Source: Sulfitobacter sp. SK012 (GTDB taxonomy: Bacteria > Pseudomonadota > Alphaproteobacteria > Rhodobacterales > Rhodobacteraceae). Taken from it: a stretch of 64,000 nt of DNA. Position 1 is the stretch's first letter. Every line of letters begins with the position of its first letter. The DNA is taken from NCBI RefSeq assembly GCF_003352085.1, contig NZ_CP025804.1, positions 4,526,001-4,590,000 on the forward strand, written 5' to 3'. Below the pieces are notes generated by a model. That model was not told where the DNA came from. It did not search any database and saw only the letters and a list, made by a program, of their open reading frames with translations. Both the position numbers and the translations under genes were made by a program. Of this stretch, positions 1 to 64,000 are shown piece after piece.

Positions 1-171
1 AAGGATGCGAATGCCGGCAAAGCAACATTCGTGTCACTTCTTGGCCTTGATGGTGCCAAGCAGCGCGCGCAAGGCCTTGTGGATGCCGCTTGTGACGCAT
101 TGACTGTTTACGGGGATGAGGCAGAAACCTTGCGAGAGGCCGCGCGCTTCGTTATTTCCCGCAAGAGCTAA
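1..171 (+). CDS. ispA: C-terminal end of a polyprenyl (farnesyl/geranyl) diphosphate synthase, truncated by the window
   Basis: The first 171 bases are open in frame 1 and end in TAA, giving about 56 residues that begin KDANAGKATFVSLLG and end VISRKS. The segment KDANAGKATFV matches the region after the second Asp-rich motif of short-chain trans-prenyl synthases (the DxxxGKxT pattern). The tail then has the helical, charged sequence usual at the C-terminus of that family. The enzyme condenses isopentenyl diphosphate units in the cytoplasm. It sits nine bases before dxs on the same strand, the common alphaproteobacterial ispA-dxs order, so the two are probably co-transcribed. Product length and exact chain-length specificity cannot be judged from this fragment. 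Confidence 0.8.
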   Translation, partial: KDANAGKATFVSLLGLDGAKQRAQGLVDAACDALTVYGDEAETLREAARFVISRKS

Positions 172-180
172 GGGAACGTT

Positions 181-2109
181 ATGACCGATACGCCGAACAC
201 ACCACTGCTGGACCGGGTCACACGCCCCGCCGACCTCAAGCAATTCAATGATGCGGAGCTCACGCAAATCGCAAGCGAAGTGCGCGCCGAAACCGTATCT
301 GCTGTGTCGGTCACCGGCGGCCATTTGGGCGCAGGTCTGGGTGTTGTTGAACTAACGGTAGCGTTGCATGCGGTGTTCGACACGCCGCGCGACAAGATCA
401 TCTGGGACGTGGGCCACCAATGCTACCCACATAAAATTCTGACAGAGCGGCGCGATCGCATCCGCACCCTGCGCCAAAAAGACGGGCTGAGCGGTTTCAC
501 CAAACGCAGTGAATCGCCCTATGACCCATTTGGCGCAGCGCATAGCTCCACCTCAATCAGCGCTGCGCTGGGTTTTGCAGTGGCGCGGGATTTAGGCGGC
601 GTGGTACCCGAGGGGCTCGGCGACGCAATTGCAGTCATTGGTGATGGGTCGATGTCTGCCGGTATGGCCTACGAAGCGATGAATAATGCGGGCCACCTGA
701 AAAAGCGCCTGATCGTGATCCTGAATGACAATGAGATGTCGATCGCGCCACCCGTCGGCGCGATGTCCGCATATCTGAGCCGGCTTTATGCAGAAGAACC
801 TTTTCAGGAATTCAAAGCAGTTGCGAAAGGTGCGGTTAACTTGTTGCCCTATCCTTTCCGCGAGGGGGCAAAGCGCGCCAAAGATATGCTCAAGGGAATG
901 ACCGTAGGTGGCACCTTGTTTGAGCAACTTGGATTTTCCTACCTCGGACCAATTGACGGGCATGACATGGATCAGTTGTTGCCAGTTTTGCGCACCGTTA
1001 AGGCCCGCGCAACTGGCCCAATCTTGATCCACGTGATGACTAAAAAGGGCAAAGGTTACGGCCCTGCCGAACAAGCGCGCGACAAGGGCCACGGCGTGTC
1101 CAAGTTCAACGTTGTCACCGGAGAGCAGAAAAAAGCCCCCAGCAACGCACCAAGTTATACCCGCGTTTTTGCTGACAGCCTTCTGCAAGAAGCCGCCGAT
1201 GACGATAAGATTTGCGCAATCACAGCTGCGATGCCTGATGGCACAGGCTTGAACCTTTTTGCCGAACGCTACCCAAGTCGTTGCTTTGATGTTGGCATTG
1301 CCGAACAGCACGGCGTCACGTTTTCTGCGGCCCTCGCTGCCGGGGGGATGAAACCCTTTTGCGCGCTGTATTCCACGTTCCTTCAGCGCGGCTATGATCA
1401 GGTCGTCCATGATGTTGCGATCCAGCGCCTGCCGGTTCGGTTTGCCATTGATCGGGCGGGCCTCGTTGGGGCCGATGGTGCCACCCATGCAGGCGCTTTT
1501 GACATTGCCTATCTGACAAATCTTCCTGGTTTTGTCGTGATGGCCGCCGCCGATGAGGCAGAGCTTAAACATATGGTCGCCACGGCTGCAGCCTATAGCG
1601 ATGGACCCATCGCATTTCGCTTTCCGCGTGGTGAGGGCAACGGGGTTGAGATGCCCGAGCGGGGGCAAGCGCTCGAAATCGGCAAAGGCCGGATCATCAC
1701 CAAAGGTGCGCGCGTCGCACTCCTGTCATTCGGGACCCGTCTGGCGGAAGTAGAAAAAGCAGCCGAAGCACTGGCTGCTAAAGGTATCATGCCCACGATC
1801 GCCGATGCGCGTTTTGCCAAGCCTCTGGACCGTAACTTGATCCTTGATCTTGCTGCCAGTCACGAGGCACTCATTACGATCGAAGAAGGTGCGGTTGGCG
1901 GCTTTGGCAGTCATGTCGCTCAGCTGTTGGCAGATGAAGGCGTGTTCGATAAAGGGCTAAAATACCGGTCCATGGTGTTCCCCGATACGTTTATTGATCA
2001 TGCAAATCCTACGGATATGTATGCCGCTGCAGGCATGAATGCTGACCAGATCGAAACAAAAGTTTTGGACGTCTTAGGCATTGGCCGCATCAATGTGCAG
2101 AGCGCCTAA
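181..2109 (+). CDS. dxs: 1-deoxy-D-xylulose-5-phosphate synthase
   Basis: Thiamine-diphosphate enzyme making DXP from pyruvate and glyceraldehyde 3-phosphate, the first step of the MEP isoprenoid pathway. At 642 residues it has the usual family length. Visible landmarks are the GGHLG segment near residue 47, DVGHQ near 76, the TPP-binding GDGSMSAG at about 154 with the following NN, the pyrimidine-domain segment containing DVGIAEQH, and the C-terminal transketolase domain with PRGEG. The ATG start is preceded by AGGGAA at a good distance. It follows the ispA fragment by nine bases. It ends exactly where the convergent channel gene ends: its TAA is immediately followed by the TTA that is the channel's stop on the other strand, so no separate terminator fits between them. 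Confidence 0.97.
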
Positions 2110-2898
2110 TTAGTCCTGTCGCTGCTTTGCAAGTACAGCCAGATGCGCTTCAATCGCGGTCAGTCGGGCAGTCATATCTTCTCGGTATGCATCCGTTGAG
2201 GCATTCGATTCCTCATGATGCGCATCCTGCATCGAGTTCACAATTAGACCCACCAACAGGTTCACCACAGCAAATGTCGTGACCATGATAAACGGAATGA
2301 AAAAGAGCCAAGCGTGGGGGAAAACCTCCATCACGGGTCTGACGATCCCCATCGACCAACTTTCCAACGTCATGATTTGAAACAGCGAATATCCCGAGTT
2401 GCCCAGTGTTCCGAACCACTCGGGAAAGGTATCCGAAAAAAGTTTGGTGGCGATGACGGCACCGATATAAAAGATCAACGCCATCAGCAAAAACACTGAC
2501 CCCATGCCGGGCAGCGCCGTGATGAACCCTTCAACCACCCTGCGCAGACGTGGCGCAGCCGAGACCACGCGCAGCACCCGCAGAATACGCAAAGCGCGCA
2601 ATGCTGAGAAACCTTGGGCCACAGGAACGAGTGAAATGCCAATGATAACGAAATCAAAGACGTTCCATCCGTCCTTGAAAAACCGCCCGCGGTAGGCATA
2701 GATTTTCGCCAAAAGTTCGATCACGAATATGGCTAGGCAAAGCCCATCCAGAAGCAGGATCAATCTGCCCATTTGGGCCATGACAACTTTCGACGTTTCC
2801 AGGCCCAGAATGATCGAGTTAAAGATGATGATCCCAAGAATGAAGTTCCGAACTCGGTCAGAGGCCAGATGTTTCGTCAGCTTTTCTTGCAGGGTCAT
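2110..2898 (-). CDS. NaChBac-type voltage-gated sodium channel
   Basis: A 262-residue, single-domain (homotetrameric) voltage-gated cation channel of the inner membrane. Six membrane segments are visible. S4 at about 98-120 carries arginines every third residue (R101, R104, R107, R110). The selectivity filter TLESWS at about 177-182 matches the bacterial sodium-channel signature TLESW. S6 contains the conserved VVNLLVG stretch, and the C-terminal 40 residues are acidic then helical, as in the four-helix bundle that gates these channels. Such channels occur in marine and alkaliphilic bacteria and are linked to sodium homeostasis, motility or pH sensing. The start has AAAGGTGAG just upstream. 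It is convergent with dxs with no gap and has no obvious functional partner nearby. Confidence 0.93.
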   Translation of the reverse strand: MTLQEKLTKHLASDRVRNFILGIIIFNSIILGLETSKVVMAQMGRLILLLDGLCLAIFVIELLAKIYAYRGRFFKDGWNVFDFVIIGISLVPVAQGFSALRALRILRVLRVVSAAPRLRRVVEGFITALPGMGSVFLLMALIFYIGAVIATKLFSDTFPEWFGTLGNSGYSLFQIMTLESWSMGIVRPVMEVFPHAWLFFIPFIMVTTFAVVNLLVGLIVNSMQDAHHEESNASTDAYREDMTARLTAIEAHLAVLAKQRQD

Positions 2899-2979
2899 TG
2901 CTCACCTTTGGTATCAGACTTGTTGCTATATGGCGGTCCGTTCTGGACGCGACAAGATGCGATTGCCTTGTGCGATCAT

Positions 2980-3846
2980 CTAGTCGTCTAAGGCTTGGTC
3001 CGCCGCCAGCATAGCCGCCAATCCAGAACGGTAGTCTGGATATTTCGGTACCCAGCCCAATGCCACTTTTGCGTGGTCATTCCTTACACGTTTGCTTTCC
3101 GCATAAAAGCTCCGCGCCATCGGTGTCATCTCTGCGTCTTCGAAATTGACGGCTGGTGGGATCGGCAAACCCAAAAGCTCTGCTGCATGGCGAATGACAT
3201 CCTGCGGTGGTGCTGGATCATCATCACAGAGGTTATAGATCGAAACTGGGTCTGGTGCCGCGATCGACAACTCAAGAGCTTGGGCTATGTCTTCAACGTG
3301 GATACGGCTGAACACTTGCCCCTCCTTAATGATCCGCCGCGCAGTGCCTTTGCGCACCTTAGCAAACGGGCCGCGCCCCGGCCCATAAATACCGGCAAGC
3401 CGAAAGATGTGCAGCGGCAAATTGGGAATTGCAGCCCAAGCGGCTTCCGCTTCAATGCGGGCTTGCCCACGCTTGGTTGAAGGATTGAGTGGCGTGGTTT
3501 CATCAACCCACCCACCTTGGTGATCACCATAGACACCCGTTGTCGAGAGATACCCAAGCCACCGCATCATTGGAGCGGCCTCCGCAAGAGCGGCGTGCAT
3601 CTGGGCAAGGACTGGATCGCCGTCCTGCGCAGGCCCGGCGGACACCAGAATATTGGGAAATTCAGCGATCAGCGGCGCGATGTCGCTGCCCGGCCAAAGC
3701 AATGGCTCAACGCCGGTCTTTGCGATGCCGGCAAGCTTTTCTGTGCTGCGGGTCGTTCCGACAATGCACCAACCTTGTGGCACCAGTCGCGCTGCCAACG
3801 CCCGGCCAGAAAATCCGTGGCCCAGAGAGAGGAGTGTTTTTTCCAT
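2980..3846 (-). CDS. YeeZ-like NAD(P)-dependent epimerase/dehydratase (extended SDR)
   Basis: About 288 residues from the ATG at 3846. The reading frame stays open further upstream, but the Rossmann fold begins right at this Met (MEKTLLSLGHGFSG), so I place the start here. GHGFSG near residue 9 is the nucleotide-binding turn. The middle has YLSTTGVYGD, the SDR active-site neighbourhood, and RLAGIYGPGRGPF, typical of the NAD-dependent epimerase family that includes E. coli YeeZ. The substrate of this group is not known to me, so only a sugar-nucleotide or related dehydrogenase role can be proposed. It follows a strong leftward terminator, so it appears to be transcribed separately from the exopolysaccharide genes. 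Confidence 0.72.
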   Translation of the reverse strand: MEKTLLSLGHGFSGRALAARLVPQGWCIVGTTRSTEKLAGIAKTGVEPLLWPGSDIAPLIAEFPNILVSAGPAQDGDPVLAQMHAALAEAAPMMRWLGYLSTTGVYGDHQGGWVDETTPLNPSTKRGQARIEAEAAWAAIPNLPLHIFRLAGIYGPGRGPFAKVRKGTARRIIKEGQVFSRIHVEDIAQALELSIAAPDPVSIYNLCDDDPAPPQDVIRHAAELLGLPIPPAVNFEDAEMTPMARSFYAESKRVRNDHAKVALGWVPKYPDYRSGLAAMLAADQALDD

Positions 3847-3904
3847 GTCGCGATATTGCCTTTGGATCAAGCCCTCAGCAAGAGTGAACCGCCCGACAGT
3901 ACTC

Positions 3905-3940
3905 AAACGAAAAACGGCCTCTCCGAATAGGAGAGGCCGT
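3905..3940 (-). terminator. Intrinsic terminator after the YjbE-like gene
   Basis: An 11-base perfect inverted repeat, ACGGCCTCTCC with loop GAATA and the matching arm, spans 3914-3940. Read leftward it is followed by TTTTCGTTT. It lies about 27 bases past the stop of the small secreted-protein gene and upstream of the YeeZ-like gene, so it should close the leftward exopolysaccharide transcript. Confidence 0.85.
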
Positions 3941-3966
3941 CAATCAAATAGGTTTTCGTACAGAGA

Positions 3967-4203
3967 TTAGTCTGCTGAACCTGTAGTTGTCGAAGATGAA
4001 TCATCATCATCAGATGCGATCACTGCGACTGCGCCAAGAAGCAAAGCGCCACCGAGGATTGCAGGTACGCCAATACCAGAACCAGTTTCGGGTACAAATA
4101 CGCCTTCTGGTGCTGTGTCGACAATTGGATCGGCCAAGCTACCGGCGAAAGAAGAAGTTGCCATGGCTGCGATAATTGCAGAGGCGGAGATAATTTTCAT
4201 CAT
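3967..4203 (-). CDS. Small secreted YjbE/GfcA-like protein of the exopolysaccharide locus
   Basis: About 78 residues from the tandem ATG ATG at 4203/4200; an AGGAAA lies about ten bases upstream, so the 12 extra residues of the longer frame are unlikely. It starts with a signal peptide (MKIISASAIIAAMATSSFAG) and has a second hydrophobic stretch (ILGGALLLGAVAVIA). The tail is acidic then Ser/Thr-rich (DDDDSSSTTT). I do not recognise a named domain. The layout (signal, short linker, Gly/Ala hydrophobic segment, Thr-rich tail) resembles E. coli YjbE and GfcA, which lie beside YjbF/GfcB and YjbH/GfcD. It is downstream of YjbF on the same strand with its own terminator. An abundant small exopolysaccharide-associated protein is the best guess. 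Confidence 0.6.
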   Translation of the reverse strand: MMKIISASAIIAAMATSSFAGSLADPIVDTAPEGVFVPETGSGIGVPAILGGALLLGAVAVIASDDDDSSSTTTGSAD

Positions 4204-4352
4204 TTTGTCATTTCCTGTTTTAAGACAATCGGTTGGCACGAATGCCCATTAGTCTGGAAATATTATTAACGTATTAATTCTGCTAAAACAACGCTTCAGA
4301 TAACCTTCACGTGAAATGACCCGCAAGAATTCGCCCAGTGTGGCAGATTTGC

Positions 4353-5057
4353 CTAGTTTTTCAGTAAGATCAGTTCGAAGTAACCGGATGCCGGGCCAGC
4401 CCATTGCCGTGATTTCTTGACCAACCCACTGCTGTTCTGCACCCAGTATTGGTTGATGATGTTAGTGTCGCCTGTAGGTCCGCCCGTACAAGTTTCCCTT
4501 AAATGGGAGGTCGTAAATGATTGGTTTACAATGATTATCTCTTCAGTTCCCAGATTGTCGATTTGACAGTTCAAAACGATTTCAGTCGTAGAATTATCGC
4601 CATTGGACACAACATAGCTGCGTTGGCCGGCCCCCGAACCTCTGCGTGCAATTGCGTTGACCGTCGCACCAGCATTTGACGAAATAATATCCGTTCCAAC
4701 ACCCCGAGTGCCCACCAATACGCCCCCGCGAAGAAAAACTTGAGCCCGATCAGACGAACTCCAAATTTCTACTACGCCGGGTACCGAATCACGACGCTGC
4801 GCAACACGGCGTAGAAAATCAGACCCGCCAGCTTTCTCAGGATTGACCTGCAAGGCGGCGATCTTAGTCTCAGCCAGCATTTTGGGCGTCACAGTTACAA
4901 CCGGCCTTAGTTCGGCATTCCGATCCCCAACCGCTTCTTTCAAAGAGCCCGCGAACACATCACGAAGAGGCGTCTCTTTTTGATTCTCGGAACTACATCC
5001 GGCGAGAATCACGATGGCGGCAAATCCCACAAGCAGGGAGCGCATTTTCTGTGTCAT
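4353..5057 (-). CDS. yjbF: YjbF/GfcB-family outer-membrane lipoprotein
   Basis: A 234-residue lipoprotein: the N-terminus MTQKMRSLLVGFAAIVILAG is followed by the lipobox Cys and SSENQ. The rest is predicted to be soluble and beta-rich, with features of the YjbF (group 4 capsule GfcB) family: a VVEIWSSSD strand, RGGVLVGTRGVGTD and a C-terminal GLVKKSRQW. I place the start at the ATG at 5057, which overlaps the upstream yjbH stop as ATGA; the two-codon-longer TTG start is less likely. Members take part in exopolysaccharide or capsule secretion, but the biochemical role is not settled. The gene follows yjbH, the reverse of the E. coli yjbEFGH order. No yjbG/gfcC is present between them. Confidence 0.85.
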   Translation of the reverse strand: MTQKMRSLLVGFAAIVILAGCSSENQKETPLRDVFAGSLKEAVGDRNAELRPVVTVTPKMLAETKIAALQVNPEKAGGSDFLRRVAQRRDSVPGVVEIWSSSDRAQVFLRGGVLVGTRGVGTDIISSNAGATVNAIARRGSGAGQRSYVVSNGDNSTTEIVLNCQIDNLGTEEIIIVNQSFTTSHLRETCTGGPTGDTNIINQYWVQNSSGLVKKSRQWAGPASGYFELILLKN

Positions 5058-7216
5058 TCCCAAACTCCAGACCAGGTATTCTCCAGTGCTTGGCTGTGTC
5101 CCTGGCGCACTTGATTGTACAGACGCCCAGGAACTTTCAGCCTCGCGCCACCATCACGCGTTACGGGTTGTATTGTTGTCGACAACTTTTGCTTTTCCGA
5201 CTTACCAAGGAACCAGCTCACTGGGACAGTGAATGTAATGCCCTTGTCAAAGGAACCTTCACCAAAGTCTTCAGACGAAACATCTGTGAGGGTAAAGTAC
5301 CCACCAACTTTCCAGCCGTTTGCAAACTCACGGGCCAACGTAACAGTGGCACCAACGTCTCCTGCTAAATAGCGACCAACATCTAGTTGTCCTGTGTAGC
5401 CCGAGCCGAATTCGTAATACGCCGAGGCATGGCCTGTCGCGACGGAGTAATCTTGGAAGCCGAGGCGCTGGTCAAAATCACGCTGCATCGCGTAGTTCGC
5501 CTCAACCCCAATTGCCAGGCGGCTGGCAGCCGGTTTCCAAAGCACTTCGCTCGACACACCGCCGAACATGCTTTCCAAATACCCACCCGTAACCCGCGCG
5601 TAGATTTCTGGTGTTAGTTTCCATTGGCGCGCAACGTAAAGCTGGTTAATTGTTGTATCACCACCTTGAGCGTAAAGCACCGCGTCCGAACGGACGTGCG
5701 GCAATACTGAATCACTGGTTCTGCCATCCGAAATGTTTCCGACCAGGCGGTGGCGTAATTCACCTGCGACGATCCAACCAGGCGCGGGGCTATAGCTAAG
5801 ATTGAATCGAATGCCTGCATCCGCCCGAATGGGTTCATCAGGATCAAAATAGCTTTGAGCTAGATACGGCCCGATCGACCAGGCGAAATCAGGATAAAGA
5901 TCTTCGTTTTCCACACCGCCTGCGAGGCTCGGGGCCACATCATCAACGCTCGAGACGGCCAGCAATGCATCGCTTGCGTTTGGTGCCACCTCAAGCCGCT
6001 CCAGATCGGAACGGCGGAACACAACAACAGACTGCGCCAGACCGTCTTCGATGGGCACGATCCGGAATGTATCAACAGAAGCCGGCAAGACCCGCGCCAT
6101 CGCCCGCGCCACGCGACCAACGGCTACAGAGGTCGCTGGGTAACGGTAGTTCGAGAACCGGACCTCTGTAGTCTTGGCTGTCGTCTGTGCCTCGATCAAG
6201 GTCAACCCATCAGCTTCCAGCAGAGGGATCAGGGCATCGCGCACGGCTGTCGATGCAACGCTTTCGGATTTCGCCCATTCGCCGCTGTAAGCTTCGGGAG
6301 CACTGCTGCGGGACGGGCGGATGTCATAGGGGCGCGGCGCGGCCGTGCGAAGCGGCGATAACGGGCGCTTGGGATTCAATTGAACCTGAACATTCACGCC
6401 CAGCTCTGAGCCGTAAAGATAATAGGCACCAAGGCGCACGGCATCAGAAACCTGATATTCCGCGCCAAAGTTAAACCGCGATTTGCGCGTAAAAACACCA
6501 CGTGATGTCTCTGGGTTGTAAGCATCTGAGCTGTACTCTGCTTTTAGACCCAGGCTGTCGCTCACTTGCCACTCGACACCACCAAAGGGTGCGACTTCAC
6601 CGCGGAACCATTGATCAAAGCCCGGCTCACCTCCGGTGTCGCCTGCTTGAAAGCCCGGGCGTGTCGAGCCGAAGGGCGAACCAATACCGCCCGAGCTGCC
6701 CAAACGGCCCCAACCCAAACCACCGGTGACCTTGAGCTTGCCACGCAAACCTCCGCCAGAGAAGTTCTTGGTCGCTGCAATAAATTCACCTGCGTAAATG
6801 CCAGTGCCCGCAAAATCCTGAAGACCAAGGGTCAAGGAGGGTAAATAGCGGCTTTCGCGGTTGAGCAGAAAACGCACGTCAAAGCTGCGGTCACGGTATG
6901 TACTGAAACCGTTGTCGTTCCAATTCTGAATACCGACATATCGAAAGCTTGCAGATATACGCGGCGTCGCTTGAAAACTAAGCGTCGTCCGTGTCGTGCC
7001 GCCAAAATTTGAAATGCCGATGGCAAATTGCCCGTCTGGCATCGCCTCGCCCGAAGGCATATCGATCAGGCCGGGGGTGCCGTAAAACGTCAACGTTGGC
7101 GCATCAGGGATCGCAAAGACATCTTGGGGGTCCTGCGCATAAGTCACAAACGGAGCGCACAGCAGAGCGGCGCACGCGGTCCCTCCCGTCCAGTTCCGTA
7201 CACGTCTCGCGATCAT
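5054..7216 (-). CDS. yjbH: YjbH/GfcD-family outer-membrane exopolysaccharide protein
   Basis: About 720 residues from the ATG at 7216, chosen because AGAGGG sits seven bases upstream and the signal peptide (RNWTGGTACAALLCAPF, then TYAQ) starts there; the frame is open 17 codons further. The N-terminal half begins TLTFYGTPGLIDMPSGEAMP, a hallmark of YjbH proteins, and continues with alternating beta strands rich in aromatic residues, as expected of an outer-membrane barrel. The C-terminal half is a second barrel-like region ending with the polar GRLYNQVRQGHSQALE. YjbH/GfcD proteins work with YjbF and a Wza-type channel in polysaccharide export. It overlaps yjbF by four bases and lies downstream of the dehydratase gene. 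Confidence 0.88.
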   Translation of the reverse strand: MIARRVRNWTGGTACAALLCAPFVTYAQDPQDVFAIPDAPTLTFYGTPGLIDMPSGEAMPDGQFAIGISNFGGTTRTTLSFQATPRISASFRYVGIQNWNDNGFSTYRDRSFDVRFLLNRESRYLPSLTLGLQDFAGTGIYAGEFIAATKNFSGGGLRGKLKVTGGLGWGRLGSSGGIGSPFGSTRPGFQAGDTGGEPGFDQWFRGEVAPFGGVEWQVSDSLGLKAEYSSDAYNPETSRGVFTRKSRFNFGAEYQVSDAVRLGAYYLYGSELGVNVQVQLNPKRPLSPLRTAAPRPYDIRPSRSSAPEAYSGEWAKSESVASTAVRDALIPLLEADGLTLIEAQTTAKTTEVRFSNYRYPATSVAVGRVARAMARVLPASVDTFRIVPIEDGLAQSVVVFRRSDLERLEVAPNASDALLAVSSVDDVAPSLAGGVENEDLYPDFAWSIGPYLAQSYFDPDEPIRADAGIRFNLSYSPAPGWIVAGELRHRLVGNISDGRTSDSVLPHVRSDAVLYAQGGDTTINQLYVARQWKLTPEIYARVTGGYLESMFGGVSSEVLWKPAASRLAIGVEANYAMQRDFDQRLGFQDYSVATGHASAYYEFGSGYTGQLDVGRYLAGDVGATVTLAREFANGWKVGGYFTLTDVSSEDFGEGSFDKGITFTVPVSWFLGKSEKQKLSTTIQPVTRDGGARLKVPGRLYNQVRQGHSQALENTWSGVWE

Positions 7217-7338
7217 GTCATGCCCTCTGCTCGTCTTTTTTATTTTCAATGGTTTTGCACTGCCCATCCAGACAAATCAACAGGCCCGCTGCACCTAGGC
7301 TGGACTGAGCGAAGAATCGTGACATATCTGCGTGTCTG

Positions 7339-9219
7339 TCAGGAAACTTCCGCAGGCTTAAACTGGCTCTGAAAGCCCTCCACCCAGCGTTTCACAACGC
7401 CGCGCGCCATGTCTTCATCACAGGCAACAAACGCCTCGCGCAGACGGCGCAGGGCAGAGGCTATCTCGATCTCAGAAAGGCCCTCCTCGCGCGTTGAGAA
7501 GATTTTGGGGTGACGCGTTCCGATCAACTCCCCCGTCAAGCTTAGCTCTTCGGTCATTTTCTCGCCGGGACGCAAGCCAGTGATCAGAATTTCGATATCG
7601 CCCTCGGGCAGATCCTCATCGCGCACCGTATAGCCCGCGCTCTCGATCACTTGCCGTGCAAGACTGATGATGGGCACCGGTTTACCCATATCGAGCACAA
7701 ATACCTCGCCACCTTGGGCCATCCCACTGGCCTGCAGCACCAAGCGGACAGCCTCTTGGACTGTCATAAAATAGCGTGACACTGACCGATCCGTGACCGT
7801 CAAAGGGCCGCCGCGGCTCAGTTGATCTTGGAACAGCGGCACAACCGACCCCGATGAGCCCAGCACATTGCCGAACCGCACCATCGAGAAAACTGTACCT
7901 CCGGGCCCGGCCCGGCGCGCGAGATCTTGCACCACCAGTTCAGCCAGACGTTTAGAAGCGCCCATAACATTCGCGGGCCGCACGGCCTTATCCGACGAGA
8001 TCAAGATGAACCTTTCCACGCCAGCTTTTGCAGACTGCTCAGCAAGCGTTTGTGTGCCAAAGACATTGTTAACAAGACCGGCAAGCGGGTTGGCTTCCAC
8101 TAAAGGCACGTGCTTGTAGGCGGCTGCATGCAGCACCACCTGGACACTGTGATTGGTCAACACTTTGCGCACCTGACGCGTGTCCGTCACCGACCCCAGC
8201 ACCGGAATAATCTCAATTCCCGCACCTTCCGCCAGTTGGCGCAGTTCCATGTCCGAATTATATAGTGCTAGCTCACTAAGTTCATAAAGGATCAGCTTTG
8301 TCGGACCGCACTCCAATACCTGTCGACACAGTTCTGAGCCAATAGATCCGCCAGCGCCAGACACCAGCACCACTTTGCCCGCGTAGCAATCGCGCGCATC
8401 GCCCAGTGCATGATCAACCTCATCGCGATTCAAGAATTTTTGCGCCGAAACAGGCTTGAGCTTATCAACCAACGCTTCTTCACCAACAAGCTGAGCAAAA
8501 GACGGCAGAGTCTGAACCTCAAGCCCCAAACCCTCAAGCCGCCGGGCGATCTGGGCTTGCTTCGGCGGGCTCAGCGAAGGTACGGCCAGCAGGACGCGGT
8601 CGATCTGTTTTTCCTTGGCGATCTCCGCAATCCGCAACGGCGTGTACACCGGTAGGCGCGCAACGTTCAGCCCGTGGAGCGCCTGATTGTCATCGACGAA
8701 GGCAACGGGTTCGATATTCTCATGGCTGCGCAATGCCGATACCAACTGCGTACCGGTCGTCCCCGCGCCATAGATCAGCACTCGGCTACGCGGCGCAGAA
8801 CGCCGATAAATCGCCAGCACTACTTGCAACAAAACCGCACGACTGACCACCACAAGACCAAAAAATGCAGCCCCGAACACCAGGTGCGTGCCCAATGGCA
8901 GACCCAACCCGGCTACATTGGAAAACGTGATCGACGCCGTGGTCATGAACATCGCAAATACAGCGGTTAGGCCAACGGCAGCTGTCTCATAGGCATTGAG
9001 CCGAATTGAGCTGATGCCGAGCCAAAATGACACGCCCACAGCACTTGCCAGCATGTAAGGCAACACCGGCAGGTAGCCCAGCAAAGCCCCGGATACACCT
9101 ACATCCAACCCAAGGGCTGCAAAGGCGAATAGCAACGCCACGACTAACAAAATACAGTCTGCCGCCAGCATGATCGCGCGCTTTTGCGCTTTGCTGAGCG
9201 ACTTGATCCAGTCCAGCAT
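7339..9219 (-). CDS. Membrane-bound UDP-sugar 4,6-dehydratase (FlaA1/CapD/WbpM type)
   Basis: About 626 residues from the ATG at 9219; an in-frame GTG or ATG further upstream would add up to 23 basic residues. The first roughly 130 residues hold four membrane spans. These lead into a nucleotide-binding domain (LIYGAGTTGTQLV) and then the catalytic SDR domain with GAGGSIGSELCRQV. As in this family, the usual YxxxK is replaced by MxxxK (NVMGASKRLAE), preceded by SSDKAVRPA. Relatives convert UDP-GlcNAc to a 4-keto-6-deoxy sugar, giving the bacillosamine/QuiNAc-type sugars often used to start a chain. It sits upstream of yjbH and downstream of the priming transferase, consistent with supplying the first sugar. 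Exact product uncertain. Confidence 0.9.
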   Translation of the reverse strand: MLDWIKSLSKAQKRAIMLAADCILLVVALLFAFAALGLDVGVSGALLGYLPVLPYMLASAVGVSFWLGISSIRLNAYETAAVGLTAVFAMFMTTASITFSNVAGLGLPLGTHLVFGAAFFGLVVVSRAVLLQVVLAIYRRSAPRSRVLIYGAGTTGTQLVSALRSHENIEPVAFVDDNQALHGLNVARLPVYTPLRIAEIAKEKQIDRVLLAVPSLSPPKQAQIARRLEGLGLEVQTLPSFAQLVGEEALVDKLKPVSAQKFLNRDEVDHALGDARDCYAGKVVLVSGAGGSIGSELCRQVLECGPTKLILYELSELALYNSDMELRQLAEGAGIEIIPVLGSVTDTRQVRKVLTNHSVQVVLHAAAYKHVPLVEANPLAGLVNNVFGTQTLAEQSAKAGVERFILISSDKAVRPANVMGASKRLAELVVQDLARRAGPGGTVFSMVRFGNVLGSSGSVVPLFQDQLSRGGPLTVTDRSVSRYFMTVQEAVRLVLQASGMAQGGEVFVLDMGKPVPIISLARQVIESAGYTVRDEDLPEGDIEILITGLRPGEKMTEELSLTGELIGTRHPKIFSTREEGLSEIEIASALRRLREAFVACDEDMARGVVKRWVEGFQSQFKPAEVS

Positions 9220-9334
9220 AATGCCGCTTCGACCTCGCCTCAAATCCCGTGCAATTCGCATTGCTTGCGGGTCACCACAATAATCCAATTAACCTATGGC
9301 ATTTCGTCCGGGTTTCACAGGCCCTGCGCACATC

Positions 9335-9360
9335 GGATAGAAATTGCGCCTATCGCGCAA
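9335..9360 (-). terminator. Possible intrinsic terminator after the sugar transferase
   Basis: TTGCGC at 9344-9349 and GCGCAA at 9355-9360 form a six-base stem with a five-base loop. Read leftward the stem is followed by TTTCTAT. It lies just past the stop of the sugar-transferase gene. The T-run is short, so termination may be partial. Confidence 0.45.
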
Positions 9361-9367
9361 CGCTTGG

Positions 9368-9982
9368 TTATCGTTCCCGGCGGAATAGATTGCCAATGGT
9401 TTGGAAAACCAGATCAAAATCATAGCACGTGCTTTGGTGGCGTTGATAAATCAGATCCAAACGCGCTTTTCGTGGCACACAAATCCGGCAATAGACATCA
9501 TCGGTTTGTTTTGGCGTCTTACAGCGCTTTAGCAAGCGGTCCTCGTGTTTGTGAAAACGGATCGTGGCAAGGCCCGTCACTCCCGGTCTCGATTTAAGGA
9601 CTTCGGTATAAAGATCGGGAAACCGCTCCACATATTCACGCAGGGGCGGGCGTGGGCCAACAAAACTCAGGTCCCCTCGCAAGATGTTCCAAAGCTGCGG
9701 AAACTCATCCAACCGCTTGGCGCGCAGCTTGGCACCCAAGGGTGTCACCCGCGACGCCTTATGTGCACCTGACACGCCTTGATCGTCCTCCACCACACTC
9801 ATGGTTCGGAATTTCAGCAGATTAAATGGCTCATTTGGCCCCTTCATCCGCTCCGCAACATAGAACAACGGGCCACCTTGTTTGCGCCAGATATAGAAAA
9901 CCAACCACAGTATGATTGGACCTAAAATTATGACCAACAAGCTGGCAAAGAACAGATCAAAGATGCGCTTGCGCCAAGTCAT
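9368..9982 (-). CDS. Priming sugar transferase (undecaprenyl-phosphate glycosyl-1-phosphate transferase)
   Basis: About 204 residues from the ATG at 9982, which overlaps the upstream stop codon as ATGA. A single N-terminal membrane segment (about 8-32) is followed by the cytoplasmic catalytic domain of the bacterial sugar-transferase family. It shows KFRTM, then KRLDEFPQLWNILRGDLSFVG and the PRPPL motif, and SRPGVTGLA. These enzymes move a sugar-1-phosphate from a UDP-sugar to undecaprenyl phosphate, starting the repeat unit of an exopolysaccharide. The length is that of short PglC-like members lacking the extra WbaP membrane domain. Together with the FlaA1-like dehydratase it may start the chain with a diamino- or N-acetyl-6-deoxy sugar; that is inference from context. 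Confidence 0.92.
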   Translation of the reverse strand: MTWRKRIFDLFFASLLVIILGPIILWLVFYIWRKQGGPLFYVAERMKGPNEPFNLLKFRTMSVVEDDQGVSGAHKASRVTPLGAKLRAKRLDEFPQLWNILRGDLSFVGPRPPLREYVERFPDLYTEVLKSRPGVTGLATIRFHKHEDRLLKRCKTPKQTDDVYCRICVPRKARLDLIYQRHQSTCYDFDLVFQTIGNLFRRER

Positions 9983-10836
9983 ACGTTTTCCTTTTTGGCA
10001 CGCCACTGCGCAACCATCCCGGCGGCGGAGCGTTCATGCGGCGCAAATTTCACAATCGTTTCAAGTCGAGCGGTGTCCAGCAAGACTTCTTGGATCACTT
10101 CAGGCCCCGCTTTACGCGGTTGCCATGCAAGCCCGGCTGCATCCAGAAGATCGCCCATCGCAACGACGCCAGGCGCTGCAATATTTAACGTCTGTGGCAC
10201 TTCTTCGGCCACGCTCAGCTGCGCCATCACCCGCGCCAAGGTCACAGGACCGATATAACTGCGCCGGGGCGTGGCTCCTGCGACGGCGTCAATCATCATG
10301 CCCTCACGCCACCCGCCAAGGATCGCATCCGCGCCCGCTACATTGCCGATCCGCAGATTGGTCACCGGCGTCCCCAGTTGGTCACCCAGCTCCAGCCCTG
10401 CTTGCTCCATCTGCAGCTTGGCCGCGCCATATTCCGACACCGGCGCGACGGCATCTGTCTCACAGTGACGCCCAGCTTGTGCCCCATAAACTGCTGCTGA
10501 AGATGCCAGAAACACCCGCGCTGGCCCCGCCGCCCGGATCGCCGCCATTGCCAAATCAACGTTGAGCGACAATGCATCTCCACTGCGCGCAGCGTAGGCT
10601 GGCGTGATGCCTGCGAGGCATATAACAGCCCGCGCGCCTGCAGCAGCCTCCGCTAAAGCCTCGGGTTCAGCAAGAATATCAATGCTAAGCGCGTCTGTGG
10701 CCTTGCGGCCCTGCCACACCAAGTCATCTTCATCCGGCCAATGCGTTCGCAGAACGTTTCCCAGACGCCCAGCGCCCCCAAGCAAAAGCACTGGGCGTTT
10801 CTTGGCGAAAAATTCGCCGCTTTTGGTTGAAATCAT
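9979..10836 (-). CDS. NAD-dependent epimerase/dehydratase family protein
   Basis: About 285 residues from the ATG at 10836; a second ATG at 10845 and a GTG at 10944 are also in frame, and no ribosome site clearly decides between them. The Rossmann turn is LLLGGAGRLGNVL. AVICLAGITP and FLASSAAVYGAQAG follow, the extended-SDR pattern with the Ser region, and later YGAAKLQMEQ supplies the catalytic YxxxK. This is a UDP-sugar epimerase or reductase-like enzyme; the substrate cannot be read. It is translationally coupled to the priming transferase through an ATGA overlap, which argues that its product is the sugar used by that transferase. Confidence 0.82.
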   Translation of the reverse strand: MISTKSGEFFAKKRPVLLLGGAGRLGNVLRTHWPDEDDLVWQGRKATDALSIDILAEPEALAEAAAGARAVICLAGITPAYAARSGDALSLNVDLAMAAIRAAGPARVFLASSAAVYGAQAGRHCETDAVAPVSEYGAAKLQMEQAGLELGDQLGTPVTNLRIGNVAGADAILGGWREGMMIDAVAGATPRRSYIGPVTLARVMAQLSVAEEVPQTLNIAAPGVVAMGDLLDAAGLAWQPRKAGPEVIQEVLLDTARLETIVKFAPHERSAAGMVAQWRAKKENV

Positions 10837-10995
10837 TGACCTCATGAGCACAGCAAGTATCTTGCCCAAAAGAAAATTCCAACTGGGGGTGGTGTTTTTG
10901 CGCCGCAGTGCATCCGGATAAGGCAATAAGGCCTTAAAAAGCACTGTTTCGTATGTCCCCCAAGTATGGAAGAAAAATAAAGCGGTACTACTAAT

Positions 10996-12102
10996 ATGGG
11001 TTTTTTCTTTCCACGGATCACCTGTGTCTTGCTGGCGCTCAGCCTAGCCGCCTGCGGGAGCTTGCCGCGCGGAGCGGCACTTGAAGCCGAAGTACTGCGC
11101 GGAGCCAACAATCCGGAAGCTGATTTTGCCGTCTACCCAGTGACCAAGGCGTTCCTGCCAACCGCAGCGAAATGGCCCCTCACAGGCGAAGAGCACCGCC
11201 ACTGGATCAACTCTTCAGCCGGATCAATTGCACAAGTCATCCAACCCGGCGATACACTCGATGTGTTCATCTGGGACAGCGGTGAGAACTCACTGCTGAC
11301 GGCTCCTGACCAACGGGTCGCGACGCTCTCTGGGATGCGCGTTTCTGAAGGTGGTTCAATCTTTGTGCCCTACATTGGCAAGATCAGGGTCTCTGGTCGG
11401 ACGCCAGATAGCGCGCGCCAATTGGTCCAACGCCAGCTTGAGGCGATTGTACCGTCCGCTCAGGTTCAGCTTCAAATGTCCGAAGGGCGTGTGAATTCAA
11501 TTGATCTGGTCGGCGGCGTTGCCATACCGGGAAATGTCAAACTACCGGATCAAAATTTCACCGTATTAGCTGCAATCTCGGCCGCGGGGGGCGTACGCGA
11601 TACCCTGAATAACCCGCAGGTAAAGATTGTGCGCGGCGGCAATATTTACGGTACCTCTATTTCCCGCCTTTATGACGACCCCAGTTTGAACACCCGCCTG
11701 CAGGGCGGGGACAAGGTTATCGTCGAAGCGGACGAGCGTTATTTTCTATCGCTGGGCGCGACCGGCCTCGAAAATCAGTTTCCTTTCAACCGCGACAGCG
11801 TTTCTGCGCTTGATGCCTTGTCGACCATCGGCGGTTTAAACGACCTCCGAGCAGACCCAAAAGGCCTCTTGATACTGCGCGAATACCCTGCGAGCGCGGT
11901 GCAGACCGATGGTGGCGGCCCGGGCAAACAACGTGTCATCTTTACCCTTGATTTAACGAAATCAGACGGTCTCTTTTCGGCACGTAACTTTGCCATCAAC
12001 TCAGGCGATGTGCTCTTGGCTACAGAAAGCCCTGTCGCCAGTGCCCAAACCATCTTTCGCTTGATAGGCTCGACAGCAGGCCTAGTGGCCATCCTTAACT
12101 AA
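10996..12102 (+). CDS. Wza/KpsD-type polysaccharide export lipoprotein
   Basis: A 368-residue outer-membrane export protein. The N-terminus is a lipoprotein signal ending in SLAACGS. A polysaccharide-export domain (about 75-165) opens with VIQPGDTLDVFIWDSGENSL, followed by SLBB-type segments (RVNSIDLVGGVAIPGNVKL and a second near 245-300). The C-terminus is hydrophobic, like the helix that forms the outer-membrane pore in Wza. It would give the polysaccharide a path across the outer membrane. It points away from the leftward locus, and the divergent start region is AT-rich. No Wzc-type tyrosine kinase or Wzx/Wzy gene lies in this window, so the rest of the machinery is elsewhere. Confidence 0.92.
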   Translation: MGFFFPRITCVLLALSLAACGSLPRGAALEAEVLRGANNPEADFAVYPVTKAFLPTAAKWPLTGEEHRHWINSSAGSIAQVIQPGDTLDVFIWDSGENSLLTAPDQRVATLSGMRVSEGGSIFVPYIGKIRVSGRTPDSARQLVQRQLEAIVPSAQVQLQMSEGRVNSIDLVGGVAIPGNVKLPDQNFTVLAAISAAGGVRDTLNNPQVKIVRGGNIYGTSISRLYDDPSLNTRLQGGDKVIVEADERYFLSLGATGLENQFPFNRDSVSALDALSTIGGLNDLRADPKGLLILREYPASAVQTDGGGPGKQRVIFTLDLTKSDGLFSARNFAINSGDVLLATESPVASAQTIFRLIGSTAGLVAILN

Positions 12103-12133
12103 GTTCGACAGTCGATCTGGTGAGGCTCGTAAG

Positions 12134-13384
12134 CTAAGGTATCTCAATCTGCTTACCTGCCGGCACCAGCGCGTTGATCTCAGCGATATGCTCAGGCAGG
12201 CATTTGGTCAGGAAATCGTAATTCTCTATCACATGTTGCCGTGCCGCCTTGCCCAAGTGTTCATACGCCTTGGGCTTTTCCAACACCTCAACAACCTGAG
12301 CGGCGAGGGCTGCGGGATCAAAGAAATCGACCAACAGACCCGTCTCATTATGAGTGATCGCCTCACGCACAGGGGCCACGTCCGAGGCCACAACAGTCGC
12401 CCCCATCGACATCGATTCAAGCAGCGACCATGAAAGCACAAACGGCATCGTCAAATAGATGTGACAGCGACTGACCTGAATGATCCGTTGATAATCCCCG
12501 TACGGCACCTGCCCCAGAAAATGCACCCGGTCCCAATCGACTCGGTCCCCAACTTCTGCCTCCATTTCGGCGCGCAGGCCTCCGGGCGTTGCAACTTTTG
12601 ATCCATAAGAAACATCATTGCCGCCCAGTACCAGCACCCGCGCATTCGGCCGCGCCGCAAGAATTTCGGGCAACGCCCGCATAAAGATGTGGAACCCGCG
12701 CGTATGTTCAAGATTGCGGGTCACATATGTGACCACCTCGTCCTGCCGCGTCAGCTCCCGACCCAAACGCCCCAACGGCAGTTTTACCGTCGGCTTGGGT
12801 TTCAACAAATCGGTGCGAATGCCGTCATGCGACACATAAAGCTTGTCGTGGAAACTGCTCGGAAAGCGGTTGCGCTGCCACAGGGTTGGGCTGACGCCTT
12901 TATCAACGGTCTGAAGGTTCATAACCGGCACCGCATTGCGCGCATGCATCATAAACGGAGCCTGTTCAGACACTGTATCATCTGGGTCAAACCCAACCGG
13001 CCCTCCTGTGGCACTATAGTAATACTCAAAGAATCCGATGATCGGGACATCCGCCCAAAGTTCTTTGAAAAAAGTCAGTTCACCCCAGCCGACATGCCCA
13101 ATGATAATATCCGGCTTGAATCCTTCTTTGGCCTCGATCTGGCGCGCAGCAAGGATCGCACCATAGCCATTGGCGCTGCATTCTTCCCAAACTTTGCTCA
13201 AGCCATACGCATCCTTGGCAGGGCGGCGGTGCGTCTTGTAAATCCGCGTTTCGACACCTTCAAAGCTAGGGGGCTTTTGGCGCTGGGTCAGAAAATATAT
13301 TTGGTGCTGCTTTTGCGCGGCGAGCCATTGCACCATCTCTCGGTATTGACCCGGCATGTTCTGGTGCACAAAGAGAATATTCAT
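12134..13384 (-). CDS. Family 4 glycosyltransferase
   Basis: A 416-residue GT-B fold glycosyltransferase. The N-terminal domain starts MNILFVHQNMPGQYREMVQW, a common opening of exopolysaccharide GT4 enzymes. The C-terminal nucleotide-sugar domain carries ARVLVLGGNDVSYG and LSWSLLESMSMGATVVASD, with the Glu-rich donor-binding loop near residue 330. It most likely adds one sugar to the repeat unit. The start ATG has AGGA about eight bases upstream. It converges on the export lipoprotein gene across a 31-base gap in which I see no convincing hairpin. Donor and acceptor are unknown. Confidence 0.85.
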   Translation of the reverse strand: MNILFVHQNMPGQYREMVQWLAAQKQHQIYFLTQRQKPPSFEGVETRIYKTHRRPAKDAYGLSKVWEECSANGYGAILAARQIEAKEGFKPDIIIGHVGWGELTFFKELWADVPIIGFFEYYYSATGGPVGFDPDDTVSEQAPFMMHARNAVPVMNLQTVDKGVSPTLWQRNRFPSSFHDKLYVSHDGIRTDLLKPKPTVKLPLGRLGRELTRQDEVVTYVTRNLEHTRGFHIFMRALPEILAARPNARVLVLGGNDVSYGSKVATPGGLRAEMEAEVGDRVDWDRVHFLGQVPYGDYQRIIQVSRCHIYLTMPFVLSWSLLESMSMGATVVASDVAPVREAITHNETGLLVDFFDPAALAAQVVEVLEKPKAYEHLGKAARQHVIENYDFLTKCLPEHIAEINALVPAGKQIEIP

Positions 13385-13447
13385 CGGAAGCGTCCTGTTC
13401 TTAGCCTCAACTGCCCTAATACCCTTGGCCGCCCCAGCTTGGCAAAG

Positions 13448-14227
13448 CTATTTCCCACGCCAGACCGGATCTCGCTTTTCGGCAAAGGCCTTCGCTCCTT
13501 CATGCTGGTCTTCTGAGCCATACAGAATATCAACAGACGCCAATTGGCGTTGCGTGATGCGGTTTAGGGCATCCTGAAATTTTGCATCCTCGGCATCGCG
13601 CACGATCTCTTTGATTGCGGCGTAAACCAACGGTGGGCCAGACGCGAGAAGCCGCGCCAATTCCCATGCGCGCGCCATAACTTGATCGCCAGGAAGAATT
13701 TCGTTCACCAGACCCCAACCCTTGGCCTCACTTGCATCAAACCACCGACCCGTTAGCAAAAGCTCCATCGCAATGTGGTAAGGGATGCGCTTGGGCAGCT
13801 TGATGCTCGCCGCGTCGGCGACCGTACCAGACCGGATTTCAGGCAATGCAAATGTCGCGTGCTCAGCCGCCAAAATCATATCCGCCGACAGCGCCAGCTC
13901 CAGCCCACCACCGCAAGCAATCCCATTCACCGCGGCAATCACCGGCTTGTTCAGACCGCGCAACTCTTGTAATCCGCCAAAGCCACCAACGCCGTAGTCC
14001 CCATCAACGGCATCACCATCCGCCGCCGCTTTTAGATCCCAACCAGGGCAAAAGAACTTTTCCCCAGCACCTGTTACGATCGCCACACGCAATTCTGGAT
14101 CATCTCGAAAATCGGCAAAAACCTTGCCCATTATCCGCGACGTCGCCAAATCAATCGCATTGGCTTTGGGCCGGTCCAGCGTCACCTCCAGAATGGCACC
14201 TTCGCGGCGGGTCTCAATCGGGTCCAT
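13448..14227 (-). CDS. CaiD-like crotonase: probable carnitinyl-CoA dehydratase / enoyl-CoA hydratase
   Basis: A 259-residue crotonase-fold protein. ACGGGLELALSAD (about 104-116) forms the oxyanion and active-site region. Glu110 and Glu130 (the LPEIRSG segment) fall where hydratase-type members carry glutamates. The flow GLELALSADMIL, FALPEIRSG, RWFDASEAKGWGLVNE is close to E. coli CaiD, which hydrates crotonobetainyl-CoA to carnitinyl-CoA. AAAAGGAGACCCC precedes the ATG. It is the last gene of a leftward set: aldolase, acyl-CoA dehydrogenase, CoA ligase, hydratase. The set resembles beta-oxidation of a gamma-butyrobetaine or carnitine CoA ester, but another short branched or charged acyl-CoA is possible. 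Confidence 0.82.
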   Translation of the reverse strand: MDPIETRREGAILEVTLDRPKANAIDLATSRIMGKVFADFRDDPELRVAIVTGAGEKFFCPGWDLKAAADGDAVDGDYGVGGFGGLQELRGLNKPVIAAVNGIACGGGLELALSADMILAAEHATFALPEIRSGTVADAASIKLPKRIPYHIAMELLLTGRWFDASEAKGWGLVNEILPGDQVMARAWELARLLASGPPLVYAAIKEIVRDAEDAKFQDALNRITQRQLASVDILYGSEDQHEGAKAFAEKRDPVWRGK

Positions 14228-14243
14228 GGGGTCTCCTTTTGGG

Positions 14244-16292
14244 TCAGGCTGAACGGATCAACGCGTCTACTGCGACTGAATTCGTGGCCGTGCAAATTAA
14301 CGGGTTAATCTCAACTTCGCTGATCACATCACAATGCGCAATCACAAGCGCCTGCACCGCCATGACCGAAGCGATAACACTGGGTAGATCTGCGGGCATC
14401 TTGCCGCGATACCCATCCAGCAGCGGCCATATGCGCAAGCGCCTTAACGCGGCTTCAACCGATGCGGCAGTGGCAGGGATCAATAGCGACTGTGTGTCCT
14501 GCCAAAGCTCGGTCAGCACACCTCCGGCCCCGACAGTCAGTACAAATCCATGTGCGGGATCACGCGTTACGCCAACCAAAACCTCGGCGACGCCGCCTTG
14601 CACCATCTCTTCAATCAGCAACGTACCAGTGGGCATCTTGGCCGCCGCGGTTTCGATCTGGTCCTGGCGCAGGCCCAAAACAACACCGCCCGCATCTGAT
14701 TTATGCGCCATCCCCATCGCCTTAAGGACCAAAGGCTCCGACAATTCCTTCGCCTTATTTGCAGCATCCTGCGCCGTCACAGCGGTCGCCCCCCGCGGGA
14801 CCTGCATGCCGTATTGCGCCAGCAGTTTTTTTGCCTCTGCCTCACTCAGCAAATCTGGAATCCTTTCGACACCCGGTTGCAAGGGAGGTTCTTGGGTCGG
14901 CTCACCCAGATGGGCAGCGATTTCAGCCGCGGAAATGGCTTCCGTCAAACCATTCATCGGGATCACCCCGCCAACCATCAATTCTGCAGCCACATCTGCA
15001 GGCATCAACTCGGGCAATGTTGCCACCATCGCAACAGGTCGGCCGGTCCGCCGCCTGACCTCAAGTGCCGCTTGCGTGGCACAGACCCAGTCGGCTGCGT
15101 CTGTATGGGGATAATCCACAATGATCAGGGTCAAACCGATATGCGCGGCTGCCATCGCAGCCCATGCATCCGCCATTCTTTGCGCATCTCGCCAAATATA
15201 AGTGTTGTAATCCAGCGGGTTGGCCAAGGCGACCATTGGACCTAATGCATCAGCCAAAGCATCCCGTTGCCCCTGCATCAGTGGCGGAAATGACAGCGCA
15301 CGCCCTTCAACCGTGTCAGCAGCAAGGCTCGCTTCACCCCCAGAGCAACTGATCGAAGAAAGCGTCGACGCATCTAGTGGACCACAGCAATGCAGTAACT
15401 TGAGCGTCTCAACGAAAGTCGGCAAATCCAGAACACGACCAATCCCCAGATGCGTCAGCAGTGCCGCCGCTCCCGCATCGCTGCCCGCCATAGACGCCGT
15501 ATGCGAAACGGTCGCGACCTGCGCTTGAGTTGATTTTCCGACCTTTAGCGCGATCAGCGGCACAGCTTTGGCCTGCGCCTTCAAAGCGACCTCATGCCAT
15601 TCTGCCGTATCTGCGAAGCCTTCAATATGTAGCCCGATCGCTGTAACGTGGGCATCATCCAACAGGTCCAGCGCGATTTGCGCCTGTGTTGTCTGGGCCA
15701 TGTTCCCGCAAGCAATCATATAGGCAATCGGCAAACCGCGCTGCTGCATTGTCAGGTTGATCGCTATGTTAGACGACTGCGTCAGGATCGCCACGCCGCG
15801 CTCCACGCGTTGGCATCCATGCTGATCGGGCCACAACAAAGCCCCCTCGAGCGCATTGATAAACCCGTAACAATTGGGCCCAAGAACGGGCATCTCACCT
15901 GCGGCGGCAACCAATTGCGCTTGCAGATCCACGCCACTGCTTTCTTCTGCGGCAGCTTCCGAAAACCCAGACGCGAAACATACCGCCCCCCCGGCACCCA
16001 TCTCGGCAAGTTCTGCAACGACGTTTACAGTCGCATGCCGGTTTACCCCGATAAAAACGGCGTCGGGCACAAGGGGCAGATCCGCCAGGCTTTGGACTGC
16101 GGTGATCCCTTCAATCTCAATTCCGCGCGGATGAACCGCGTGTATTGACCCTTCATATCCCATCCGCTGGGACTGCAAGATGATCTGCGCGCACCACGCT
16201 CCTCCTCCAATCACACAGATCGAAGAAGGCCGTATCAGCCGAAAGAAATCACGCGCCATGGCAGCGTTTTCTCTCGCAAGGAGTCTCCGCAT
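14244..16292 (-). CDS. NDP-forming acyl-CoA ligase (fused alpha-beta, acetate-CoA ligase family)
   Basis: A 682-residue ligase that makes an acyl-CoA while hydrolysing ATP to ADP. The order is the fused one: CoA-binding domain (about 20-140), succinyl-CoA-ligase-like domains (about 160-440), then an ATP-grasp domain (about 460-680). The phosphorylated His of the family is His264 in SHTASMAG, and the second-domain His is in HKSDAGGVV. This ADP-forming type replaces the AMP-forming CaiC usually found with CaiD and CaiA. The ATG at 16292 has a weak ribosome site; the next Met at 16259 is an alternative. It lies 16 bases before caiD-like and 24 bases after the dehydrogenase gene, so one operon. 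Confidence 0.88.
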   Translation of the reverse strand: MRRLLARENAAMARDFFRLIRPSSICVIGGGAWCAQIILQSQRMGYEGSIHAVHPRGIEIEGITAVQSLADLPLVPDAVFIGVNRHATVNVVAELAEMGAGGAVCFASGFSEAAAEESSGVDLQAQLVAAAGEMPVLGPNCYGFINALEGALLWPDQHGCQRVERGVAILTQSSNIAINLTMQQRGLPIAYMIACGNMAQTTQAQIALDLLDDAHVTAIGLHIEGFADTAEWHEVALKAQAKAVPLIALKVGKSTQAQVATVSHTASMAGSDAGAAALLTHLGIGRVLDLPTFVETLKLLHCCGPLDASTLSSISCSGGEASLAADTVEGRALSFPPLMQGQRDALADALGPMVALANPLDYNTYIWRDAQRMADAWAAMAAAHIGLTLIIVDYPHTDAADWVCATQAALEVRRRTGRPVAMVATLPELMPADVAAELMVGGVIPMNGLTEAISAAEIAAHLGEPTQEPPLQPGVERIPDLLSEAEAKKLLAQYGMQVPRGATAVTAQDAANKAKELSEPLVLKAMGMAHKSDAGGVVLGLRQDQIETAAAKMPTGTLLIEEMVQGGVAEVLVGVTRDPAHGFVLTVGAGGVLTELWQDTQSLLIPATAASVEAALRRLRIWPLLDGYRGKMPADLPSVIASVMAVQALVIAHCDVISEVEINPLICTATNSVAVDALIRSA

Positions 16293-16316
16293 TCGACGTG
16301 CAGCATCTGCCGAACA

Positions 16317-17477
16317 TCATGCGCCCAAAGCTCGAAGCAAATCGCGGCTGATGATGTGGCGTTGTATCTCTGATGTTCCGTCCCAGATGCGCTCAACCCG
16401 CGCGTCTCGCCAGAACCGTTCCAATGGATAATCGTCCATCAGCCCCATGCCACCATGCAATTGGATCGCCGTATCTGTCACCCGCCCCAGCATTTCGGAG
16501 GCGTACAGCTTCGCACTTGCGATTTCACGATTGGCTGGTAACTCTTTGTCCAACCTGTCCGCCGCAGCCAACGTCAGCAGATCCGCGGCATCGATCTCCG
16601 TAATCATGTCCGCCAGTTGGAACGACACTCCCTGAAACTTGCCGATCTTCTGGCCAAACTGCTCGCGTGTCGCCGCGTAGTCCAACGCATAATCAAACAC
16701 CCGCCGCGCCCGACCGACGCTCATCGTCGCAACCGTGATCCGGGTCGCATAAAGCCATGTGTTCATGACCTCAAATCCACCGTCGACTTCACCCAGAACC
16801 TGAGCTTCTGGCAATCGGCAGTCGTCAAACTCAAGGATGGTGTTTTTATACCCTCGGTGGCTGACCGATTTGTAGCCGTCCCGGATCGTAAAGCCGGGCG
16901 TTCCGCGATCCACCAAAAATGCCGTAATCCGCTTTTTCGGACCTTTGTCTGTTTGATCTTCGCCTGTGGCGATGAAGACGATTATAAAATCAGCGTGCTC
17001 CGCTCCAGAGATGAAATGCTTGGTCCCATTGACCACCCAATCACCACCATCCCGGCGGGCCGTGCATTTCATGCTGCGCACATCCGATCCCGCACCCGGT
17101 TCAGTCATAGCAAGTGCATCCATCCGCTCCCCGCGAACAGCAGGCATAAGATAGCGCTCAATCTGATCGCCTTCACAGGCCATCAGGATATTTTGCGGAC
17201 GACCAAAAAAGTGGTTCAGTGCCATCGACCCACGGCCCAACTCCCGCTCAACCAGCGCGAATTCTAGGTGGTTCAGCCCCGCACAACCGACGCTTTCGGG
17301 AAAGTTACAGGCATAGAAACCCAACTCGATCGTCTTGCGCTTGATCTCATCGGCCAGTTCTTGGGGTACTTCGCCTGTCCGGTCGACCATATCCTCATGC
17401 GGATAGATCTCCTTTTCGACAAAGCTGCGGACCGCGTCCACGATCATCTGGTTTTCGTCCGTAAGCCCGTAATTCAT
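16317..17477 (-). CDS. Acyl-CoA dehydrogenase (CaiA-like)
   Basis: A 386-residue FAD flavoprotein of standard acyl-CoA dehydrogenase length, with ALAMTEPGAGSD (about 121-132), the FAD-binding QLHGGMGLMDDYP (about 339) and the catalytic base Glu370 in WDGTSEIQR. It removes two hydrogens across C2-C3 of an acyl-CoA, passing electrons to ETF. In this context the substrate may be gamma-butyrobetainyl-CoA, giving crotonobetainyl-CoA for the CaiD-like enzyme. The start has GGAAAAAC upstream. It lies 27 bases after the aldolase gene. Confidence 0.9.
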   Translation of the reverse strand: MNYGLTDENQMIVDAVRSFVEKEIYPHEDMVDRTGEVPQELADEIKRKTIELGFYACNFPESVGCAGLNHLEFALVERELGRGSMALNHFFGRPQNILMACEGDQIERYLMPAVRGERMDALAMTEPGAGSDVRSMKCTARRDGGDWVVNGTKHFISGAEHADFIIVFIATGEDQTDKGPKKRITAFLVDRGTPGFTIRDGYKSVSHRGYKNTILEFDDCRLPEAQVLGEVDGGFEVMNTWLYATRITVATMSVGRARRVFDYALDYAATREQFGQKIGKFQGVSFQLADMITEIDAADLLTLAAADRLDKELPANREIASAKLYASEMLGRVTDTAIQLHGGMGLMDDYPLERFWRDARVERIWDGTSEIQRHIISRDLLRALGA

Positions 17478-17504
17478 GCGGTTTTTCCAAATTTTAACGT
17501 CACT

Positions 17505-18251
17505 CTATTGCGCATAGTTAGACCCCTCCACATCCAGTATCGCCTTTAACTCGGCCAGATGCCGGGCGTCTTGATCAGGGTAATTCTCTAGCTCCAGTGC
17601 GGTTTTTTCGGCGATATCATCTGGAATGCGGCGTAAAGGTAGCCCGGTTTGCAGCGCGCGAATGTATGTCTCCGCAGAGCGCTCGAAATAGAAGAGCCTG
17701 TTGAACGTGTCTGCTACGGTATCCCCGATGACCAGCACACCGTGGCTGCCCATCACCATGACCTTGTGCTTGGGGTCCGTCAAAAGACCGGCACAGCGCG
17801 CGCCCTCATCCTCAAATGCCAACCCGCCATAATCCTCATCGATCACGACGCGGTCGTAAAAGGTGCAGCTATTTTGATCGATCGGCGGCAGGCGGCTGTC
17901 TTGCAAGCACGCCAGCACCGTGGCAAAGATCGAATGCACATGCATCACACAGCGCGCATGAGGGCAATGCCGGTGCACCCCGCCATGCAATCCCCACGCC
18001 GTCGGATCAGGCGCATTCGGACCTTCTAATGTCTTGGGGTCGTCTGCATCTATGACCAGAAGATCGCTGGCTTTGACCCGGCTAAAATGCACTTGATTGG
18101 GGTTCATCAAAAACCGCGTTCCAGCATCATTGATTGCCAGACTAAAGTGGTTTGCCACGCCCTCATGCATGTTCAAGCGCGCTGTCCAGCGGAACGCCGC
18201 AGCAAGATCAGTGCGCTCCTGCCAATGGTTCATGTTCTGAGTGCCGGTCAT
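17505..18251 (-). CDS. Class II aldolase/adducin-domain protein
   Basis: A 248-residue metal-dependent protein of the class II aldolase/adducin fold. The zinc ligands are visible as His104 and His106 (CVMHVHSIFATVLA) and His170 (MGSHGVLV). Relatives cleave phosphorylated sugars, but in acyl-CoA clusters these proteins have other or unknown roles. It is the first gene of the operon ahead of acyl-CoA dehydrogenase, NDP-forming ligase and CaiD-like hydratase. AGAGGAGATGAG precedes the ATG. A retro-aldol or decarboxylation step on a 3-hydroxy or 3-oxo product would fit. I cannot assign a substrate. Confidence 0.85.
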   Translation of the reverse strand: MTGTQNMNHWQERTDLAAAFRWTARLNMHEGVANHFSLAINDAGTRFLMNPNQVHFSRVKASDLLVIDADDPKTLEGPNAPDPTAWGLHGGVHRHCPHARCVMHVHSIFATVLACLQDSRLPPIDQNSCTFYDRVVIDEDYGGLAFEDEGARCAGLLTDPKHKVMVMGSHGVLVIGDTVADTFNRLFYFERSAETYIRALQTGLPLRRIPDDIAEKTALELENYPDQDARHLAELKAILDVEGSNYAQ

Positions 18252-18303
18252 AGCTCATCTCCTCTTTTGTACAGAGTTGCCCCGCGCGGCCTTGATTGAC
18301 CAA

Positions 18304-18324
18304 CGAAAAAATGGCTAGCTTTCG
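18304..18324. promoter_or_regulatory. Possible LysR operator in the divergent aldolase/lysR region
   Basis: CGAAA and TTTCG face each other across 11 bases in the 97-base gap between the divergent aldolase and lysR starts. This size and spacing is the style of LysR-type operators (inverted arms 11 bases apart), and the dyad lies 25 bases before the lysR start, suited to autoregulation. A single occurrence with no other copy to compare. Confidence 0.3.
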
Positions 18325-18348
18325 ATAAGTTTAACTAATGGATGCGTT

Positions 18349-19245
18349 ATGCCACGAACTGGCCTCCCCCCTCTCAACTGGCTCCGCGCATTTGAAGCGG
18401 CAGCGATCCAGCTCTCATTTACTGGAGCCGCGCGGGATCTCAATATGACGCAAAGCGCGGTTAGTCAGCAAATCAAGGCGCTTGAAGGACACCTTGGCAG
18501 GCCCCTGTTTCACCGCCACCCTCGCGCGTTAGAGTTGACCCAAACGGGCATGTCCTACCTGCCCGTAGTGCGCGACGCCTTTCGCACGCTGTCCCAAGGC
18601 ACCCGCGCCATTACCCGCTTGCGCGATGACGTACTGCGCGTGCAATGCAATCTGACCTTTGCAATTCAATGGCTCGCGCCCCGCCTGCCCGAATTTCAGC
18701 GCACCCATCCCGAAGTGCAGCTCGATATATCAACGGAGCTGTGGGAGCCGCGGGATATGGTCGAAGGGGCTGACATCGAAATCCGCTATTCTCTGCGCCC
18801 CGCTGATACAATCCACGCCGAGTTGCTGCACCGCGATCACTACTACCCGGTCTGCAAGCCGGGCTATCAGGTCTGCCTTGAGACACTCCAACAACAGCCA
18901 CTCTATGACTGTTCAAGCATGATGGGGAACTGGGCGGTTTGGGCCGAAGAACAGAGCCTAACATGGGACAATCCAGCCATAACATATGTGACGACCTATT
19001 CCGTCCCATTGGCCGTCGCTGCGGCAGGTGGCGGACTTGCCTTGGCCCATGACGCCACCGCCGGGGCGTTAATCGAACAAGGACGGTTGATTGCGCCGTT
19101 TGCGCACCGCGCGCCCATGCAAGAGTGCTACTATCTCTTACAGGCACCCCAAGCACAAAACCCTGCCAGCGCGCAGACCTTTACGAAATGGTTGAAAACT
19201 GAACTGGCCACGTTTCAAAGCGGTCGGCTGGGCACCCAAGCATAA
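18349..19245 (+). CDS. LysR-family transcriptional regulator (GcvA-like)
   Basis: A 298-residue LysR regulator. The N-terminal winged helix-turn-helix is clear (FTGAARDLNMTQSAVSQQI, about 25-43), followed by a type 2 periplasmic-binding-like effector domain. The opening PPLNWLRAFEAAA and the RHPRALELTQTG wing are typical of the GcvA branch. It is divergent from the aldolase-dehydrogenase-ligase-hydratase operon across 97 bases, so it most likely controls that operon in response to its substrate or a CoA intermediate. Its last 31 bases overlap the end of the convergent VOC gene. Confidence 0.92.
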   Translation: MPRTGLPPLNWLRAFEAAAIQLSFTGAARDLNMTQSAVSQQIKALEGHLGRPLFHRHPRALELTQTGMSYLPVVRDAFRTLSQGTRAITRLRDDVLRVQCNLTFAIQWLAPRLPEFQRTHPEVQLDISTELWEPRDMVEGADIEIRYSLRPADTIHAELLHRDHYYPVCKPGYQVCLETLQQQPLYDCSSMMGNWAVWAEEQSLTWDNPAITYVTTYSVPLAVAAAGGGLALAHDATAGALIEQGRLIAPFAHRAPMQECYYLLQAPQAQNPASAQTFTKWLKTELATFQSGRLGTQA

Positions 19246-19634
19246 CCATTTTCACACAGGATATAGCACTCGCGTAGGCCGTGCGGCTTGTCACTCGGTG
19301 CCTGCAAAATCATGCCCCCCGCGGCCTCTGCCCGCTCTGCAACCACGTCTGGATCGCTTTCATAGAGCCTCAATTCAATGCCTGCGCCCCGGGGCGGCTG
19401 CTCGGGCAGAAGGCCCAGCAGCGGATTAGAATGATAAGTGCCGTCGCTATGGATTTGAAACAGTTGATCACCATAGATCATGATCGCAAAATCCGCGCTG
19501 ACCCGGTGCGCCTTCATTTCAAATACAGTCTCTAAAAAGGCGACTTGGCGCTGCACATCGCGCACCAGAATATTCACCCCCAGCCCCTTCAGGCCTGCGC
19601 CGAAATCCTCGGCTGATATCGTCTCATAATCCAT
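19215..19634 (-). CDS. VOC (glyoxalase/bleomycin-resistance) superfamily protein
   Basis: A 139-residue single VOC domain: GLGVNILVRDVQRQVAFLETVF starts the first beta-alpha-beta-beta-beta unit, and GAGIELRLYESDPDVVAERAEAAGG the second. These proteins bind a metal and act in isomerase, dioxygenase or resistance roles; no specific activity can be read. Its 3' end overlaps that of the convergent LysR gene by 31 bases. Its start is 37 bases from the divergent adenine deaminase, so the two promoters must overlap. Confidence 0.75.
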   Translation of the reverse strand: MDYETISAEDFGAGLKGLGVNILVRDVQRQVAFLETVFEMKAHRVSADFAIMIYGDQLFQIHSDGTYHSNPLLGLLPEQPPRGAGIELRLYESDPDVVAERAEAAGGMILQAPSDKPHGLRECYILCENGYAWVPSRPL

Positions 19635-19686
19635 GACTTTACGTCCCCCCGCTTGAACCTCCCTTCACCCTGTGGCACCTTGGGAC

Positions 19687-21483
19687 ATGACGCAAGAATC
19701 TTTCCCAACATGGCCCGAAGTAGCCGCCGATCTGGTCAATGTCGCTGCGGGCCGCGCCCCTGCAGACACGATCATAACCGGTGGCATTTGGGTCAATGTT
19801 CATACCCGCGAAGCTCTCCCGGATCATGACATCGCAATTACACGCGGCCGCATCGCTTTTGTTGGACCAGATGCCAGCCATTGCCGTGGCTCTGAGACTC
19901 AGATCATTGAGGCCAATGGCCGCTACATGATCCCGGGCCTGTGCGATGGCCACATGCATGTCGAAAGCGGCATGCTGACGCCAGCTGAATTCGCCCGTGC
20001 TGTGATCCCGCATGGCACTACATCGATGTTCACCGACCCGCATGAGATCGCCAATGTGCTTGGTTTGCGTGGTGTACGCATGATGCATGACGAAGCGCTT
20101 TTGCAGCCCATCAACATGTTCACTCAGATGCCCTCCTGCGCGCCCTCCGCGCCGGGAATGGAAACAACCGGGTTTGAAATCAGCGCCGAAGATGTGGCCG
20201 AAGCAATGGCATGGCCGGGTATTATTGGCCTGGGCGAGATGATGAACTTTCCCGGCGTGATCAATGCCGACCCTCAAATGCTTGCCGAAATGGCCGCGAC
20301 CCAGAACGCGGGCAAAACCGTGGGTGGGCATTATGCGTCACCCGATTTGGGTCCAGCTTTTGCGGCCTATGTCGCTGGCGGTGCTGCGGATGACCATGAG
20401 GGCACCTGTGAAGCAGACGCCATTGCCCGAATGCGGCAAGGGATGCGGGCAATGATCCGCCTTGGGTCTGCTTGGTATGATGTTGAAACCCAGATCACCG
20501 CGATCACCGAGCGCGGTCTGGATCCGCGCAACATGATCTTGTGCACTGATGATTGCCACGCCGCGACCTTGGTGAATGACGGCCATATGAACCGCGTGGT
20601 GAAACACGCCATTGAATGCGGGTGCGACCCTCTTGTGGCGCTCCAGATGGCCACGATAAATACCGCTACTCATTTTGGGTTGGAGCGTGAAATAGGCTCG
20701 CTTACCCCCGGGCGCCGCGCAGACGTAATTCTGACGCCAGACCTCAAAACTCTCAAGATAGAGACTGTTTTTGCGCGCGGTAAGATCGTTGCTCAAGACG
20801 GTGTCTGTCTTGTGGAATGCCCGCACTATGATTGGCCTGATGACGCACGAAATACGGTGCGCATGGGCAAGACACTAGTCGCATCAGATTTCGACATACC
20901 CGCACCCAAAGGGGCCAACGCCGTAACGGCCAATGTCATCGGTGTGGTGGAAAACCAAGCACCGACCAAAGCTCTCCAATTTGAGCTGCCTGTAACAGAT
21001 GGCCGCGTTCAGGCCACCGGTGAAGTCTGCCAGATCGCACTTGTAGAGCGCCACCGTGCCACCGGCGGCGTCGTTAACGCATTCGTCTCGGGATTTGGCT
21101 ATTTGGGCCCAATGGCGATGGCTTCAACCGTGGCCCATGACAGTCACCATATGATTGTCGTTGGCACCGACGCGGATAACATGGCGATGGCTGCAAACCG
21201 ACTGCGCGAAGTCGGGGGCGGCATCACTGTCTTCCGCGATGGCGTCGAGTTGGCGTTGATTGAGTTGCCCATTGCCGGCTTGATGTCTGATAGCCCTGCC
21301 TCGCAAATCGCCGCTGGAACGGAAAAAATGATGCAAGCCATGCGGGACTGTGGGTGCACGCTGAATAATGCCTACATGCAACATTCCTTGCTGGCGTTGG
21401 TTGTGATCCCGGAACTGCGGATCTCGGACCTTGGTCTTGTGGATGTGCGTACCTTTGAATTTACCGATGTTATTGTGTCGTGA
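19687..21483 (+). CDS. ade: Adenine deaminase
   Basis: About 598 residues from the ATG at 19687; a GTG at 19672 would add five residues and cannot be excluded. Amidohydrolase-fold enzyme turning adenine to hypoxanthine plus ammonia. Metal-binding segments are visible: GLCDGHMHVESGM near the start of the barrel, the central GGHYASPDLG with DDHEGT, and LCTDDCHAATLVNDGHM. The C-terminal adenine-deaminase domain has TVAHDSHHMIVVGTDADNMA. At this length it is the Ade type, not the adenosine-deaminase-like type. It precedes AMP nucleosidase by 175 bases on the same strand, which makes adenine, so the two form a purine-salvage pair. Confidence 0.95.
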   Translation: MTQESFPTWPEVAADLVNVAAGRAPADTIITGGIWVNVHTREALPDHDIAITRGRIAFVGPDASHCRGSETQIIEANGRYMIPGLCDGHMHVESGMLTPAEFARAVIPHGTTSMFTDPHEIANVLGLRGVRMMHDEALLQPINMFTQMPSCAPSAPGMETTGFEISAEDVAEAMAWPGIIGLGEMMNFPGVINADPQMLAEMAATQNAGKTVGGHYASPDLGPAFAAYVAGGAADDHEGTCEADAIARMRQGMRAMIRLGSAWYDVETQITAITERGLDPRNMILCTDDCHAATLVNDGHMNRVVKHAIECGCDPLVALQMATINTATHFGLEREIGSLTPGRRADVILTPDLKTLKIETVFARGKIVAQDGVCLVECPHYDWPDDARNTVRMGKTLVASDFDIPAPKGANAVTANVIGVVENQAPTKALQFELPVTDGRVQATGEVCQIALVERHRATGGVVNAFVSGFGYLGPMAMASTVAHDSHHMIVVGTDADNMAMAANRLREVGGGITVFRDGVELALIELPIAGLMSDSPASQIAAGTEKMMQAMRDCGCTLNNAYMQHSLLALVVIPELRISDLGLVDVRTFEFTDVIVS

Positions 21484-21541
21484 AATTGATATTCACTCCA
21501 CCCCGAAACGACGACGAAAGGACCCGTATCAAGGGTCAGAA

Positions 21542-21610
21542 ATGCGGTCTCCCGACATGAATTTGGAAGACACGAAAATGACGAAAGAAGAACCAAAAAG
21601 GTTCAGTTAG
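21542..21610 (+). other. Candidate leader micro-ORF upstream of amn
   Basis: A 22-codon frame, ATG to TAG, begins seven bases after AAGGG, a good ribosome site. The peptide is polar and Lys/Glu-rich (its tail reads MTKEEPKRFS). It lies between ade and amn and ends 10 bases before a GGGCG/CGCCC hairpin. It could be a leader peptide or chance; without relatives to compare, coding status is unproven. Confidence 0.25.
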
Positions 21611-21620
21611 AAAAATAGAC

Positions 21621-21635
21621 GGGCGTCCTTCGCCC
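21621..21635 (+). promoter_or_regulatory. Small GC hairpin upstream of amn
   Basis: GGGCG and CGCCC with loop TCCTT form a five-base stem 24 bases before the amn ATG. There is no T-run on either side, so it is not an ordinary terminator; a leader or attenuation element together with the preceding micro-ORF is possible. Confidence 0.25.
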
Positions 21636-21658
21636 CAAGAAAAAATGAGAGCAATATT

Positions 21659-23128
21659 ATGAGTACTTCAATAATCCTGACGCCCGATGCGCCAACTGCC
21701 AAATCCTTTACAGACGCCACAGCCGCTGTAGACCGCCTGACGGAACTTTATGCTGAAGCCACCACATTCCTAAGCGACGGGTTTGCGTCGGCCATGCAGA
21801 ACACCCCAACAGGCAACCGCATTCGTGCATTTTATCCCGAGGTCAGGTTCACGACATCAAGCTATGCGCAGGTGGATTCGCGACTGGCATTCGGCCATGT
21901 CTCTTCACCCGGCACCTTTGCCGCGACGATCACCCGGCCGGATTTGTTTCGGAATTATCTGATCCAGCAGATTAAGCTGTTGATCGACAACCATGGCCAG
22001 CCCGTTGTGATTGGCCAATCTGCCACACCGATTCCGATCCACTTTGCGATGTCCTCGGATAAAACGGTTGAGATCCCTCAGGACGGCGCAGCTGACTTCA
22101 CCTTGCGCGATGTCTTTGATGTTCCAGATCTGAGCACCACTAACGATGATATCGTGAATGGTACCTACAACGCACCTGATGATGTGCGCCCTCTTGCGCC
22201 CTTCACCGCGCAGCGCGTGGATTATTCGCTGGCGCGTCTGGCACATTACACCGCCACCGATCCTGAACATTTTCAGTGCCACGTCCTGTTTACCAACTAC
22301 CAGTTCTACGTGACTGAGTTTGAGGATTATGCCCGCTCGGTCTTGCGTGACCCTGACAGCGGCTACACGTCGTTTGTCAGCACCGGCAATGTTGAGATTA
22401 CCGATGGCGATGCGATGCTGCCTCTTTCCGCCAAGACACCTCAAATGCCAACGTACCACCTCAAGCGCGAGGACGGTTCCGGCATCACGTTGGTCAACAT
22501 CGGCGTGGGTCCCTCAAACGCCAAAACCGCGACGGATCACATCGCCGTATTGCGCCCCCATGCGTGGCTGATGGTCGGGCATTGTGCAGGGCTGCGAAAC
22601 ACACAGGCTTTGGGCGATTTTGTCCTCGCTCACGCCTACCTGCGCGAAGATCACGTGCTTGATGATGACCTACCTGTTTGGATACCAATTCCCGCCTTGG
22701 CTGAGATCCAGATCGCGTTGGAGCAGTCCGTAGCACAGGTGACCGAACTTGAGGGTTATGAGCTCAAGCGTATCATGCGTACTGGCACCGTCGCGACCAT
22801 CGACAACCGCAACTGGGAGTTGCGCGACCAATCCGGTCCGGTCCAGCGCCTTAGCCAATCTCGGGCTGTTGCGCTTGATATGGAAAGCGCGACAATTGCC
22901 GCTAATGGATACCGCTTTCGTGTTCCTTACGGTACGCTGTTATGTGTCTCCGACAAGCCCCTGCACGGCGAATTGAAGCTGCCTGGCATGGCCTCAGACT
23001 TCTATAAAACCCAAGTTGCACGGCATTTGATGATCGGAATCCGTGCCATGGAACGGTTGCGGGATATGCCCTTGGAGCGCATTCACAGTCGGAAATTGCG
23101 GTCATTTGACGAAACTGCCTTCCTCTGA
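21659..23128 (+). CDS. amn: AMP nucleosidase
   Basis: A 489-residue enzyme cleaving AMP to adenine and ribose 5-phosphate, of the usual length. The N-terminal AMN-specific domain (about 1-180) includes GNRIRAFYPEVRFTTSSYAQ. The C-terminal nucleoside-phosphorylase-like domain contains ITLVNIGVGPSNAKTATDHI and HCAGLRNTQALGDFVLAHAY, then the purine-binding region with ALDMESATIAANGYRFRVPY and LLCVSDKPLHGELKLPG. Downstream of adenine deaminase, it would channel AMP nitrogen through adenine to hypoxanthine. A GAG sits nine bases upstream of the ATG; the intergenic leader before it has a micro-ORF and hairpin. Confidence 0.95.
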   Translation: MSTSIILTPDAPTAKSFTDATAAVDRLTELYAEATTFLSDGFASAMQNTPTGNRIRAFYPEVRFTTSSYAQVDSRLAFGHVSSPGTFAATITRPDLFRNYLIQQIKLLIDNHGQPVVIGQSATPIPIHFAMSSDKTVEIPQDGAADFTLRDVFDVPDLSTTNDDIVNGTYNAPDDVRPLAPFTAQRVDYSLARLAHYTATDPEHFQCHVLFTNYQFYVTEFEDYARSVLRDPDSGYTSFVSTGNVEITDGDAMLPLSAKTPQMPTYHLKREDGSGITLVNIGVGPSNAKTATDHIAVLRPHAWLMVGHCAGLRNTQALGDFVLAHAYLREDHVLDDDLPVWIPIPALAEIQIALEQSVAQVTELEGYELKRIMRTGTVATIDNRNWELRDQSGPVQRLSQSRAVALDMESATIAANGYRFRVPYGTLLCVSDKPLHGELKLPGMASDFYKTQVARHLMIGIRAMERLRDMPLERIHSRKLRSFDETAFL

Positions 23129-23129
23129 A

Positions 23130-23162
23130 GGTAAAAAACAGCAAAAAACAGCACTTTTTACC
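23130..23162 (+). repeat. A/T-rich inverted repeat after amn
   Basis: GGTAAAAA and TTTTTACC are inverted arms around a 17-base centre that itself repeats AAAAAACAGC. It starts two bases past the amn stop. It could act as a weak bidirectional transcription end, but the stem is A/T-rich. Confidence 0.3.
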
Positions 23163-23181
23163 GAAAATTCACCCACTATTC

Positions 23182-23199
23182 GTTGTGTTATCCCACAAC
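23182..23199. promoter_or_regulatory. Inverted repeat upstream of the HU gene
   Basis: GTTGTG and CACAAC form a perfect six-base dyad with a six-base centre, 59 bases before the HU start. It lies where a promoter or operator is expected; a second GC hairpin (arms GTCC..GGGCGGAC, about 23215-23242) follows in the presumed leader. Confidence 0.35.
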
Positions 23200-23257
23200 A
23201 TACCGTTACATTCTGTCCGTGAGGCCCCACATTCGGGCGGACGAAGGAGAATAAAAG

Positions 23258-23548
23258 ATGGCAACCAAACCAATGACAAAAACCCAACTCGTCGCCGCAT
23301 TGGCAGATGACATGGGCACAGACAAAAAAGCAGCCGGCGCCGCACTTGAAGCGGTTTGCGGCTTGATCACGCGTGAAGTATCTGGCGGCGGTGCCGTTAC
23401 ACTTCCAGGCGTTGGCAAAATCTACTGCCGCGAGCGTCCTGAGCGTATGGTGCGCAACCCTGCCACCGGCGAACAGTTCAAGAAAGAAGCGGACAAGGTT
23501 GTGAAAATGACCATCGCCAAAGCGCTCAAAGACAGCGTGAACGGCTAA
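23258..23548 (+). CDS. HU-family DNA-binding protein
   Basis: A 96-residue histone-like protein. MTKTQLVAALADDMGTDKKAA forms the N-terminal helices, and the beta-arm segment ends with RNPATGEQ, matching the RNPxTG tip of HU/IHF proteins that inserts into DNA. The loop before it carries Glu-Arg and a Cys, so it is a divergent HU paralogue, not the main hupB type. AAGGAGA lies seven bases before the ATG and a strong terminator follows, so it is a single-gene unit and likely well expressed. Confidence 0.93.
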   Translation: MATKPMTKTQLVAALADDMGTDKKAAGAALEAVCGLITREVSGGGAVTLPGVGKIYCRERPERMVRNPATGEQFKKEADKVVKMTIAKALKDSVNG

Positions 23549-23571
23549 GTTCTCTGGTCCAGAGACAGCTT

Positions 23572-23600
23572 AAAGGGGTCGCTTCATGCGGCCCTTTTTT
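23572..23600 (+). terminator. Intrinsic terminator after the HU gene
   Basis: An 11-pair stem (AAAGGGGTCGC, loop TTCAT, GCGGCCCTTTT) runs into TTTTTT. It follows the HU stop by about 24 bases. A shorter hairpin TCTCTG-GTC-CAGAGA (23551-23565) lies just before it. Confidence 0.9.
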
Positions 23601-23890
23601 GTGCCTTCTGTCAGGGTAAATACCAACCAACCCTGCGTTCAATTGCGCGCCCGATAGCCACCCAACGATCTATCATTTGAAGTGCTGCGCGTCCTTATCG
23701 CCAACCGATCTGGTGCACTTATGAAGCGCGGCTCAAATGGACAGGCCGCGACACCAAATTTTCGCGATCCAACACTCCCCGAGATGCGGTCAATTGGGGA
23801 TCAACCCTAGGGCGTGATCCACACGCCATTGCCCTCCCCCCCTATTTACGAAACTGTCTAATTTGTAGTTTTCTCAAAAGGACGCGTTCC
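23601..23890. other. Intergenic region with no recognisable gene
   Basis: About 290 bases between the HU terminator and the EamA-family transporter. I find no tRNA fold, no open frame with a plausible start, and no clear repeat. It presumably carries the promoter of the transporter gene. Confidence 0.5.
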
Positions 23891-24760
23891 GTGGACATTC
23901 GCGCAATCTTGGTGGGCCTAGCCTTTGCGCTAATGTGGTCCTCGGCCTTCACTTCGGCCCGCATCATTGTTGCGGACGCATCACCGTTGTTTGCCCTGTC
24001 GCTCCGGTATCTGATCTCGGGTTTGATTGGCGTGGCGATTGCGCTGTTCTTGGGCCAAAGCTGGCGCCTGACTCGCGCCCAATGGCGCGCCACGATCATC
24101 TTTGGCGTACTTCAAAATGCCGTTTACCTAGGCCTCAACTTCGTCGCGATGCAAACCATCGAAGCGTCGCTCGCTGCCATCATCGCCTCGACCATGCCAC
24201 TCGCGGTCGGACTTGCCGCATGGCTCTTGCTGGGCGAACGTTTGCGTCCGCTTGGCATGGTGGGGCTTGTCGCAGGGATTGGCGGCGTGGCGCTGATCAT
24301 GGGCAGCAGGCTAAGCGCCGGTGTCGATCTTTATGGTGTGATGCTGTGCACCATCGGCGTTGTCGCGTTGACGGCCGCGACCCTTACTGTCCGAGGGGCA
24401 ACTTCAGGCGGAAATTTCATGATGATCGTCGGCCTGCAAATGCTGGTGGGCTGCATCACACTGTCGCTCGCCACGCTTCTGTTTGAAACACCGCGCCTTA
24501 ACCCAAGCTGGCCGCTCGCGATCGCATTTACCTACACCTGTCTGGTTCCGGGACTTGCCGCGACTGCGTTGTGGTTCTGGCTAGTCAACCGCATCGGTGC
24601 AACGCGTGCGGCGACGTTCCACTTTCTCAACCCGTTTTTTGGCGTGGCAATCGCCGCTTTGCTGCTGGGCGAACAGCTTGGCACCCGCGATGTGATCGGC
24701 GTGGTGATTATCGCGGCTGGCATCCTCGCTGTGCAACTGTCGCGCAGCGCCAAGGCGTGA
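23891..24760 (+). CDS. EamA/DMT-family transporter
   Basis: A 289-residue inner-membrane protein with about ten hydrophobic segments arranged as two EamA repeats. The first repeat opens LVGLAFALMWSSAFTSARI and the second starts near residue 150. PLFALSLRYLISGLIGV and ASTMPLAVGLAAWLLLGERL match drug/metabolite exporters of the RhaT/EamA group. The start is GTG, preceded by AAAGGA. Exported compound unknown. It is followed by a GlxA-type regulator on the same strand after about 70 bases. Confidence 0.9.
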   Translation: MDIRAILVGLAFALMWSSAFTSARIIVADASPLFALSLRYLISGLIGVAIALFLGQSWRLTRAQWRATIIFGVLQNAVYLGLNFVAMQTIEASLAAIIASTMPLAVGLAAWLLLGERLRPLGMVGLVAGIGGVALIMGSRLSAGVDLYGVMLCTIGVVALTAATLTVRGATSGGNFMMIVGLQMLVGCITLSLATLLFETPRLNPSWPLAIAFTYTCLVPGLAATALWFWLVNRIGATRAATFHFLNPFFGVAIAALLLGEQLGTRDVIGVVIIAAGILAVQLSRSAKA

Positions 24761-24829
24761 TTCCGTTTGCGACACACACATGCCGCAGAACAGAGCCACT
24801 CGCTGCGTTTGCTATGCTAATCTTTGCCC

Positions 24830-25825
24830 ATGAATATTCCGACCCCGCCGGCCGACGGCCCAAAACACTATGCTTTTCTTCTGGTTCCAGGGTTCTCAAC
24901 CCTTGGGTTCTCCTGCGCGATTGAGGCGCTCTCGCTCGCAAATCACCACCCGACACGCCAACAGTTCTACAGCTGGCGGCTGATCTCAGAAACTGGCACG
25001 CCGGTGCCTGCCTATAACGGCGTGACCTTCAACGTAGACAGCGCTCTGACCGACCTTTCTCGCGATGAGACTTTGATCGTTTGCGCTGGCGAAAACGCGG
25101 GCCAGGGTTGCAGCAAGGCAATGCTCGGCTGGCTGCGCCGCGAGACCCGCAAAGGCATGGATTACGGTGCCTTGTCGTCCGGCACTTACATCCTTGCTCT
25201 GGCTGGCCTGATCGGCGGCAAACGCGTCACCACCCATTGGGAATATAAAACAGCGCTTGGCGAAATGCTGCCCGATGTCATCATGGAAGACACAATTTTT
25301 TCGGTTGATGGGCGGGTCTTTACCTCTGCAGGGGGGGCCGCATCGATGGATATGATGCTGCACCGGGTGGCCGACGACTTTGGACCAGAACTGGCCACTT
25401 GGGTTGCAGATCAGATGGTCTATACGGTGCCACGCGCCAATTCTGCAGGTCAGCGTATGTCACTGCAATCACGCCCCGAAATTCGCAACGGCAAACTGTT
25501 GCTGGCCATGCAAGTGATGGACAACAACATCGAAGACCCACTGCGCCCTGATGAAATTGCCGATATTGTCAGCCTATCCACCCGCCAACTTGAACGGTTG
25601 TTTTCCAAGTACCTGCATACATCGCCGAAACGCCACTATTTGCACATCAGGCTGGAAAAGGCGCGCAATCTGCTGCAGCAAACCGATCTGTCCGTCACGG
25701 ATGTCTGTATGGCCTGTGGTTTCAAATCCCTGTCGCATTTCTCCAAAAGCTATCGCGCAGCTTTCGGCATCTCACCGGGGCTAGAGGCGACACATGGCAA
25801 AGTACTCTGGTCTGATGGTGCCTAA
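24830..25825 (+). CDS. GlxA-family transcriptional regulator (DJ-1/PfpI domain plus AraC HTH)
   Basis: About 331 residues from the ATG at 24830; a TTG two codons earlier is less likely. The N-terminal half (about 10-190) is a DJ-1/PfpI-like domain opening HYAFLLVPGFSTLGFSCAIE, without catalytic function in regulators. The C-terminal AraC helix-turn-helix includes VSLSTRQLERLFSKYL and LSVTDVCMACGFKSLSHFSKSYR. The overall form matches the GbdR/CdhR group that senses glycine betaine, carnitine or related quaternary amines; the assignment is by resemblance only. Its neighbours, an exporter and a methyltransferase, do not identify the target, but a carnitine-type CoA cluster lies 7 kb away. Confidence 0.88.
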   Translation: MNIPTPPADGPKHYAFLLVPGFSTLGFSCAIEALSLANHHPTRQQFYSWRLISETGTPVPAYNGVTFNVDSALTDLSRDETLIVCAGENAGQGCSKAMLGWLRRETRKGMDYGALSSGTYILALAGLIGGKRVTTHWEYKTALGEMLPDVIMEDTIFSVDGRVFTSAGGAASMDMMLHRVADDFGPELATWVADQMVYTVPRANSAGQRMSLQSRPEIRNGKLLLAMQVMDNNIEDPLRPDEIADIVSLSTRQLERLFSKYLHTSPKRHYLHIRLEKARNLLQQTDLSVTDVCMACGFKSLSHFSKSYRAAFGISPGLEATHGKVLWSDGA

Positions 25826-25832
25826 TTAGGCT

Positions 25833-26465
25833 CTAACATTTGCGAAAAGTAGCAATCCGCGCTTGGTCATTCTTATGTGCATCTGTCGCGTCAGACCCGT
25901 AGATATGCACCGTGCGCAGCTCAAAATCTGTCAATTGGGTCTCTAACGCCTCAAAGGCCGCGGCAAAGCCAAGCGAGACGTAGTGCTCTGCATTGATCGC
26001 CAACACAAACAATGCCCGTGTGCGGGCGACACGCAACAGCTCTTTCATTGCTTCAGGCCCCACATGCCCATGGGTAAATGTCCCGGCGCTGATCACAGCG
26101 CCATAAATACCGTCCTTGATGTCCAACGGATGGGTCAAATCAGCTTCGATGGCAGTTCGGTAAAGACCCTTTTTCATCGCCACACCCAACATGTCGGGTG
26201 AAATATCCAGCGCGTCGATCTCAAAGGTCGCGCGGACAGGAATATTCTCAACGACCAGCCCCGTCCCAGCGCCCACATCCAACACTGGCCCCAAGCCATT
26301 CATTTGTTCTGCAAAAACCAGCGCGACCAGTTGGGGAAGGCGGTAATCCATATCTTTGGCGAACTCGGCGTCATAACTGCCCGCCCAATCGCGATAGAGC
26401 GCTCGGTTTTCATCGGGTGTCTCAACCGCATATGCAGCATCAAGATCGGGTGTTTTATGCGGCAT
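25833..26465 (-). CDS. Class I SAM-dependent methyltransferase
   Basis: A 210-residue methyltransferase of the Rossmann-like class I fold. The SAM-binding motif I is PVLDVGAGTGLVVEN, followed by IDALDISPDML (motif II region) and GIYGAVISAGTFTHGHVG. Substrate cannot be inferred. CAGGAG is seven bases before the ATG. It is convergent with the GlxA-type regulator (seven bases between stops), so the two are not co-transcribed. Confidence 0.85.
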   Translation of the reverse strand: MPHKTPDLDAAYAVETPDENRALYRDWAGSYDAEFAKDMDYRLPQLVALVFAEQMNGLGPVLDVGAGTGLVVENIPVRATFEIDALDISPDMLGVAMKKGLYRTAIEADLTHPLDIKDGIYGAVISAGTFTHGHVGPEAMKELLRVARTRALFVLAINAEHYVSLGFAAAFEALETQLTDFELRTVHIYGSDATDAHKNDQARIATFRKC

Positions 26466-26696
26466 GGCGCAGCTCCTGCAGTAAAATGAGCCCCAACTTG
26501 TTCAGAACGGCACCCAGCTTGCAACACACGACCATCTTACGCAATGAGCGCAGCGTTGAAATCCACTCCAAACACATCCCTCCAAACCGCGATCCACGGC
26601 ATTCAGTCACATTTAGCTTCACAACTTGGTATAAACCCTTTGAATTTCCGCATCTCACCCCATCTAATACGGCAACACCAGCGCAAGGAGCAGCCC

Positions 26697-27146
26697 ATGC
26701 CTAGCTACACAAAAAACCCGGACGTGATTGCGACGCTCTCACCCGAAGAATTCTACGTCACCCAAGAAAGCGGCACCGAACGCCCCGGCACAGGCAAGCA
26801 TTTGAACAACAAAGAGCCGGGCGTCTATGTCGATATCGTCTCAGGCGAACCCTTGTTTGCCTCCGCCGATAAGTACGAATCCGGATGCGGCTGGCCCAGT
26901 TTTACCAAAGCGATCGAACCTGCAAACGTTGCCGAACTAACCGATGCCACGCTTGGCATGGTCCGGACCGAAGTGCGCAGTGCACACGGAGACAGCCACC
27001 TCGGTCACGTATTTCCCGACGGCCCCGCAGATCGCGGTGGCCTGCGCTATTGCATCAACTCGGCCTCTCTGCGGTTCATCCACAAAGATGACATGGCGGG
27101 CGAAGGCTATGGCGATTATCTGAACCAAGTGGAGGATGTGACATGA
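26697..27146 (+). CDS. msrB: Peptide-methionine (R)-S-oxide reductase
   Basis: About 149 residues from the ATG at 26697, chosen because AAGGAG lies six bases upstream; the frame is open 51 codons earlier without family similarity. The SelR domain is intact: [29 protein letters not shown] and the catalytic Cys in [11 protein letters not shown]. The zinc-binding CxxC pairs of many MsrB proteins are absent, as in the well-known zinc-free branch. It reduces the R-epimer of methionine sulfoxide in oxidised proteins. Its stop overlaps the msrA start as ATGA, so the two repair activities are coupled. Confidence 0.96.
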
Positions 27147-27652
27147 ACGAACAACGCTCAGTGCTAGCAGGTGGATGCTTTTGGGGCATGCAAGATCTCA
27201 TCCGTAAACGTCCTGGTGTGATCAGTACCCGCGTAGGATATTCCGGCGGCGACGTGGCGAACGCCACCTACCGCGACCATGGTACCCACGCCGAAGCGAT
27301 CGAAGTAATCTTTGATGCAGATATTCTAAGCTACCGTGATCTGTTGGAGTTGTTCTTTCAAATCCACGATCCCTCAACGCTGAACCGCCAAGGCAATGAT
27401 CGTGGTCTTGCCTACCGCTCAGCGATCTATTTTGAGGATGAGGCCCAGAAAGACACCGCATTAGACACGATTGCGGACGTCGAAGCCTCAGGCATCTGGC
27501 CCGGCAATGTTGTAACCGAAGTCGAACCGGTTGGTGAATTCTGGCAAGCCGAGCCCGAGCATCAAGATTATATTCAGCGCATCCCCCACGGCTACACCTG
27601 TCACTTCCCACGCGCCGATTGGGTTCTACCAAAACGCGCGGCGGCTGAATAA
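27143..27652 (+). CDS. msrA: Peptide-methionine (S)-S-oxide reductase
   Basis: A 169-residue enzyme reducing the S-epimer of methionine sulfoxide. The catalytic motif GGCFWGMQ is near residue 11, followed by [26 protein letters not shown] and [20 protein letters not shown], all diagnostic. The C-terminus has no extra recycling-Cys tail, so regeneration by thioredoxin would need other cysteines. Translationally coupled to msrB by a four-base overlap. The downstream hydantoinase-like gene is convergent, with five bases between the stops. Confidence 0.97.
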
Positions 27653-27657
27653 GCAGA

Positions 27658-29664
27658 CTATCCTTCAGCAACCCTGGGGCGGCCTGCGGCTTCTACGGTC
27701 ACGGTCGCCTCAATGAACACCTCGCGCGCTTCGATCCCCGCTTTGCGGATGTCGCGCGCGATACTAACCTGAATATCAGCAGCCCCCGCGGCTTGGGCCT
27801 GGGCGAGCGCCACATCCTTCAAAACAGTCTCTAATCTAACCATCGCCGCTTCTGAATCCGCGAAATCCTCTGGCCCTTCGGTCAGGTGGACGCGGTATTT
27901 ACCCTCGCTTGGCGCCGTCACGGTTCCGCTTTGCCGCATGGTCACGCGGCCGACAACGGCCCCAATCGCATTGGCCACACCGGCATGCTCTGGCAAGATC
28001 ATCTGCGTACCCAAACGTTCACCAACCTCCGGATAATACGTTTGTGCTGACGCCCCCAGACCAATGACGGGCAAGTTCAATCCCGTATCAATCCGCACCA
28101 ACCCTCGGTGCCCACCCAACCCCTTTTGCATCAGCAGGTGCTGTGCGAGCGCTTCTGGAGCTAGGTTCAACGGGGCCTCTTCTTCAGACAAAGCAGTCTC
28201 TAATAGGGCGATAACGGTCTGGTGACGTAGCCGGTCCAATATGATCTGCGCCATATCCCCGGCAGTTTGAGCCAGCATGACGCCAGCCCCCGTGCGCCGC
28301 CGTCCGAGCAACAGCAAAGCTTTGCGCGCCGCCTCGTTATCCCAAGCGTCATTTAAGCCCAAAACATGGCTCGCATCTGATGGGGTCACCCCCGCGATCT
28401 GGACCAATCCCCGCTCCACCAATCGGTTGAGCGCGCTAAATTCCACCCGCGCCCGCAATACATCACCCAATGGATGCAGCGTGTCGCCAATTCGATCCAG
28501 CAACCCAGCCTCACGTTCAGAAATACCTTCTTGCGTTTGGCCCTGCACAGCCCGGACAAACCGCCCGTCGTATTCTCCCGGCGTGGCGTTGCGCAGCTGA
28601 GCATCAAGCGTGTCATGCACCACATCGGGCGCATCAAGTGCCGCCAACGACACTGGCAATAAGCGCCGCGGCCCAAGGGTCACGCCGCCTTGCAACCCAT
28701 CGGTCAAGAAATGCGCTTCGCTATCCCCACCGAGCCCCGTCGTGCGCATCGCAACAGCTTCAACCATCGTGCGGTAAGGACCAACCCGCGCGCCCGCTGG
28801 GTCGATCGCAGGTCGGCCACCTCGAAGCAGCGCCACATCTGTTGTCGTTCCGCCAATGTCGCTGACCAACGCATCTGAGGCACCGGTCATCCACCGCGCC
28901 CCAACAATCGATGCGGCAGGCCCGCTGAGGATCGTTTCAATGGGCCGTTCCCGGGCCTGAGCACTTGAAATCAGGGCACCGTCCCCGCGCACCACCATCA
29001 GCGGCGCGGTTACGCCAAGCTCGGTCAACATATGCTCTGCCCGACCAATCAACCTGTCGATCATCCCAATAAGCCGCGCATTCAACACCGCCGTCATCGC
29101 GCGCTTGGGTCCGTTCAACCGCGCAGACAGTTGATGCGACGCCGACACAGGCCGACCGGTGATCTGCGCCACCAACTCTGCGGCCCGCAACTCATGCGCA
29201 GGGTTTCGCGTGGCGAACTGGCTGGCGACGGCAAAGCCACTCACATCGTGCTTATGTGTCTCTAAAAAGGAAATTAGCGCAACTTCATCCAGCGGTAACG
29301 CCTCGCCACCTGCATGGTTATGTCCCCCAGACAGCACCACATGCGGATCGCCTTTCAAAGCCCCGCTTAGCCCCTGTGTCTCCAAATCGCGCGCTTTAAA
29401 TCCGATATAGATCAGCGCGACACGCCCACCCTGCCCTTCAACCAACGCATTGGTTGCAAGCGTTGTGGACAAAGAGGCCATCGATACATCAGCCGCCGCG
29501 GTCCCCGACTGCTCCAGCACCGCGCGCACGGCGCTACCCACACCAATGGCCAAATCATGCCGTGTGGTCAGTGCCTTGGCACTTGCAATCACGACCTCTT
29601 CGTCGCGGATCAGCACCGCGTCGGTATATGTCCCACCTGTATCTACACCCAACAGCACCGCCAT
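27658..29664 (-). CDS. Hydantoinase/oxoprolinase A-type protein (HyuA-like), without an adjacent HyuB
   Basis: A 668-residue ASKHA-fold ATP-dependent protein. It starts LLGVDTGGTYTDAVLI (phosphate-binding loop) and has a second phosphate segment DIGGTTTDVALL with LLRGGRPAID near residue 270, then MVEAVAMRTTGLGGDS. These match the N-methylhydantoinase A / 5-oxoprolinase alpha family, which opens cyclic amides with ATP or carboxylates ketones. Such enzymes normally work with a HyuB partner next door; here the neighbours are msrA and queG, so the partner is missing or elsewhere. AAGGAGAGACCG precedes the ATG. Function uncertain. Confidence 0.85.
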   Translation of the reverse strand: MAVLLGVDTGGTYTDAVLIRDEEVVIASAKALTTRHDLAIGVGSAVRAVLEQSGTAAADVSMASLSTTLATNALVEGQGGRVALIYIGFKARDLETQGLSGALKGDPHVVLSGGHNHAGGEALPLDEVALISFLETHKHDVSGFAVASQFATRNPAHELRAAELVAQITGRPVSASHQLSARLNGPKRAMTAVLNARLIGMIDRLIGRAEHMLTELGVTAPLMVVRGDGALISSAQARERPIETILSGPAASIVGARWMTGASDALVSDIGGTTTDVALLRGGRPAIDPAGARVGPYRTMVEAVAMRTTGLGGDSEAHFLTDGLQGGVTLGPRRLLPVSLAALDAPDVVHDTLDAQLRNATPGEYDGRFVRAVQGQTQEGISEREAGLLDRIGDTLHPLGDVLRARVEFSALNRLVERGLVQIAGVTPSDASHVLGLNDAWDNEAARKALLLLGRRRTGAGVMLAQTAGDMAQIILDRLRHQTVIALLETALSEEEAPLNLAPEALAQHLLMQKGLGGHRGLVRIDTGLNLPVIGLGASAQTYYPEVGERLGTQMILPEHAGVANAIGAVVGRVTMRQSGTVTAPSEGKYRVHLTEGPEDFADSEAAMVRLETVLKDVALAQAQAAGAADIQVSIARDIRKAGIEAREVFIEATVTVEAAGRPRVAEG

Positions 29665-29733
29665 CGGTCTCTCCTTATTCCTGTCACGTAGGGTGTAATC
29701 GGAACCGCCAGTACCGCCAGCCCAAAAGCGACC

Positions 29734-30753
29734 TTATGCCAGACGCATAACCGCCCAGCGCGCCGCATCTGCAACTGCGGGGTCTGCATCTTCTAACAAC
29801 ATTTGCGCGGTAGGGATCAGGGACGCCATCCCCGAGTTCCCAATCGCATAAAGCACGTTGCGTACAAACCGGTCCCTGCCAATCCGCTTGACGGGGGAGC
29901 CGGAAAATCGCGCCCGAAAGCTGGCATCATCAAGCGCCGCAAGCTCTTCCAAAGGCGCCGTTCCTGCACTCCCGTGATACCGAATGTCGCTCGCAGCAAC
30001 CGCAAACTTGTTCCATGGACACACCGCCAGGCAGTCGTCACATCCATAAATGCGGTTGCCCATTTGCGCGCGTAGATCTTCGTCAACCGGGCCTTTGTGT
30101 TCGATCGTCAGATACGAAATGCAACGCCGCGCATCGAGCCGATACGGCTCCGGAAATGCCTGCGTCGGACAGATATCCTGACACGCTGTGCAGTTGCCGC
30201 AATGATCAACTTCGGGAGGGTCAACTGGCAGCTCAAGTGTCGTAAACACAGACCCTATAAAGGCCCAATTTCCCCAATCCCGGCTAAGAAGATTGGTGTG
30301 CTTGCCTTGCCAACCCAGCCCTGCCGCCTGACCCAGCGCCTTTTCTGGCACCGGCGCAGTATCAACAAACACTTTCACCTCGCAAGGCTCCTGTTCGATC
30401 AACCAACGCGCCAAACGTTTTAGCCGTTTCTTGACCACATCATGATAGTCGCGACCCTGCGCATAGACAGAAACAGAGCCTAAATCGGGGTATTCTAGCG
30501 CTTTTAATGGATCATGCTTCGGCGCATAACTCTCTGCCAACATGATCACAGATCGCGCTTCAGGCCATAGCGCCGCTGGGTTTCCACGCCACGCAGCGCG
30601 GTCTTCCATCCAGCTCATTTGTCCGTGATATCCGGCTTCCAGAAAAGCATCCAACCGCGCGGGCACCTCGGGGACGTCCCACGGGCGGCACACACCGGCC
30701 GAGACAAACCCCTCTTCCAACGCGCGCGCGACGAGGGCTTGTTTCAAATCCAC
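29734..30753 (-). CDS. queG: Epoxyqueuosine reductase
   Basis: About 339 residues. It starts at GTG 30753 (a TTG one codon earlier is also possible) with GGCGGG upstream. The last step of queuosine tRNA modification: reduction of epoxyqueuosine with cobalamin and two 4Fe-4S clusters. The cluster motifs are [12 protein letters not shown] (about 186-197) and [12 protein letters not shown] (about 237-248). [27 protein letters not shown] (near 130) holds the catalytic Asp and cobalamin-site segment. The C-terminus is a HEAT-like repeat ([17 protein letters not shown]). It starts nine bases after the glutathione transferase gene, so co-transcribed. Confidence 0.95.
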
Positions 30754-30762
30754 CAAACCCGC

Positions 30763-31428
30763 CTAGAAATCTAAATCACTGTAATGCGCTGGCGGACGGA
30801 AGCCAGACACCTGATCTGCCAGAATAGACCGAAACGCCGGTCGCGATTTAATCTTGGCGTACCAATCCTTGACCACATCGCTGCGGTTCCAATCGACGTC
30901 CGAAATGTAATCAAGCGACGACAAATGCGCAGCGGCCGCAAAATCCGCCAGTGTCATTGCATCTCCGGCCAGCCAGCGCCGATGATCCAGCAACCATGCC
31001 ATGTAATCTAGATGGTATTTGATTGCCTTCGCACCCGCTTTGACATTACCGCTGTCTGGGTATCCTTGCTGCATGACCTTCTTGTTGATCCGTTCATACA
31101 AAAGCTTAGACGTCACGTCGGCATGGAATTTGTCATCAAACCAACTGACCAACCGGCGCACTTCGAGCCGTTGCAACGGATCAGACGGCAACAAGGACGG
31201 CTCAGGCCGTGTCTCTTCGATATATTCGCAGATCGCCGCGCTTTCGGACATCGTGTGTCCATCCAGAAACAACACAGGCACTTTGCCCGCCGGGTTGCGC
31301 TGCATAAAATCTGCGCTTTGCTCCCAATATCGCTCTTCAACAAGCTCAACCTCGATCTTTTTTTCGGCAAGGCTAAGCCGCACTTTTCGGCAAAAGGGCG
31401 ATAGGGGGACGTGAAACAATCGGGCCAT
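30763..31428 (-). CDS. Glutathione S-transferase family protein
   Basis: A 221-residue protein with an N-terminal thioredoxin-like domain (FHVPLSPFCRKVRLSLAEK, and VPVLFLDGHTMSESAAICEY, which contacts glutathione). A C-terminal all-helical domain contains LADFAAAAHLSSLDYI. The SPFC near residues 11-14 supplies a Ser or Cys in place of the Tyr of classical enzymes. Detoxification or reductive role; the substrate cannot be told. It lies between mtgA and queG on the same strand and probably shares a transcript with queG. Confidence 0.9.
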   Translation of the reverse strand: MARLFHVPLSPFCRKVRLSLAEKKIEVELVEERYWEQSADFMQRNPAGKVPVLFLDGHTMSESAAICEYIEETRPEPSLLPSDPLQRLEVRRLVSWFDDKFHADVTSKLLYERINKKVMQQGYPDSGNVKAGAKAIKYHLDYMAWLLDHRRWLAGDAMTLADFAAAAHLSSLDYISDVDWNRSDVVKDWYAKIKSRPAFRSILADQVSGFRPPAHYSDLDF

Positions 31429-31482
31429 GATCTATCCGCAAATTCTGGAGCTATCCTTCAATGCCTTGCGCGCCGAAGTTTT

Positions 31483-32214
31483 TCAACTCTCGAAACAAGC
31501 TGCGCGGCCATCTTTGCCGATTGTTGCCGCTCCATCGCGTATTTGCGCGCTGCGTTTGCGAATATATTTTGTGGGCTTTGAGGCCGAGCGTGTTTTGGGC
31601 GATGGCAAGATCGCTGCCAACCGCGCCGCTTGGGTCGGGCTCAGTTTGGCGGGGGTGACGCCAAAGTAATGTCTGGCCGCTGCACGCACGCCAAACACGC
31701 CCTCGTCGAATTCCGCGACATTCAGATAAACCTCAAGAATGCGCCGCTTGGGCCAGATCGCCTCAACGATTGGGGTCATGCCCGCTTCCATCGCCTTGCG
31801 AAACCACGACCGCCCTTGCCATAGATACACGTTCTTGACGGTCTGCTGGCTCAAGGTTGAGGCACCGCGGTTCGACCCCTGGGCAATCGCCAACCGGATC
31901 GCCTTGACGTCAAACCCCCAATGCTCGCAGAAATTAGCATCCTCAGCCGCCACAATAGACCGCGCCATAACCGGCGCAATGTCATCCATGGGGATCCACG
32001 CCTGCTCTACGCTGCCCAGCCTCCGGCCCTCGCCAAACATATAAGCCGTCGTTGGCGGATCAATGAACCGTCCCAGAACCACGGCCCCCACGATGACGAT
32101 AAAAACCACACAGATTGCGCGCAGGCAAAACCACCGAATGCGCTGAAACACAGTCCGGGTTGGTGTTGTTTTGGCGGTCTTTGCCGTCTTGGATTTGCTC
32201 GTACGTTTTGCCAT
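31483..32214 (-). CDS. mtgA: Monofunctional biosynthetic peptidoglycan transglycosylase
   Basis: About 243 residues from the ATG at 32214; an ATG at 32256 would add 14 residues with no better ribosome site. A Lys/Thr-rich cytoplasmic tail leads to one membrane helix (about 30-50). The GT51 domain follows with its catalytic region AAEDANFCEHWGFD, then RGASTLSQQTVKNVYLW and KRRILEVYLNVAEF, the standard motifs. It polymerises lipid II glycan strands in the periplasm. Single domain, no transpeptidase part, as expected for MtgA. Confidence 0.93.
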   Translation of the reverse strand: MAKRTSKSKTAKTAKTTPTRTVFQRIRWFCLRAICVVFIVIVGAVVLGRFIDPPTTAYMFGEGRRLGSVEQAWIPMDDIAPVMARSIVAAEDANFCEHWGFDVKAIRLAIAQGSNRGASTLSQQTVKNVYLWQGRSWFRKAMEAGMTPIVEAIWPKRRILEVYLNVAEFDEGVFGVRAAARHYFGVTPAKLSPTQAARLAAILPSPKTRSASKPTKYIRKRSAQIRDGAATIGKDGRAACFES

Positions 32215-32309
32215 GCAACAGCTATAGATCTCGGCGGTCGATTTGGGAACGCCCATCACGCGCGCGGATGATATCTGTCCTGGCGTTGTTCAAAAACGCC
32301 GCGCCTCGC

Positions 32310-32347
32310 AAAAGCATACGCCGCGCAAGGACTCCCCTGCGCGGCGT
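32310..32347 (-). terminator. Probable intrinsic terminator after gltB
   Basis: ACGCCGCGCA (32318-32327) and its complement (32338-32347) form a perfect ten-base stem with a ten-base loop. Read leftward it is followed by ATGCTTTTGC. It begins 11 bases past the gltB stop, so it should end the glutamate-synthase transcript; the T-run is offset and short. Confidence 0.65.
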
Positions 32348-32357
32348 CATGATAATA

Positions 32358-35300
32358 TTACTCAGCAGGGACCGCCGCTTGTTCCAACACCAACGGCGCA
32401 GGCAAACGAGTCAGCATTTCCTTCGGGCAAATCTGCATGAAATGCGCCTTTTCACTGTCCCAGTTCTGCAAGATTTCAGCGGCCTTTTTGCTACCGGTCT
32501 CTTCCAGATGCCGTTCCAACAACTGTTCCAAGTCAGTCATCCAATATCCCTCGGAAACGCTGCATGTCACCAGCGTTTCCATATTCATCATTGCTGGTGC
32601 CAACCCTTTGGGATCATAAAGATACGCCATCCCCCCGGTCATCCCGGCCCCAAAATTGGGCCCGACTTCACCAAGGATCACGGCAACACCGCCGGTCATG
32701 TATTCACAGCCGTTGCTGCCACAGCCTTCGATCACGACATACGCACCCGAGTTGCGCACAGCAAAGCGCTCGCCTGCGCGCCCTGCTGCAAAGAGATATC
32801 CGTCTGTCGCGCCATAAAGCACTGTGTTTCCGATGATGGTATTCTCAGATGCCACGATCTTGCTTGCCATGGGCGGGCGCACAACGATGGTGCCTCCGGA
32901 CAATCCCTTGCCGACATAATCATTAGCGTCCCCGGACACTTCAAGTTTAAGACCCGGTGCCGCAAACGCGCCTAGCGACTGGCCAGCGGACCCTGTGAGC
33001 TTAACCGTCAAGTGATCAGGCTGCAGCGTGTTACGCATCCCGAATTTCTTGACGATATGGCTGGAAACACGTGTGCCCACAGTCCGGTGCGTATTTTGCA
33101 CCGCATAGCTCAGCTGCATTTTTTCACCATCTTCCAGGAACCGTGCCGCATCGCGTACAATCTTGGTGTCCAGCGTATCAAGCACAGCATTGCGCGGCTT
33201 ATCGCGGTCATAAACAGTCTCTGATGCGCCATCGACGGTGATCAAAAGCGGGTTCAGGTCAAGGTCATCCAGATGCGCCGAACCGCGGCTGACCTGGGCC
33301 AGCAAATCCGCACGACCGACGATGTCATCGATGCTCCGCGCGCCAATACTGGCCAGGATCTCCCGCACTTCTTGCGCGTAAAACCCGATTAGATTTACCA
33401 CCTTATCGGCGTTGCCAGTGAATTTAGCACGCAGATCTTCGTCCTGCGTACACACGCCCACGGGGCAGGTGTTTGATTGGCACTGACGCACCATAATGCA
33501 CCCCATCGCAATCAATGCCGCTGTGCCGATACCGTATTCCTCGGCCCCCAGCATTGCCGCCATTACGATATCGCGACCGGTACGAAGCCCACCATCGGTG
33601 CGCAAGGTCACTCGCTCACGCAGGTTGTTCATCGACAGAACCTGATGCGCCTCTGTCAGGCCCATTTCCCACGGCAGACCTGCATATTTGATCGAGGTCG
33701 CAGGCGATGCGCCGGTTCCACCATTGTGGCCAGAAATCAGAATGATGTCGGCCTTCGCTTTGGCGACTCCGGCGGCAATTGTGCCTACACCCGACGACGC
33801 GACCAGCTTAACCGTCACTTTGGCGCGCGGGTTGATCTGCTTAAGGTCATAGATCAGCTGGGCCAAATCCTCGATCGAGTAGATATCGTGGTGCGGCGGT
33901 GGCGAAATCAGCATCACGCCGGGTGTCGAATGGCGTAGGCGTGCGATCAGCTCCGTCACTTTCATACCGGGCAACTGCCCACCTTCACCGGGCTTGGCAC
34001 CTTGGGCGACCTTGATTTCCAGCTCTTCACACTGGTTCAAGTATTCCGCAGTAACGCCAAACCGGCCAGAAGCGACCTGTTTGATCTTCGCGGACGGATT
34101 GTCTCCGTTTGCTTCTGGCACAAAATGCGCCGGGTCTTCGCCACCCTCCCCACTGTCAGATTTTGCACCGATCCGGTTCATCGCCACGTTAAGCGTTTTA
34201 TGTGCCTCAGGGCTAAGTGCGCCCAGCGACATGCCCGGTGTCACGAACCGCTTGCGGATGGTGGTAATGCTTTCCACTTCTTCCAAAGGCACAGGGGCAC
34301 CCAAGGGTTTGATGTCCAACAGATCGCGCAGATGGATCGGTGGATTGCTCTGCATCTTGGCCGAATACTGCTTCCACATTTCATAAGAAGCGCGCGTGCA
34401 GGCCGCTTGCAGCATGTGCATCGAGGTTGCTTCCCATGCGTGCGTCTCGCCAGATTGGCGCGCTTTATAGAACCCACCGATGGGCATCACGACGCCATCG
34501 CCGCGCCAGCCGCGGTCATGCACTTCTTCTGCTTTGTGCTGAATGCCGCTCACGCCAATACCGCTGATCCGGCTGGTCATACCGGGGAAATATTCTGCGA
34601 CCATGGCTCGGCTTAGTCCCACCGCTTCAAAGTTCAGCCCACCGCGATAAGAAGAGATCACCGAAATCCCCATCTTCGCCATGATCTTGAGCAGGCCTTG
34701 GTCGATCGCATCGCGGTACCGGCGGATCGCTTCGGTCAATGTCCCATCCAGCAAGCCGCGCCCGATGCGATCGGCAATCGAATCCTCTGCCAAATAGGCG
34801 TTCACAACCGTCGCGCCACAGCCGATCAGCACAGCAAAATAATGCGGGTCGATACACTCCGCCGACCTTACGTTTATCGATGTAAATGTCCGCAGACCTT
34901 TGCGCGTCAGATTGCTATGCACCGCGCTGGTCGCCAAGATCATCGGCATGGCCACTCGGCCAGCACTGCTGTTTTGATCCGTCAGCACAAGATGGCCGGC
35001 ACCGGACCGCACGGCATCCTCCGCTTCGGCCCTGATTCGCGAAAGCCCTGCGCTCAGGCTGCCTGTTCCCGGCTCAAACGTACAATCGATGGTCACCACG
35101 TCAGCGTTGAAATGGCCCTGCAATTCTTCGAACTGTGCGTTGCCCATGAACGGACTATCAAGCACCAGAATTTCGGTCTGGCTGCTGTCTTCATCCAGCA
35201 CGTTCTTGAGGTTGCCGAACCGTGTCTTCAGGCTCATCACCCGGAATTCACGCAAACTATCAATCGGCGGGTTCGTAACCTGGCTAAAGTTCTGACGGAA

Positions 35301-36890
35301 GAAATGGCTCAGCGGGCGGTACTGACCCGAAAGCACTGCCGAGGGCGTATCATCGCCCATACTCGCGAGCGTTTCCTTGCCGTCTTCGGCCATCGGGGCA
35401 AGAATTTGCTCCAACTCTTCGATGGTATAACCCGCTGCAACCTGACGTCGGCGCAATTCACCACCGCTAAACATCGGCTTTTCGGTGACTGCTGCAATTG
35501 CGCTGTCCAGCTCGTTGATCTTGCCGACCCACTCACCAAAGGGCCGCGCACTCGCCAGCTTATCTTTGATTTCGGTGTCCAAGTACATTTTGCCATCGGT
35601 CATATCGACCGCCAACAACTGCCCCGGCCCAAGCGCACCTTTGCAGACAACGCGCACCTCATCTTGCGGCACCATTCCAGCCTCGGATCCCGCGATCAGC
35701 ATGCCGTCGTCTGTCACGACATAGCGCATCGGGCGCAAACCATTGCGGTCAAGCCCGGCACACACCCAGCGACCATCGGTCATTGCAAGTGCTGCGGGGC
35801 CGTCCCACGGCTCCATCACCGAGTTGCAATAGGAATACATGTCGCGCCATGTCTGCGGCAGTTCCACCGCCTGCTTGGACCACGATTCAGGCACCAGCAT
35901 CGTCTTGGCCATCGGCGCTGTACGCCCTGCCCGAACCAGCACTTCAAAAACAGCATCCAAGGCCGCAGAATCCGATGACCCCGCCGCCACGATGGGTTTG
36001 ATATCCTCAGCCATGTCTCCAAACGTGGCTGACGCCATGCGAATTTCGTGCGATTTCATCCAGTTAAGGTTACCCTTTAGGGTGTTGATCTCGCCGTTAT
36101 GCGCAAGCATCCGAAACGGCTGCGCAAGCCACCACTGGGGAAAGGTGTTTGTCGAATACCGCTGGTGATAGATCGCAAATGCACTGACAAAACGGTCGTC
36201 CATCAAATCCGGATAGAACTCCGCAACCTGTTCGGCCAACATCATCCCTTTGTAGATGATCGACCGGCACGACATCGACGCGATATAAAGCGTCGGCACC
36301 TGTGCAGCCACTGCAGCCTTCTCAATGCGGCGGCGGATCACATAAAGCTCACGCTCAAACGTCTCCTCATCGACCCCCTTGGAGTTCGAAATCAGGATTT
36401 GCTCAATTTCAGGCCGCGTCGCATTGGCCTTTTCGCCCAGCATGGAAATATCCACCGGCACATGGCGCCATCCATAGATATAATACCCCATCCGCAGGAC
36501 TTCGGTTTCCACGATGGTTCGGCAGGTTTCTTGGGCGGCAAAATCTGTGCGCGGCAAGAACACTTGGCCCACAGCGATCAACTGGTCTTCCCGGGGCGTG
36601 TGCCCTGTCCGGCGTACCTGATCGTAGAAAAACGGCACTGGAATCTGGACGTGGATGCCCGCGCCGTCGCCTGTTTTTCCGTCCGCGTCTACCGCACCCC
36701 GGTGCCAAATCGCCTTGAGCGCTTTGATACCGCTCAGAACCACATCGCGCGTTTTCGACCCGTCGATATTCACGACCAAGCCGACACCACAGGATGAATG
36801 CTCTTCCTCTGGCGAATACATGCCCTTTTCGGCCACCATGGCGCGCTTGGCTTCTTCGCGGGCCACCCATGCGTCATCATATTTGGTCAT
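32358..36890 (-). CDS. gltB: Glutamate synthase (NADPH), large subunit
   Basis: A 1510-residue subunit of GOGAT, which makes two glutamates from glutamine and 2-oxoglutarate. The order is glutaminase domain with nucleophile Cys34 after a 33-residue propeptide (HSSCGVGLVVNIDG), a central linker domain, the FMN-binding synthase barrel with GHNGGTGASPATSIK and the 3Fe-4S cysteines (CIMVRQCQSNTCPVGVC), and the C-terminal beta-helix (GLSGGTIVVRPP, GAYVVIEGCGSNGCEYMTGG). GAAGGAGACGCC precedes the ATG, which overlaps the GFA stop as ATGA. gltD lies upstream on the same strand, separated by the GFA gene, so gltD-GFA-gltB is likely one operon. Confidence 0.98.
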   Translation of the reverse strand: MTKYDDAWVAREEAKRAMVAEKGMYSPEEEHSSCGVGLVVNIDGSKTRDVVLSGIKALKAIWHRGAVDADGKTGDGAGIHVQIPVPFFYDQVRRTGHTPREDQLIAVGQVFLPRTDFAAQETCRTIVETEVLRMGYYIYGWRHVPVDISMLGEKANATRPEIEQILISNSKGVDEETFERELYVIRRRIEKAAVAAQVPTLYIASMSCRSIIYKGMMLAEQVAEFYPDLMDDRFVSAFAIYHQRYSTNTFPQWWLAQPFRMLAHNGEINTLKGNLNWMKSHEIRMASATFGDMAEDIKPIVAAGSSDSAALDAVFEVLVRAGRTAPMAKTMLVPESWSKQAVELPQTWRDMYSYCNSVMEPWDGPAALAMTDGRWVCAGLDRNGLRPMRYVVTDDGMLIAGSEAGMVPQDEVRVVCKGALGPGQLLAVDMTDGKMYLDTEIKDKLASARPFGEWVGKINELDSAIAAVTEKPMFSGGELRRRQVAAGYTIEELEQILAPMAEDGKETLASMGDDTPSAVLSGQYRPLSHFFRQNFSQVTNPPIDSLREFRVMSLKTRFGNLKNVLDEDSSQTEILVLDSPFMGNAQFEELQGHFNADVVTIDCTFEPGTGSLSAGLSRIRAEAEDAVRSGAGHLVLTDQNSSAGRVAMPMILATSAVHSNLTRKGLRTFTSINVRSAECIDPHYFAVLIGCGATVVNAYLAEDSIADRIGRGLLDGTLTEAIRRYRDAIDQGLLKIMAKMGISVISSYRGGLNFEAVGLSRAMVAEYFPGMTSRISGIGVSGIQHKAEEVHDRGWRGDGVVMPIGGFYKARQSGETHAWEATSMHMLQAACTRASYEMWKQYSAKMQSNPPIHLRDLLDIKPLGAPVPLEEVESITTIRKRFVTPGMSLGALSPEAHKTLNVAMNRIGAKSDSGEGGEDPAHFVPEANGDNPSAKIKQVASGRFGVTAEYLNQCEELEIKVAQGAKPGEGGQLPGMKVTELIARLRHSTPGVMLISPPPHHDIYSIEDLAQLIYDLKQINPRAKVTVKLVASSGVGTIAAGVAKAKADIILISGHNGGTGASPATSIKYAGLPWEMGLTEAHQVLSMNNLRERVTLRTDGGLRTGRDIVMAAMLGAEEYGIGTAALIAMGCIMVRQCQSNTCPVGVCTQDEDLRAKFTGNADKVVNLIGFYAQEVREILASIGARSIDDIVGRADLLAQVSRGSAHLDDLDLNPLLITVDGASETVYDRDKPRNAVLDTLDTKIVRDAARFLEDGEKMQLSYAVQNTHRTVGTRVSSHIVKKFGMRNTLQPDHLTVKLTGSAGQSLGAFAAPGLKLEVSGDANDYVGKGLSGGTIVVRPPMASKIVASENTIIGNTVLYGATDGYLFAAGRAGERFAVRNSGAYVVIEGCGSNGCEYMTGGVAVILGEVGPNFGAGMTGGMAYLYDPKGLAPAMMNMETLVTCSVSEGYWMTDLEQLLERHLEETGSKKAAEILQNWDSEKAHFMQICPKEMLTRLPAPLVLEQAAVPAE

Positions 36891-37315
36891 TTGGCGTCTC
36901 CTTCAAAGGGGGCGAACATCGCAGTTGTTTCTTCAGTACTTAACTTTTTGTGATCCCCAGCAAGGCGATAGCCCGCGGGACACATATCCGTAAAAAATTC
37001 TATCTTGAGGACCCCGCCCCCGGCATCTGGGAACAGTCCAGCCGCCAGATTGCGCGACCCATCATGCTGCATGCCGTACCAAAGCGTGGAGCCACAGGTG
37101 CTGCAGAACCCTCGCTCGGCCCAATCGGACGATATGAATGACTGCGCAGGCCCGGCAACATTGATGCTGTCTGGCAATGTTTCAATCGAATAGAACCCAC
37201 CGGATGTATGCTGGCGGCACATGTCACAATGGCAAACACGCAACCGCGGTTTATCTACCTTGGCAGAGACCGTTACCGCGCCGCATAAACACTGGCCTTT
37301 GATATCTTTAGACAT
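36887..37315 (-). CDS. GFA-family (glutathione-dependent formaldehyde-activating enzyme-like) zinc protein
   Basis: A 142-residue protein with the GFA/CENP-V fold. CLCGAVTVSA near the N-terminus, CHCDMCRQHTSGGFYS near residue 35, and FCSTCGSTLWYG near residue 80 give the Cys sets that bind two zinc ions. Members of the family are only loosely linked to formaldehyde; the substrate here is unknown. It sits between gltD and gltB and overlaps gltB by four bases, so its translation is coupled to glutamate synthase. That placement is unusual and may mean only convenient expression or a link to nitrogen assimilation. Confidence 0.88.
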   Translation of the reverse strand: MSKDIKGQCLCGAVTVSAKVDKPRLRVCHCDMCRQHTSGGFYSIETLPDSINVAGPAQSFISSDWAERGFCSTCGSTLWYGMQHDGSRNLAAGLFPDAGGGVLKIEFFTDMCPAGYRLAGDHKKLSTEETTAMFAPFEGDAK

Positions 37316-37370
37316 TGTTTACATCTCCATCAATTCGGGTCAGCGGACCTGTCATACCGCTTTGGCTGAT

Positions 37371-37411
37371 GTGCACCGCTTCGGTGCACAGGTTGTGCAC
37401 ATCCTGTGCAC
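37371..37411. repeat. Four phased GTGCAC palindromes between gltD and the GFA gene
   Basis: GTGCAC occurs at 37371, 37384, 37395 and 37406, spaced 13, 11 and 11 bases, about one helical turn each. The first two also pair as an 8-base hairpin (GTGCACCG-CTT-CGGTGCAC). They lie 22-62 bases past the gltD stop and 56-96 bases upstream of the GFA start. The site could be a multimeric operator or a folded RNA element controlling expression downstream of gltD. Confidence 0.6.
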
Positions 37412-37432
37412 GCATGTCACAGCCCGACTTCA

Positions 37433-38866
37433 TCACTCAGCCGCCATCACTTCAGCAGTTCCCAGCTTGGCAAGGATCGCCTCGGCACAGTCGCGCCCAT
37501 CCTTGATCGCCCAAACAACCAGTGACGCGCCGCGCACAATATCGCCCACCGCATAAACGCCCTCGGCCTCGGTGGCTCCGGTCACATAATCGGCTTTGAT
37601 CGTACCCCAACGGTTCACCGGCAGGTCCGGGCATTTCCACAACGTTGGCAGGTCCTCAGGCTCAAAGCCCAGCGCCATAATCACCAAGTCAGCGTCTTCA
37701 ACATAATCCGCACCATCGATCACTTCGGGGGCCTGACGGCCAGTGACGTCGGGCTGCCCCAAACGCATTTTTTGGACCATCACGCCCAAAATCGGATCTC
37801 CGGTAAAACCCTTGGGCGCGCTCAACCATTCAAACACAACGCCTTCTTCCTCGGCGTTTTGAACTTCACGCTGGCTGCCCGGCATGTTGGCCCGGTCGCG
37901 GCGGTACAGGCATTTCACGCTTGCCGCACCTTGCCGCACGCTCGTCCGGACACAGTCCATGGCCGTATCGCCACCACCGATCACAACAACCCGTTTGCCA
38001 CTCGCATTCAGGCTGCCATCATCAAATTTCGGCACGTCATCGCCAAAGCTCTTCTTGTTGCTCACAGTCAAGAAATCAAGCGCCGGGACAAGGCCCTGCA
38101 CACCGACACCAGGGGCCTGTAAATCTCTGCTTTTATAGACACCTGTAGCGATAATAATCGCATCATGTGCACGGCGAATTTCATCAAAACTGATGTCCTC
38201 GCCGACATTGCAATTCAGCTTAAAGGTCACGCCACCTTGCGCCAGTTGATCATTGCGACGGGTCACAATGTCTTTCTCCAACTTAAAGCCAGGAATGCCG
38301 TAGGTCAGAAGCCCGCCCGCACGGTCATATCTGTCATAGATCGTGACCTGCACACCCTGACGCCGCAGTACATCCGCCGCAGCAAGGCCGCCCGGACCCG
38401 CGCCGATAATCCCAACACTCTGAGTCCGTTCCTGCGCCGGTTTGATTGGCTGGACCCAGCCCTTTTCCCATGCGGTGTCGGTAATGTATTTTTCGACCGA
38501 CCCAATGGTGACAGTGCCGTGGCCCGATTGTTCGATAACGCAATTGCCTTCGCACAGACGGTCCTGCGGGCAAATCCGACCACAAATCTCGGGGAATGTA
38601 TTTGTGGCCTGGCTGATCTCATACGCCTCTTGAAGGCGGCCTTCGGCGGTCAGGCGCAACCAATCGGGAATATTGTTGTGCAGCGGACAATGCGACTGAC
38701 AATACGGCACACCACATTGACTGCACCGGCTGGACTGCTCGCGGGCTTTGGCGTCCGCGTACTCTGCATATATCTCATGAAAATCTTCACGGCGTAGATT
38801 AGGCGGACGTTTCTCGGGCATATCCCGCTCAACGCTGGTGAATTTAAGCATCGGCTGTTTTGCCAT
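37433..38866 (-). CDS. gltD: Glutamate synthase (NADPH), small subunit
   Basis: A 477-residue flavoprotein delivering NADPH electrons to GltB. The N-terminal 4Fe-4S region has RCSQCGVPYCQSHCPLHN and CGRICPQDRLCEGNC. FAD binding is at GAGPGGLAAADVL followed by RAGGLLTYGIPGFKLEK, and NADPH binding at VVIGGGDTAMDCVRTSVRQGA. The C-terminal AVGDIVRGASLVVWAIKDGRD is the family's closing segment. GAGGGCGAACC precedes the ATG. It is the first gene of gltD-GFA-gltB, the reverse of the E. coli order, and the start faces a divergent cupin gene across about 290 bases. Confidence 0.97.
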   Translation of the reverse strand: MAKQPMLKFTSVERDMPEKRPPNLRREDFHEIYAEYADAKAREQSSRCSQCGVPYCQSHCPLHNNIPDWLRLTAEGRLQEAYEISQATNTFPEICGRICPQDRLCEGNCVIEQSGHGTVTIGSVEKYITDTAWEKGWVQPIKPAQERTQSVGIIGAGPGGLAAADVLRRQGVQVTIYDRYDRAGGLLTYGIPGFKLEKDIVTRRNDQLAQGGVTFKLNCNVGEDISFDEIRRAHDAIIIATGVYKSRDLQAPGVGVQGLVPALDFLTVSNKKSFGDDVPKFDDGSLNASGKRVVVIGGGDTAMDCVRTSVRQGAASVKCLYRRDRANMPGSQREVQNAEEEGVVFEWLSAPKGFTGDPILGVMVQKMRLGQPDVTGRQAPEVIDGADYVEDADLVIMALGFEPEDLPTLWKCPDLPVNRWGTIKADYVTGATEAEGVYAVGDIVRGASLVVWAIKDGRDCAEAILAKLGTAEVMAAE

Positions 38867-39159
38867 TGGTTCGCCCTCTCAATACAATCGAAAGACCCCG
38901 ATAGAGCATCAGCAGTTGGAATGAAAGGCAGCACTGCTGACCTATATTCACATTTATTGCTGCTACCCATCATTTAGTAGCGGAAATCCACCAAATGTAG
39001 GACCGAATCGGGACTATATTGATTTCCGACTGCATTGACTCCCCTCAGACTAGCATAATTCCTCAAACGCATCACAATTCGATGACCTTGGCTAAACAAG
39101 ACAGCTTACGATATCTATATGAAGCGCTACCGACGAAGCACCTGCCAAAGGACAGCACC

Positions 39160-39813
39160 ATGGAACTCAACGCAGACTTCTCCCAGCGGGTGGTGATCCA
39201 CTCAGATCAACTGGATTGGCAGGCCTCCCCAATGGCTGGGGTTGATCGGCGCATGCTAGACCGCATCGGCGGAGAGGTTGCGCGCGCGACGACGATTGTG
39301 CGGTATGCACCCGACTCGAAATTCTCTGCGCACACCCACACGGGAGGTGAAGAATTCATCGTACTCGACGGTGTATTCCAAGACGAGCATGGCGATTTTC
39401 CTGCTGGAACATATGTCCGAAACCCACCCACAAGCGCGCACACCCCCGGTTCAGAGGCTGGCTGCACCATCTTCGTCAAGCTGTGGCAATTCGACATGAA
39501 TGACCGCAAGCAAATCCGCGTTGATATGGCCGTGGAGGCTCAAAAAGGGCGCACCATTCTGCACCAAGATCCTCAAGAAACAGTGACATATCACGCGCTC
39601 GACGCAGGCAAAGCCCTTGCCCAAGACCTACCCGGCGGTGCCGAACTTCTGGTTCTTTCGGGAACCCTGTCTGAAGGGGGTGATATCCTGCGCGAGGGGA
39701 GCTGGTTGCGCTTGCCTGAGGGGGCAAATCTTGATGCGAGTGCTGGGCCGGATGGCGCTGCGGTCTGGATGAAAACGGGCCACTTGCCTTTCGCTTCTGC
39801 TCCGCGCCCATGA
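39160..39813 (+). CDS. ChrR-like cupin protein
   Basis: About 217 residues from the ATG at 39160, chosen for AAAGGA seven bases upstream; the 47 extra codons of the open frame look non-coding. It has two tandem cupin folds: a first with [23 protein letters not shown] (His and Glu metal ligands) and a second, more degenerate one near 150-190. This resembles the C-terminal cupin of the anti-sigma factor ChrR, which responds to singlet oxygen in Rhodobacter, but the N-terminal zinc anti-sigma domain is absent. No sigma factor gene is nearby. It is followed by a FAD oxidoreductase gene after 23 bases. Confidence 0.8.
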
Positions 39814-39836
39814 CGCGCCCACTCCGGACAATCTAA

Positions 39837-40904
39837 ATGCACACCTTAATCATCGGCGGCGGCCTTTCTGGCCTCAGCCTCGCCACGCAATTACACCGCG
39901 ACGGTCACGATTTCTTGCTGCTTGAAGCACGAGACCGCTTGGGCGGACGCATCCTGACGCAAACCGTTGGCAAGGGCTATTTTGACTTGGGGCCAGGTTG
40001 GTTTTGGCCCGGACAGCCCCGGATCGCAGCATTGATCGCAGAGCTAGGGCTCAAGAAATTCGATCAGCACTACGAAGGCATCCTGACTTTTGAGGATGAA
40101 AATGGCGTACAGCATGGGCGCGGACATGCATCTATGCAGGGGTCCTACCGTCTTGAAGGCGGTCTCGGGGCGCTCATCGATGGTCTGGCAAACACCATCC
40201 CGGCTGACAACATGCGCCTCAACGCTGAGGTTACGACCCTTGAAAAAACATCTAGCGGAATAACCGCCAAACTTACGGACGGCACATCGCTGAACGCGCA
40301 GCATGTTGTGCTGGCCTTGCCTCCACGCGTCGCCGCTGAGATGGCGTTTACGCCCGCTCTTCCTACGCCTGCCCTTCGCAGTATGACTGATATTCCAACT
40401 TGGATGGCCGGTCAGGCCAAGGCCGTTGCGGTTTATGAGACGCCCTTTTGGCGTGCCCAAGATCTGTCGGGAGACGCGATGAGCCGTGTCGGCCCGATGG
40501 TCGAAATCCACGACGCCTCTCCAGCGGACGGCCGTTTGGGCGCGCTCTTTGGATTTATCGGAGTTCCTCCAGAAGCGCGACAAGACGAGACAGCGCTGCG
40601 GTCGCATGTTACCGCCCAACTAACACGGCTTTTTGGCCCGCAAGCCGCGCACCCAAAAGCGCTGTTTATCAAGGATTGGGCCGCTGATTCCAAGACAGCA
40701 ACCCAGCTTGACCTGGCCCCGATGTATGCGCATCCAACCTACAGCCTACCCTCCAACCTCAAAGATCCTTGGGGCGGGTGCCTCAGCTTTTCTGGAACCG
40801 AAGTTGCACCTCAATTTGGCGGCTTTCTTGAAGGAGCTCTCGAAGCAGCGGAAGCATCATTTAAATTCCTGCAGCATGCTTATGGATCACAAGCAGAGGT
40901 CTGA
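39837..40904 (+). CDS. Flavin amine-oxidase-like FAD oxidoreductase
   Basis: A 355-residue flavoprotein. The dinucleotide fold is immediate: TLIIGGGLSGLSLATQL, then LLLEARDRLGGRILTQ (the second FAD-contact motif of the amine-oxidase superfamily). The C-terminal FAD segment is GCLSFSGTEVAPQFGGFLEGALEAA, with FSGTE and the GxxEGA pattern. Shorter than typical monoamine oxidases (about 450). Substrate unknown. It follows the ChrR-like cupin at 23 bases, so the pair may act together in an oxidative-stress response; that is speculation. Confidence 0.85.
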   Translation: MHTLIIGGGLSGLSLATQLHRDGHDFLLLEARDRLGGRILTQTVGKGYFDLGPGWFWPGQPRIAALIAELGLKKFDQHYEGILTFEDENGVQHGRGHASMQGSYRLEGGLGALIDGLANTIPADNMRLNAEVTTLEKTSSGITAKLTDGTSLNAQHVVLALPPRVAAEMAFTPALPTPALRSMTDIPTWMAGQAKAVAVYETPFWRAQDLSGDAMSRVGPMVEIHDASPADGRLGALFGFIGVPPEARQDETALRSHVTAQLTRLFGPQAAHPKALFIKDWAADSKTATQLDLAPMYAHPTYSLPSNLKDPWGGCLSFSGTEVAPQFGGFLEGALEAAEASFKFLQHAYGSQAEV

Positions 40905-40992
40905 GCCGCAGGTCTTGCGCCACATATAGGTTCCCCTTACCAATGCTGAGATCATTCTGACACGATCCCAAATTGATAGGCAGGCGCAATCG

Positions 40993-42558
40993 ATGGCATC
41001 CGATCCGCAGATCAGCGACCTTTTCGTCATCGGCGGTGGTGTGAATGGCTGCGGCATTGCCCGCGACGCGGCAGGGCGGGGCCTGTCCGTTACTTTGGCA
41101 GAGATGAATGACCTCGCCTCTGCGACCTCTTCTGCCTCGACCAAGCTCTTTCATGGCGGTCTGCGCTATCTCGAGTATTTCGAGATTAACCTGGTCCGCC
41201 ACGCACTTGCCGAACGCGAAGTCCTGCTGCGGGCAATGCCACACATCAGCTGGCCCATGCGCTTTGTGCTGCCCTACCACCCAGATATGCGGTTTGAAGG
41301 TGAAACGCCCACGTCGCGTATTCTGAATATCGTGATGCCTTGGATGAAGGGGCGTCGCCCCGCTTGGCTGATCCGGCTTGGTCTGTTCATGTATGATAAC
41401 TTGGGGGGCCGCAAAATCCTCCCAGCCACGCAAACGCTATCCCTGAACGGCACAGCCGAAGGGACCCCTCTTGAGGAACGTTTCGCCAAGGCGTTTGAAT
41501 ACTCCGACTGCTGGATCGAAGATTCGAGATTGGTTGTGCTGAACGCGCGCGCAGCCGAAGAGCTTGGCGCTAAGATCATGACCCAGACCCGTGTGACCTC
41601 CGCTAGCCGCAAAGACGATCACTGGGAAATTACCACCGAAGGCGCTACAGGCACGCAAACCCATCATGCCCGCATTCTGGTCAACGCTGGCGGCCCGTGG
41701 GTCGGGGATATCATCCAGTCCAAAGTACACATCAATTCAAGCGAGGGCGTGCGGCTTGTCCGGGGCAGTCACATTGTCACTCCCCGGCTTTATGATCATG
41801 ACAAATGCTATTTCTTTCAGGGAACCGACGGGAGGATCATCTTTGCGATCCCCTACGAGACCGATTTCACCCTGATTGGCACAACCGACGCTGAACATGA
41901 TGACCCGTCGGTCAAACCCGTCTGCACGCCAGAAGAACAGGATTACCTGATCGGATTTGCCAATCAATATTTCAAACGTCAACTGACCAGTGATGACGTC
42001 GTCTGGACGTATTCTGGCGTTCGCCCTCTCTATGATGATGGCGCGCGAAGTGCGACGGCTGCCACGCGCGACTATGTTCTAAAACTAGACGACGAAGCGT
42101 GTGCGCCGATCCTGAATATCTTTGGGGGCAAGATCACCACCTACCGAAAACTGGCCGAAGACGCGCTGGACAAGATTGCGCCTCACATACCCAACATGAA
42201 GCCGCATTGGACCGCTGGTGCCCCTCTGCCCGGGGGTGATTTTCCGGTTGGCGATGTCGCGCGCTTGATCGAAAAGCTGCGATCAAAATACGATTTTCTG
42301 GACCTAAAGTGGGCGCGCCGCCTGATCCGCGCATACGGAACAGACGCATGGCCCCTTTTGGGTGATGCCACGTCAACCGCAGCGCTTGGTGCCAATTTTG
42401 GTGCGACCTTGACCGAAGCGGAAGTGCGTTGGCTTATGACCCATGAATATGCAGAAAGAGCAGAAGATGTGCTCTGGCGTCGCTCCAAACTGGGGCTGCG
42501 ACTGGATGCCGCTGCTGCAAGTAAATTAGACGACTGGATGAAGGAGAACCGCCCGTGA
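40993..42558 (+). CDS. glpD: Aerobic glycerol-3-phosphate dehydrogenase
   Basis: A 521-residue membrane-associated flavoenzyme oxidising glycerol 3-phosphate to dihydroxyacetone phosphate and feeding electrons to quinone. FAD binding is at [21 protein letters not shown], the family signature at [20 protein letters not shown], and [21 protein letters not shown] and [18 protein letters not shown] follow. The C-terminal GlpD cap domain is present. The ribosome site is weak. Its stop overlaps the glpK start as GTGA, so glycerol kinase and dehydrogenase are made together. No glpF or glpR lies in this window. Confidence 0.97.
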
Positions 42559-44048
42559 CCGCCACTCATATCCTTGCGATCGACCAAGGGACCACGTCAT
42601 CGCGTGCGATCATCTTTGATGAGGGTATGCACCCCATCGCCTCTGCCCAAGAAGAATTTGAACAGCATTTTCCACAAAGCGGTTGGGTCGAACATGATCC
42701 TTCAGATCTGTGGTCGACAACGGCTGCCACCTGTCGCGCCGCAATCGAAAAGGCGCAGTTGTCTGGCGCAGATATCGCCGCCATCGGGATCACCAATCAG
42801 CGCGAAACGACTGTGGTTTGGGACGCAGAAACCGGCGCGCCATTGCACAACGCTATTGTTTGGCAAGACCGCCGCACGGCTGATTTCTGCCGGACCCTGC
42901 GCGAAGATGGCCATGAACCGATGCTTACCAAGACCACCGGCTTGCTGGCGGATCCGTATTTTTCAGGGACCAAGCTCAAGTGGATCCTTGATCAGCATGA
43001 GGGTTCTCGGGCTCGTGCTGCGCAAGGCAAGCTCTTGTTCGGTACGGTAGACAGCTATCTGATCTGGAAGCTTACCGGTGGTGTCGCGCATGTGACCGAC
43101 GCAACCAACGCTGCGCGGACCCTGCTTTATGACATCCATGCCGGTTGCTGGAGCGAGGAAATCTGCGCCCTATTTGATATCCCAATGCAGATGCTCCCAG
43201 AAGTGCGCGACTGTGCCTCCGACTTCGGAATGACCCGCGCAGATCTGTTTGGCTGTGAAATTCCGATCCTTGGTGTGGCCGGCGATCAACAAGCCGCCAC
43301 CATCGGGCAAGCCTGTTTCGCCCCCGGCATGATGAAATCAACCTATGGCACCGGTTGTTTTGCTCTGTTGAACACAGGCGACACACCGGTCACGTCAAAG
43401 AACCGCCTGTTGACCACCATCGCCTACCAACTAGACGGCAAGCCGACCTATGCGTTGGAGGGATCCATCTTTGTCGCTGGGGCCGTCGTGCAATGGCTGC
43501 GCGACGGGCTTAAACTGATCGACCATGCTTCCGAAACACAACCGCTCGCCGAAGCTGCCGACCCAGAGCAGGACGTCATTTTGGTGCCTGCGTTCGTAGG
43601 CCTTGGTGCGCCTTATTGGAACCCCGATTGCCGTGGCGCAATCTACGGCTTAACGCGCGGCACCGGCCCCTCAGAACTTGCCCGTGCAGCACTTGAAAGC
43701 GTCGGATTTCAGACCCGTGATCTGCTAGAAGCCATGCACGCCGACTGGCAAACAGATGAGGCGGAACCGACCCTGCGCGTGGACGGCGGGATGAGCAATA
43801 GCGACTGGACCATGCAGTTTCTGTCAGACATTATTGGCGCGCCTGTGGATCGACCAATGGTGGTTGAAACAACTGCGCTGGGGGCTGCGTGGCTTGCCGG
43901 ACAGCGCGCCGGGATTTATCCAGACATGCAAGGTTTTGCCGATGCTTGGGCGCTGGAGCGGACCTTCACATCCACGATGGACGACGAAACCAGAGAGGTC
44001 CGGTATGGCGCATGGAAACGTGCGATTAAGGCTACTCTGTCCGTCTAG
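42555..44048 (+). CDS. glpK: Glycerol kinase
   Basis: A 497-residue FGGY-family kinase phosphorylating glycerol, of standard length. [18 protein letters not shown] is the N-terminal phosphate loop, [11 protein letters not shown] a glycerol-kinase landmark, and [18 protein letters not shown] plus [20 protein letters not shown] the central FGGY region. [20 protein letters not shown] is the ATP-site segment near residue 415. The start is GTG, overlapping the glpD stop by four bases. Its TAG forms, on the other strand, the TAG of the convergent iorB: both stops share the palindrome CTAG. Confidence 0.97.
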
Positions 44049-45580
44049 GTAAACGAACGAACTGTCTCTATTGCGCCTGCCAACGCCTTTCCTTCGGGAT
44101 CCTGAAGCGCCGCTTCGCGCAAGCGCGCGATCCAGACTGCTGCATCCTCGCGGCCGTGTAACAACTTGGCCGCGCCCATCACGGTACCGAACTTCGACAG
44201 CCCGCGCACATGCGTGTCAGAATAGCCTTTGACCAAGCGTCGACACTTCAAAAGCTCGACGCTGAGCGCATAATCGTTGCTGAGCGGCGTTAGGCTCTGT
44301 TCTAGCCATTCTTCCATATGTGCTATCTCTATTGCGTGACGGTGGGTGCGCAAACGGTAGCCTTTGAGGCCCCCCAAGAAATGCAGCATCAGATACGCCC
44401 ACAGGCTGTCCGTGCGTAGGCGACGTCCCTTGCCAAACCAGCGGCCCAATTGCGCCATCCGTTTCGGATTTGCTTCAACCCGCGCGCCCATCTTTGCTGG
44501 CAGCATTCCGGCGATCTCCTCAGCGCGGGGGTGGAAAAACTCTGTCAGCTGCATCAGTTGATCATCCTGCGCACCCATCTCTGCTCTGATCCGGTCAAAG
44601 CGCGGACGCCGGGTTTTCAAATCAGCCACCCGGATGATGTCATCATAGGACATCGCATTGGCGATATATTTTGCCGCTGTAATGCTGAGCTTCCAATCAT
44701 GCGCAGCGTCATCTTGCCCGACGATTTCCGCCAGCCTTTCCAGATAGACCGCGCCATAACTGCAATCCTGAAAATTCACGACTTTGCGCAGGCCAGCCTG
44801 TGCCATCTCATGAACACGCTCAGGCAAAGTGCCCACTCTGTTGATGAGTTTTTGCCAGTCCCGCAGCAACACATCGGGCCCAACGATCTGCGCGATTGGC
44901 TTTGCGGCCATTTCAGGCGCGTCAGGCTCACCGTTCTGGGCTGCATCAAACCCCGCAGCAAATGCCCGCAGCGAAGGCTCAACTCCTTTGCCTCCTGCCC
45001 GGATGGCATCCTCAAACATCGCGCGGTCAAACGGTAGTGCGCCGGATCCTGCCAAAGCGCCAAATAAAGACGCGGAAATGACTGAACCTTGCGCGATCGC
45101 CAACTGTTCCATATTCGCCAATATCAGTCTCTGTGCGGCAATTTCGGCTGCGGCGTGCACCTCATCTGCATTGGCTATTCCATCCCCAGGTACCGTTTTT
45201 TCGCTGACTGCCAAAGTGCGATGCGTTGAACCAATCAGCGTTGTTCGATCCGGCGTCACAAAGCCGCGCAATACAGCGCGCCCCACTTCCATCATCTCTG
45301 AGGCGATCAGCACGTCGACGTCGCCGGTCGACGGGGCCAGCGCAAAAATCGGCTGCTGCGCACTGCTTGGGATCATCTCAACATAATAGATCGTGGCCCC
45401 GGTACGCTGCGACACGCCAGCTACGGATGTCGCCTGCACATCATAACCATTGGCCCGCGCCATCCCTTCGATCCAGCCCGTCAGCACGCCGCCGCCTTGC
45501 CCACCAACGGCCATCACTGCCAGCTTTAGGATCTCTCCCATGCGTGCATCAGGGGTCTTTTGCGGTAAAATCAGGTTCAC
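44045..45580 (-). CDS. iorB: Indolepyruvate:ferredoxin oxidoreductase beta-type subunit with a long C-terminal extension
   Basis: About 511 residues from the GTG at 45580, which overlaps the iorA stop as GTGA. The first 190 or so residues are a gamma-type domain of 2-oxoacid:ferredoxin oxidoreductases ([39 protein letters not shown]). The remaining 300 are a helical extension with no motif I can name. Archaeal IorB is only about 200 residues, so this is the long proteobacterial type. With IorA it would oxidatively decarboxylate an aryl or indolyl 2-oxoacid to its CoA ester or acid, reducing ferredoxin. Last gene of the leftward operon. Confidence 0.85.
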
Positions 45581-47724
45581 GCGACATCCTCTAGGCGCAG
45601 GCGTTTTGCATCCCGCTTGGTCTGTAGCCAATCGATCACCTGACTTCGCTTATCGGCCACCCAACGCTCAAATCCGCTGGGATTATGCACCACATCAGCT
45701 CGGTAAAATGAAGGACAGAGCACGGCAGCATCTGCGACTTCGCCGCAATTTCCGCACCCCACACAGGTCTGATCAATATGCGCGACAGGATCATCGCGCA
45801 GCGGGTCATTAAGCCGCTTCAGCGACAAAGACGGACAACCAGAAAGCCGGATGCAAGCGTGGTCCCCGGTGCAAACATCCGCATCAATGCCAAAGCGCGG
45901 AATATCCACCCGCCGTCCTTCTTTGATCGCTTTGTTGCGCAACGGTTTTTCACGCCGCTGCTTGTTCAACATGCATTCAGACGAGGCGACAATCACCTTT
46001 GGCCCTTTAAAATCCGTCGTCAGTGCCTCGTGCAGAACCTCCCGAACTTTGCCGACGTCATAGGTGTGGTCAATCTGGCGTATCCACTCCACACCGACAC
46101 CCTTCAGCGCCGCTGAAATCGGATTATTCGTCGCCTTCGTTGCATTAGGGGCCCGCGAAGATAGCACGTCCTGCCCGCCTGTTGCTGCAGAATAGTAATT
46201 GTCCACGATCACCGCCACGCTGTCGGATTTGTTGAACACCATGTTTCCAATCGACGAACTAAGCCCGTTGTGCCAAAAACCCCCATCCCCCAAGATCGAG
46301 ATCGCGCGCCGCTCCCCGCCCCCATCAAAGGCGGCGTTGGACGCTGGCCCCAATCCATAGCCCATCGTCGATCCGCCAATCTCAAACGGCGGCAAACTGG
46401 CAAATAGGTGGCAGCCGATATCGCCAGTGATCTGGTGTTTGCCTAATTCCTGTTCGGTCAATTTTAGAGCTGCAAAGATGGGGCGTTCCGGGCAACCGGT
46501 GCAAAAGCCAGGTGGGCGAATAGGCACTGTTTTGCTCAGATCAGGTATCTCTGGTTGCGGCGCGTTTGGCGCGCGCACTGCACCGGGTAGCATGTCAGGG
46601 GCAGCGGCACGTAGAAACCAGGTTACGCCATCAAGCATCACCTGACCTGTGTATTCACCCGCCATCGGCAACACGTCTTTGCCATAGAGCTTCAGCTGCC
46701 GTCCCGACTTGAAAAGATACGATCCCAGCTGTTGTTCAATGTGATCAGGCTGGCCTTCTTCCACGATCATCACGTGGTCCTTGCCTTCGCAAAATCCATC
46801 AAATTCGTCTCTAACTATAGGATATGTGACGTTAAGCACATAGATCGGTATGTCGCTTTTCCCGAATACATCCGCCAATCCAAGCCGTTGCAATGCGCGG
46901 ATCAAGCCATTGTACATGCCGCCCTGTACGATGATCCCAAGCGACGCTTTGCTTGGTCCAAACATCTCGTTTAGCTTGTTCTCAACGATGAATTTTTCGG
47001 CCGCGGGCCAGCGATTGTTGATCTTATCCTGCTCATGCAGGTAACTCATGGGCGGCAACACGACACGCGCGAAATCGCTGCGCGGGTTCTCAACTGCTTC
47101 CTTAACCGTCAAGGGCGGTGCCACGTTATCGCGAGTCTCAAAGCTGCCCGTGACGTGGCAAGATCGGATGCGCACCATCAGCATCACTGGCGTATTACTT
47201 GCCTCAGACAGCTCAAAACCGTCTTTCACCGCTTTGGTGATGCTAGGCAGGTTTGGTCGAGGATCCAGCATCCAGAACTGCGACTTCATTGCAAATCCGT
47301 GGCTGCGTTCTTGCATGATCGACGATCCCTCGCCGTAATCTTCGCCGACAATCACCAAAGCTCCACCCGTCACACCTGAGGAGCTGAGATTGGCCAATGC
47401 ATCTGATGCGACATTGACCCCAACAGGCCCCTTAAACGTTACCGCACCCCGGATTGGGTAGTGCACGGAAGCAGCTAACATCGCTGCGGCTGCTGCCTCG
47501 CTTGCGTTGGCCTCGAACCGTACGCCAAGTTCACCCATGAGTTCTTGCGCATCTGCCAATACGTCCATCAAATGGCTGATCGGAGCCCCCTGATACCCGC
47601 CAACATACCCGACACCGTTTTCCAACAGCGCCTTGGTGATCGCCAGAATGCCCTCGCCGGTGAATACATCACCATCACCTTTGCGCAGGTGCTCTACCTC
47701 AGCCTTGAACGAACGTTCAGCCAT
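45577..47724 (-). CDS. iorA: Indolepyruvate:ferredoxin oxidoreductase alpha subunit (TPP and Fe-S)
   Basis: A 715-residue catalytic subunit. An N-terminal pyrimidine-binding domain (VGYVGGYQGAPISHLMDVL, near 38) is followed by a middle segment and a C-terminal TPP-binding domain (TGDIGCHLFASLPPF, and SILGDGGFWHNGLSSSIGN with the GDG motif). At the C-terminus are Cys-rich cluster segments: CTGDHACIRLSGCPSL and CVGCGNC with a later Cys-Pro. This is the 2-oxoacid:ferredoxin oxidoreductase order of IorA. The ATG has AAGGGGGC upstream. It follows marR by nine bases and is coupled to iorB. In this cluster the 2-oxoacid might be isatinate or indolepyruvate; the sequence alone does not decide. Confidence 0.92.
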   Translation of the reverse strand: MAERSFKAEVEHLRKGDGDVFTGEGILAITKALLENGVGYVGGYQGAPISHLMDVLADAQELMGELGVRFEANASEAAAAAMLAASVHYPIRGAVTFKGPVGVNVASDALANLSSSGVTGGALVIVGEDYGEGSSIMQERSHGFAMKSQFWMLDPRPNLPSITKAVKDGFELSEASNTPVMLMVRIRSCHVTGSFETRDNVAPPLTVKEAVENPRSDFARVVLPPMSYLHEQDKINNRWPAAEKFIVENKLNEMFGPSKASLGIIVQGGMYNGLIRALQRLGLADVFGKSDIPIYVLNVTYPIVRDEFDGFCEGKDHVMIVEEGQPDHIEQQLGSYLFKSGRQLKLYGKDVLPMAGEYTGQVMLDGVTWFLRAAAPDMLPGAVRAPNAPQPEIPDLSKTVPIRPPGFCTGCPERPIFAALKLTEQELGKHQITGDIGCHLFASLPPFEIGGSTMGYGLGPASNAAFDGGGERRAISILGDGGFWHNGLSSSIGNMVFNKSDSVAVIVDNYYSAATGGQDVLSSRAPNATKATNNPISAALKGVGVEWIRQIDHTYDVGKVREVLHEALTTDFKGPKVIVASSECMLNKQRREKPLRNKAIKEGRRVDIPRFGIDADVCTGDHACIRLSGCPSLSLKRLNDPLRDDPVAHIDQTCVGCGNCGEVADAAVLCPSFYRADVVHNPSGFERWVADKRSQVIDWLQTKRDAKRLRLEDVA

Positions 47725-47733
47725 AGTGCCCCC

Positions 47734-48216
47734 TTAGAAATCATGTTTGCGTATGTTGCGCAGCATGGTTTGCAGCGTCCCGACAAAGGCACGCTTTTCC
47801 ACGTCATCAATACCTGCAAACATTTGCTCGTAGGCTGCTGACATATGCGGCCAAAGCCGCTCGTAGGCATCACGCCCTGCGTCCCTAAGGAACACGCGCG
47901 TGGCCCGGCTGTCTTCCGTATCGGTCTCGCGACGGATCATCCCGCCTTGGTCCAGCGCATCCAATGCCCGGCTCAGCGTGCTTTGTTGCACGACCGCGTA
48001 AACGGCCAGTTCTCGTATAAGGATGCCGTCGATCACTGACAAAACAGCCAATGAACGTGCCTGCGGAGTTGTTAAATCCAATGCCGCCATCTCGCTTTGT
48101 AGCGCGGCGTTATATCGCCCGATGATGCGGTTCATCAGATAGGGGGCAAAGTTTTCCAGCCCCATTTCGCCCAATCGATGCACTTGGGGGGTCGCGATTT
48201 TTTGCTGCTTCGTCAT
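47734..48216 (-). CDS. MarR-family transcriptional regulator
   Basis: A 160-residue winged-helix regulator. The recognition region has DGILIRELAVYAVVQQSTLSRALDALDQGGMIRRETDTEDSRA, a clear MarR wing ending in DSRATRVFL. MarR proteins usually repress aromatic-compound catabolic genes and release DNA on binding the compound. Its stop and start overlap its neighbours (ATGA with the upstream flavoprotein), so it sits within the operon it probably controls: cyclase, flavoprotein, marR, iorA, iorB. The target is likely the divergent promoter near 50.6 kb. Confidence 0.92.
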   Translation of the reverse strand: MTKQQKIATPQVHRLGEMGLENFAPYLMNRIIGRYNAALQSEMAALDLTTPQARSLAVLSVIDGILIRELAVYAVVQQSTLSRALDALDQGGMIRRETDTEDSRATRVFLRDAGRDAYERLWPHMSAAYEQMFAGIDDVEKRAFVGTLQTMLRNIRKHDF

Positions 48217-49775
48217 GCGCCAAGCCCTTTCGCGAGGTTATAGCCCGATCCACCGCCCAATCCCGGCCCGGGGTGGGTTGAAGCACCAATGTGATAAAAA
48301 CCTTTAATCGAGGTTGCGTTGTTGGCCGATCCGGCATGCGGTCGCCAGACAAAAAACTGGTCTAGCGCGCAGGCACCGCCGTAAGGATCGCCCCCAACAA
48401 GGTTCACATTCATCGCCTCCAGATCAGCGGGCGAATAGGCACGGCGTTTGAGAACAATGTCGTCAAAATTACGGATACTCTTGCGCAAGATACCTTCGAT
48501 ACGGTCGGCATAGACCTCGCGCATGGCCTCGGTCCAAGTCTCTTCTGTTTCAATCTCTCCTGCGGCATCGCCCTTGATCTGGGTCGGGCTGTCTGGGATC
48601 TGACACCACAAGATCGCTTTGCCTTCAGGGCAGCGCGTCGGGTCAAGGGCGTGAGGCTGGCCAACACAGATCGTTGGCGTCACAGGGATCATGCCCCGCT
48701 CTGCCTCATTGCTTGATTTAGAGACTGAATCGATTCCATCAGAGAGATGGATCAGCGCGACGTCATCCAATCCATCTGCCACCCAATCAGGTGTTGCATC
48801 CAGCGCATAGTGCAGCTGGAAGTTTCCGCGCCCATGACGAAATTTCTTGGGGCTGTCAGAGCGCATGGAACTATCGAGCAAGCTATCGTCCAGCTGTCTA
48901 GGTGCAGTGGATGCAATGACATTTTTAGCACGGATCTTTTCGCCAGAAACAGTCTCTATCCCTACTGCTTTACCGCCTTCGACAATAACTCTCTTGGCCT
49001 CTACGCCGGTCCGACATTCTCCGCCATGCGCCTCTATCAGAGTCTCAAAGGCGACGACCGCTTGCCCTGCGCCGCCCTTCACAATTGGCGCGCCAGCTGC
49101 CTCCAACGCAAAAGCAATCACCCGCGCCATCTGCCCAGAATAACTCGCCTCAGGCGTCAATCCGACATGCAGAACCCACGGAGCCCAAAGCGCCTGCACC
49201 GACACGCTGTCATAGCGAGTTTCCAACCAACCACGTGCGGGTTCCAGTGCCTCACCGAACCAGACTTTGAGGTCATTGAGGCCTCTTTTCCATGCTTGCT
49301 TTGCCAACAATGTCGCCGTTTGGCGTGACCAAAGCGGCTGCCCTAACAGCGCAAAAAGAAACGGCGCATCTTGTTCAATGCGCCCAACATCTGCCGCGTG
49401 CTGATCTCCGGCTCCGGCGCTTGTTGCATTGAATGCGGCCACATTGGCGGCGCGATCCATTGACAACACAAGCGCCTCACCATTTGGACGCAGCACCGCC
49501 GTTGGATTTGGTGAATGGCAAAACTCCAGCCCATGTTGCGCCAAATCTGCCCCCAACGCTTCATGCGCGGAGCCAGTTAGAAACAGGACAAATGTTGTGG
49601 CCATCACATCATGATGAAAGCCGGGCAACGTCACGTCATCAGACGTCATCATGCAGCCACCCAAGCGATCTTCGCGGTCGATCACCAGCACGCTATCGCC
49701 TTTGCGCGCTAACATCGCGGCGGCCACCAAACCGTTAATGCCCGACCCGATGATCAGATGATCGACGTCCGCCAC
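48213..49775 (-). CDS. Phytoene-desaturase-like FAD/NAD(P)-dependent oxidoreductase (leftward copy)
   Basis: A 520-residue flavoprotein. The start is GTG with AGGACTGAGGC upstream. DHLIIGSGINGLVAAAMLARKGDSVLVIDREDRLGGCM is the FAD fold with GSGxxG and RxGG. The C-terminus is GFYHIGASTHPGPGLGGGSGYNLAKGL, the carotenoid-desaturase/amine-oxidase closing motif. These proteins form a large group outside carotenoid synthesis with mostly unknown substrates; there is no carotenoid gene nearby. It is three bases after the cyclase stop and overlaps marR by four bases. A second member of the group starts the divergent operon, so two related redox steps, or a heteromer, seem likely. Confidence 0.88.
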   Translation of the reverse strand: MADVDHLIIGSGINGLVAAAMLARKGDSVLVIDREDRLGGCMMTSDDVTLPGFHHDVMATTFVLFLTGSAHEALGADLAQHGLEFCHSPNPTAVLRPNGEALVLSMDRAANVAAFNATSAGAGDQHAADVGRIEQDAPFLFALLGQPLWSRQTATLLAKQAWKRGLNDLKVWFGEALEPARGWLETRYDSVSVQALWAPWVLHVGLTPEASYSGQMARVIAFALEAAGAPIVKGGAGQAVVAFETLIEAHGGECRTGVEAKRVIVEGGKAVGIETVSGEKIRAKNVIASTAPRQLDDSLLDSSMRSDSPKKFRHGRGNFQLHYALDATPDWVADGLDDVALIHLSDGIDSVSKSSNEAERGMIPVTPTICVGQPHALDPTRCPEGKAILWCQIPDSPTQIKGDAAGEIETEETWTEAMREVYADRIEGILRKSIRNFDDIVLKRRAYSPADLEAMNVNLVGGDPYGGACALDQFFVWRPHAGSANNATSIKGFYHIGASTHPGPGLGGGSGYNLAKGLGA

Positions 49776-49778
49776 GCC

Positions 49779-50570
49779 TCAGTCCTTAGGGACCAACGCC
49801 AGCGCCCGTATCGGACTGCCGGTACCCTTTGCGATCTTCAGCGGCGCGGCAATCAAGACCGCACCTTTGGCAGGCAGCTTGTCTAGATTTGCAAGGCTCG
49901 CCAGCCCAAAGCAATTATCGCGGTGCAGTAGGTTGTGCGCCGGGTAAGGCGGCTCCATTCCGCCAGCCTGCCCTGCATCTGTTCCAATGCACTGGGTTCC
50001 CCAACCGACGATCTTCTTGCTTAGCAAGTATTCGATCGCATCAGGGGTCGGCCCAGGGCTGTGGGGACCTGTGTCATCGGCATTTAGAAACTTCGCCTCG
50101 TCATCTACACGGCTGTCCCAGTCGGTGCGCATCACGACCCATTCGCCTGCGCCAATATCGCCCTGCTCTTTTTCCCACGCCTTGATCAGGTCAGCGGTCA
50201 GCAAAAAATCTTCGTTTGCCGCACTTTCTGCGGAGCAATCAATAACATTCACTGGCGCGATAAGGCGGTTCACATCCAAGGTGTCAGTGTAGCCGTCCTC
50301 ATAATCCTTGCCGGTGACCCAGTGATGCGGCGCGTCAAAATGCGTGCCAGAGTGTTCGCCCAACACCAGCCAGTTCCACGCAAAGAAAGGCCCGTCATTG
50401 TCGTATTCAGAAATCTTGTGAATCTCGACCTTTGGCGTGGGTTTCGCAAAGTCAGCGGGCAGCTGCAGGATCGGCGTATCAGGACCAAGCGATCCTGAAC
50501 AATCCACCACCTCGACCCCGCCCGTGGCCAGCATTTTTCCCAATTCGCCCAACAATGAAGCAGCGCTCAT
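49779..50570 (-). CDS. Cyclase-family metal hydrolase, probable isatin hydrolase-like
   Basis: About 263 residues from the ATG at 50570 (GGGAGACGGG upstream). The cyclase-family metal motif HxGTHxDxPxH is exact: HSGTHFDAPHH near residue 80. The DTLDVNRLIAPVNVIDC and CIGTDAGQAGGM segments continue the fold. The family includes kynurenine formamidase (KynB) and isatin hydrolase. The segments around EIHKISEYD, GPFFAWNW and the NLLHRDNCFGLASL tail look to me like the isatin hydrolase subgroup, from memory and not from a search. That enzyme opens isatin to isatinate. First gene of the leftward operon with MarR and IorAB, which suits breakdown of an indole-derived compound. Confidence 0.8.
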   Translation of the reverse strand: MSAASLLGELGKMLATGGVEVVDCSGSLGPDTPILQLPADFAKPTPKVEIHKISEYDNDGPFFAWNWLVLGEHSGTHFDAPHHWVTGKDYEDGYTDTLDVNRLIAPVNVIDCSAESAANEDFLLTADLIKAWEKEQGDIGAGEWVVMRTDWDSRVDDEAKFLNADDTGPHSPGPTPDAIEYLLSKKIVGWGTQCIGTDAGQAGGMEPPYPAHNLLHRDNCFGLASLANLDKLPAKGAVLIAAPLKIAKGTGSPIRALALVPKD

Positions 50571-50679
50571 AATCCCGTCTCCCTGAGTTTGCACAGTTTC
50601 GCCCGCGCAGTGTTTCCTGAATCAATGCTAGACAAATTTACATGCGTTTGCAATTATCTTGTCGAGGGGATGCAAAGCA
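50571..50679. promoter_or_regulatory. Divergent promoter region of the indole-type catabolic cluster
   Basis: The 109-base gap between the cyclase start and the flavoprotein start must hold two promoters and the likely MarR operator. It contains GACAA (50631-50635) and TTGTC (50659-50663) facing each other around an AT-rich stretch with TTTGCAATTA. The dyad arms are short and far apart, so the exact operator is not defined. Confidence 0.4.
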
Positions 50680-52251
50680 ATGAGCGAAGATCCGGATGCA
50701 ATAATCATCGGGGCTGGTCACAATAGTTTGGCTTGCGCTTGCCACTTGGCAGCGCGCGGCTGGAAGGTCGCCGTCTATGAACAGGCCTCCGTACCTGGCG
50801 GTGCAGTCAAGACAGGCGAGTACACCCTTCCTGGATTTCGCCATGATTGGGCGGCGATGAATCTCTCGCTCTTTGCAGGGTCTGCTTTTAATAGTGAGTA
50901 TGCGGACGATCTGGCCAAACATGGTCTGCGTTTTGCACCAACATCCAACCCCTTTGCGTCTGTTTTTCCAGACGGAAAATGGCTGGGCGTCTCTGCCGAT
51001 GCAGCGCTGACAAAGGCGCGTGTTCGCGGGTTTTCAAACGCAGATGCAGCGGCTTGGCAACAACTAACGGATGACTTCCCCAGTGAAGCTGAGGATATAT
51101 TTGCCCTACTTGGCAGCCCCATGAATTTGCGTGCAATTTCATCTTTAGGCTGGAAGACTTGGCGCAAACGGCACGGGGCTGGCACACTTGATCTTGCGCG
51201 GTTTTTGATGATGTCGCCCCGTGCGTGGCTCGATCAGACCTTTGAAAGCGACCACGTCAAAGCAACACTTGCTGCATGGGGCATGCATTTGGATTTCGCG
51301 CCTGACATCGCAGGCGGCGCACTCTTTCCGTACCTTGAGGCGATGGCTGGACAGGCCTTTGGCATGGTTTTGGGCCAAGGTGGCGCGGATACAATGACCC
51401 GTTCGATGGTATCAATGATCAAAGCGCGTGGCGGCGACGTGATTTGTAACAGCCCCGTGGAACGCATCGACCACCGAGAAGGGAAAGCTTACGGGATTAC
51501 GCTAGCCGACGGTCAGCGGGTGATGGCGAGCAAAGCCGTAATCGCCAATGTCGCGCCGGCAGCCTTGGCCAAGCTTACTGGCGACATCGGGGATGCGCGC
51601 CACACAGATGCGATGCAGAAATTCCAGCATGCTCCGGGCACAATGATGATCCACCTTGCGATGGACGGCCTGCCGGACTGGACCGCGGGGGCTGAGTTGA
51701 AACGTTTTGCTTATGTTCATATCGCGCCCTCCATGGACCAGATGGCGCAGGCATATGCGCAAGCGAAAGCAGGCCTACTGCCGTCTGAGCCGGTGATCGT
51801 TTGCGGTCAACCGACGGTGGTCGACCCCACCCGTGCGCCTGCGGGCAAACATGTTCTTTGGCTTCAGGTTCGCATGGTACCGGGGCAGATTAAGGGCGAC
51901 GCTTTGAATCAAATAGCAGCGACCAATTGGCAAGACGCAGCGGAGCCGATGGCGGCCCGTACGCTGGATATTCTGGAGCGCTACGCCCCCGGTACCGGCG
52001 CTAAGATCTTAGCCAAGCATATTGTCAGCCCGGCCATGTTAGAGACGGATAATCCTAATCTTGTTGGTGGTGATCAAGTCTGTGGGAGCCACCATCTTCA
52101 CCAACATTTCATGAACCGTCCCGCGCGCGGGTACGCCGATGGAAAGACGCCAATCAAAAACCTTTATCACACTGGTGCCGCTGTTTGGCCCGGTGGCGGA
52201 ACGGGAGCAGGGCCCGGCACTTTGCTCGCCAAAAAACTTGCCGGAAAATAA
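50680..52251 (+). CDS. Phytoene-desaturase-like FAD/NAD(P)-dependent oxidoreductase (rightward copy)
   Basis: About 523 residues from the ATG at 50680, which has GAGGGG upstream; a TTG seven codons earlier is unlikely. FAD binding at AIIIGAGHNSLACACHLAARG with YEQASVPGGAVKT; C-terminal closing motif YHTGAAVWPGGGTGAGPGTLLAKKL. It belongs to the same group as the leftward copy, and both carry a similar central substrate-domain layout (near HDVMATT and HDWAAMN). No carotenoid genes are present. It leads the operon containing a five-gene peptide-type importer, with the binding-protein gene 21 bases downstream. Confidence 0.88.
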   Translation: MSEDPDAIIIGAGHNSLACACHLAARGWKVAVYEQASVPGGAVKTGEYTLPGFRHDWAAMNLSLFAGSAFNSEYADDLAKHGLRFAPTSNPFASVFPDGKWLGVSADAALTKARVRGFSNADAAAWQQLTDDFPSEAEDIFALLGSPMNLRAISSLGWKTWRKRHGAGTLDLARFLMMSPRAWLDQTFESDHVKATLAAWGMHLDFAPDIAGGALFPYLEAMAGQAFGMVLGQGGADTMTRSMVSMIKARGGDVICNSPVERIDHREGKAYGITLADGQRVMASKAVIANVAPAALAKLTGDIGDARHTDAMQKFQHAPGTMMIHLAMDGLPDWTAGAELKRFAYVHIAPSMDQMAQAYAQAKAGLLPSEPVIVCGQPTVVDPTRAPAGKHVLWLQVRMVPGQIKGDALNQIAATNWQDAAEPMAARTLDILERYAPGTGAKILAKHIVSPAMLETDNPNLVGGDQVCGSHHLHQHFMNRPARGYADGKTPIKNLYHTGAAVWPGGGTGAGPGTLLAKKLAGK

Positions 52252-52272
52252 TAACAATCAGGGAGATTACAA

Positions 52273-53799
52273 ATGAAACTTTCACGCAGAGGCCTTCTCA
52301 AGACATCCGCCGCGGCCGCGGCATTTACCACCATCGGCCTACCTAGTTTTGCCCAGGCGATTGACGAGCTGGTCATTGCCTATAACGTCAATCTGCCCAG
52401 CTGGGACCCGACTGTTGGACCCTCCGCAGTGAACCCGACGATCCAGGGCATCTATCAGTCTGTATTTGATCTTTATATCCCACAAAACCCTGACCTCAGC
52501 TTTGGATCTGGCATCATTGCGGATCATGGCTGGAATGATGACGAGAGCCAAATCTGGATGGATGTGCGCGAAGGTGTAACCTGGCACAACGGTGATCCGC
52601 TGACGGCCGAGGATGTTGTTTGGTCGTTGCAACGTGCCGCCAACCCAGAGACAGGGAACCCAATCCAGTTTGTCTGGGGCAAAGTTGAAAACATCAAAGC
52701 CGAAGGCAACCGCGTGACGGCGGACGTCAAGGAGTATGAGCCTACGTTCTTCAAATGGATGAGCTTTCTCACAGGCTATGTCATGCCCAAGAAATACTAC
52801 GAGGAAGTTGGCGCAGACGGGTTTGAAGCGGCCCCCATCGGAACCGGCCCCTACATGGTCGATAAATTCGAACGCAATGCGTTTGTGCGCCTGAAAGCCA
52901 ATGAAAACTATTGGGGCGGGGCACCGGAATTCAAAACCGTGACAATCAAGTTCGTGACAGACGCGGCGTCCCGGGTGGCCGAGGTCGAATCTGGCAATTC
53001 CCATGTGACGCTTGAAATTCCTTATGAGGAGTTTGACCGCCTCAAGGCCAAAGATGGTTTGGCCGGTGTAGCGGAACCCATCTCTGATATTGGGATGATT
53101 TTCCTCAACGATATTGATGCGATGGCCGATCCAAATGTGCGCAAGGCCGCCGCCCACGCCATCGACAAATCGCTGATCGTAGACCGATTGCTGTCGGGTT
53201 ACGGCGTGCCAATCGACACACTGCAAACGCCAGATTACGCAGCATACGATCCGTCGATCACCGTTGAGTATAACCCGGAGAAATCGATTGAGTTGTTGGC
53301 GGCCTCAGGATTTAGCCCAGACAACCCTGTCAAGTTTACGATCCAAACGACGAAGGGCTTCAAGCCTAAGGACTATGAGATCATTCAGGCGATTGTTGGC
53401 CTTTGGCGCAAGGTCGGGATCGAGGCAGAAATCGAGGTTTACGAGATCGCAAAGCACTTTGAACTGCGCGCCGCAGATCAGCTCGCACCGGCGGCCTTCT
53501 ACAACTGGGGCAATTCGGTGGGTGATCCAACGACCTCAACCGGCTTTGCGATGTTTGGTCCATCGCCGCACTCTGTTTGGGACGGTCAGGATACCTTCGA
53601 TCTAATCGCGCCGCTTTGGGGCGAAAAAGACGAGGCCAAGCGCATTGCTGGCTGGAAGGCAGTCGACCGGCACATCGCCGAAGAGGCTGAGGTTATTCCA
53701 CTGCTGCAGTACGTCCAGCCGATCGTGCATTCCGATGCCGTGACGGTTCAACCTCATCGCTCAGGGGCGCTGCTTCCGCACCTCATGACACGCTCGTAA
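52273..53799 (+). CDS. ABC transporter substrate-binding protein (peptide/Opp family 5)
   Basis: A 508-residue periplasmic binding protein of the extracellular solute-binding family 5 type. The N-terminus MKLSRRGLLKTSAAAAAFTT has a twin-arginine, so export may be through Tat, with a signal cleaved near FAQA. GVTWHNGDPLTAEDVVWSLQRA and IGTGPYMVDKFERNAFVRLKANENYWGG are family landmarks. Members bind peptides, glycosides, opines and various amides, so the ligand is open. GGGAGA precedes the ATG. It is followed by two permeases and two ATPases, giving a full importer in one operon. Confidence 0.92.
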   Translation: MKLSRRGLLKTSAAAAAFTTIGLPSFAQAIDELVIAYNVNLPSWDPTVGPSAVNPTIQGIYQSVFDLYIPQNPDLSFGSGIIADHGWNDDESQIWMDVREGVTWHNGDPLTAEDVVWSLQRAANPETGNPIQFVWGKVENIKAEGNRVTADVKEYEPTFFKWMSFLTGYVMPKKYYEEVGADGFEAAPIGTGPYMVDKFERNAFVRLKANENYWGGAPEFKTVTIKFVTDAASRVAEVESGNSHVTLEIPYEEFDRLKAKDGLAGVAEPISDIGMIFLNDIDAMADPNVRKAAAHAIDKSLIVDRLLSGYGVPIDTLQTPDYAAYDPSITVEYNPEKSIELLAASGFSPDNPVKFTIQTTKGFKPKDYEIIQAIVGLWRKVGIEAEIEVYEIAKHFELRAADQLAPAAFYNWGNSVGDPTTSTGFAMFGPSPHSVWDGQDTFDLIAPLWGEKDEAKRIAGWKAVDRHIAEEAEVIPLLQYVQPIVHSDAVTVQPHRSGALLPHLMTRS

Positions 53800-53856
53800 A
53801 AGCGACCCGGTGGTGCTGGCAAAGGTTGGCTCCACCGTATTTCAAACCGGATTCCC

Positions 53857-54867
53857 ATGAAACTTTTGCGCACTATCCTATTGCGGCTCATCAGCACCGC
53901 GATCACGCTCTTTGGCGTGGCGGTGATTGTGTTTGTTGTTGTGCGTGTTGTGCCAGGCAATCCGATTGCAATGATGCTTCCGCCCGGCGCGACAGATGCT
54001 GATATCCTCCGGTTAGAGACACAATATGGCCTTGATAAATCAATCTTGCAGCAATTCTTGATCTGGTTTTTTGATGTCTTGAAGGGCGACTTTGGCACAT
54101 CAATCACAACGCGGCAGCCTGTCTCTGGCCTGGTGCTGGGGCGTCTGCCCGCAACGTTAGAGTTGTCGATTGTGGCGTTGGGTATCGCCGTAGCGCTTGG
54201 GGGTGCTCTTGCCCTTGCCGGAACCCGGTTTCGCGATGGTAAGGCCGAGGGCGCGATTGATGTGACGTCTGGCATCGCCCTTTCAGTTCCGGACTTCTTG
54301 TGGGGATTGGTGTTGATCTTGCTATTTGGCGTGCTTTGGCCCGTCTTTCACATCTCAGGGCGCATTTCCCCCAGTTTAGACATTGATTTCACCACCAACT
54401 TCTATTTATTCGAGAGCATTGTGCGGCTGCGTTTCGATGTATTCAGCGACCTGATCGCGCATATGCTGATGCCCGCCCTAGCCCTTGCCATTCCGCTGGC
54501 GGCGATCATTTCACAACTTCTGAAACAGTCTCTGAAAGAGACAATGCACCTTGATTACGTCGCCCTCGCCCGCACCAAGGGTTATTCCGAGACGCACGTC
54601 ATCGTCCATGAAGCCTTGCCCAACGCGATCCTTCCGACACTGACACTTGTTGGGGTCCAGTTTACTTTTCTGATTGGCGGCACAGTCATTATCGAGCGCC
54701 TTTTTAGCTACGAAGGGCTTGGCAATATGGCTATCGACGCGGTCATCAACCGGGACCTTCCATTGATCCAAGGCATCGTGATCCTGTTTGCGGTCCTCTT
54801 TACGATGGTCAATCTCTTTGTCGACATGCTGTATGTTGTTCTCAACCCGAGGCTGCGAAATGCGTGA
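53857..54867 (+). CDS. ABC importer permease, DppB/OppB type
   Basis: A 336-residue inner-membrane permease. The N-terminal helix and first loop (VRVVPGNPIAMMLPPGA, then GLDKSILQQFLIWFFDVLKGDFGTSI) are characteristic of DppB-like subunits. The BPD coupling segment EALPNAILPTLTLVGVQFTFLIGG lies near 250. About six membrane spans. It begins 57 bases after the binding-protein gene and overlaps the next permease by eight bases. Confidence 0.93.
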   Translation: MKLLRTILLRLISTAITLFGVAVIVFVVVRVVPGNPIAMMLPPGATDADILRLETQYGLDKSILQQFLIWFFDVLKGDFGTSITTRQPVSGLVLGRLPATLELSIVALGIAVALGGALALAGTRFRDGKAEGAIDVTSGIALSVPDFLWGLVLILLFGVLWPVFHISGRISPSLDIDFTTNFYLFESIVRLRFDVFSDLIAHMLMPALALAIPLAAIISQLLKQSLKETMHLDYVALARTKGYSETHVIVHEALPNAILPTLTLVGVQFTFLIGGTVIIERLFSYEGLGNMAIDAVINRDLPLIQGIVILFAVLFTMVNLFVDMLYVVLNPRLRNA

Positions 54868-55711
54868 CGCGCGGGGAACCCTCAGGCGCCCCTTGGGAGT
54901 GCGGCTCTGGCTTTCGGGCGGTTGGCTTCTCGTCCTTGCATTCGTTGCAATATTGGCGCCTTGGCTCGCGCCCCAAGACCCCCTTGCCCAAGACCTGTTT
55001 ACTGCACGCCTCCCGCCTTTTTGGGAGCCCGGATCTGAGCCGGGATACTACCTTGGCACCGATTCGTTGGGTCGGGATGTCCTGACGCGCATCATCTATG
55101 GGGCACGTTTGGCCTTAATCGTCGCCGTTGTTGCGGGAACGCTGACATGCGTGATTGGAGCCACACTCGGCCTTATCGCAGGGTACTACCGTGGCTGGCC
55201 AGACCGTATCATCAGCCGCTTCGTCGATATTTGGATGGCCTTCCCGCCGGTTCTTTTTGCAATTCTACTTATTGCCGTTCTTGGCACCGGCCTGACCTCC
55301 ATCATCCTTGCGATTATCATTATCGACTGGACCCGCTTTGCGCGCGTGATCCGCGCCGAAGCGATGGGGCAATCCGCGATGGACTATGTCGCCTCCGCGC
55401 AGATCGCCGGGCGTACCCGGTTTGGCACAATGCTGACTGAAATCCTGCCTAATGTTTTGCCAACAATTGTGGCTCTACTTACGCTGGAAATGGGCATCGC
55501 CGTTATCGTCGAGGCGATCTTGTCTTTCGTTAATCTGTCGATCTCAACCGACAGCCCAACGTGGGGCGGTATGATCTCAGAGGGGCGCACATCCGTGCAT
55601 CAGGCCTGGTGGGTCCTCGTCTTTCCGCTAATCACGCTCTTTCTCACCGTTCTGAGTTTTTCGCAATTGGGCGAGGGTCTCAAAGATCGCTTTGATCCGG
55701 TGCTTCGATGA
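54860..55711 (+). CDS. ABC importer permease, DppC/OppC type
   Basis: About 283 residues from the ATG at 54860, which overlaps the end of the dppB-like gene by eight bases. The N-terminal helix and LGTDSLGRDVLTRIIYGARLALIVAVVAG are standard DppC signatures. ILPNVLPTIVALLTLEMGIAVIVEAILSFV gives the coupling helices with the ATPase. Pairs with the upstream DppB-type subunit. Stop overlaps the next ATPase gene start as ATGA. Confidence 0.93.
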   Translation: MRDARGTLRRPLGVRLWLSGGWLLVLAFVAILAPWLAPQDPLAQDLFTARLPPFWEPGSEPGYYLGTDSLGRDVLTRIIYGARLALIVAVVAGTLTCVIGATLGLIAGYYRGWPDRIISRFVDIWMAFPPVLFAILLIAVLGTGLTSIILAIIIIDWTRFARVIRAEAMGQSAMDYVASAQIAGRTRFGTMLTEILPNVLPTIVALLTLEMGIAVIVEAILSFVNLSISTDSPTWGGMISEGRTSVHQAWWVLVFPLITLFLTVLSFSQLGEGLKDRFDPVLR

Positions 55712-56556
55712 CCGCGTATCTGTCCATCAGAGGTCTGACCGTGACGCTAAAAGGGGGGGGCGTGATACTTCGCGACGTCTCTTTGGATGTGGCTGCGGGG
55801 CAGGTCCATGGGTTGGTGGGCGAATCTGGTGCGGGCAAGTCGATGATTGGTAAAGCAGTCTTGGGCACCTTGCCCCGCGCGATGCAAATCACGAGTGGAG
55901 AGATTTGGCTCGATGGCATTGATTTGCTTGGCCTGCCCTCTCGCAGACGGCGGCATCATATTGGGGCCAGCGCCGCGCTGATCCCACAAGACCCATTGAC
56001 CGCATTGAACCCTGTCCGCCGTGTTGGTCCGCAGATTACACGCCGATTGGTCGACATTTTGGGCTGGACCCGCAGCGCGGCGCAAAGCCGCGCGTTAGAG
56101 TTGCTGGATGAGGTCCAAATCCCAGACCCCAGCCGGGTCATGCGCAGCTATCCACACGAACTGTCGGGAGGTATGCGCCAGCGCATCTTGATTGCAGCTG
56201 CCTTTGCGGCCGAACCGAAGCTTATCATCGCTGATGAGCCGACAACCGCCTTGGACGTAACCGTGCAAAAACAAATCCTGCGCCTGATCGCGCAGATGCA
56301 AACGCGTCATGACACAGCGCTTTTGTTTGTCACGCATGACCTGGGCGTGGTGTCAAAAATCTGCGATTCCCTGTCGGTACTTTACGCTGGAAAAGTCATT
56401 GAAGAAGCCCAAATGCGTGCCTTCTTTGCCGCGCCCAAGCATCCCTATTCTGCCGCTCTACTTGCAGCCACACCAACCCATACAAATCCCGAAAGCAGCT
56501 TAACCCCCGTCCCTCAAGCCATCATCGACGCCGTGGAGGCAGAGGTCAGATCATGA
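55708..56556 (+). CDS. ABC importer ATPase, DppD type
   Basis: A 282-residue ATP-binding subunit. Walker A is [13 protein letters not shown], the signature motif [16 protein letters not shown], and Walker [14 protein letters not shown], followed by the H-loop FVTHDLGVV. The C-terminal oligopeptide-transporter segment ([14 protein letters not shown]) marks it as peptide-type. Coupled to the following ATPase gene by an ATGA overlap. The two ATPases form the heterodimer that drives uptake through the two permeases. Confidence 0.95.
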
Positions 56557-57347
56557 TGTATGAAGTACGCGATCTTCATCTGTCTTTGCCCGATCGGGCT
56601 AGAAAACCATTGTTGGGCCCCGCCCCTCGCATCGAGATCCTCAAAGGGCTGAGCTTTGATATCCCGGCCGGATCCGTAACCGGGATTGTCGGTGGGTCAG
56701 GTTCGGGTAAATCCACGCTGGGTCGTGCTATGTTGCGCTTGTTAGAGCCTACGCGCGGCCAAGTGTCTTTTGATGGCACCGACATCACGCATCTGCCTGA
56801 GGAAAGCCTGCGGCCCCTAAGACGGCGTTTCCAGATGATTTTTCAGGACCCAATGTCATCACTCAATCCCCGCCGCCGTGTGGGCGGGATCATCGCGGGC
56901 CCGCTTAAGCTGCATGGCTTGGATAAAGTGCGCGCACGCGTGGCCGAAGCGTTGGAGATGGTGGGCCTGCCGCATAGCTTTGCTGAGCGCTATCCACATG
57001 AACTGTCTGGGGGCCAACGTCAGCGTGTTGGCATTGCGCGCGCGATTGCGCTGCGCCCCGACTTTATTCTCGCCGATGAAATTGTATCGGGTCTGGATGT
57101 GTCCAGCCAAGCACAGGTACTGAACCTACTCGGTGACCTCGTGTCAGATTTGGGCCTGACCGTCGCTTTCATCAGTCACGATCTCTCGGTTATTCGCCGG
57201 CTTTGCACGGACGTAATCGTGCTTCATGACGGGGTTATTGTGGAGCAGGCAAAGACAAAGACGCTGTTTGCGGCACCCCAAGCGGATTATACTAAGGGCC
57301 TGCTTGCGGCGATCCCCTTGCCCGACGCTGACCAACCTTGGGACTAG
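56553..57347 (+). CDS. ABC importer ATPase, DppF type
   Basis: A 264-residue ATP-binding subunit. Walker A GGSGSGKSTLGRAM, signature HELSGGQRQRVGIARAI, Walker B FILADEIVSGLD with the uncommon Ile-Val in place of the usual Pro-Thr or Pro-Val, and H-loop FISHDLSVI. The N-terminal region includes GLSFDIPAGSVTGIVG. It ends the importer genes; a 164-base gap follows before the kynureninase-like gene. Confidence 0.94.
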   Translation: MMYEVRDLHLSLPDRARKPLLGPAPRIEILKGLSFDIPAGSVTGIVGGSGSGKSTLGRAMLRLLEPTRGQVSFDGTDITHLPEESLRPLRRRFQMIFQDPMSSLNPRRRVGGIIAGPLKLHGLDKVRARVAEALEMVGLPHSFAERYPHELSGGQRQRVGIARAIALRPDFILADEIVSGLDVSSQAQVLNLLGDLVSDLGLTVAFISHDLSVIRRLCTDVIVLHDGVIVEQAKTKTLFAAPQADYTKGLLAAIPLPDADQPWD

Positions 57348-57511
57348 ATGCGATGGACGACCAATCTTTTTGGCCCGACACATCGCAAATCGCATCGTGT
57401 TTCTGGCTTCTAGCAATACTTCCTTACCCAACAGGCGTCACTGGATTGGTCAAGCTTTGGGCCCCGAACTACGCTAACTATTTCGTTAAGGACAATTCGA
57501 TATGAGGGCCC

Positions 57512-58627
57512 ATGACTGATCCTGCCTACTTTCTCTATCACTCCATTGGCCAGTATCCGGAAAAATTGGCGGATATGGCGGCTGCCTTTGCGGAATTTTC
57601 GGACCTTTGGGGAGCCGTAGATGACGCACAATGGCCGCGCGCTTTGACTGCACGCGCTGAGTTCTTGTCGCTTTGGTCAGACCTGATCAATGCGCCGGAT
57701 GGTACGTTAACCTCGGCCGAAAACGTCACGACCGCGCTTTATTCCATCATCGGCGGATTGCCGGAAGGGCGCTTGCGGGGCAAAAAGGTGTTGATCGCTG
57801 CAGATTGCTTTCCCTCGCTGCATTTCTTGCTGAATGGGCTGGCGGCACGCATGGGGTTTACCCTGCATACTGTGCCGATCCGGACACGTGAGTTCTGGGT
57901 ACGCGACGAAGACATGATTGCCGCTTGGGGCCCAGATGTTGGCCTTGCTTTGCTGACGATGGTGACGTCCACATCTTCTCATCGATGTGACTTGAATGCG
58001 CTGCTGGCGCAGGGTCGCGCGATGGGGTCGCTTGTGGGCGTGGACCTTACGCAGGGCATTGGAATTGTCCCGTTTTCACTGCAAGAAGTGCCGGCAGATT
58101 TTGTCGTATCAACCACGCTGAAATGGCTGTGTGGCACGCCGGGCGCTGGAATCATCCAAGTGCGCGAGGAATTGATAGATCAATGCACGCCCGAGCTGCG
58201 TGGTTGGTTCAGTCAGGACAATCCGTTCTCCTGGGACCTCGACGCTTTTTCTTATGCACCCGATGCGCGGCGGTTTGAGCACGGAACTCCCTCAGTTTTG
58301 GCCTGCATAGGCTCTGTTCCTGCCATGCGTTGGCACGCACAGCAGGAGGGGTTGCTGGCCCATAACCGAACCCTAACCAAAGCGATTATTGAACGCGCTG
58401 ATGCGATGGGGCTGACCCTTGCAAGCCCACGAGATGCAGCGCATCGCGGCGGATCGATCATGCTTAAGTTGGCGGATACGGTTGCAAGCGGTGCATTGGT
58501 GGACAGCTTGCGTGCGAAAGGCGTTCATGTGGACGCGCGTGGCCAAATTCTCCGCCTATCACCCGGAATAGTGACGAATTTTGATCACGTAGATCGGCTT
58601 TTCGCAGGGTTAGCCACTGCTGTTTAA
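57512..58627 (+). CDS. Kynureninase-like PLP enzyme (class V aminotransferase fold)
   Basis: A 371-residue fold-type I PLP protein. PLP sites: the Asp contacting the pyridine nitrogen in VGVDLTQGIGIV (about 171-182), the Schiff-base Lys in STTLKWLCGTPG (about 201-212), and FSWDLDAFSYAPDARRFEHGTPS near 244. The last resembles the kynureninase segment that ends ...R-F-x-x-G-T-P. Kynureninase cleaves kynurenine to anthranilate and alanine; here it is short of the usual 410 or more, so kynureninase-like is the safe call. It lies 164 bases after the importer ATPase on the same strand. The position after an isatin-hydrolase-like divergon supports aminophenyl-type chemistry. Confidence 0.78.
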   Translation: MTDPAYFLYHSIGQYPEKLADMAAAFAEFSDLWGAVDDAQWPRALTARAEFLSLWSDLINAPDGTLTSAENVTTALYSIIGGLPEGRLRGKKVLIAADCFPSLHFLLNGLAARMGFTLHTVPIRTREFWVRDEDMIAAWGPDVGLALLTMVTSTSSHRCDLNALLAQGRAMGSLVGVDLTQGIGIVPFSLQEVPADFVVSTTLKWLCGTPGAGIIQVREELIDQCTPELRGWFSQDNPFSWDLDAFSYAPDARRFEHGTPSVLACIGSVPAMRWHAQQEGLLAHNRTLTKAIIERADAMGLTLASPRDAAHRGGSIMLKLADTVASGALVDSLRAKGVHVDARGQILRLSPGIVTNFDHVDRLFAGLATAV

Positions 58628-58787
58628 GTTGGCCCGAAACTGCAACTTAGTCGGGCACATTCAGACGCAGCGCCCCCTACTGATACAGGTCTAAGTTGAC
58701 CTTCTCTGCCGGCACGTGTTTCAAATTGACGTGTTCTCTGAAATACTTGCAGGGCACCACGAAAATCGAGCAAAGGATTCATCTGCT

Positions 58788-60992
58788 ATGGGCGAGCCTG
58801 ACCGCAAGCTAGGAGGGCCTCTTCCAGAGTATCTCTCTCACGATGATGTGGCAGCGCTGAACAACGGCTCGCATCCTGCGCCCTTCGACGTCCTTGGACC
58901 ACGCAAAAGCGGAAACCGACGATGGATCGTGACCTATCAACCCGGTGCGGAGGCGGTTACCGCGACAGTCGCTGGTAAGCAAACTCCGGTGCCGCGACTG
59001 GACGGCGATGTGTTTGGTGGCCCCGTTGCGGGCAAGGCCTATTCACTAACGATGCGCTATGCCGATGGGGCTGAGCATGCTGCCAAGGATCCCTTTGCCT
59101 TTGATCCGATGTTGAGTGATTTGGACAAATATTTGGTCGGGGAAGGCACTCATAAAGAGCTTTGGCGCGTTCTTGGAGCTCATGTCGTCACGCATCAAGG
59201 CATCAAGGGCACCCATTTTGCAGTCTGGGCACCAAATGCGCAGCGCGTTAGTGTTGTCGGTGAATTCAACGGGTGGGATGGGCGCCGCCAACCGATGCGT
59301 CCCGCAGGAGAAACCGGTGTTTGGGAGGTGTTCTTGCCCGGTATCGGAGAAGGCGCGCTTTATAAATATCAGATCACGGCAGCGGATGGGGCCATTGGCC
59401 TCAAGGCTGATCCCGTTGGATTTGGGTCACAACATCCGCCTGAAAAAGCATCGATCGTGCGCGACATCAACGGTTATGGCTGGAAAGATGAAGCGTGGAT
59501 GAAGTCCCGCGCTGTGCGTGCGGAACGCAGCAGCCCAATTTCGATCTACGAGGTTCACCTTGGGTCGTGGCGGCGGCGGCATGACGATGGTGGCAGGCCC
59601 CTAAGTTACAAAGAGCTGGCGCAGGACCTCGTGGCGTATGTCAAATTCATGGGCTTTAGCCATATTGAGCTAATGCCTATTTCCGAGTTCCCGTTCGACG
59701 GATCTTGGGGGTATCAGCCCGTTGGAATTTACGCGCCCACTATTCGTTTTGGCCCCCCCCACGAGTTTCGCGATTTTGTTGAGGCGGCCCATGACGCGGA
59801 AATAGGCGTCTTGTTGGATTGGGTGCCGGGACATTTTCCAACCGATGAACATGGCCTCGCGCAGTTTGATGGGACAGCGCTTTATGAACATAGCGATCCG
59901 CGCGAGGGGTTTCATCAGGATTGGAACACCCTGATCTACAATTACGGGCGGCGAGAGGTGAAAAACTACCTCGTGTCCAATGCGCTTTATTGGATGGAGG
60001 AATATCACCTTGATGGACTGCGCGTAGATGCAGTGGCCTCGATGTTGTATCGAGATTATTCGCGCAATGACGGCGAATGGGTTCCCAACAAAGACGGCGG
60101 CCGGGAAAACTACGAGGCCATTGAATTCTTGCAAGAGATGAACATCGCCGTTTATGGGGCTGACGCATCGGTCATGACTGTGGCCGAAGAAAGTACGTCG
60201 TTCCCGGCAGTGTCACAGCCTGTTCACACTGGCGGGCTTGGATTTGGGTACAAGTGGAACATGGGCTGGATGAACGACACGTTGTCCTACATGCAGCAAG
60301 ACCCGATTTACCGGCAATACCATCACAACCAGATGACTTTTGGCATTGATTACGCCTTCTCTGAGAACTTCATTTTGCCGATTAGCCATGATGAAGTTGT
60401 CCATGGCAAAGGCTCGATGCTTGAAAAGATGCCGGGAACGATGTGGGAAAAATTTGCAAACCTGCGTGCCTATTACGGGTTCATGTGGACACATCCCGGC
60501 AAAAAGCTGCTCTTTATGGGCTGTGAATTCGCCCAGCCTGAGGAATGGAACCACAATAGCGAATTGAACTGGGCGGCGGCAGATCAGCCCCCTCACAAAG
60601 GGGTTCAGCGGTTGGTTCAAGACCTCAACACGCTATACCGTGACACCCCGGCGCTCTACGCGAGCGATTGTAGCCCCGACGGTTTTGCATGGCTGCACAA
60701 TGACCCGGCACAGGCGACGATGGGCTTTGTCCGCACAGCGGGCCCAAAGGACGCGCCAGTTGTGGTCATGTGTAACTTCACGCCCGTAGAGCGCGATGGC
60801 TTTGTTATCGGCGTCCCCAAGGCAGGCCTTTGGGAAGAAATCTTGAATACCGACGCTGACATTTACGGCGGCGGGAACCGTGGCAATATGGGTGGTGTTA
60901 CTGCCATAAATACTCCTGCAGACGGCCATGCGCACTCTGTGACACTCACCCTGCCACCATTGTCGGTGGTTGTATTGCGCCATAGTCGATAG
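58788..60992 (+). CDS. glgB: 1,4-alpha-glucan (glycogen) branching enzyme
   Basis: About 734 residues from the ATG at 58788, with AAAGGA ten bases upstream; the frame continues to a GTG at 58716 without family match. Order: N-terminal carbohydrate-binding domains (about 20-220, with HFAVWAPNAQRVSVVGEFNGWDG), the GH13 barrel, and a C-terminal all-beta domain. Catalytic Asp in GLRVDAVASM, Glu in TVAEESTSF, and Asp in PISHDEVVHGKGS are intact. It introduces alpha-1,6 branches into glycogen. First gene of glgB-glgC-glgA-glgX; glgC starts 33 bases after it. Confidence 0.97.
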   Translation: MGEPDRKLGGPLPEYLSHDDVAALNNGSHPAPFDVLGPRKSGNRRWIVTYQPGAEAVTATVAGKQTPVPRLDGDVFGGPVAGKAYSLTMRYADGAEHAAKDPFAFDPMLSDLDKYLVGEGTHKELWRVLGAHVVTHQGIKGTHFAVWAPNAQRVSVVGEFNGWDGRRQPMRPAGETGVWEVFLPGIGEGALYKYQITAADGAIGLKADPVGFGSQHPPEKASIVRDINGYGWKDEAWMKSRAVRAERSSPISIYEVHLGSWRRRHDDGGRPLSYKELAQDLVAYVKFMGFSHIELMPISEFPFDGSWGYQPVGIYAPTIRFGPPHEFRDFVEAAHDAEIGVLLDWVPGHFPTDEHGLAQFDGTALYEHSDPREGFHQDWNTLIYNYGRREVKNYLVSNALYWMEEYHLDGLRVDAVASMLYRDYSRNDGEWVPNKDGGRENYEAIEFLQEMNIAVYGADASVMTVAEESTSFPAVSQPVHTGGLGFGYKWNMGWMNDTLSYMQQDPIYRQYHHNQMTFGIDYAFSENFILPISHDEVVHGKGSMLEKMPGTMWEKFANLRAYYGFMWTHPGKKLLFMGCEFAQPEEWNHNSELNWAAADQPPHKGVQRLVQDLNTLYRDTPALYASDCSPDGFAWLHNDPAQATMGFVRTAGPKDAPVVVMCNFTPVERDGFVIGVPKAGLWEEILNTDADIYGGGNRGNMGGVTAINTPADGHAHSVTLTLPPLSVVVLRHSR

Positions 60993-61025
60993 AATTTTGA
61001 ATAACTCAGGGATGGAGAGAACAAC

Positions 61026-62282
61026 ATGAAGACAAAGCGCTTAACGCAAAGGTCCATGGTTTTCGTACTGGCCGGTGGGCGAGGGAGCCGTCTGAAAGAA
61101 CTAACAGACAGGCGCGTGAAACCCGCCGTGCCGTTTGGCGGCAAGGCCCGCATCATCGATTTTGCACTGTCTAACGCGATGAATTCCGGCATCCGTAAAA
61201 TGGCGATTGCCACGCAATACAAAGCCCACAGCCTGATCCGCCACGTGCAGCGTGGTTGGAATTTCTTTGGGGCCGAACGCAACGAGTTCCTCGATGTGCT
61301 GCCTGCCTCGCAACGCGGTGGAACCGAGAGTTGGTACAAGGGTACAGCAGACGCCGTCACCCAGAACATCGATATCGTCGACAGCTACGGCATTGATTAT
61401 GTCGTCGTTCTGGCGGGCGATCACATCTATAAAATGGACTATGAAATCATGCTGCGCCAGCATGTGGAAACCAGTGCAGATGTGACGGTTGGGTGCCTGA
61501 CAGTGCCACGCATGGAAGCGACGGCTTTTGGTGTGATGGACACTGACAAAGAAGGCCGGATCACCAGTTTTCTGGAGAAACCAGCCGATCCGCCTGGCAC
61601 GCCCGAAGATCCAAATCTGGCTCTGGCATCGATGGGTATCTACGTTTTTGACTGGAAGTTCCTGCGTGAACTTTTGCTCAGGGACGCCGAAGACACAAAT
61701 TCAACGAATGACTTTGGCAATGATCTGATTCCAGATATTGTGAAGAACGGCAAAGCCATGGCGCACCGGTTCGATGAAAGCTGCGTGCGCGAAGAGGGTG
61801 CTCCGGCTTATTGGAAGGACGTGGGCACGGTCGATGCGTTTTGGCAGGCGCATATTGATCTGACCAATTTCACGCCGGAACTGGACTTGTGGGATCGCGA
61901 TTGGCCGATCTGGACCTACAACGAAAGCGTGCCGCCAGCAAAATTCATCCATGATGAACGCGACAGACGCGGTATGGCAATTTCAAGCATGGTGTCAGGC
62001 GGATGTATCATTTCGGGCACCGAAGTGCGTAATTCTTGCCTGTTTACCAATGTGCACACCAATTCCTATGCGGTGTTGGATCATGCGGTGGTCTTGCCGA
62101 ATGTGACGATAAACCGCTCCGCACGATTGCGGCAGGTGGTGATTGATGGAAGCGTGATCATTCCTGAAGGCTTGGTGGTAGGAGAAGACCCAACCGAAGA
62201 CGGCAAGTGGTTTCGGGTAACGGAGCGTGGAACGACATTGATCACACAGGATATGTTGAACAAGCGAGCTGCCTCTTTATGA
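61026..62282 (+). CDS. glgC: Glucose-1-phosphate adenylyltransferase
   Basis: A 418-residue enzyme making ADP-glucose, the committed step. [26 protein letters not shown] is the nucleotide-binding and allosteric-ligand loop, and [15 protein letters not shown] the glucose-1-phosphate site. [17 protein letters not shown] and [10 protein letters not shown] follow. The C-terminal left-handed beta-helix holds the second ligand region ([24 protein letters not shown]). GGAGAGAACAAC precedes the ATG. Its stop overlaps the glgA start as ATGA, so synthesis and elongation are coupled. Confidence 0.98.
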
Positions 62283-63709
62283 CCAAGATCCTCTTTGTCG
62301 TGTCTGAATGCGCCCCTCTGATTAAGACGGGGGGATTGGCTGATGTTGCTGGCGCGCTGCCTGGTGCATTGTCGGTCTTTGGCGATGAGGTTCGGACCTT
62401 GCTGCCCGGATACCGCATGGTGATGGGCAAGCTTAGCAAAACAAAAGTGGTCCAGAAGTTCGACGATCTCTTTGGTGGGCCGGCATCTGTGTTGGCCTGC
62501 ATGGTTGCGGGGCTTGATCTGCTCATTTTGGACGCGCCGCATCTTTATGACCGGGATGGCGGGATCTACGTTGATGCGACAGGCCACGATTGGCCGGATA
62601 ACGCAGAGAGGTTTGCAGCACTGTCCTATGTCGCAGCGATGATCGCCGCGGATGGTGTGGCTGGATGGCAACCTGACATTGTTCACGGCCATGATTGGCA
62701 GGCAGGCCTGACACCGGAATATATGCAGGCTACCGGCACAGATGTTCCGTTTGTTTTTACGGTCCACAACATCGCGTTTCATGGCAATGTAGGGGCTGAT
62801 CGGCTAGTTGCTTTAGGCCTTGATCCAAGCCGTTTTAGTGCAGATCACTTTGAATTCTGGGGTCAAATTTCCGCGTTGAAATCCGGTTTGATGGGAGCTG
62901 CAAAGATCACCACGGTGTCCCAAACCTATGCACATGAGTTGCTGACACCAGAGTTTGGCATGGGCATGGACGGTGTACTGCGGCATCGCAATCCAGACCT
63001 TGTTGGCATCGTAAACGGAATCGACGAGGACGTTTGGAATCCTGCGACAGACCCCAATGTCACGCCGTATAAAACAACCAAAGGCAAAGCCGCGAACAAG
63101 AAAGCACTGCAGAAGGTTTTTGGCTTGGGACAATCGGATGGGCCGCTTTGCGTGCTGGTATCCCGCTTGAGCGAGCAAAAGGGTATTGATCTGCTGATTG
63201 CCGCCCTACCTGAGCTGTTGCATCGAGGGGGCCAATTAGCGCTGTTAGGGTCCGGTGATCCCCTACTTGAAGTAGCTTTGCTGGAGGCTGCTGCGCAGAA
63301 CGAGAACGTATCGGTCAAGATCGGCTATGATGAAGCCCTGTCGCATCTAATGATGGCCGGCGGCGATGCGATCCTTGTGCCTTCTCGGTTTGAACCCTGC
63401 GGGCTGACCCAGCTTTATGGATTGCGCTATGGCACCTTGCCGCTTGTGGCGCTGACAGGCGGATTGGCCGACACCGTCATCAACGCGTCTCCTGTTGCGT
63501 TGTCTAGTGGCGTGGCGACGGGTCTGCAATTTCACCCGATTACCGCCGCCGCTTTGGGGCAGAGTTTTGTGCGTTTGTCAAAGCTTTACAGTGACCCCAA
63601 AACTTGGGCCACGATGCAGCGCAATGCTATGAAACAACAGGTCGGGTGGGACGCTTCAGCAGCTAAGTATCACGCGCTTTATGCGTCCCTATCAAGCGTG
63701 GCCGCATGA
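62279..63709 (+). CDS. glgA: Glycogen synthase (ADP-glucose)
   Basis: About 476 residues from the ATG at 62279, which overlaps the glgC stop; the upstream part of the open frame is the end of glgC read in another frame. GT5 enzyme: the N-terminal [16 protein letters not shown] motif binds ADP-glucose, and [12 protein letters not shown] and [21 protein letters not shown] with the two glutamates are the C-terminal catalytic half. Closes with GLADTV. Elongates alpha-1,4 glucan from ADP-glucose. Translationally coupled to glgX by ATGA. Confidence 0.97.
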
Positions 63710-64000
63710 GCATCGACGCCTTTCCGATTAGGCCTGGTCTTCCGCATCCTCTTGGCGCGCATTTTGATGGTGACGGTGTAAATTTCGCCGTGTTTTCGCG
63801 CAATGCCACCAGGGTCATCTTGTGTCTTTTCGATGAAGATGGCGTCGAAAACCAAGTGGTGACGTTGCCTGAACGCGAGGGCCATATTTGGCACGGGTAT
63901 ATCCCCGGCATGCGGCCGGGGCAGCAATACGGCTTTCGAATGGATGGCCCCTACAAGCCCGAAGAGGGCCACCGGTTTAACCCCTATAAACTCCTGATTG
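63706..64000 (+). CDS. glgX: Glycogen debranching enzyme, N-terminal part cut by the window edge
   Basis: The first 98 codons of a gene starting at ATG 63706, overlapping the glgA stop as ATGA. The translation begins [20 protein letters not shown] and contains [20 protein letters not shown] and [21 protein letters not shown], the N-terminal carbohydrate-binding domain of GlgX-type isoamylases, which remove side chains for glycogen breakdown. The catalytic GH13 part lies beyond the window. Fourth gene of the glycogen operon. Confidence 0.93.

Follow-up and report, generated by a model that had tools for sequence, protein, structure and literature searches.

This locus raises the question of whether two diverging gene groups of Sulfitobacter sp. 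SK012 encode a single catabolic pathway, as proposed in an earlier note on this DNA, and which compound it would act on. The window, i.e., the whole stretch of DNA that was analyzed, comprises 64,000 nucleotides, and two diverging operons with twelve genes are located at positions 44045–58627. All twelve genes were recovered at the expected coordinates and strands, diverging from approximately 50.6 kb. Start codons were adjusted by eye using relatives and ribosome-binding sites, and the refined starts concern iorB (44045–45580, minus strand, GTG), cyc (49779–50570, minus strand, ATG), fad2 (50680–52251, plus strand) and the second permease gene (54860–55711, plus strand).

The left operon further contains fad1 (48213–49775), marR (47734–48216) and iorA (45577–47724), all on the minus strand. 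The gaps are 3 nt (cyc/fad1) and 9 nt (marR/iorA) and the overlaps 4 nt each (fad1/marR and iorA/iorB), in agreement with the initial description of genes joined by overlaps or gaps below ten bases. On the plus strand, fad2 is followed after 21 nt by the gene for a substrate-binding protein (52273–53799) and after another 57 nt by an OppB/DppB-type permease gene (53857–54867). The OppC/DppC-type permease gene and two ATPase genes (55708–56556 and 56553–57347) come next, with overlaps of 8, 4 and 4 nt. The proposed right operon is compact for fad2 and the full peptide-type ABC importer, whereas the kynureninase-like gene (57512–58627, plus strand), which had been counted to it as well, starts 164 bases after the ABC genes and is not tightly linked.

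Judged from its sequence, the cyc product is an ortholog of isatin hydrolase B. It matches PDB entry 4J0N (6.5e-158), the crystallised isatin hydrolase B, which is identical over 262 residues to the ortholog of Roseibium (Labrenzia) aggregatum IAM 12614. The window protein shares 86% identity with the R. aggregatum protein, is similar to characterised isatin hydrolases over its full length and conserves the stretch HSGTHFDAPHH; nothing is known to differ between it and the R. aggregatum enzyme (PDB 4J0N/4M8D). The former designation as an isatin-hydrolase-like cyclase had the correct direction and is sharpened by this assignment, which also supports the predicted ring opening of isatin. A true arylformamidase was rejected as a candidate, since cyc reached 33.7 bits with the KynB profile TIGR03035 (curated cut-off 223.05 bits). 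The R. aggregatum gene of the crystallised protein is located in the same divergon. Neither "operon" nor "gene cluster" is mentioned in the available part of the isatin hydrolase B paper (PMC6117287). The crystallised enzyme would gain a gene context, namely an operon under regulation and a prediction of the step that follows.

Conservation was analyzed in the 80 best of the 254 stretches confirmed to carry cyc relatives. Genes were called by codon usage, with approximate gene ends, and the cyc gene of locus L170 was hidden beneath an overlong fad2 frame. Among these best 80 loci, marR was present in 76. The earlier note had considered that relatives might carry cyc and iorAB in unrelated places; cyc, marR, iorA and iorB were found together in 64 of the 68 loci for which 7 kb or more of downstream sequence was available, and both halves of the divergon share a putative regulatory site in the two split cases that were scanned. 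At least one of marR, iorA and iorB is missing from L016, L074, L080 and L084. At the sequence level, these four genes are shown to form a core that is conserved among relatives, as is the site preceding cyc.

Together with fad1, fad2 and the five ABC genes, the core was found in 40 of 63 relatives with enough flanking sequence (from the same best 80). Six glp, glg and cupin genes that flank the divergon were compared as well, and none of the 80 loci shares any of them (>40% identity, up to 10 kb on each side). The divergon therefore moves as a block. A chance grouping of neighbours is ruled out by this conservation, the shared site and the co-occurrence of its genes.

The products of iorA and iorB were assigned to a thiamine-diphosphate 2-oxoacid:ferredoxin oxidoreductase alpha subunit (PF02775) and a beta-type subunit with a DUF6537 domain (POR, DUF6537), respectively. 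For iorB, the score of 661 bits exceeds the cut-off of the beta-family model NF006179 (348 bits). The value for iorA is below the IOR alpha cut-off (TIGR03336; 267 vs. 650.9 bits), which counts against the reading preferred here, and a PDB sequence search with IorA resulted in 0 matches. IorA is 77.7% identical to a Paracoccus saliphilus IorA, which adjoins an iad-type gene set. Since isatinate is an aryl 2-oxo acid, a substrate class of 2-oxoacid:ferredoxin oxidoreductases, the ferredoxin-linked decarboxylation suggested previously would fit.

The genome likely carries downstream genes for the predicted product, 2-aminobenzoyl-CoA. A bifunctional salicylyl-CoA 5-hydroxylase/oxidoreductase was identified above the curated cut-off outside the divergon, and in Azospirillum and Caballeronia a gene with this annotation is located near iorAB. 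The NF006101 homolog is presumably of the type known as 2-aminobenzoyl-CoA monooxygenase/reductase. The same cluster contains a kynureninase above its cut-off as well as homologs of tryptophan 2,3-dioxygenase and benzoate-CoA ligase just below theirs. The IorAB product is predicted to enter the aerobic 2-aminobenzoyl-CoA pathway, whose monooxygenase/reductase homolog is present in the genome, but this entry would occur from isatinate and without a CoA ligase.

The marR product (PF01047) is the presumed repressor of the divergon. A putative MarR operator, TTGCAAACGCATGTAA, was located at positions 50638–50653 (minus strand) within the 109-base divergent promoter region. All 79 relatives considered (best 80 of 254, L072 being omitted due to a too short upstream stretch) have a related site with up to 3 mismatches upstream of cyc; 52 are exact matches, a count that is partly circular because the pattern was derived from the same upstream sequences. 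When 200-base stretches were drawn at random from these loci, matches with up to 1 and up to 3 mismatches occurred in 1 and 72 of 1,475 cases, respectively. The operator is the only site in the genome with fewer than 2 mismatches. A looser scan of the window resulted in two additional 3-mismatch matches, which is not above chance, and the kynureninase-like gene has no site of its own there. Perfect palindromes were also sought upstream of cyc, but no half-site was common to more than 4 loci.

The flavoprotein/ABC half was found relocated away from the core in two cases, S. delicatus and Sulfitobacter DSM 110093, where the displaced fad1 and fad2 keep the site between them. Because this half retains the site, the two halves appear to belong to a single regulon. 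The proposed role of MarR in the system is consistent with the marR gene and the conserved putative site.

Both fad1 and fad2 encode flavoproteins of the CrtI/CrtO type and are paralogs (36%). They are not plain carotenoid genes, as the curated cut-offs were missed for CrtO (NF045689; 150 and 212 bits, cut-off 1,000) and CrtI (91 and 111 bits, cut-off 238). The PDB matches of fad2 are weak (4dgk and 4rep), and no known reaction was found for either flavoprotein in this analysis, which counts against the preferred reading. The substrate-binding protein belongs to family 5 (peptide/opine type; PF00496, 240.8 bits) with DppA and AccA among its PDB relatives, and both permeases were assigned by family profiles.

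Isatin hydrolase B was also found in 22 of 23 genomes with fad2 (among 244) and in 14 of 15 fad2 genera (among 100), statistics that ignore phylogeny. The distance between the two genes is at most 8 kb in 20 of 22 genomes. For the 22 loci without a nearby fad2, no fad2 match was found in 20 and a match elsewhere in 2; fad1 occurs without fad2 in three loci (L042, which is short, L062 and L080). The companions of the core vary among relatives: iad-type genes, flavoproteins with ABC genes, or the kynureninase-like gene alone. Two observations count against the preferred reading. Mesorhizobium loti has a fad2 homolog (54.5%) with ABC genes of the same type, where no isatin hydrolase or iorAB is annotated within the 19.6 kb shown, and other fad2 relatives have dissimilar neighbourhoods.

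The iad locus of Variovorax, Bradyrhizobium and Achromobacter is described, in the available parts of two papers, as combining the MarR gene iadR with the adjacent iadA and iadB, for subunits of indolepyruvate ferredoxin oxidoreductase, and with a hydrolase gene iadI annotated as kynurenine formamidase; its indole-3-acetate route leads through isatin to anthranilate (PMC9613470, PMC12633357). There, iadA and iadB are termed exclusive markers, spelled iotA and iorB (PMC9613470). In a Variovorax iad deletion mutant, iadC-K2 without iadAB restored anthranilate according to section 5 of PMC12633357. IorAB is thus dispensable for this conversion in Variovorax, which counts against the reading preferred here.

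The divergon shares with iad a MarR gene beside iorA, IorA-/IorB-type subunits (iorB being of the same family as iadB by description) and a hydrolase, a likeness by family and description. It differs in having two flavoproteins, the peptide-type ABC importer and the kynureninase-like enzyme instead of the Rieske oxygenase (iadDE), reductase (iadC), ligase and thiolase. Neither iadDE nor iadC was found among the divergon genes or scanned neighbours, and neither the CoA ligase iadF nor the thiolase iadG among the divergon genes. A complete iad pathway in the genome was rejected, as none of its three Rieske oxygenase loci matches the IadD-type protein of Paracoccus or Azospirillum. In P. saliphilus, the same core adjoins an iadCDEFG-type gene set (iad labels on relatives denote annotated families and gene order). 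The back half of the divergon resembles the iad isatin branch and the front half appears undescribed; the claim of a new combination may hold for the latter, but not for the MarR/IorA/IorB/hydrolase half.

The kynureninase-like protein is a class-V PLP enzyme (PF00266, KYNU_C) sharing with kynureninase the family, the PLP lysine and the C-terminal domain. It is not a true kynureninase: the score with TIGR01814 is 58.6 bits (cut-off 246.4), and the motifs FPSD/FPTD, DLAHS and TYKYLNGGPG, seen in three kynureninases (one passing TIGR01814, two chosen by similarity to it), are changed. Instead, FPS-x-HF, D-x-TQ and LKW-x-CG occur in at least 95% of 28 kynU-like sequences. The gene is divergent from cyc in 7 loci, which supports the preferred reading. 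Its absence from 7 of 23 fad2 genomes counts against that reading, as do its distance of 164 bases from the ABC genes and the lack of a site of its own in the window. In 5 genomes from 3 genera of other Rhodobacterales, it is fused to isatin hydrolase; the 120 listed of 1,989 matches to one fusion all have both domains (the 7,995 candidates sharing most words were scored). The suggested kynureninase link is strengthened by this fusion, but weakened by the missed cut-off and motifs. All five fusion genomes also have a separate marR-iorA-iorB locus, one of which lacks the site (L169) and another has only a 2-mismatch match (L167). At the 5 fusion loci themselves, no match to the site with up to 2 mismatches was found. 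Both observations on the site again count against the preferred reading.

In the best explanation, with a probability of roughly 0.6, the divergon forms a single catabolic unit that is controlled by MarR and built around isatin. The peptide-type ABC system would import an indole-type or oxidised-tryptophan compound, which the two flavoproteins may oxidise to isatin or isatinate, and/or the kynureninase-like enzyme may cleave in its amino-acid form to the same products. Isatin hydrolase would convert isatin to isatinate (2-aminophenylglyoxylate), and IorAB would form 2-aminobenzoyl-CoA from it by oxidative decarboxylation, with reduced ferredoxin. This product would feed the monooxygenase-type cluster located elsewhere in the genome, and a pathway compound most likely releases MarR. 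The idea of a single pathway is supported by the kept core and by the putative site marking both halves. By analogy, the divergon may work like the iad isatin branch with a different front end. The findings suggest that marine bacteria use the part of auxin degradation from isatin to the aminobenzoyl stage as a portable module and couple it to other substrates.

It is unlikely that the divergon is an auxiliary auxin locus that supplements an iad pathway with a conjugate importer and a second isatin hydrolase for the use of indole-3-acetate or its conjugates. In Tateyamaria omphalii, the divergon is indeed flanked by iadCDEF-type genes on one side and, on the other, by iadH/iadG-type genes accompanied by a second hydrolase (L022, L136), and iadCDEFGH-type sets lie ~8 kb (G192) and ~19 kb (G107) from it. 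However, the iad-type sets of these three have their own hydrolase of another type. Of the 80 locus genomes, 44 were searched along with two plasmids carrying iad-type sets (46 in total, L067 left out); 19 of the 44 and both plasmids have an IadD-type Rieske subunit, which was not found in the other 25 genomes and is not matched by the Rieske loci of the SK012 genome.

A kynurenine-type route, with the hydrolase acting on N-formylkynurenine, the PLP enzyme converting kynurenine to anthranilate and IorAB being separate, is quite unlikely. The hydrolase family includes kynurenine formamidase, weakly listed among the cyc PDB matches; the fusion would correspond to two consecutive activities of this route, and its loci have no iorAB nearby. 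The position of the kynU-like gene near a tryptophan dioxygenase gene in Alloyangia would fit a kynurenine role too. Against this stand the orthology of cyc to a crystallised isatin hydrolase B and its low arylformamidase score, the missed kynureninase cut-off and motifs, and the separate kynureninase in the genome; IorAB would also be left without a role despite its place in the operon. Isatin is a bioactive compound, and aromatic toxins are often the signal for MarR regulators, which would suit detoxification or signal quenching rather than carbon and nitrogen catabolism. The dedicated importer, the CoA-type decarboxylating enzyme and the likely 2-aminobenzoyl-CoA cluster argue for nutrient use and make this very improbable.

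Within the preferred isatin-centred reading, the analysis points to a kynureninase-like family that is often fused to isatin hydrolase and for which no assigned reaction was found. Retro-aldol cleavage is an activity associated with kynureninase, and dioxindolylalanine is an oxidised tryptophan. Tentatively, and with considerable doubt, the enzyme could have a new function, cleaving dioxindolylalanine or its ring-opened form to alanine and isatin or isatinate, which would be passed directly to the isatin hydrolase that is its fusion partner in other Rhodobacterales. In this scenario, an isatin hub of roseobacters would be served by exchangeable front ends (auxin, flavoprotein/importer, PLP lyase), and tryptophan damaged by oxidation would be recovered from algae and detritus. 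A cupin partner of kynU-like genes, without an NCBIfam match at E 1e-20, has a single PDB match, to a hypothetical protein.

The twelve genes that the earlier note had assigned to two diverging operons were all found at the locus (window 44045-58627; the window corresponds to G000:C1:4526001-4590000 of the 5.18 Mb genome). The left operon has the order cyc (isatin hydrolase), fad1 (CrtI/CrtO-type flavoprotein), marR, iorA and iorB (2-oxoacid:ferredoxin oxidoreductase subunits). The right operon consists of fad2, a second gene of the fad1 type, followed by the family 5 substrate-binding protein, two permeases and two ATPases of a peptide-type ABC importer and, after 164 bases, a kynureninase-like class-V PLP enzyme (kynU-like). 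The starts of cyc (50570), fad2 (50680), iorB (45580) and the second permease gene (54860) were adjusted by eye. The divergon is flanked by glycerol-phosphate and glycogen genes. At a threshold of >40% identity, these flanking genes were absent from all 80 loci read, which are the best 80 of 254 confirmed in the genome contigs.

By sequence comparison, the cyclase is isatin hydrolase B. The cyc protein matches PDB 4J0N/4M8D at 6.5e-158 and is 86% identical to the ortholog of Roseibium aggregatum IAM 12614, whose product is identical to 4J0N over 262 residues. The Roseibium locus carries the same divergon, with fad1, marR, iorA and iorB opposite fad2 and the ABC genes; its kynU-like gene is located past iorB. 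An assignment of cyc as arylformamidase was rejected, since the model score of 33.7 bits is far short of the cut-off of 223 bits.

Among these 80 loci, marR, iorA and iorB accompany cyc in 64 of the 68 with at least 7 kb downstream, and cyc occurs with all ten of fad1, marR, iorA, iorB, fad2 and the five ABC genes in 40 of the 63 with long flanks on both sides. Both fad1 and fad2 are present in 51 of 72. Across 244 genomes of the Rhodobacterales, isatin hydrolase B (at least 62% identity) was found in 29, and fad2 and the kynU-like gene in 23 each; one of the 23 kynU-like genes is only 31% identical. Isatin hydrolase B is present in 22/23 fad2 genomes and 20/23 kynU-like genomes, or, counted by genus (100 genera), in 14/15 and 11/13, respectively. 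The distance between fad2 and cyc is at most 8 kb in 20 of the 22 genomes holding both, and the kynU-like gene is missing from 7 of the 23 fad2 genomes. Two records, labelled Blastopirellula MAG and Nocardioides marinus, contain Rhodobacterales-like divergons, probably through mislabelling or contamination.

A putative operator, TTGCAAACGCATGTAA, is located upstream of cyc (window 50638-50653), its pattern having been taken from relatives. With at most 3 mismatches the pattern occurs in all 79 cyc upstream regions compared (52 exact), across all three gene arrangements, and in 72 of 1475 random windows at the same tolerance (1 of 1475 at ≤1 mismatch). In the SK012 genome the cyc-upstream site is the sole match at 0 or 1 mismatch; a further 28 sites differ at exactly 2 positions, and a reversed control pattern gave 15 matches altogether. 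We infer that MarR itself binds this site. A distance of 148 kb separates cyc from fad1, fad2 and the binding-protein gene in S. delicatus, and fad2 and iorA are ~63 kb apart in Sulfitobacter sp. DSM 110093; in both, the fad1-fad2 gap retains the site with one mismatch. The strongest indication that the two halves of the divergon belong together is this retention at displaced fad1/fad2 pairs. No match within 2 mismatches was seen at the core locus L169.

The front ends, i.e. the genes presumed to feed the isatin step, are interchangeable around the core of cyc, marR, iorA and iorB. The window type combines fad1 and fad2 with the ABC importer. The core of Paracoccus saliphilus, with the site before cyc (one mismatch), adjoins a reductase, a Rieske oxygenase pair, a CoA ligase, a thiolase, an SDR and a TRAP transporter; from annotation and gene order, not from Variovorax sequences, this is a front end of the indole-3-acetate degradation (iad) type. 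At seven Sulfitobacter or Roseobacter loci the kynU-like gene alone stands opposite cyc, with the site between. Searches of these seven genomes, of which three are metagenome-assembled, gave no fad2 (E 1e-100), and no IadD-type protein turned up in the four searched for it (E 1e-50). A TRAP transporter follows iorB in Leisingera (L055), and loci L054 and L068 have genes of equal size. In Tateyamaria the divergon sits within an iad-type locus, and in two further genomes it is about 8 and 19 kb away from one.

One iad study treats iorB/iadB and iotA/iadA as markers exclusive to iad-like operons and describes a route via isatin to anthranilate (PMC9613470). In another, iadI is annotated as kynurenine formamidase and the early steps are revised (PMC12633357). 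The divergon is judged to be a variant of the iad isatin branch, with a front end not found described in the open-licence literature searched; among the matches listed, no title or abstract describes the gene combination.

As a kynureninase, the kynU-like protein was rejected (58.6 vs a cut-off of 246.4 bits). A true-scoring kynureninase (253.8 bits, above the same cut-off) is encoded elsewhere in the genome, and the conserved motifs of 28 kynU-like sequences are unlike those of three kynureninases. In five genomes of three genera, the kynU-like enzyme and isatin hydrolase are fused head to tail (656-674 aa); all 120 listed of 1989 matches to one fusion contain both domains (72-88% identity). 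These fusions and the minimal kynU-like/cyc loci place the enzyme beside the isatin step. All five genomes also possess a separate cyc(-fad1)-marR-iorA-iorB locus; iorAB is not adjacent to the fusion gene itself, and none of the five fusion loci shows the operator at up to 2 mismatches. At L130-L132 the fusion is preceded by a peptide-type ABC importer and a gene of 460-474 aa and followed by one of 364 aa; in L130, the one scanned, these two genes encode an M20 peptidase and a cupin. PLP chemistry normally requires an amino acid, so the substrate is likely an oxidised tryptophan. The enzyme might convert dioxindolylalanine to isatin and alanine by retro-aldol cleavage.

At L128 4158-6723, the kynU-isatin hydrolase fusion comes after genes for a cytochrome P450 and a glutamine-synthetase-like protein. 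Two Paraburkholderia plasmids carry a cassette of M20 peptidase, transporter, kynU-like gene and cupin (L160 6253-11352; L161 6216-11352), which recurs at L130 7258-12659 with ABC genes ahead of the peptidase and the fusion replacing the kynU-like gene.

Other contexts weaken the claim that every part always serves isatin. A fad2 homolog of Mesorhizobium loti stands beside ABC genes of the same type, in a stretch of 19.6 kb that has neither isatin hydrolase nor iorAB among its annotations, and other fad2 relatives lie in dissimilar neighbourhoods in Agrobacterium and Cedecea. The kynU-like gene of Alloyangia pacifica (L164 4866-10122) comes after amino-acid ABC genes, with a gene of the tryptophan 2,3-dioxygenase family a few kb away, and that of Paraburkholderia lies between genes for a transporter and a cupin.

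Isatinate (2-aminophenylglyoxylate) is a 2-oxo acid. In Azospirillum, IorAB homologs lie close to a gene with the annotation bifunctional salicylyl-CoA 5-hydroxylase/oxidoreductase; in Caballeronia they lie near such a gene plus a thioesterase. The SK012 homolog scores 1285.9 bits (curated cut-off 1078) and lies in a tryptophan/2-aminobenzoyl-CoA cluster (L133 174-18022) with kynureninase, acyl-CoA dehydrogenase, enoyl-CoA hydratase, SDR, ABC and MarR-type genes, adjoining an IS21 element. Homologs of tryptophan 2,3-dioxygenase (379 bits, cut-off 390.7) and benzoate-CoA ligase (362.3 bits, cut-off 375.25) in this cluster score slightly below their cut-offs. From this cluster, SK012 can probably use 2-aminobenzoyl-CoA. 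As counter-evidence, one study reports that Variovorax with iadC-K2 and without iadAB still formed anthranilate (PMC12633357). On a Variovorax WDL1 plasmid (L099 12001-18301), an IS1071 transposase is the next annotated gene past iorA, and no iorB is annotated. In Ruegeria pomeroyi, Shinella and Caballeronia, iorA, iorB and a thioesterase gene cluster with cupin, FAH hydrolase, carbon-nitrogen hydrolase and Asp/Glu racemase genes (L096 7084-18240, L097 6996-16215, L100 12001-22700). The L097 cupin is gentisate/5-aminosalicylate dioxygenase-like, and these clusters may represent a 5-hydroxyanthranilate-type ring-cleavage route.
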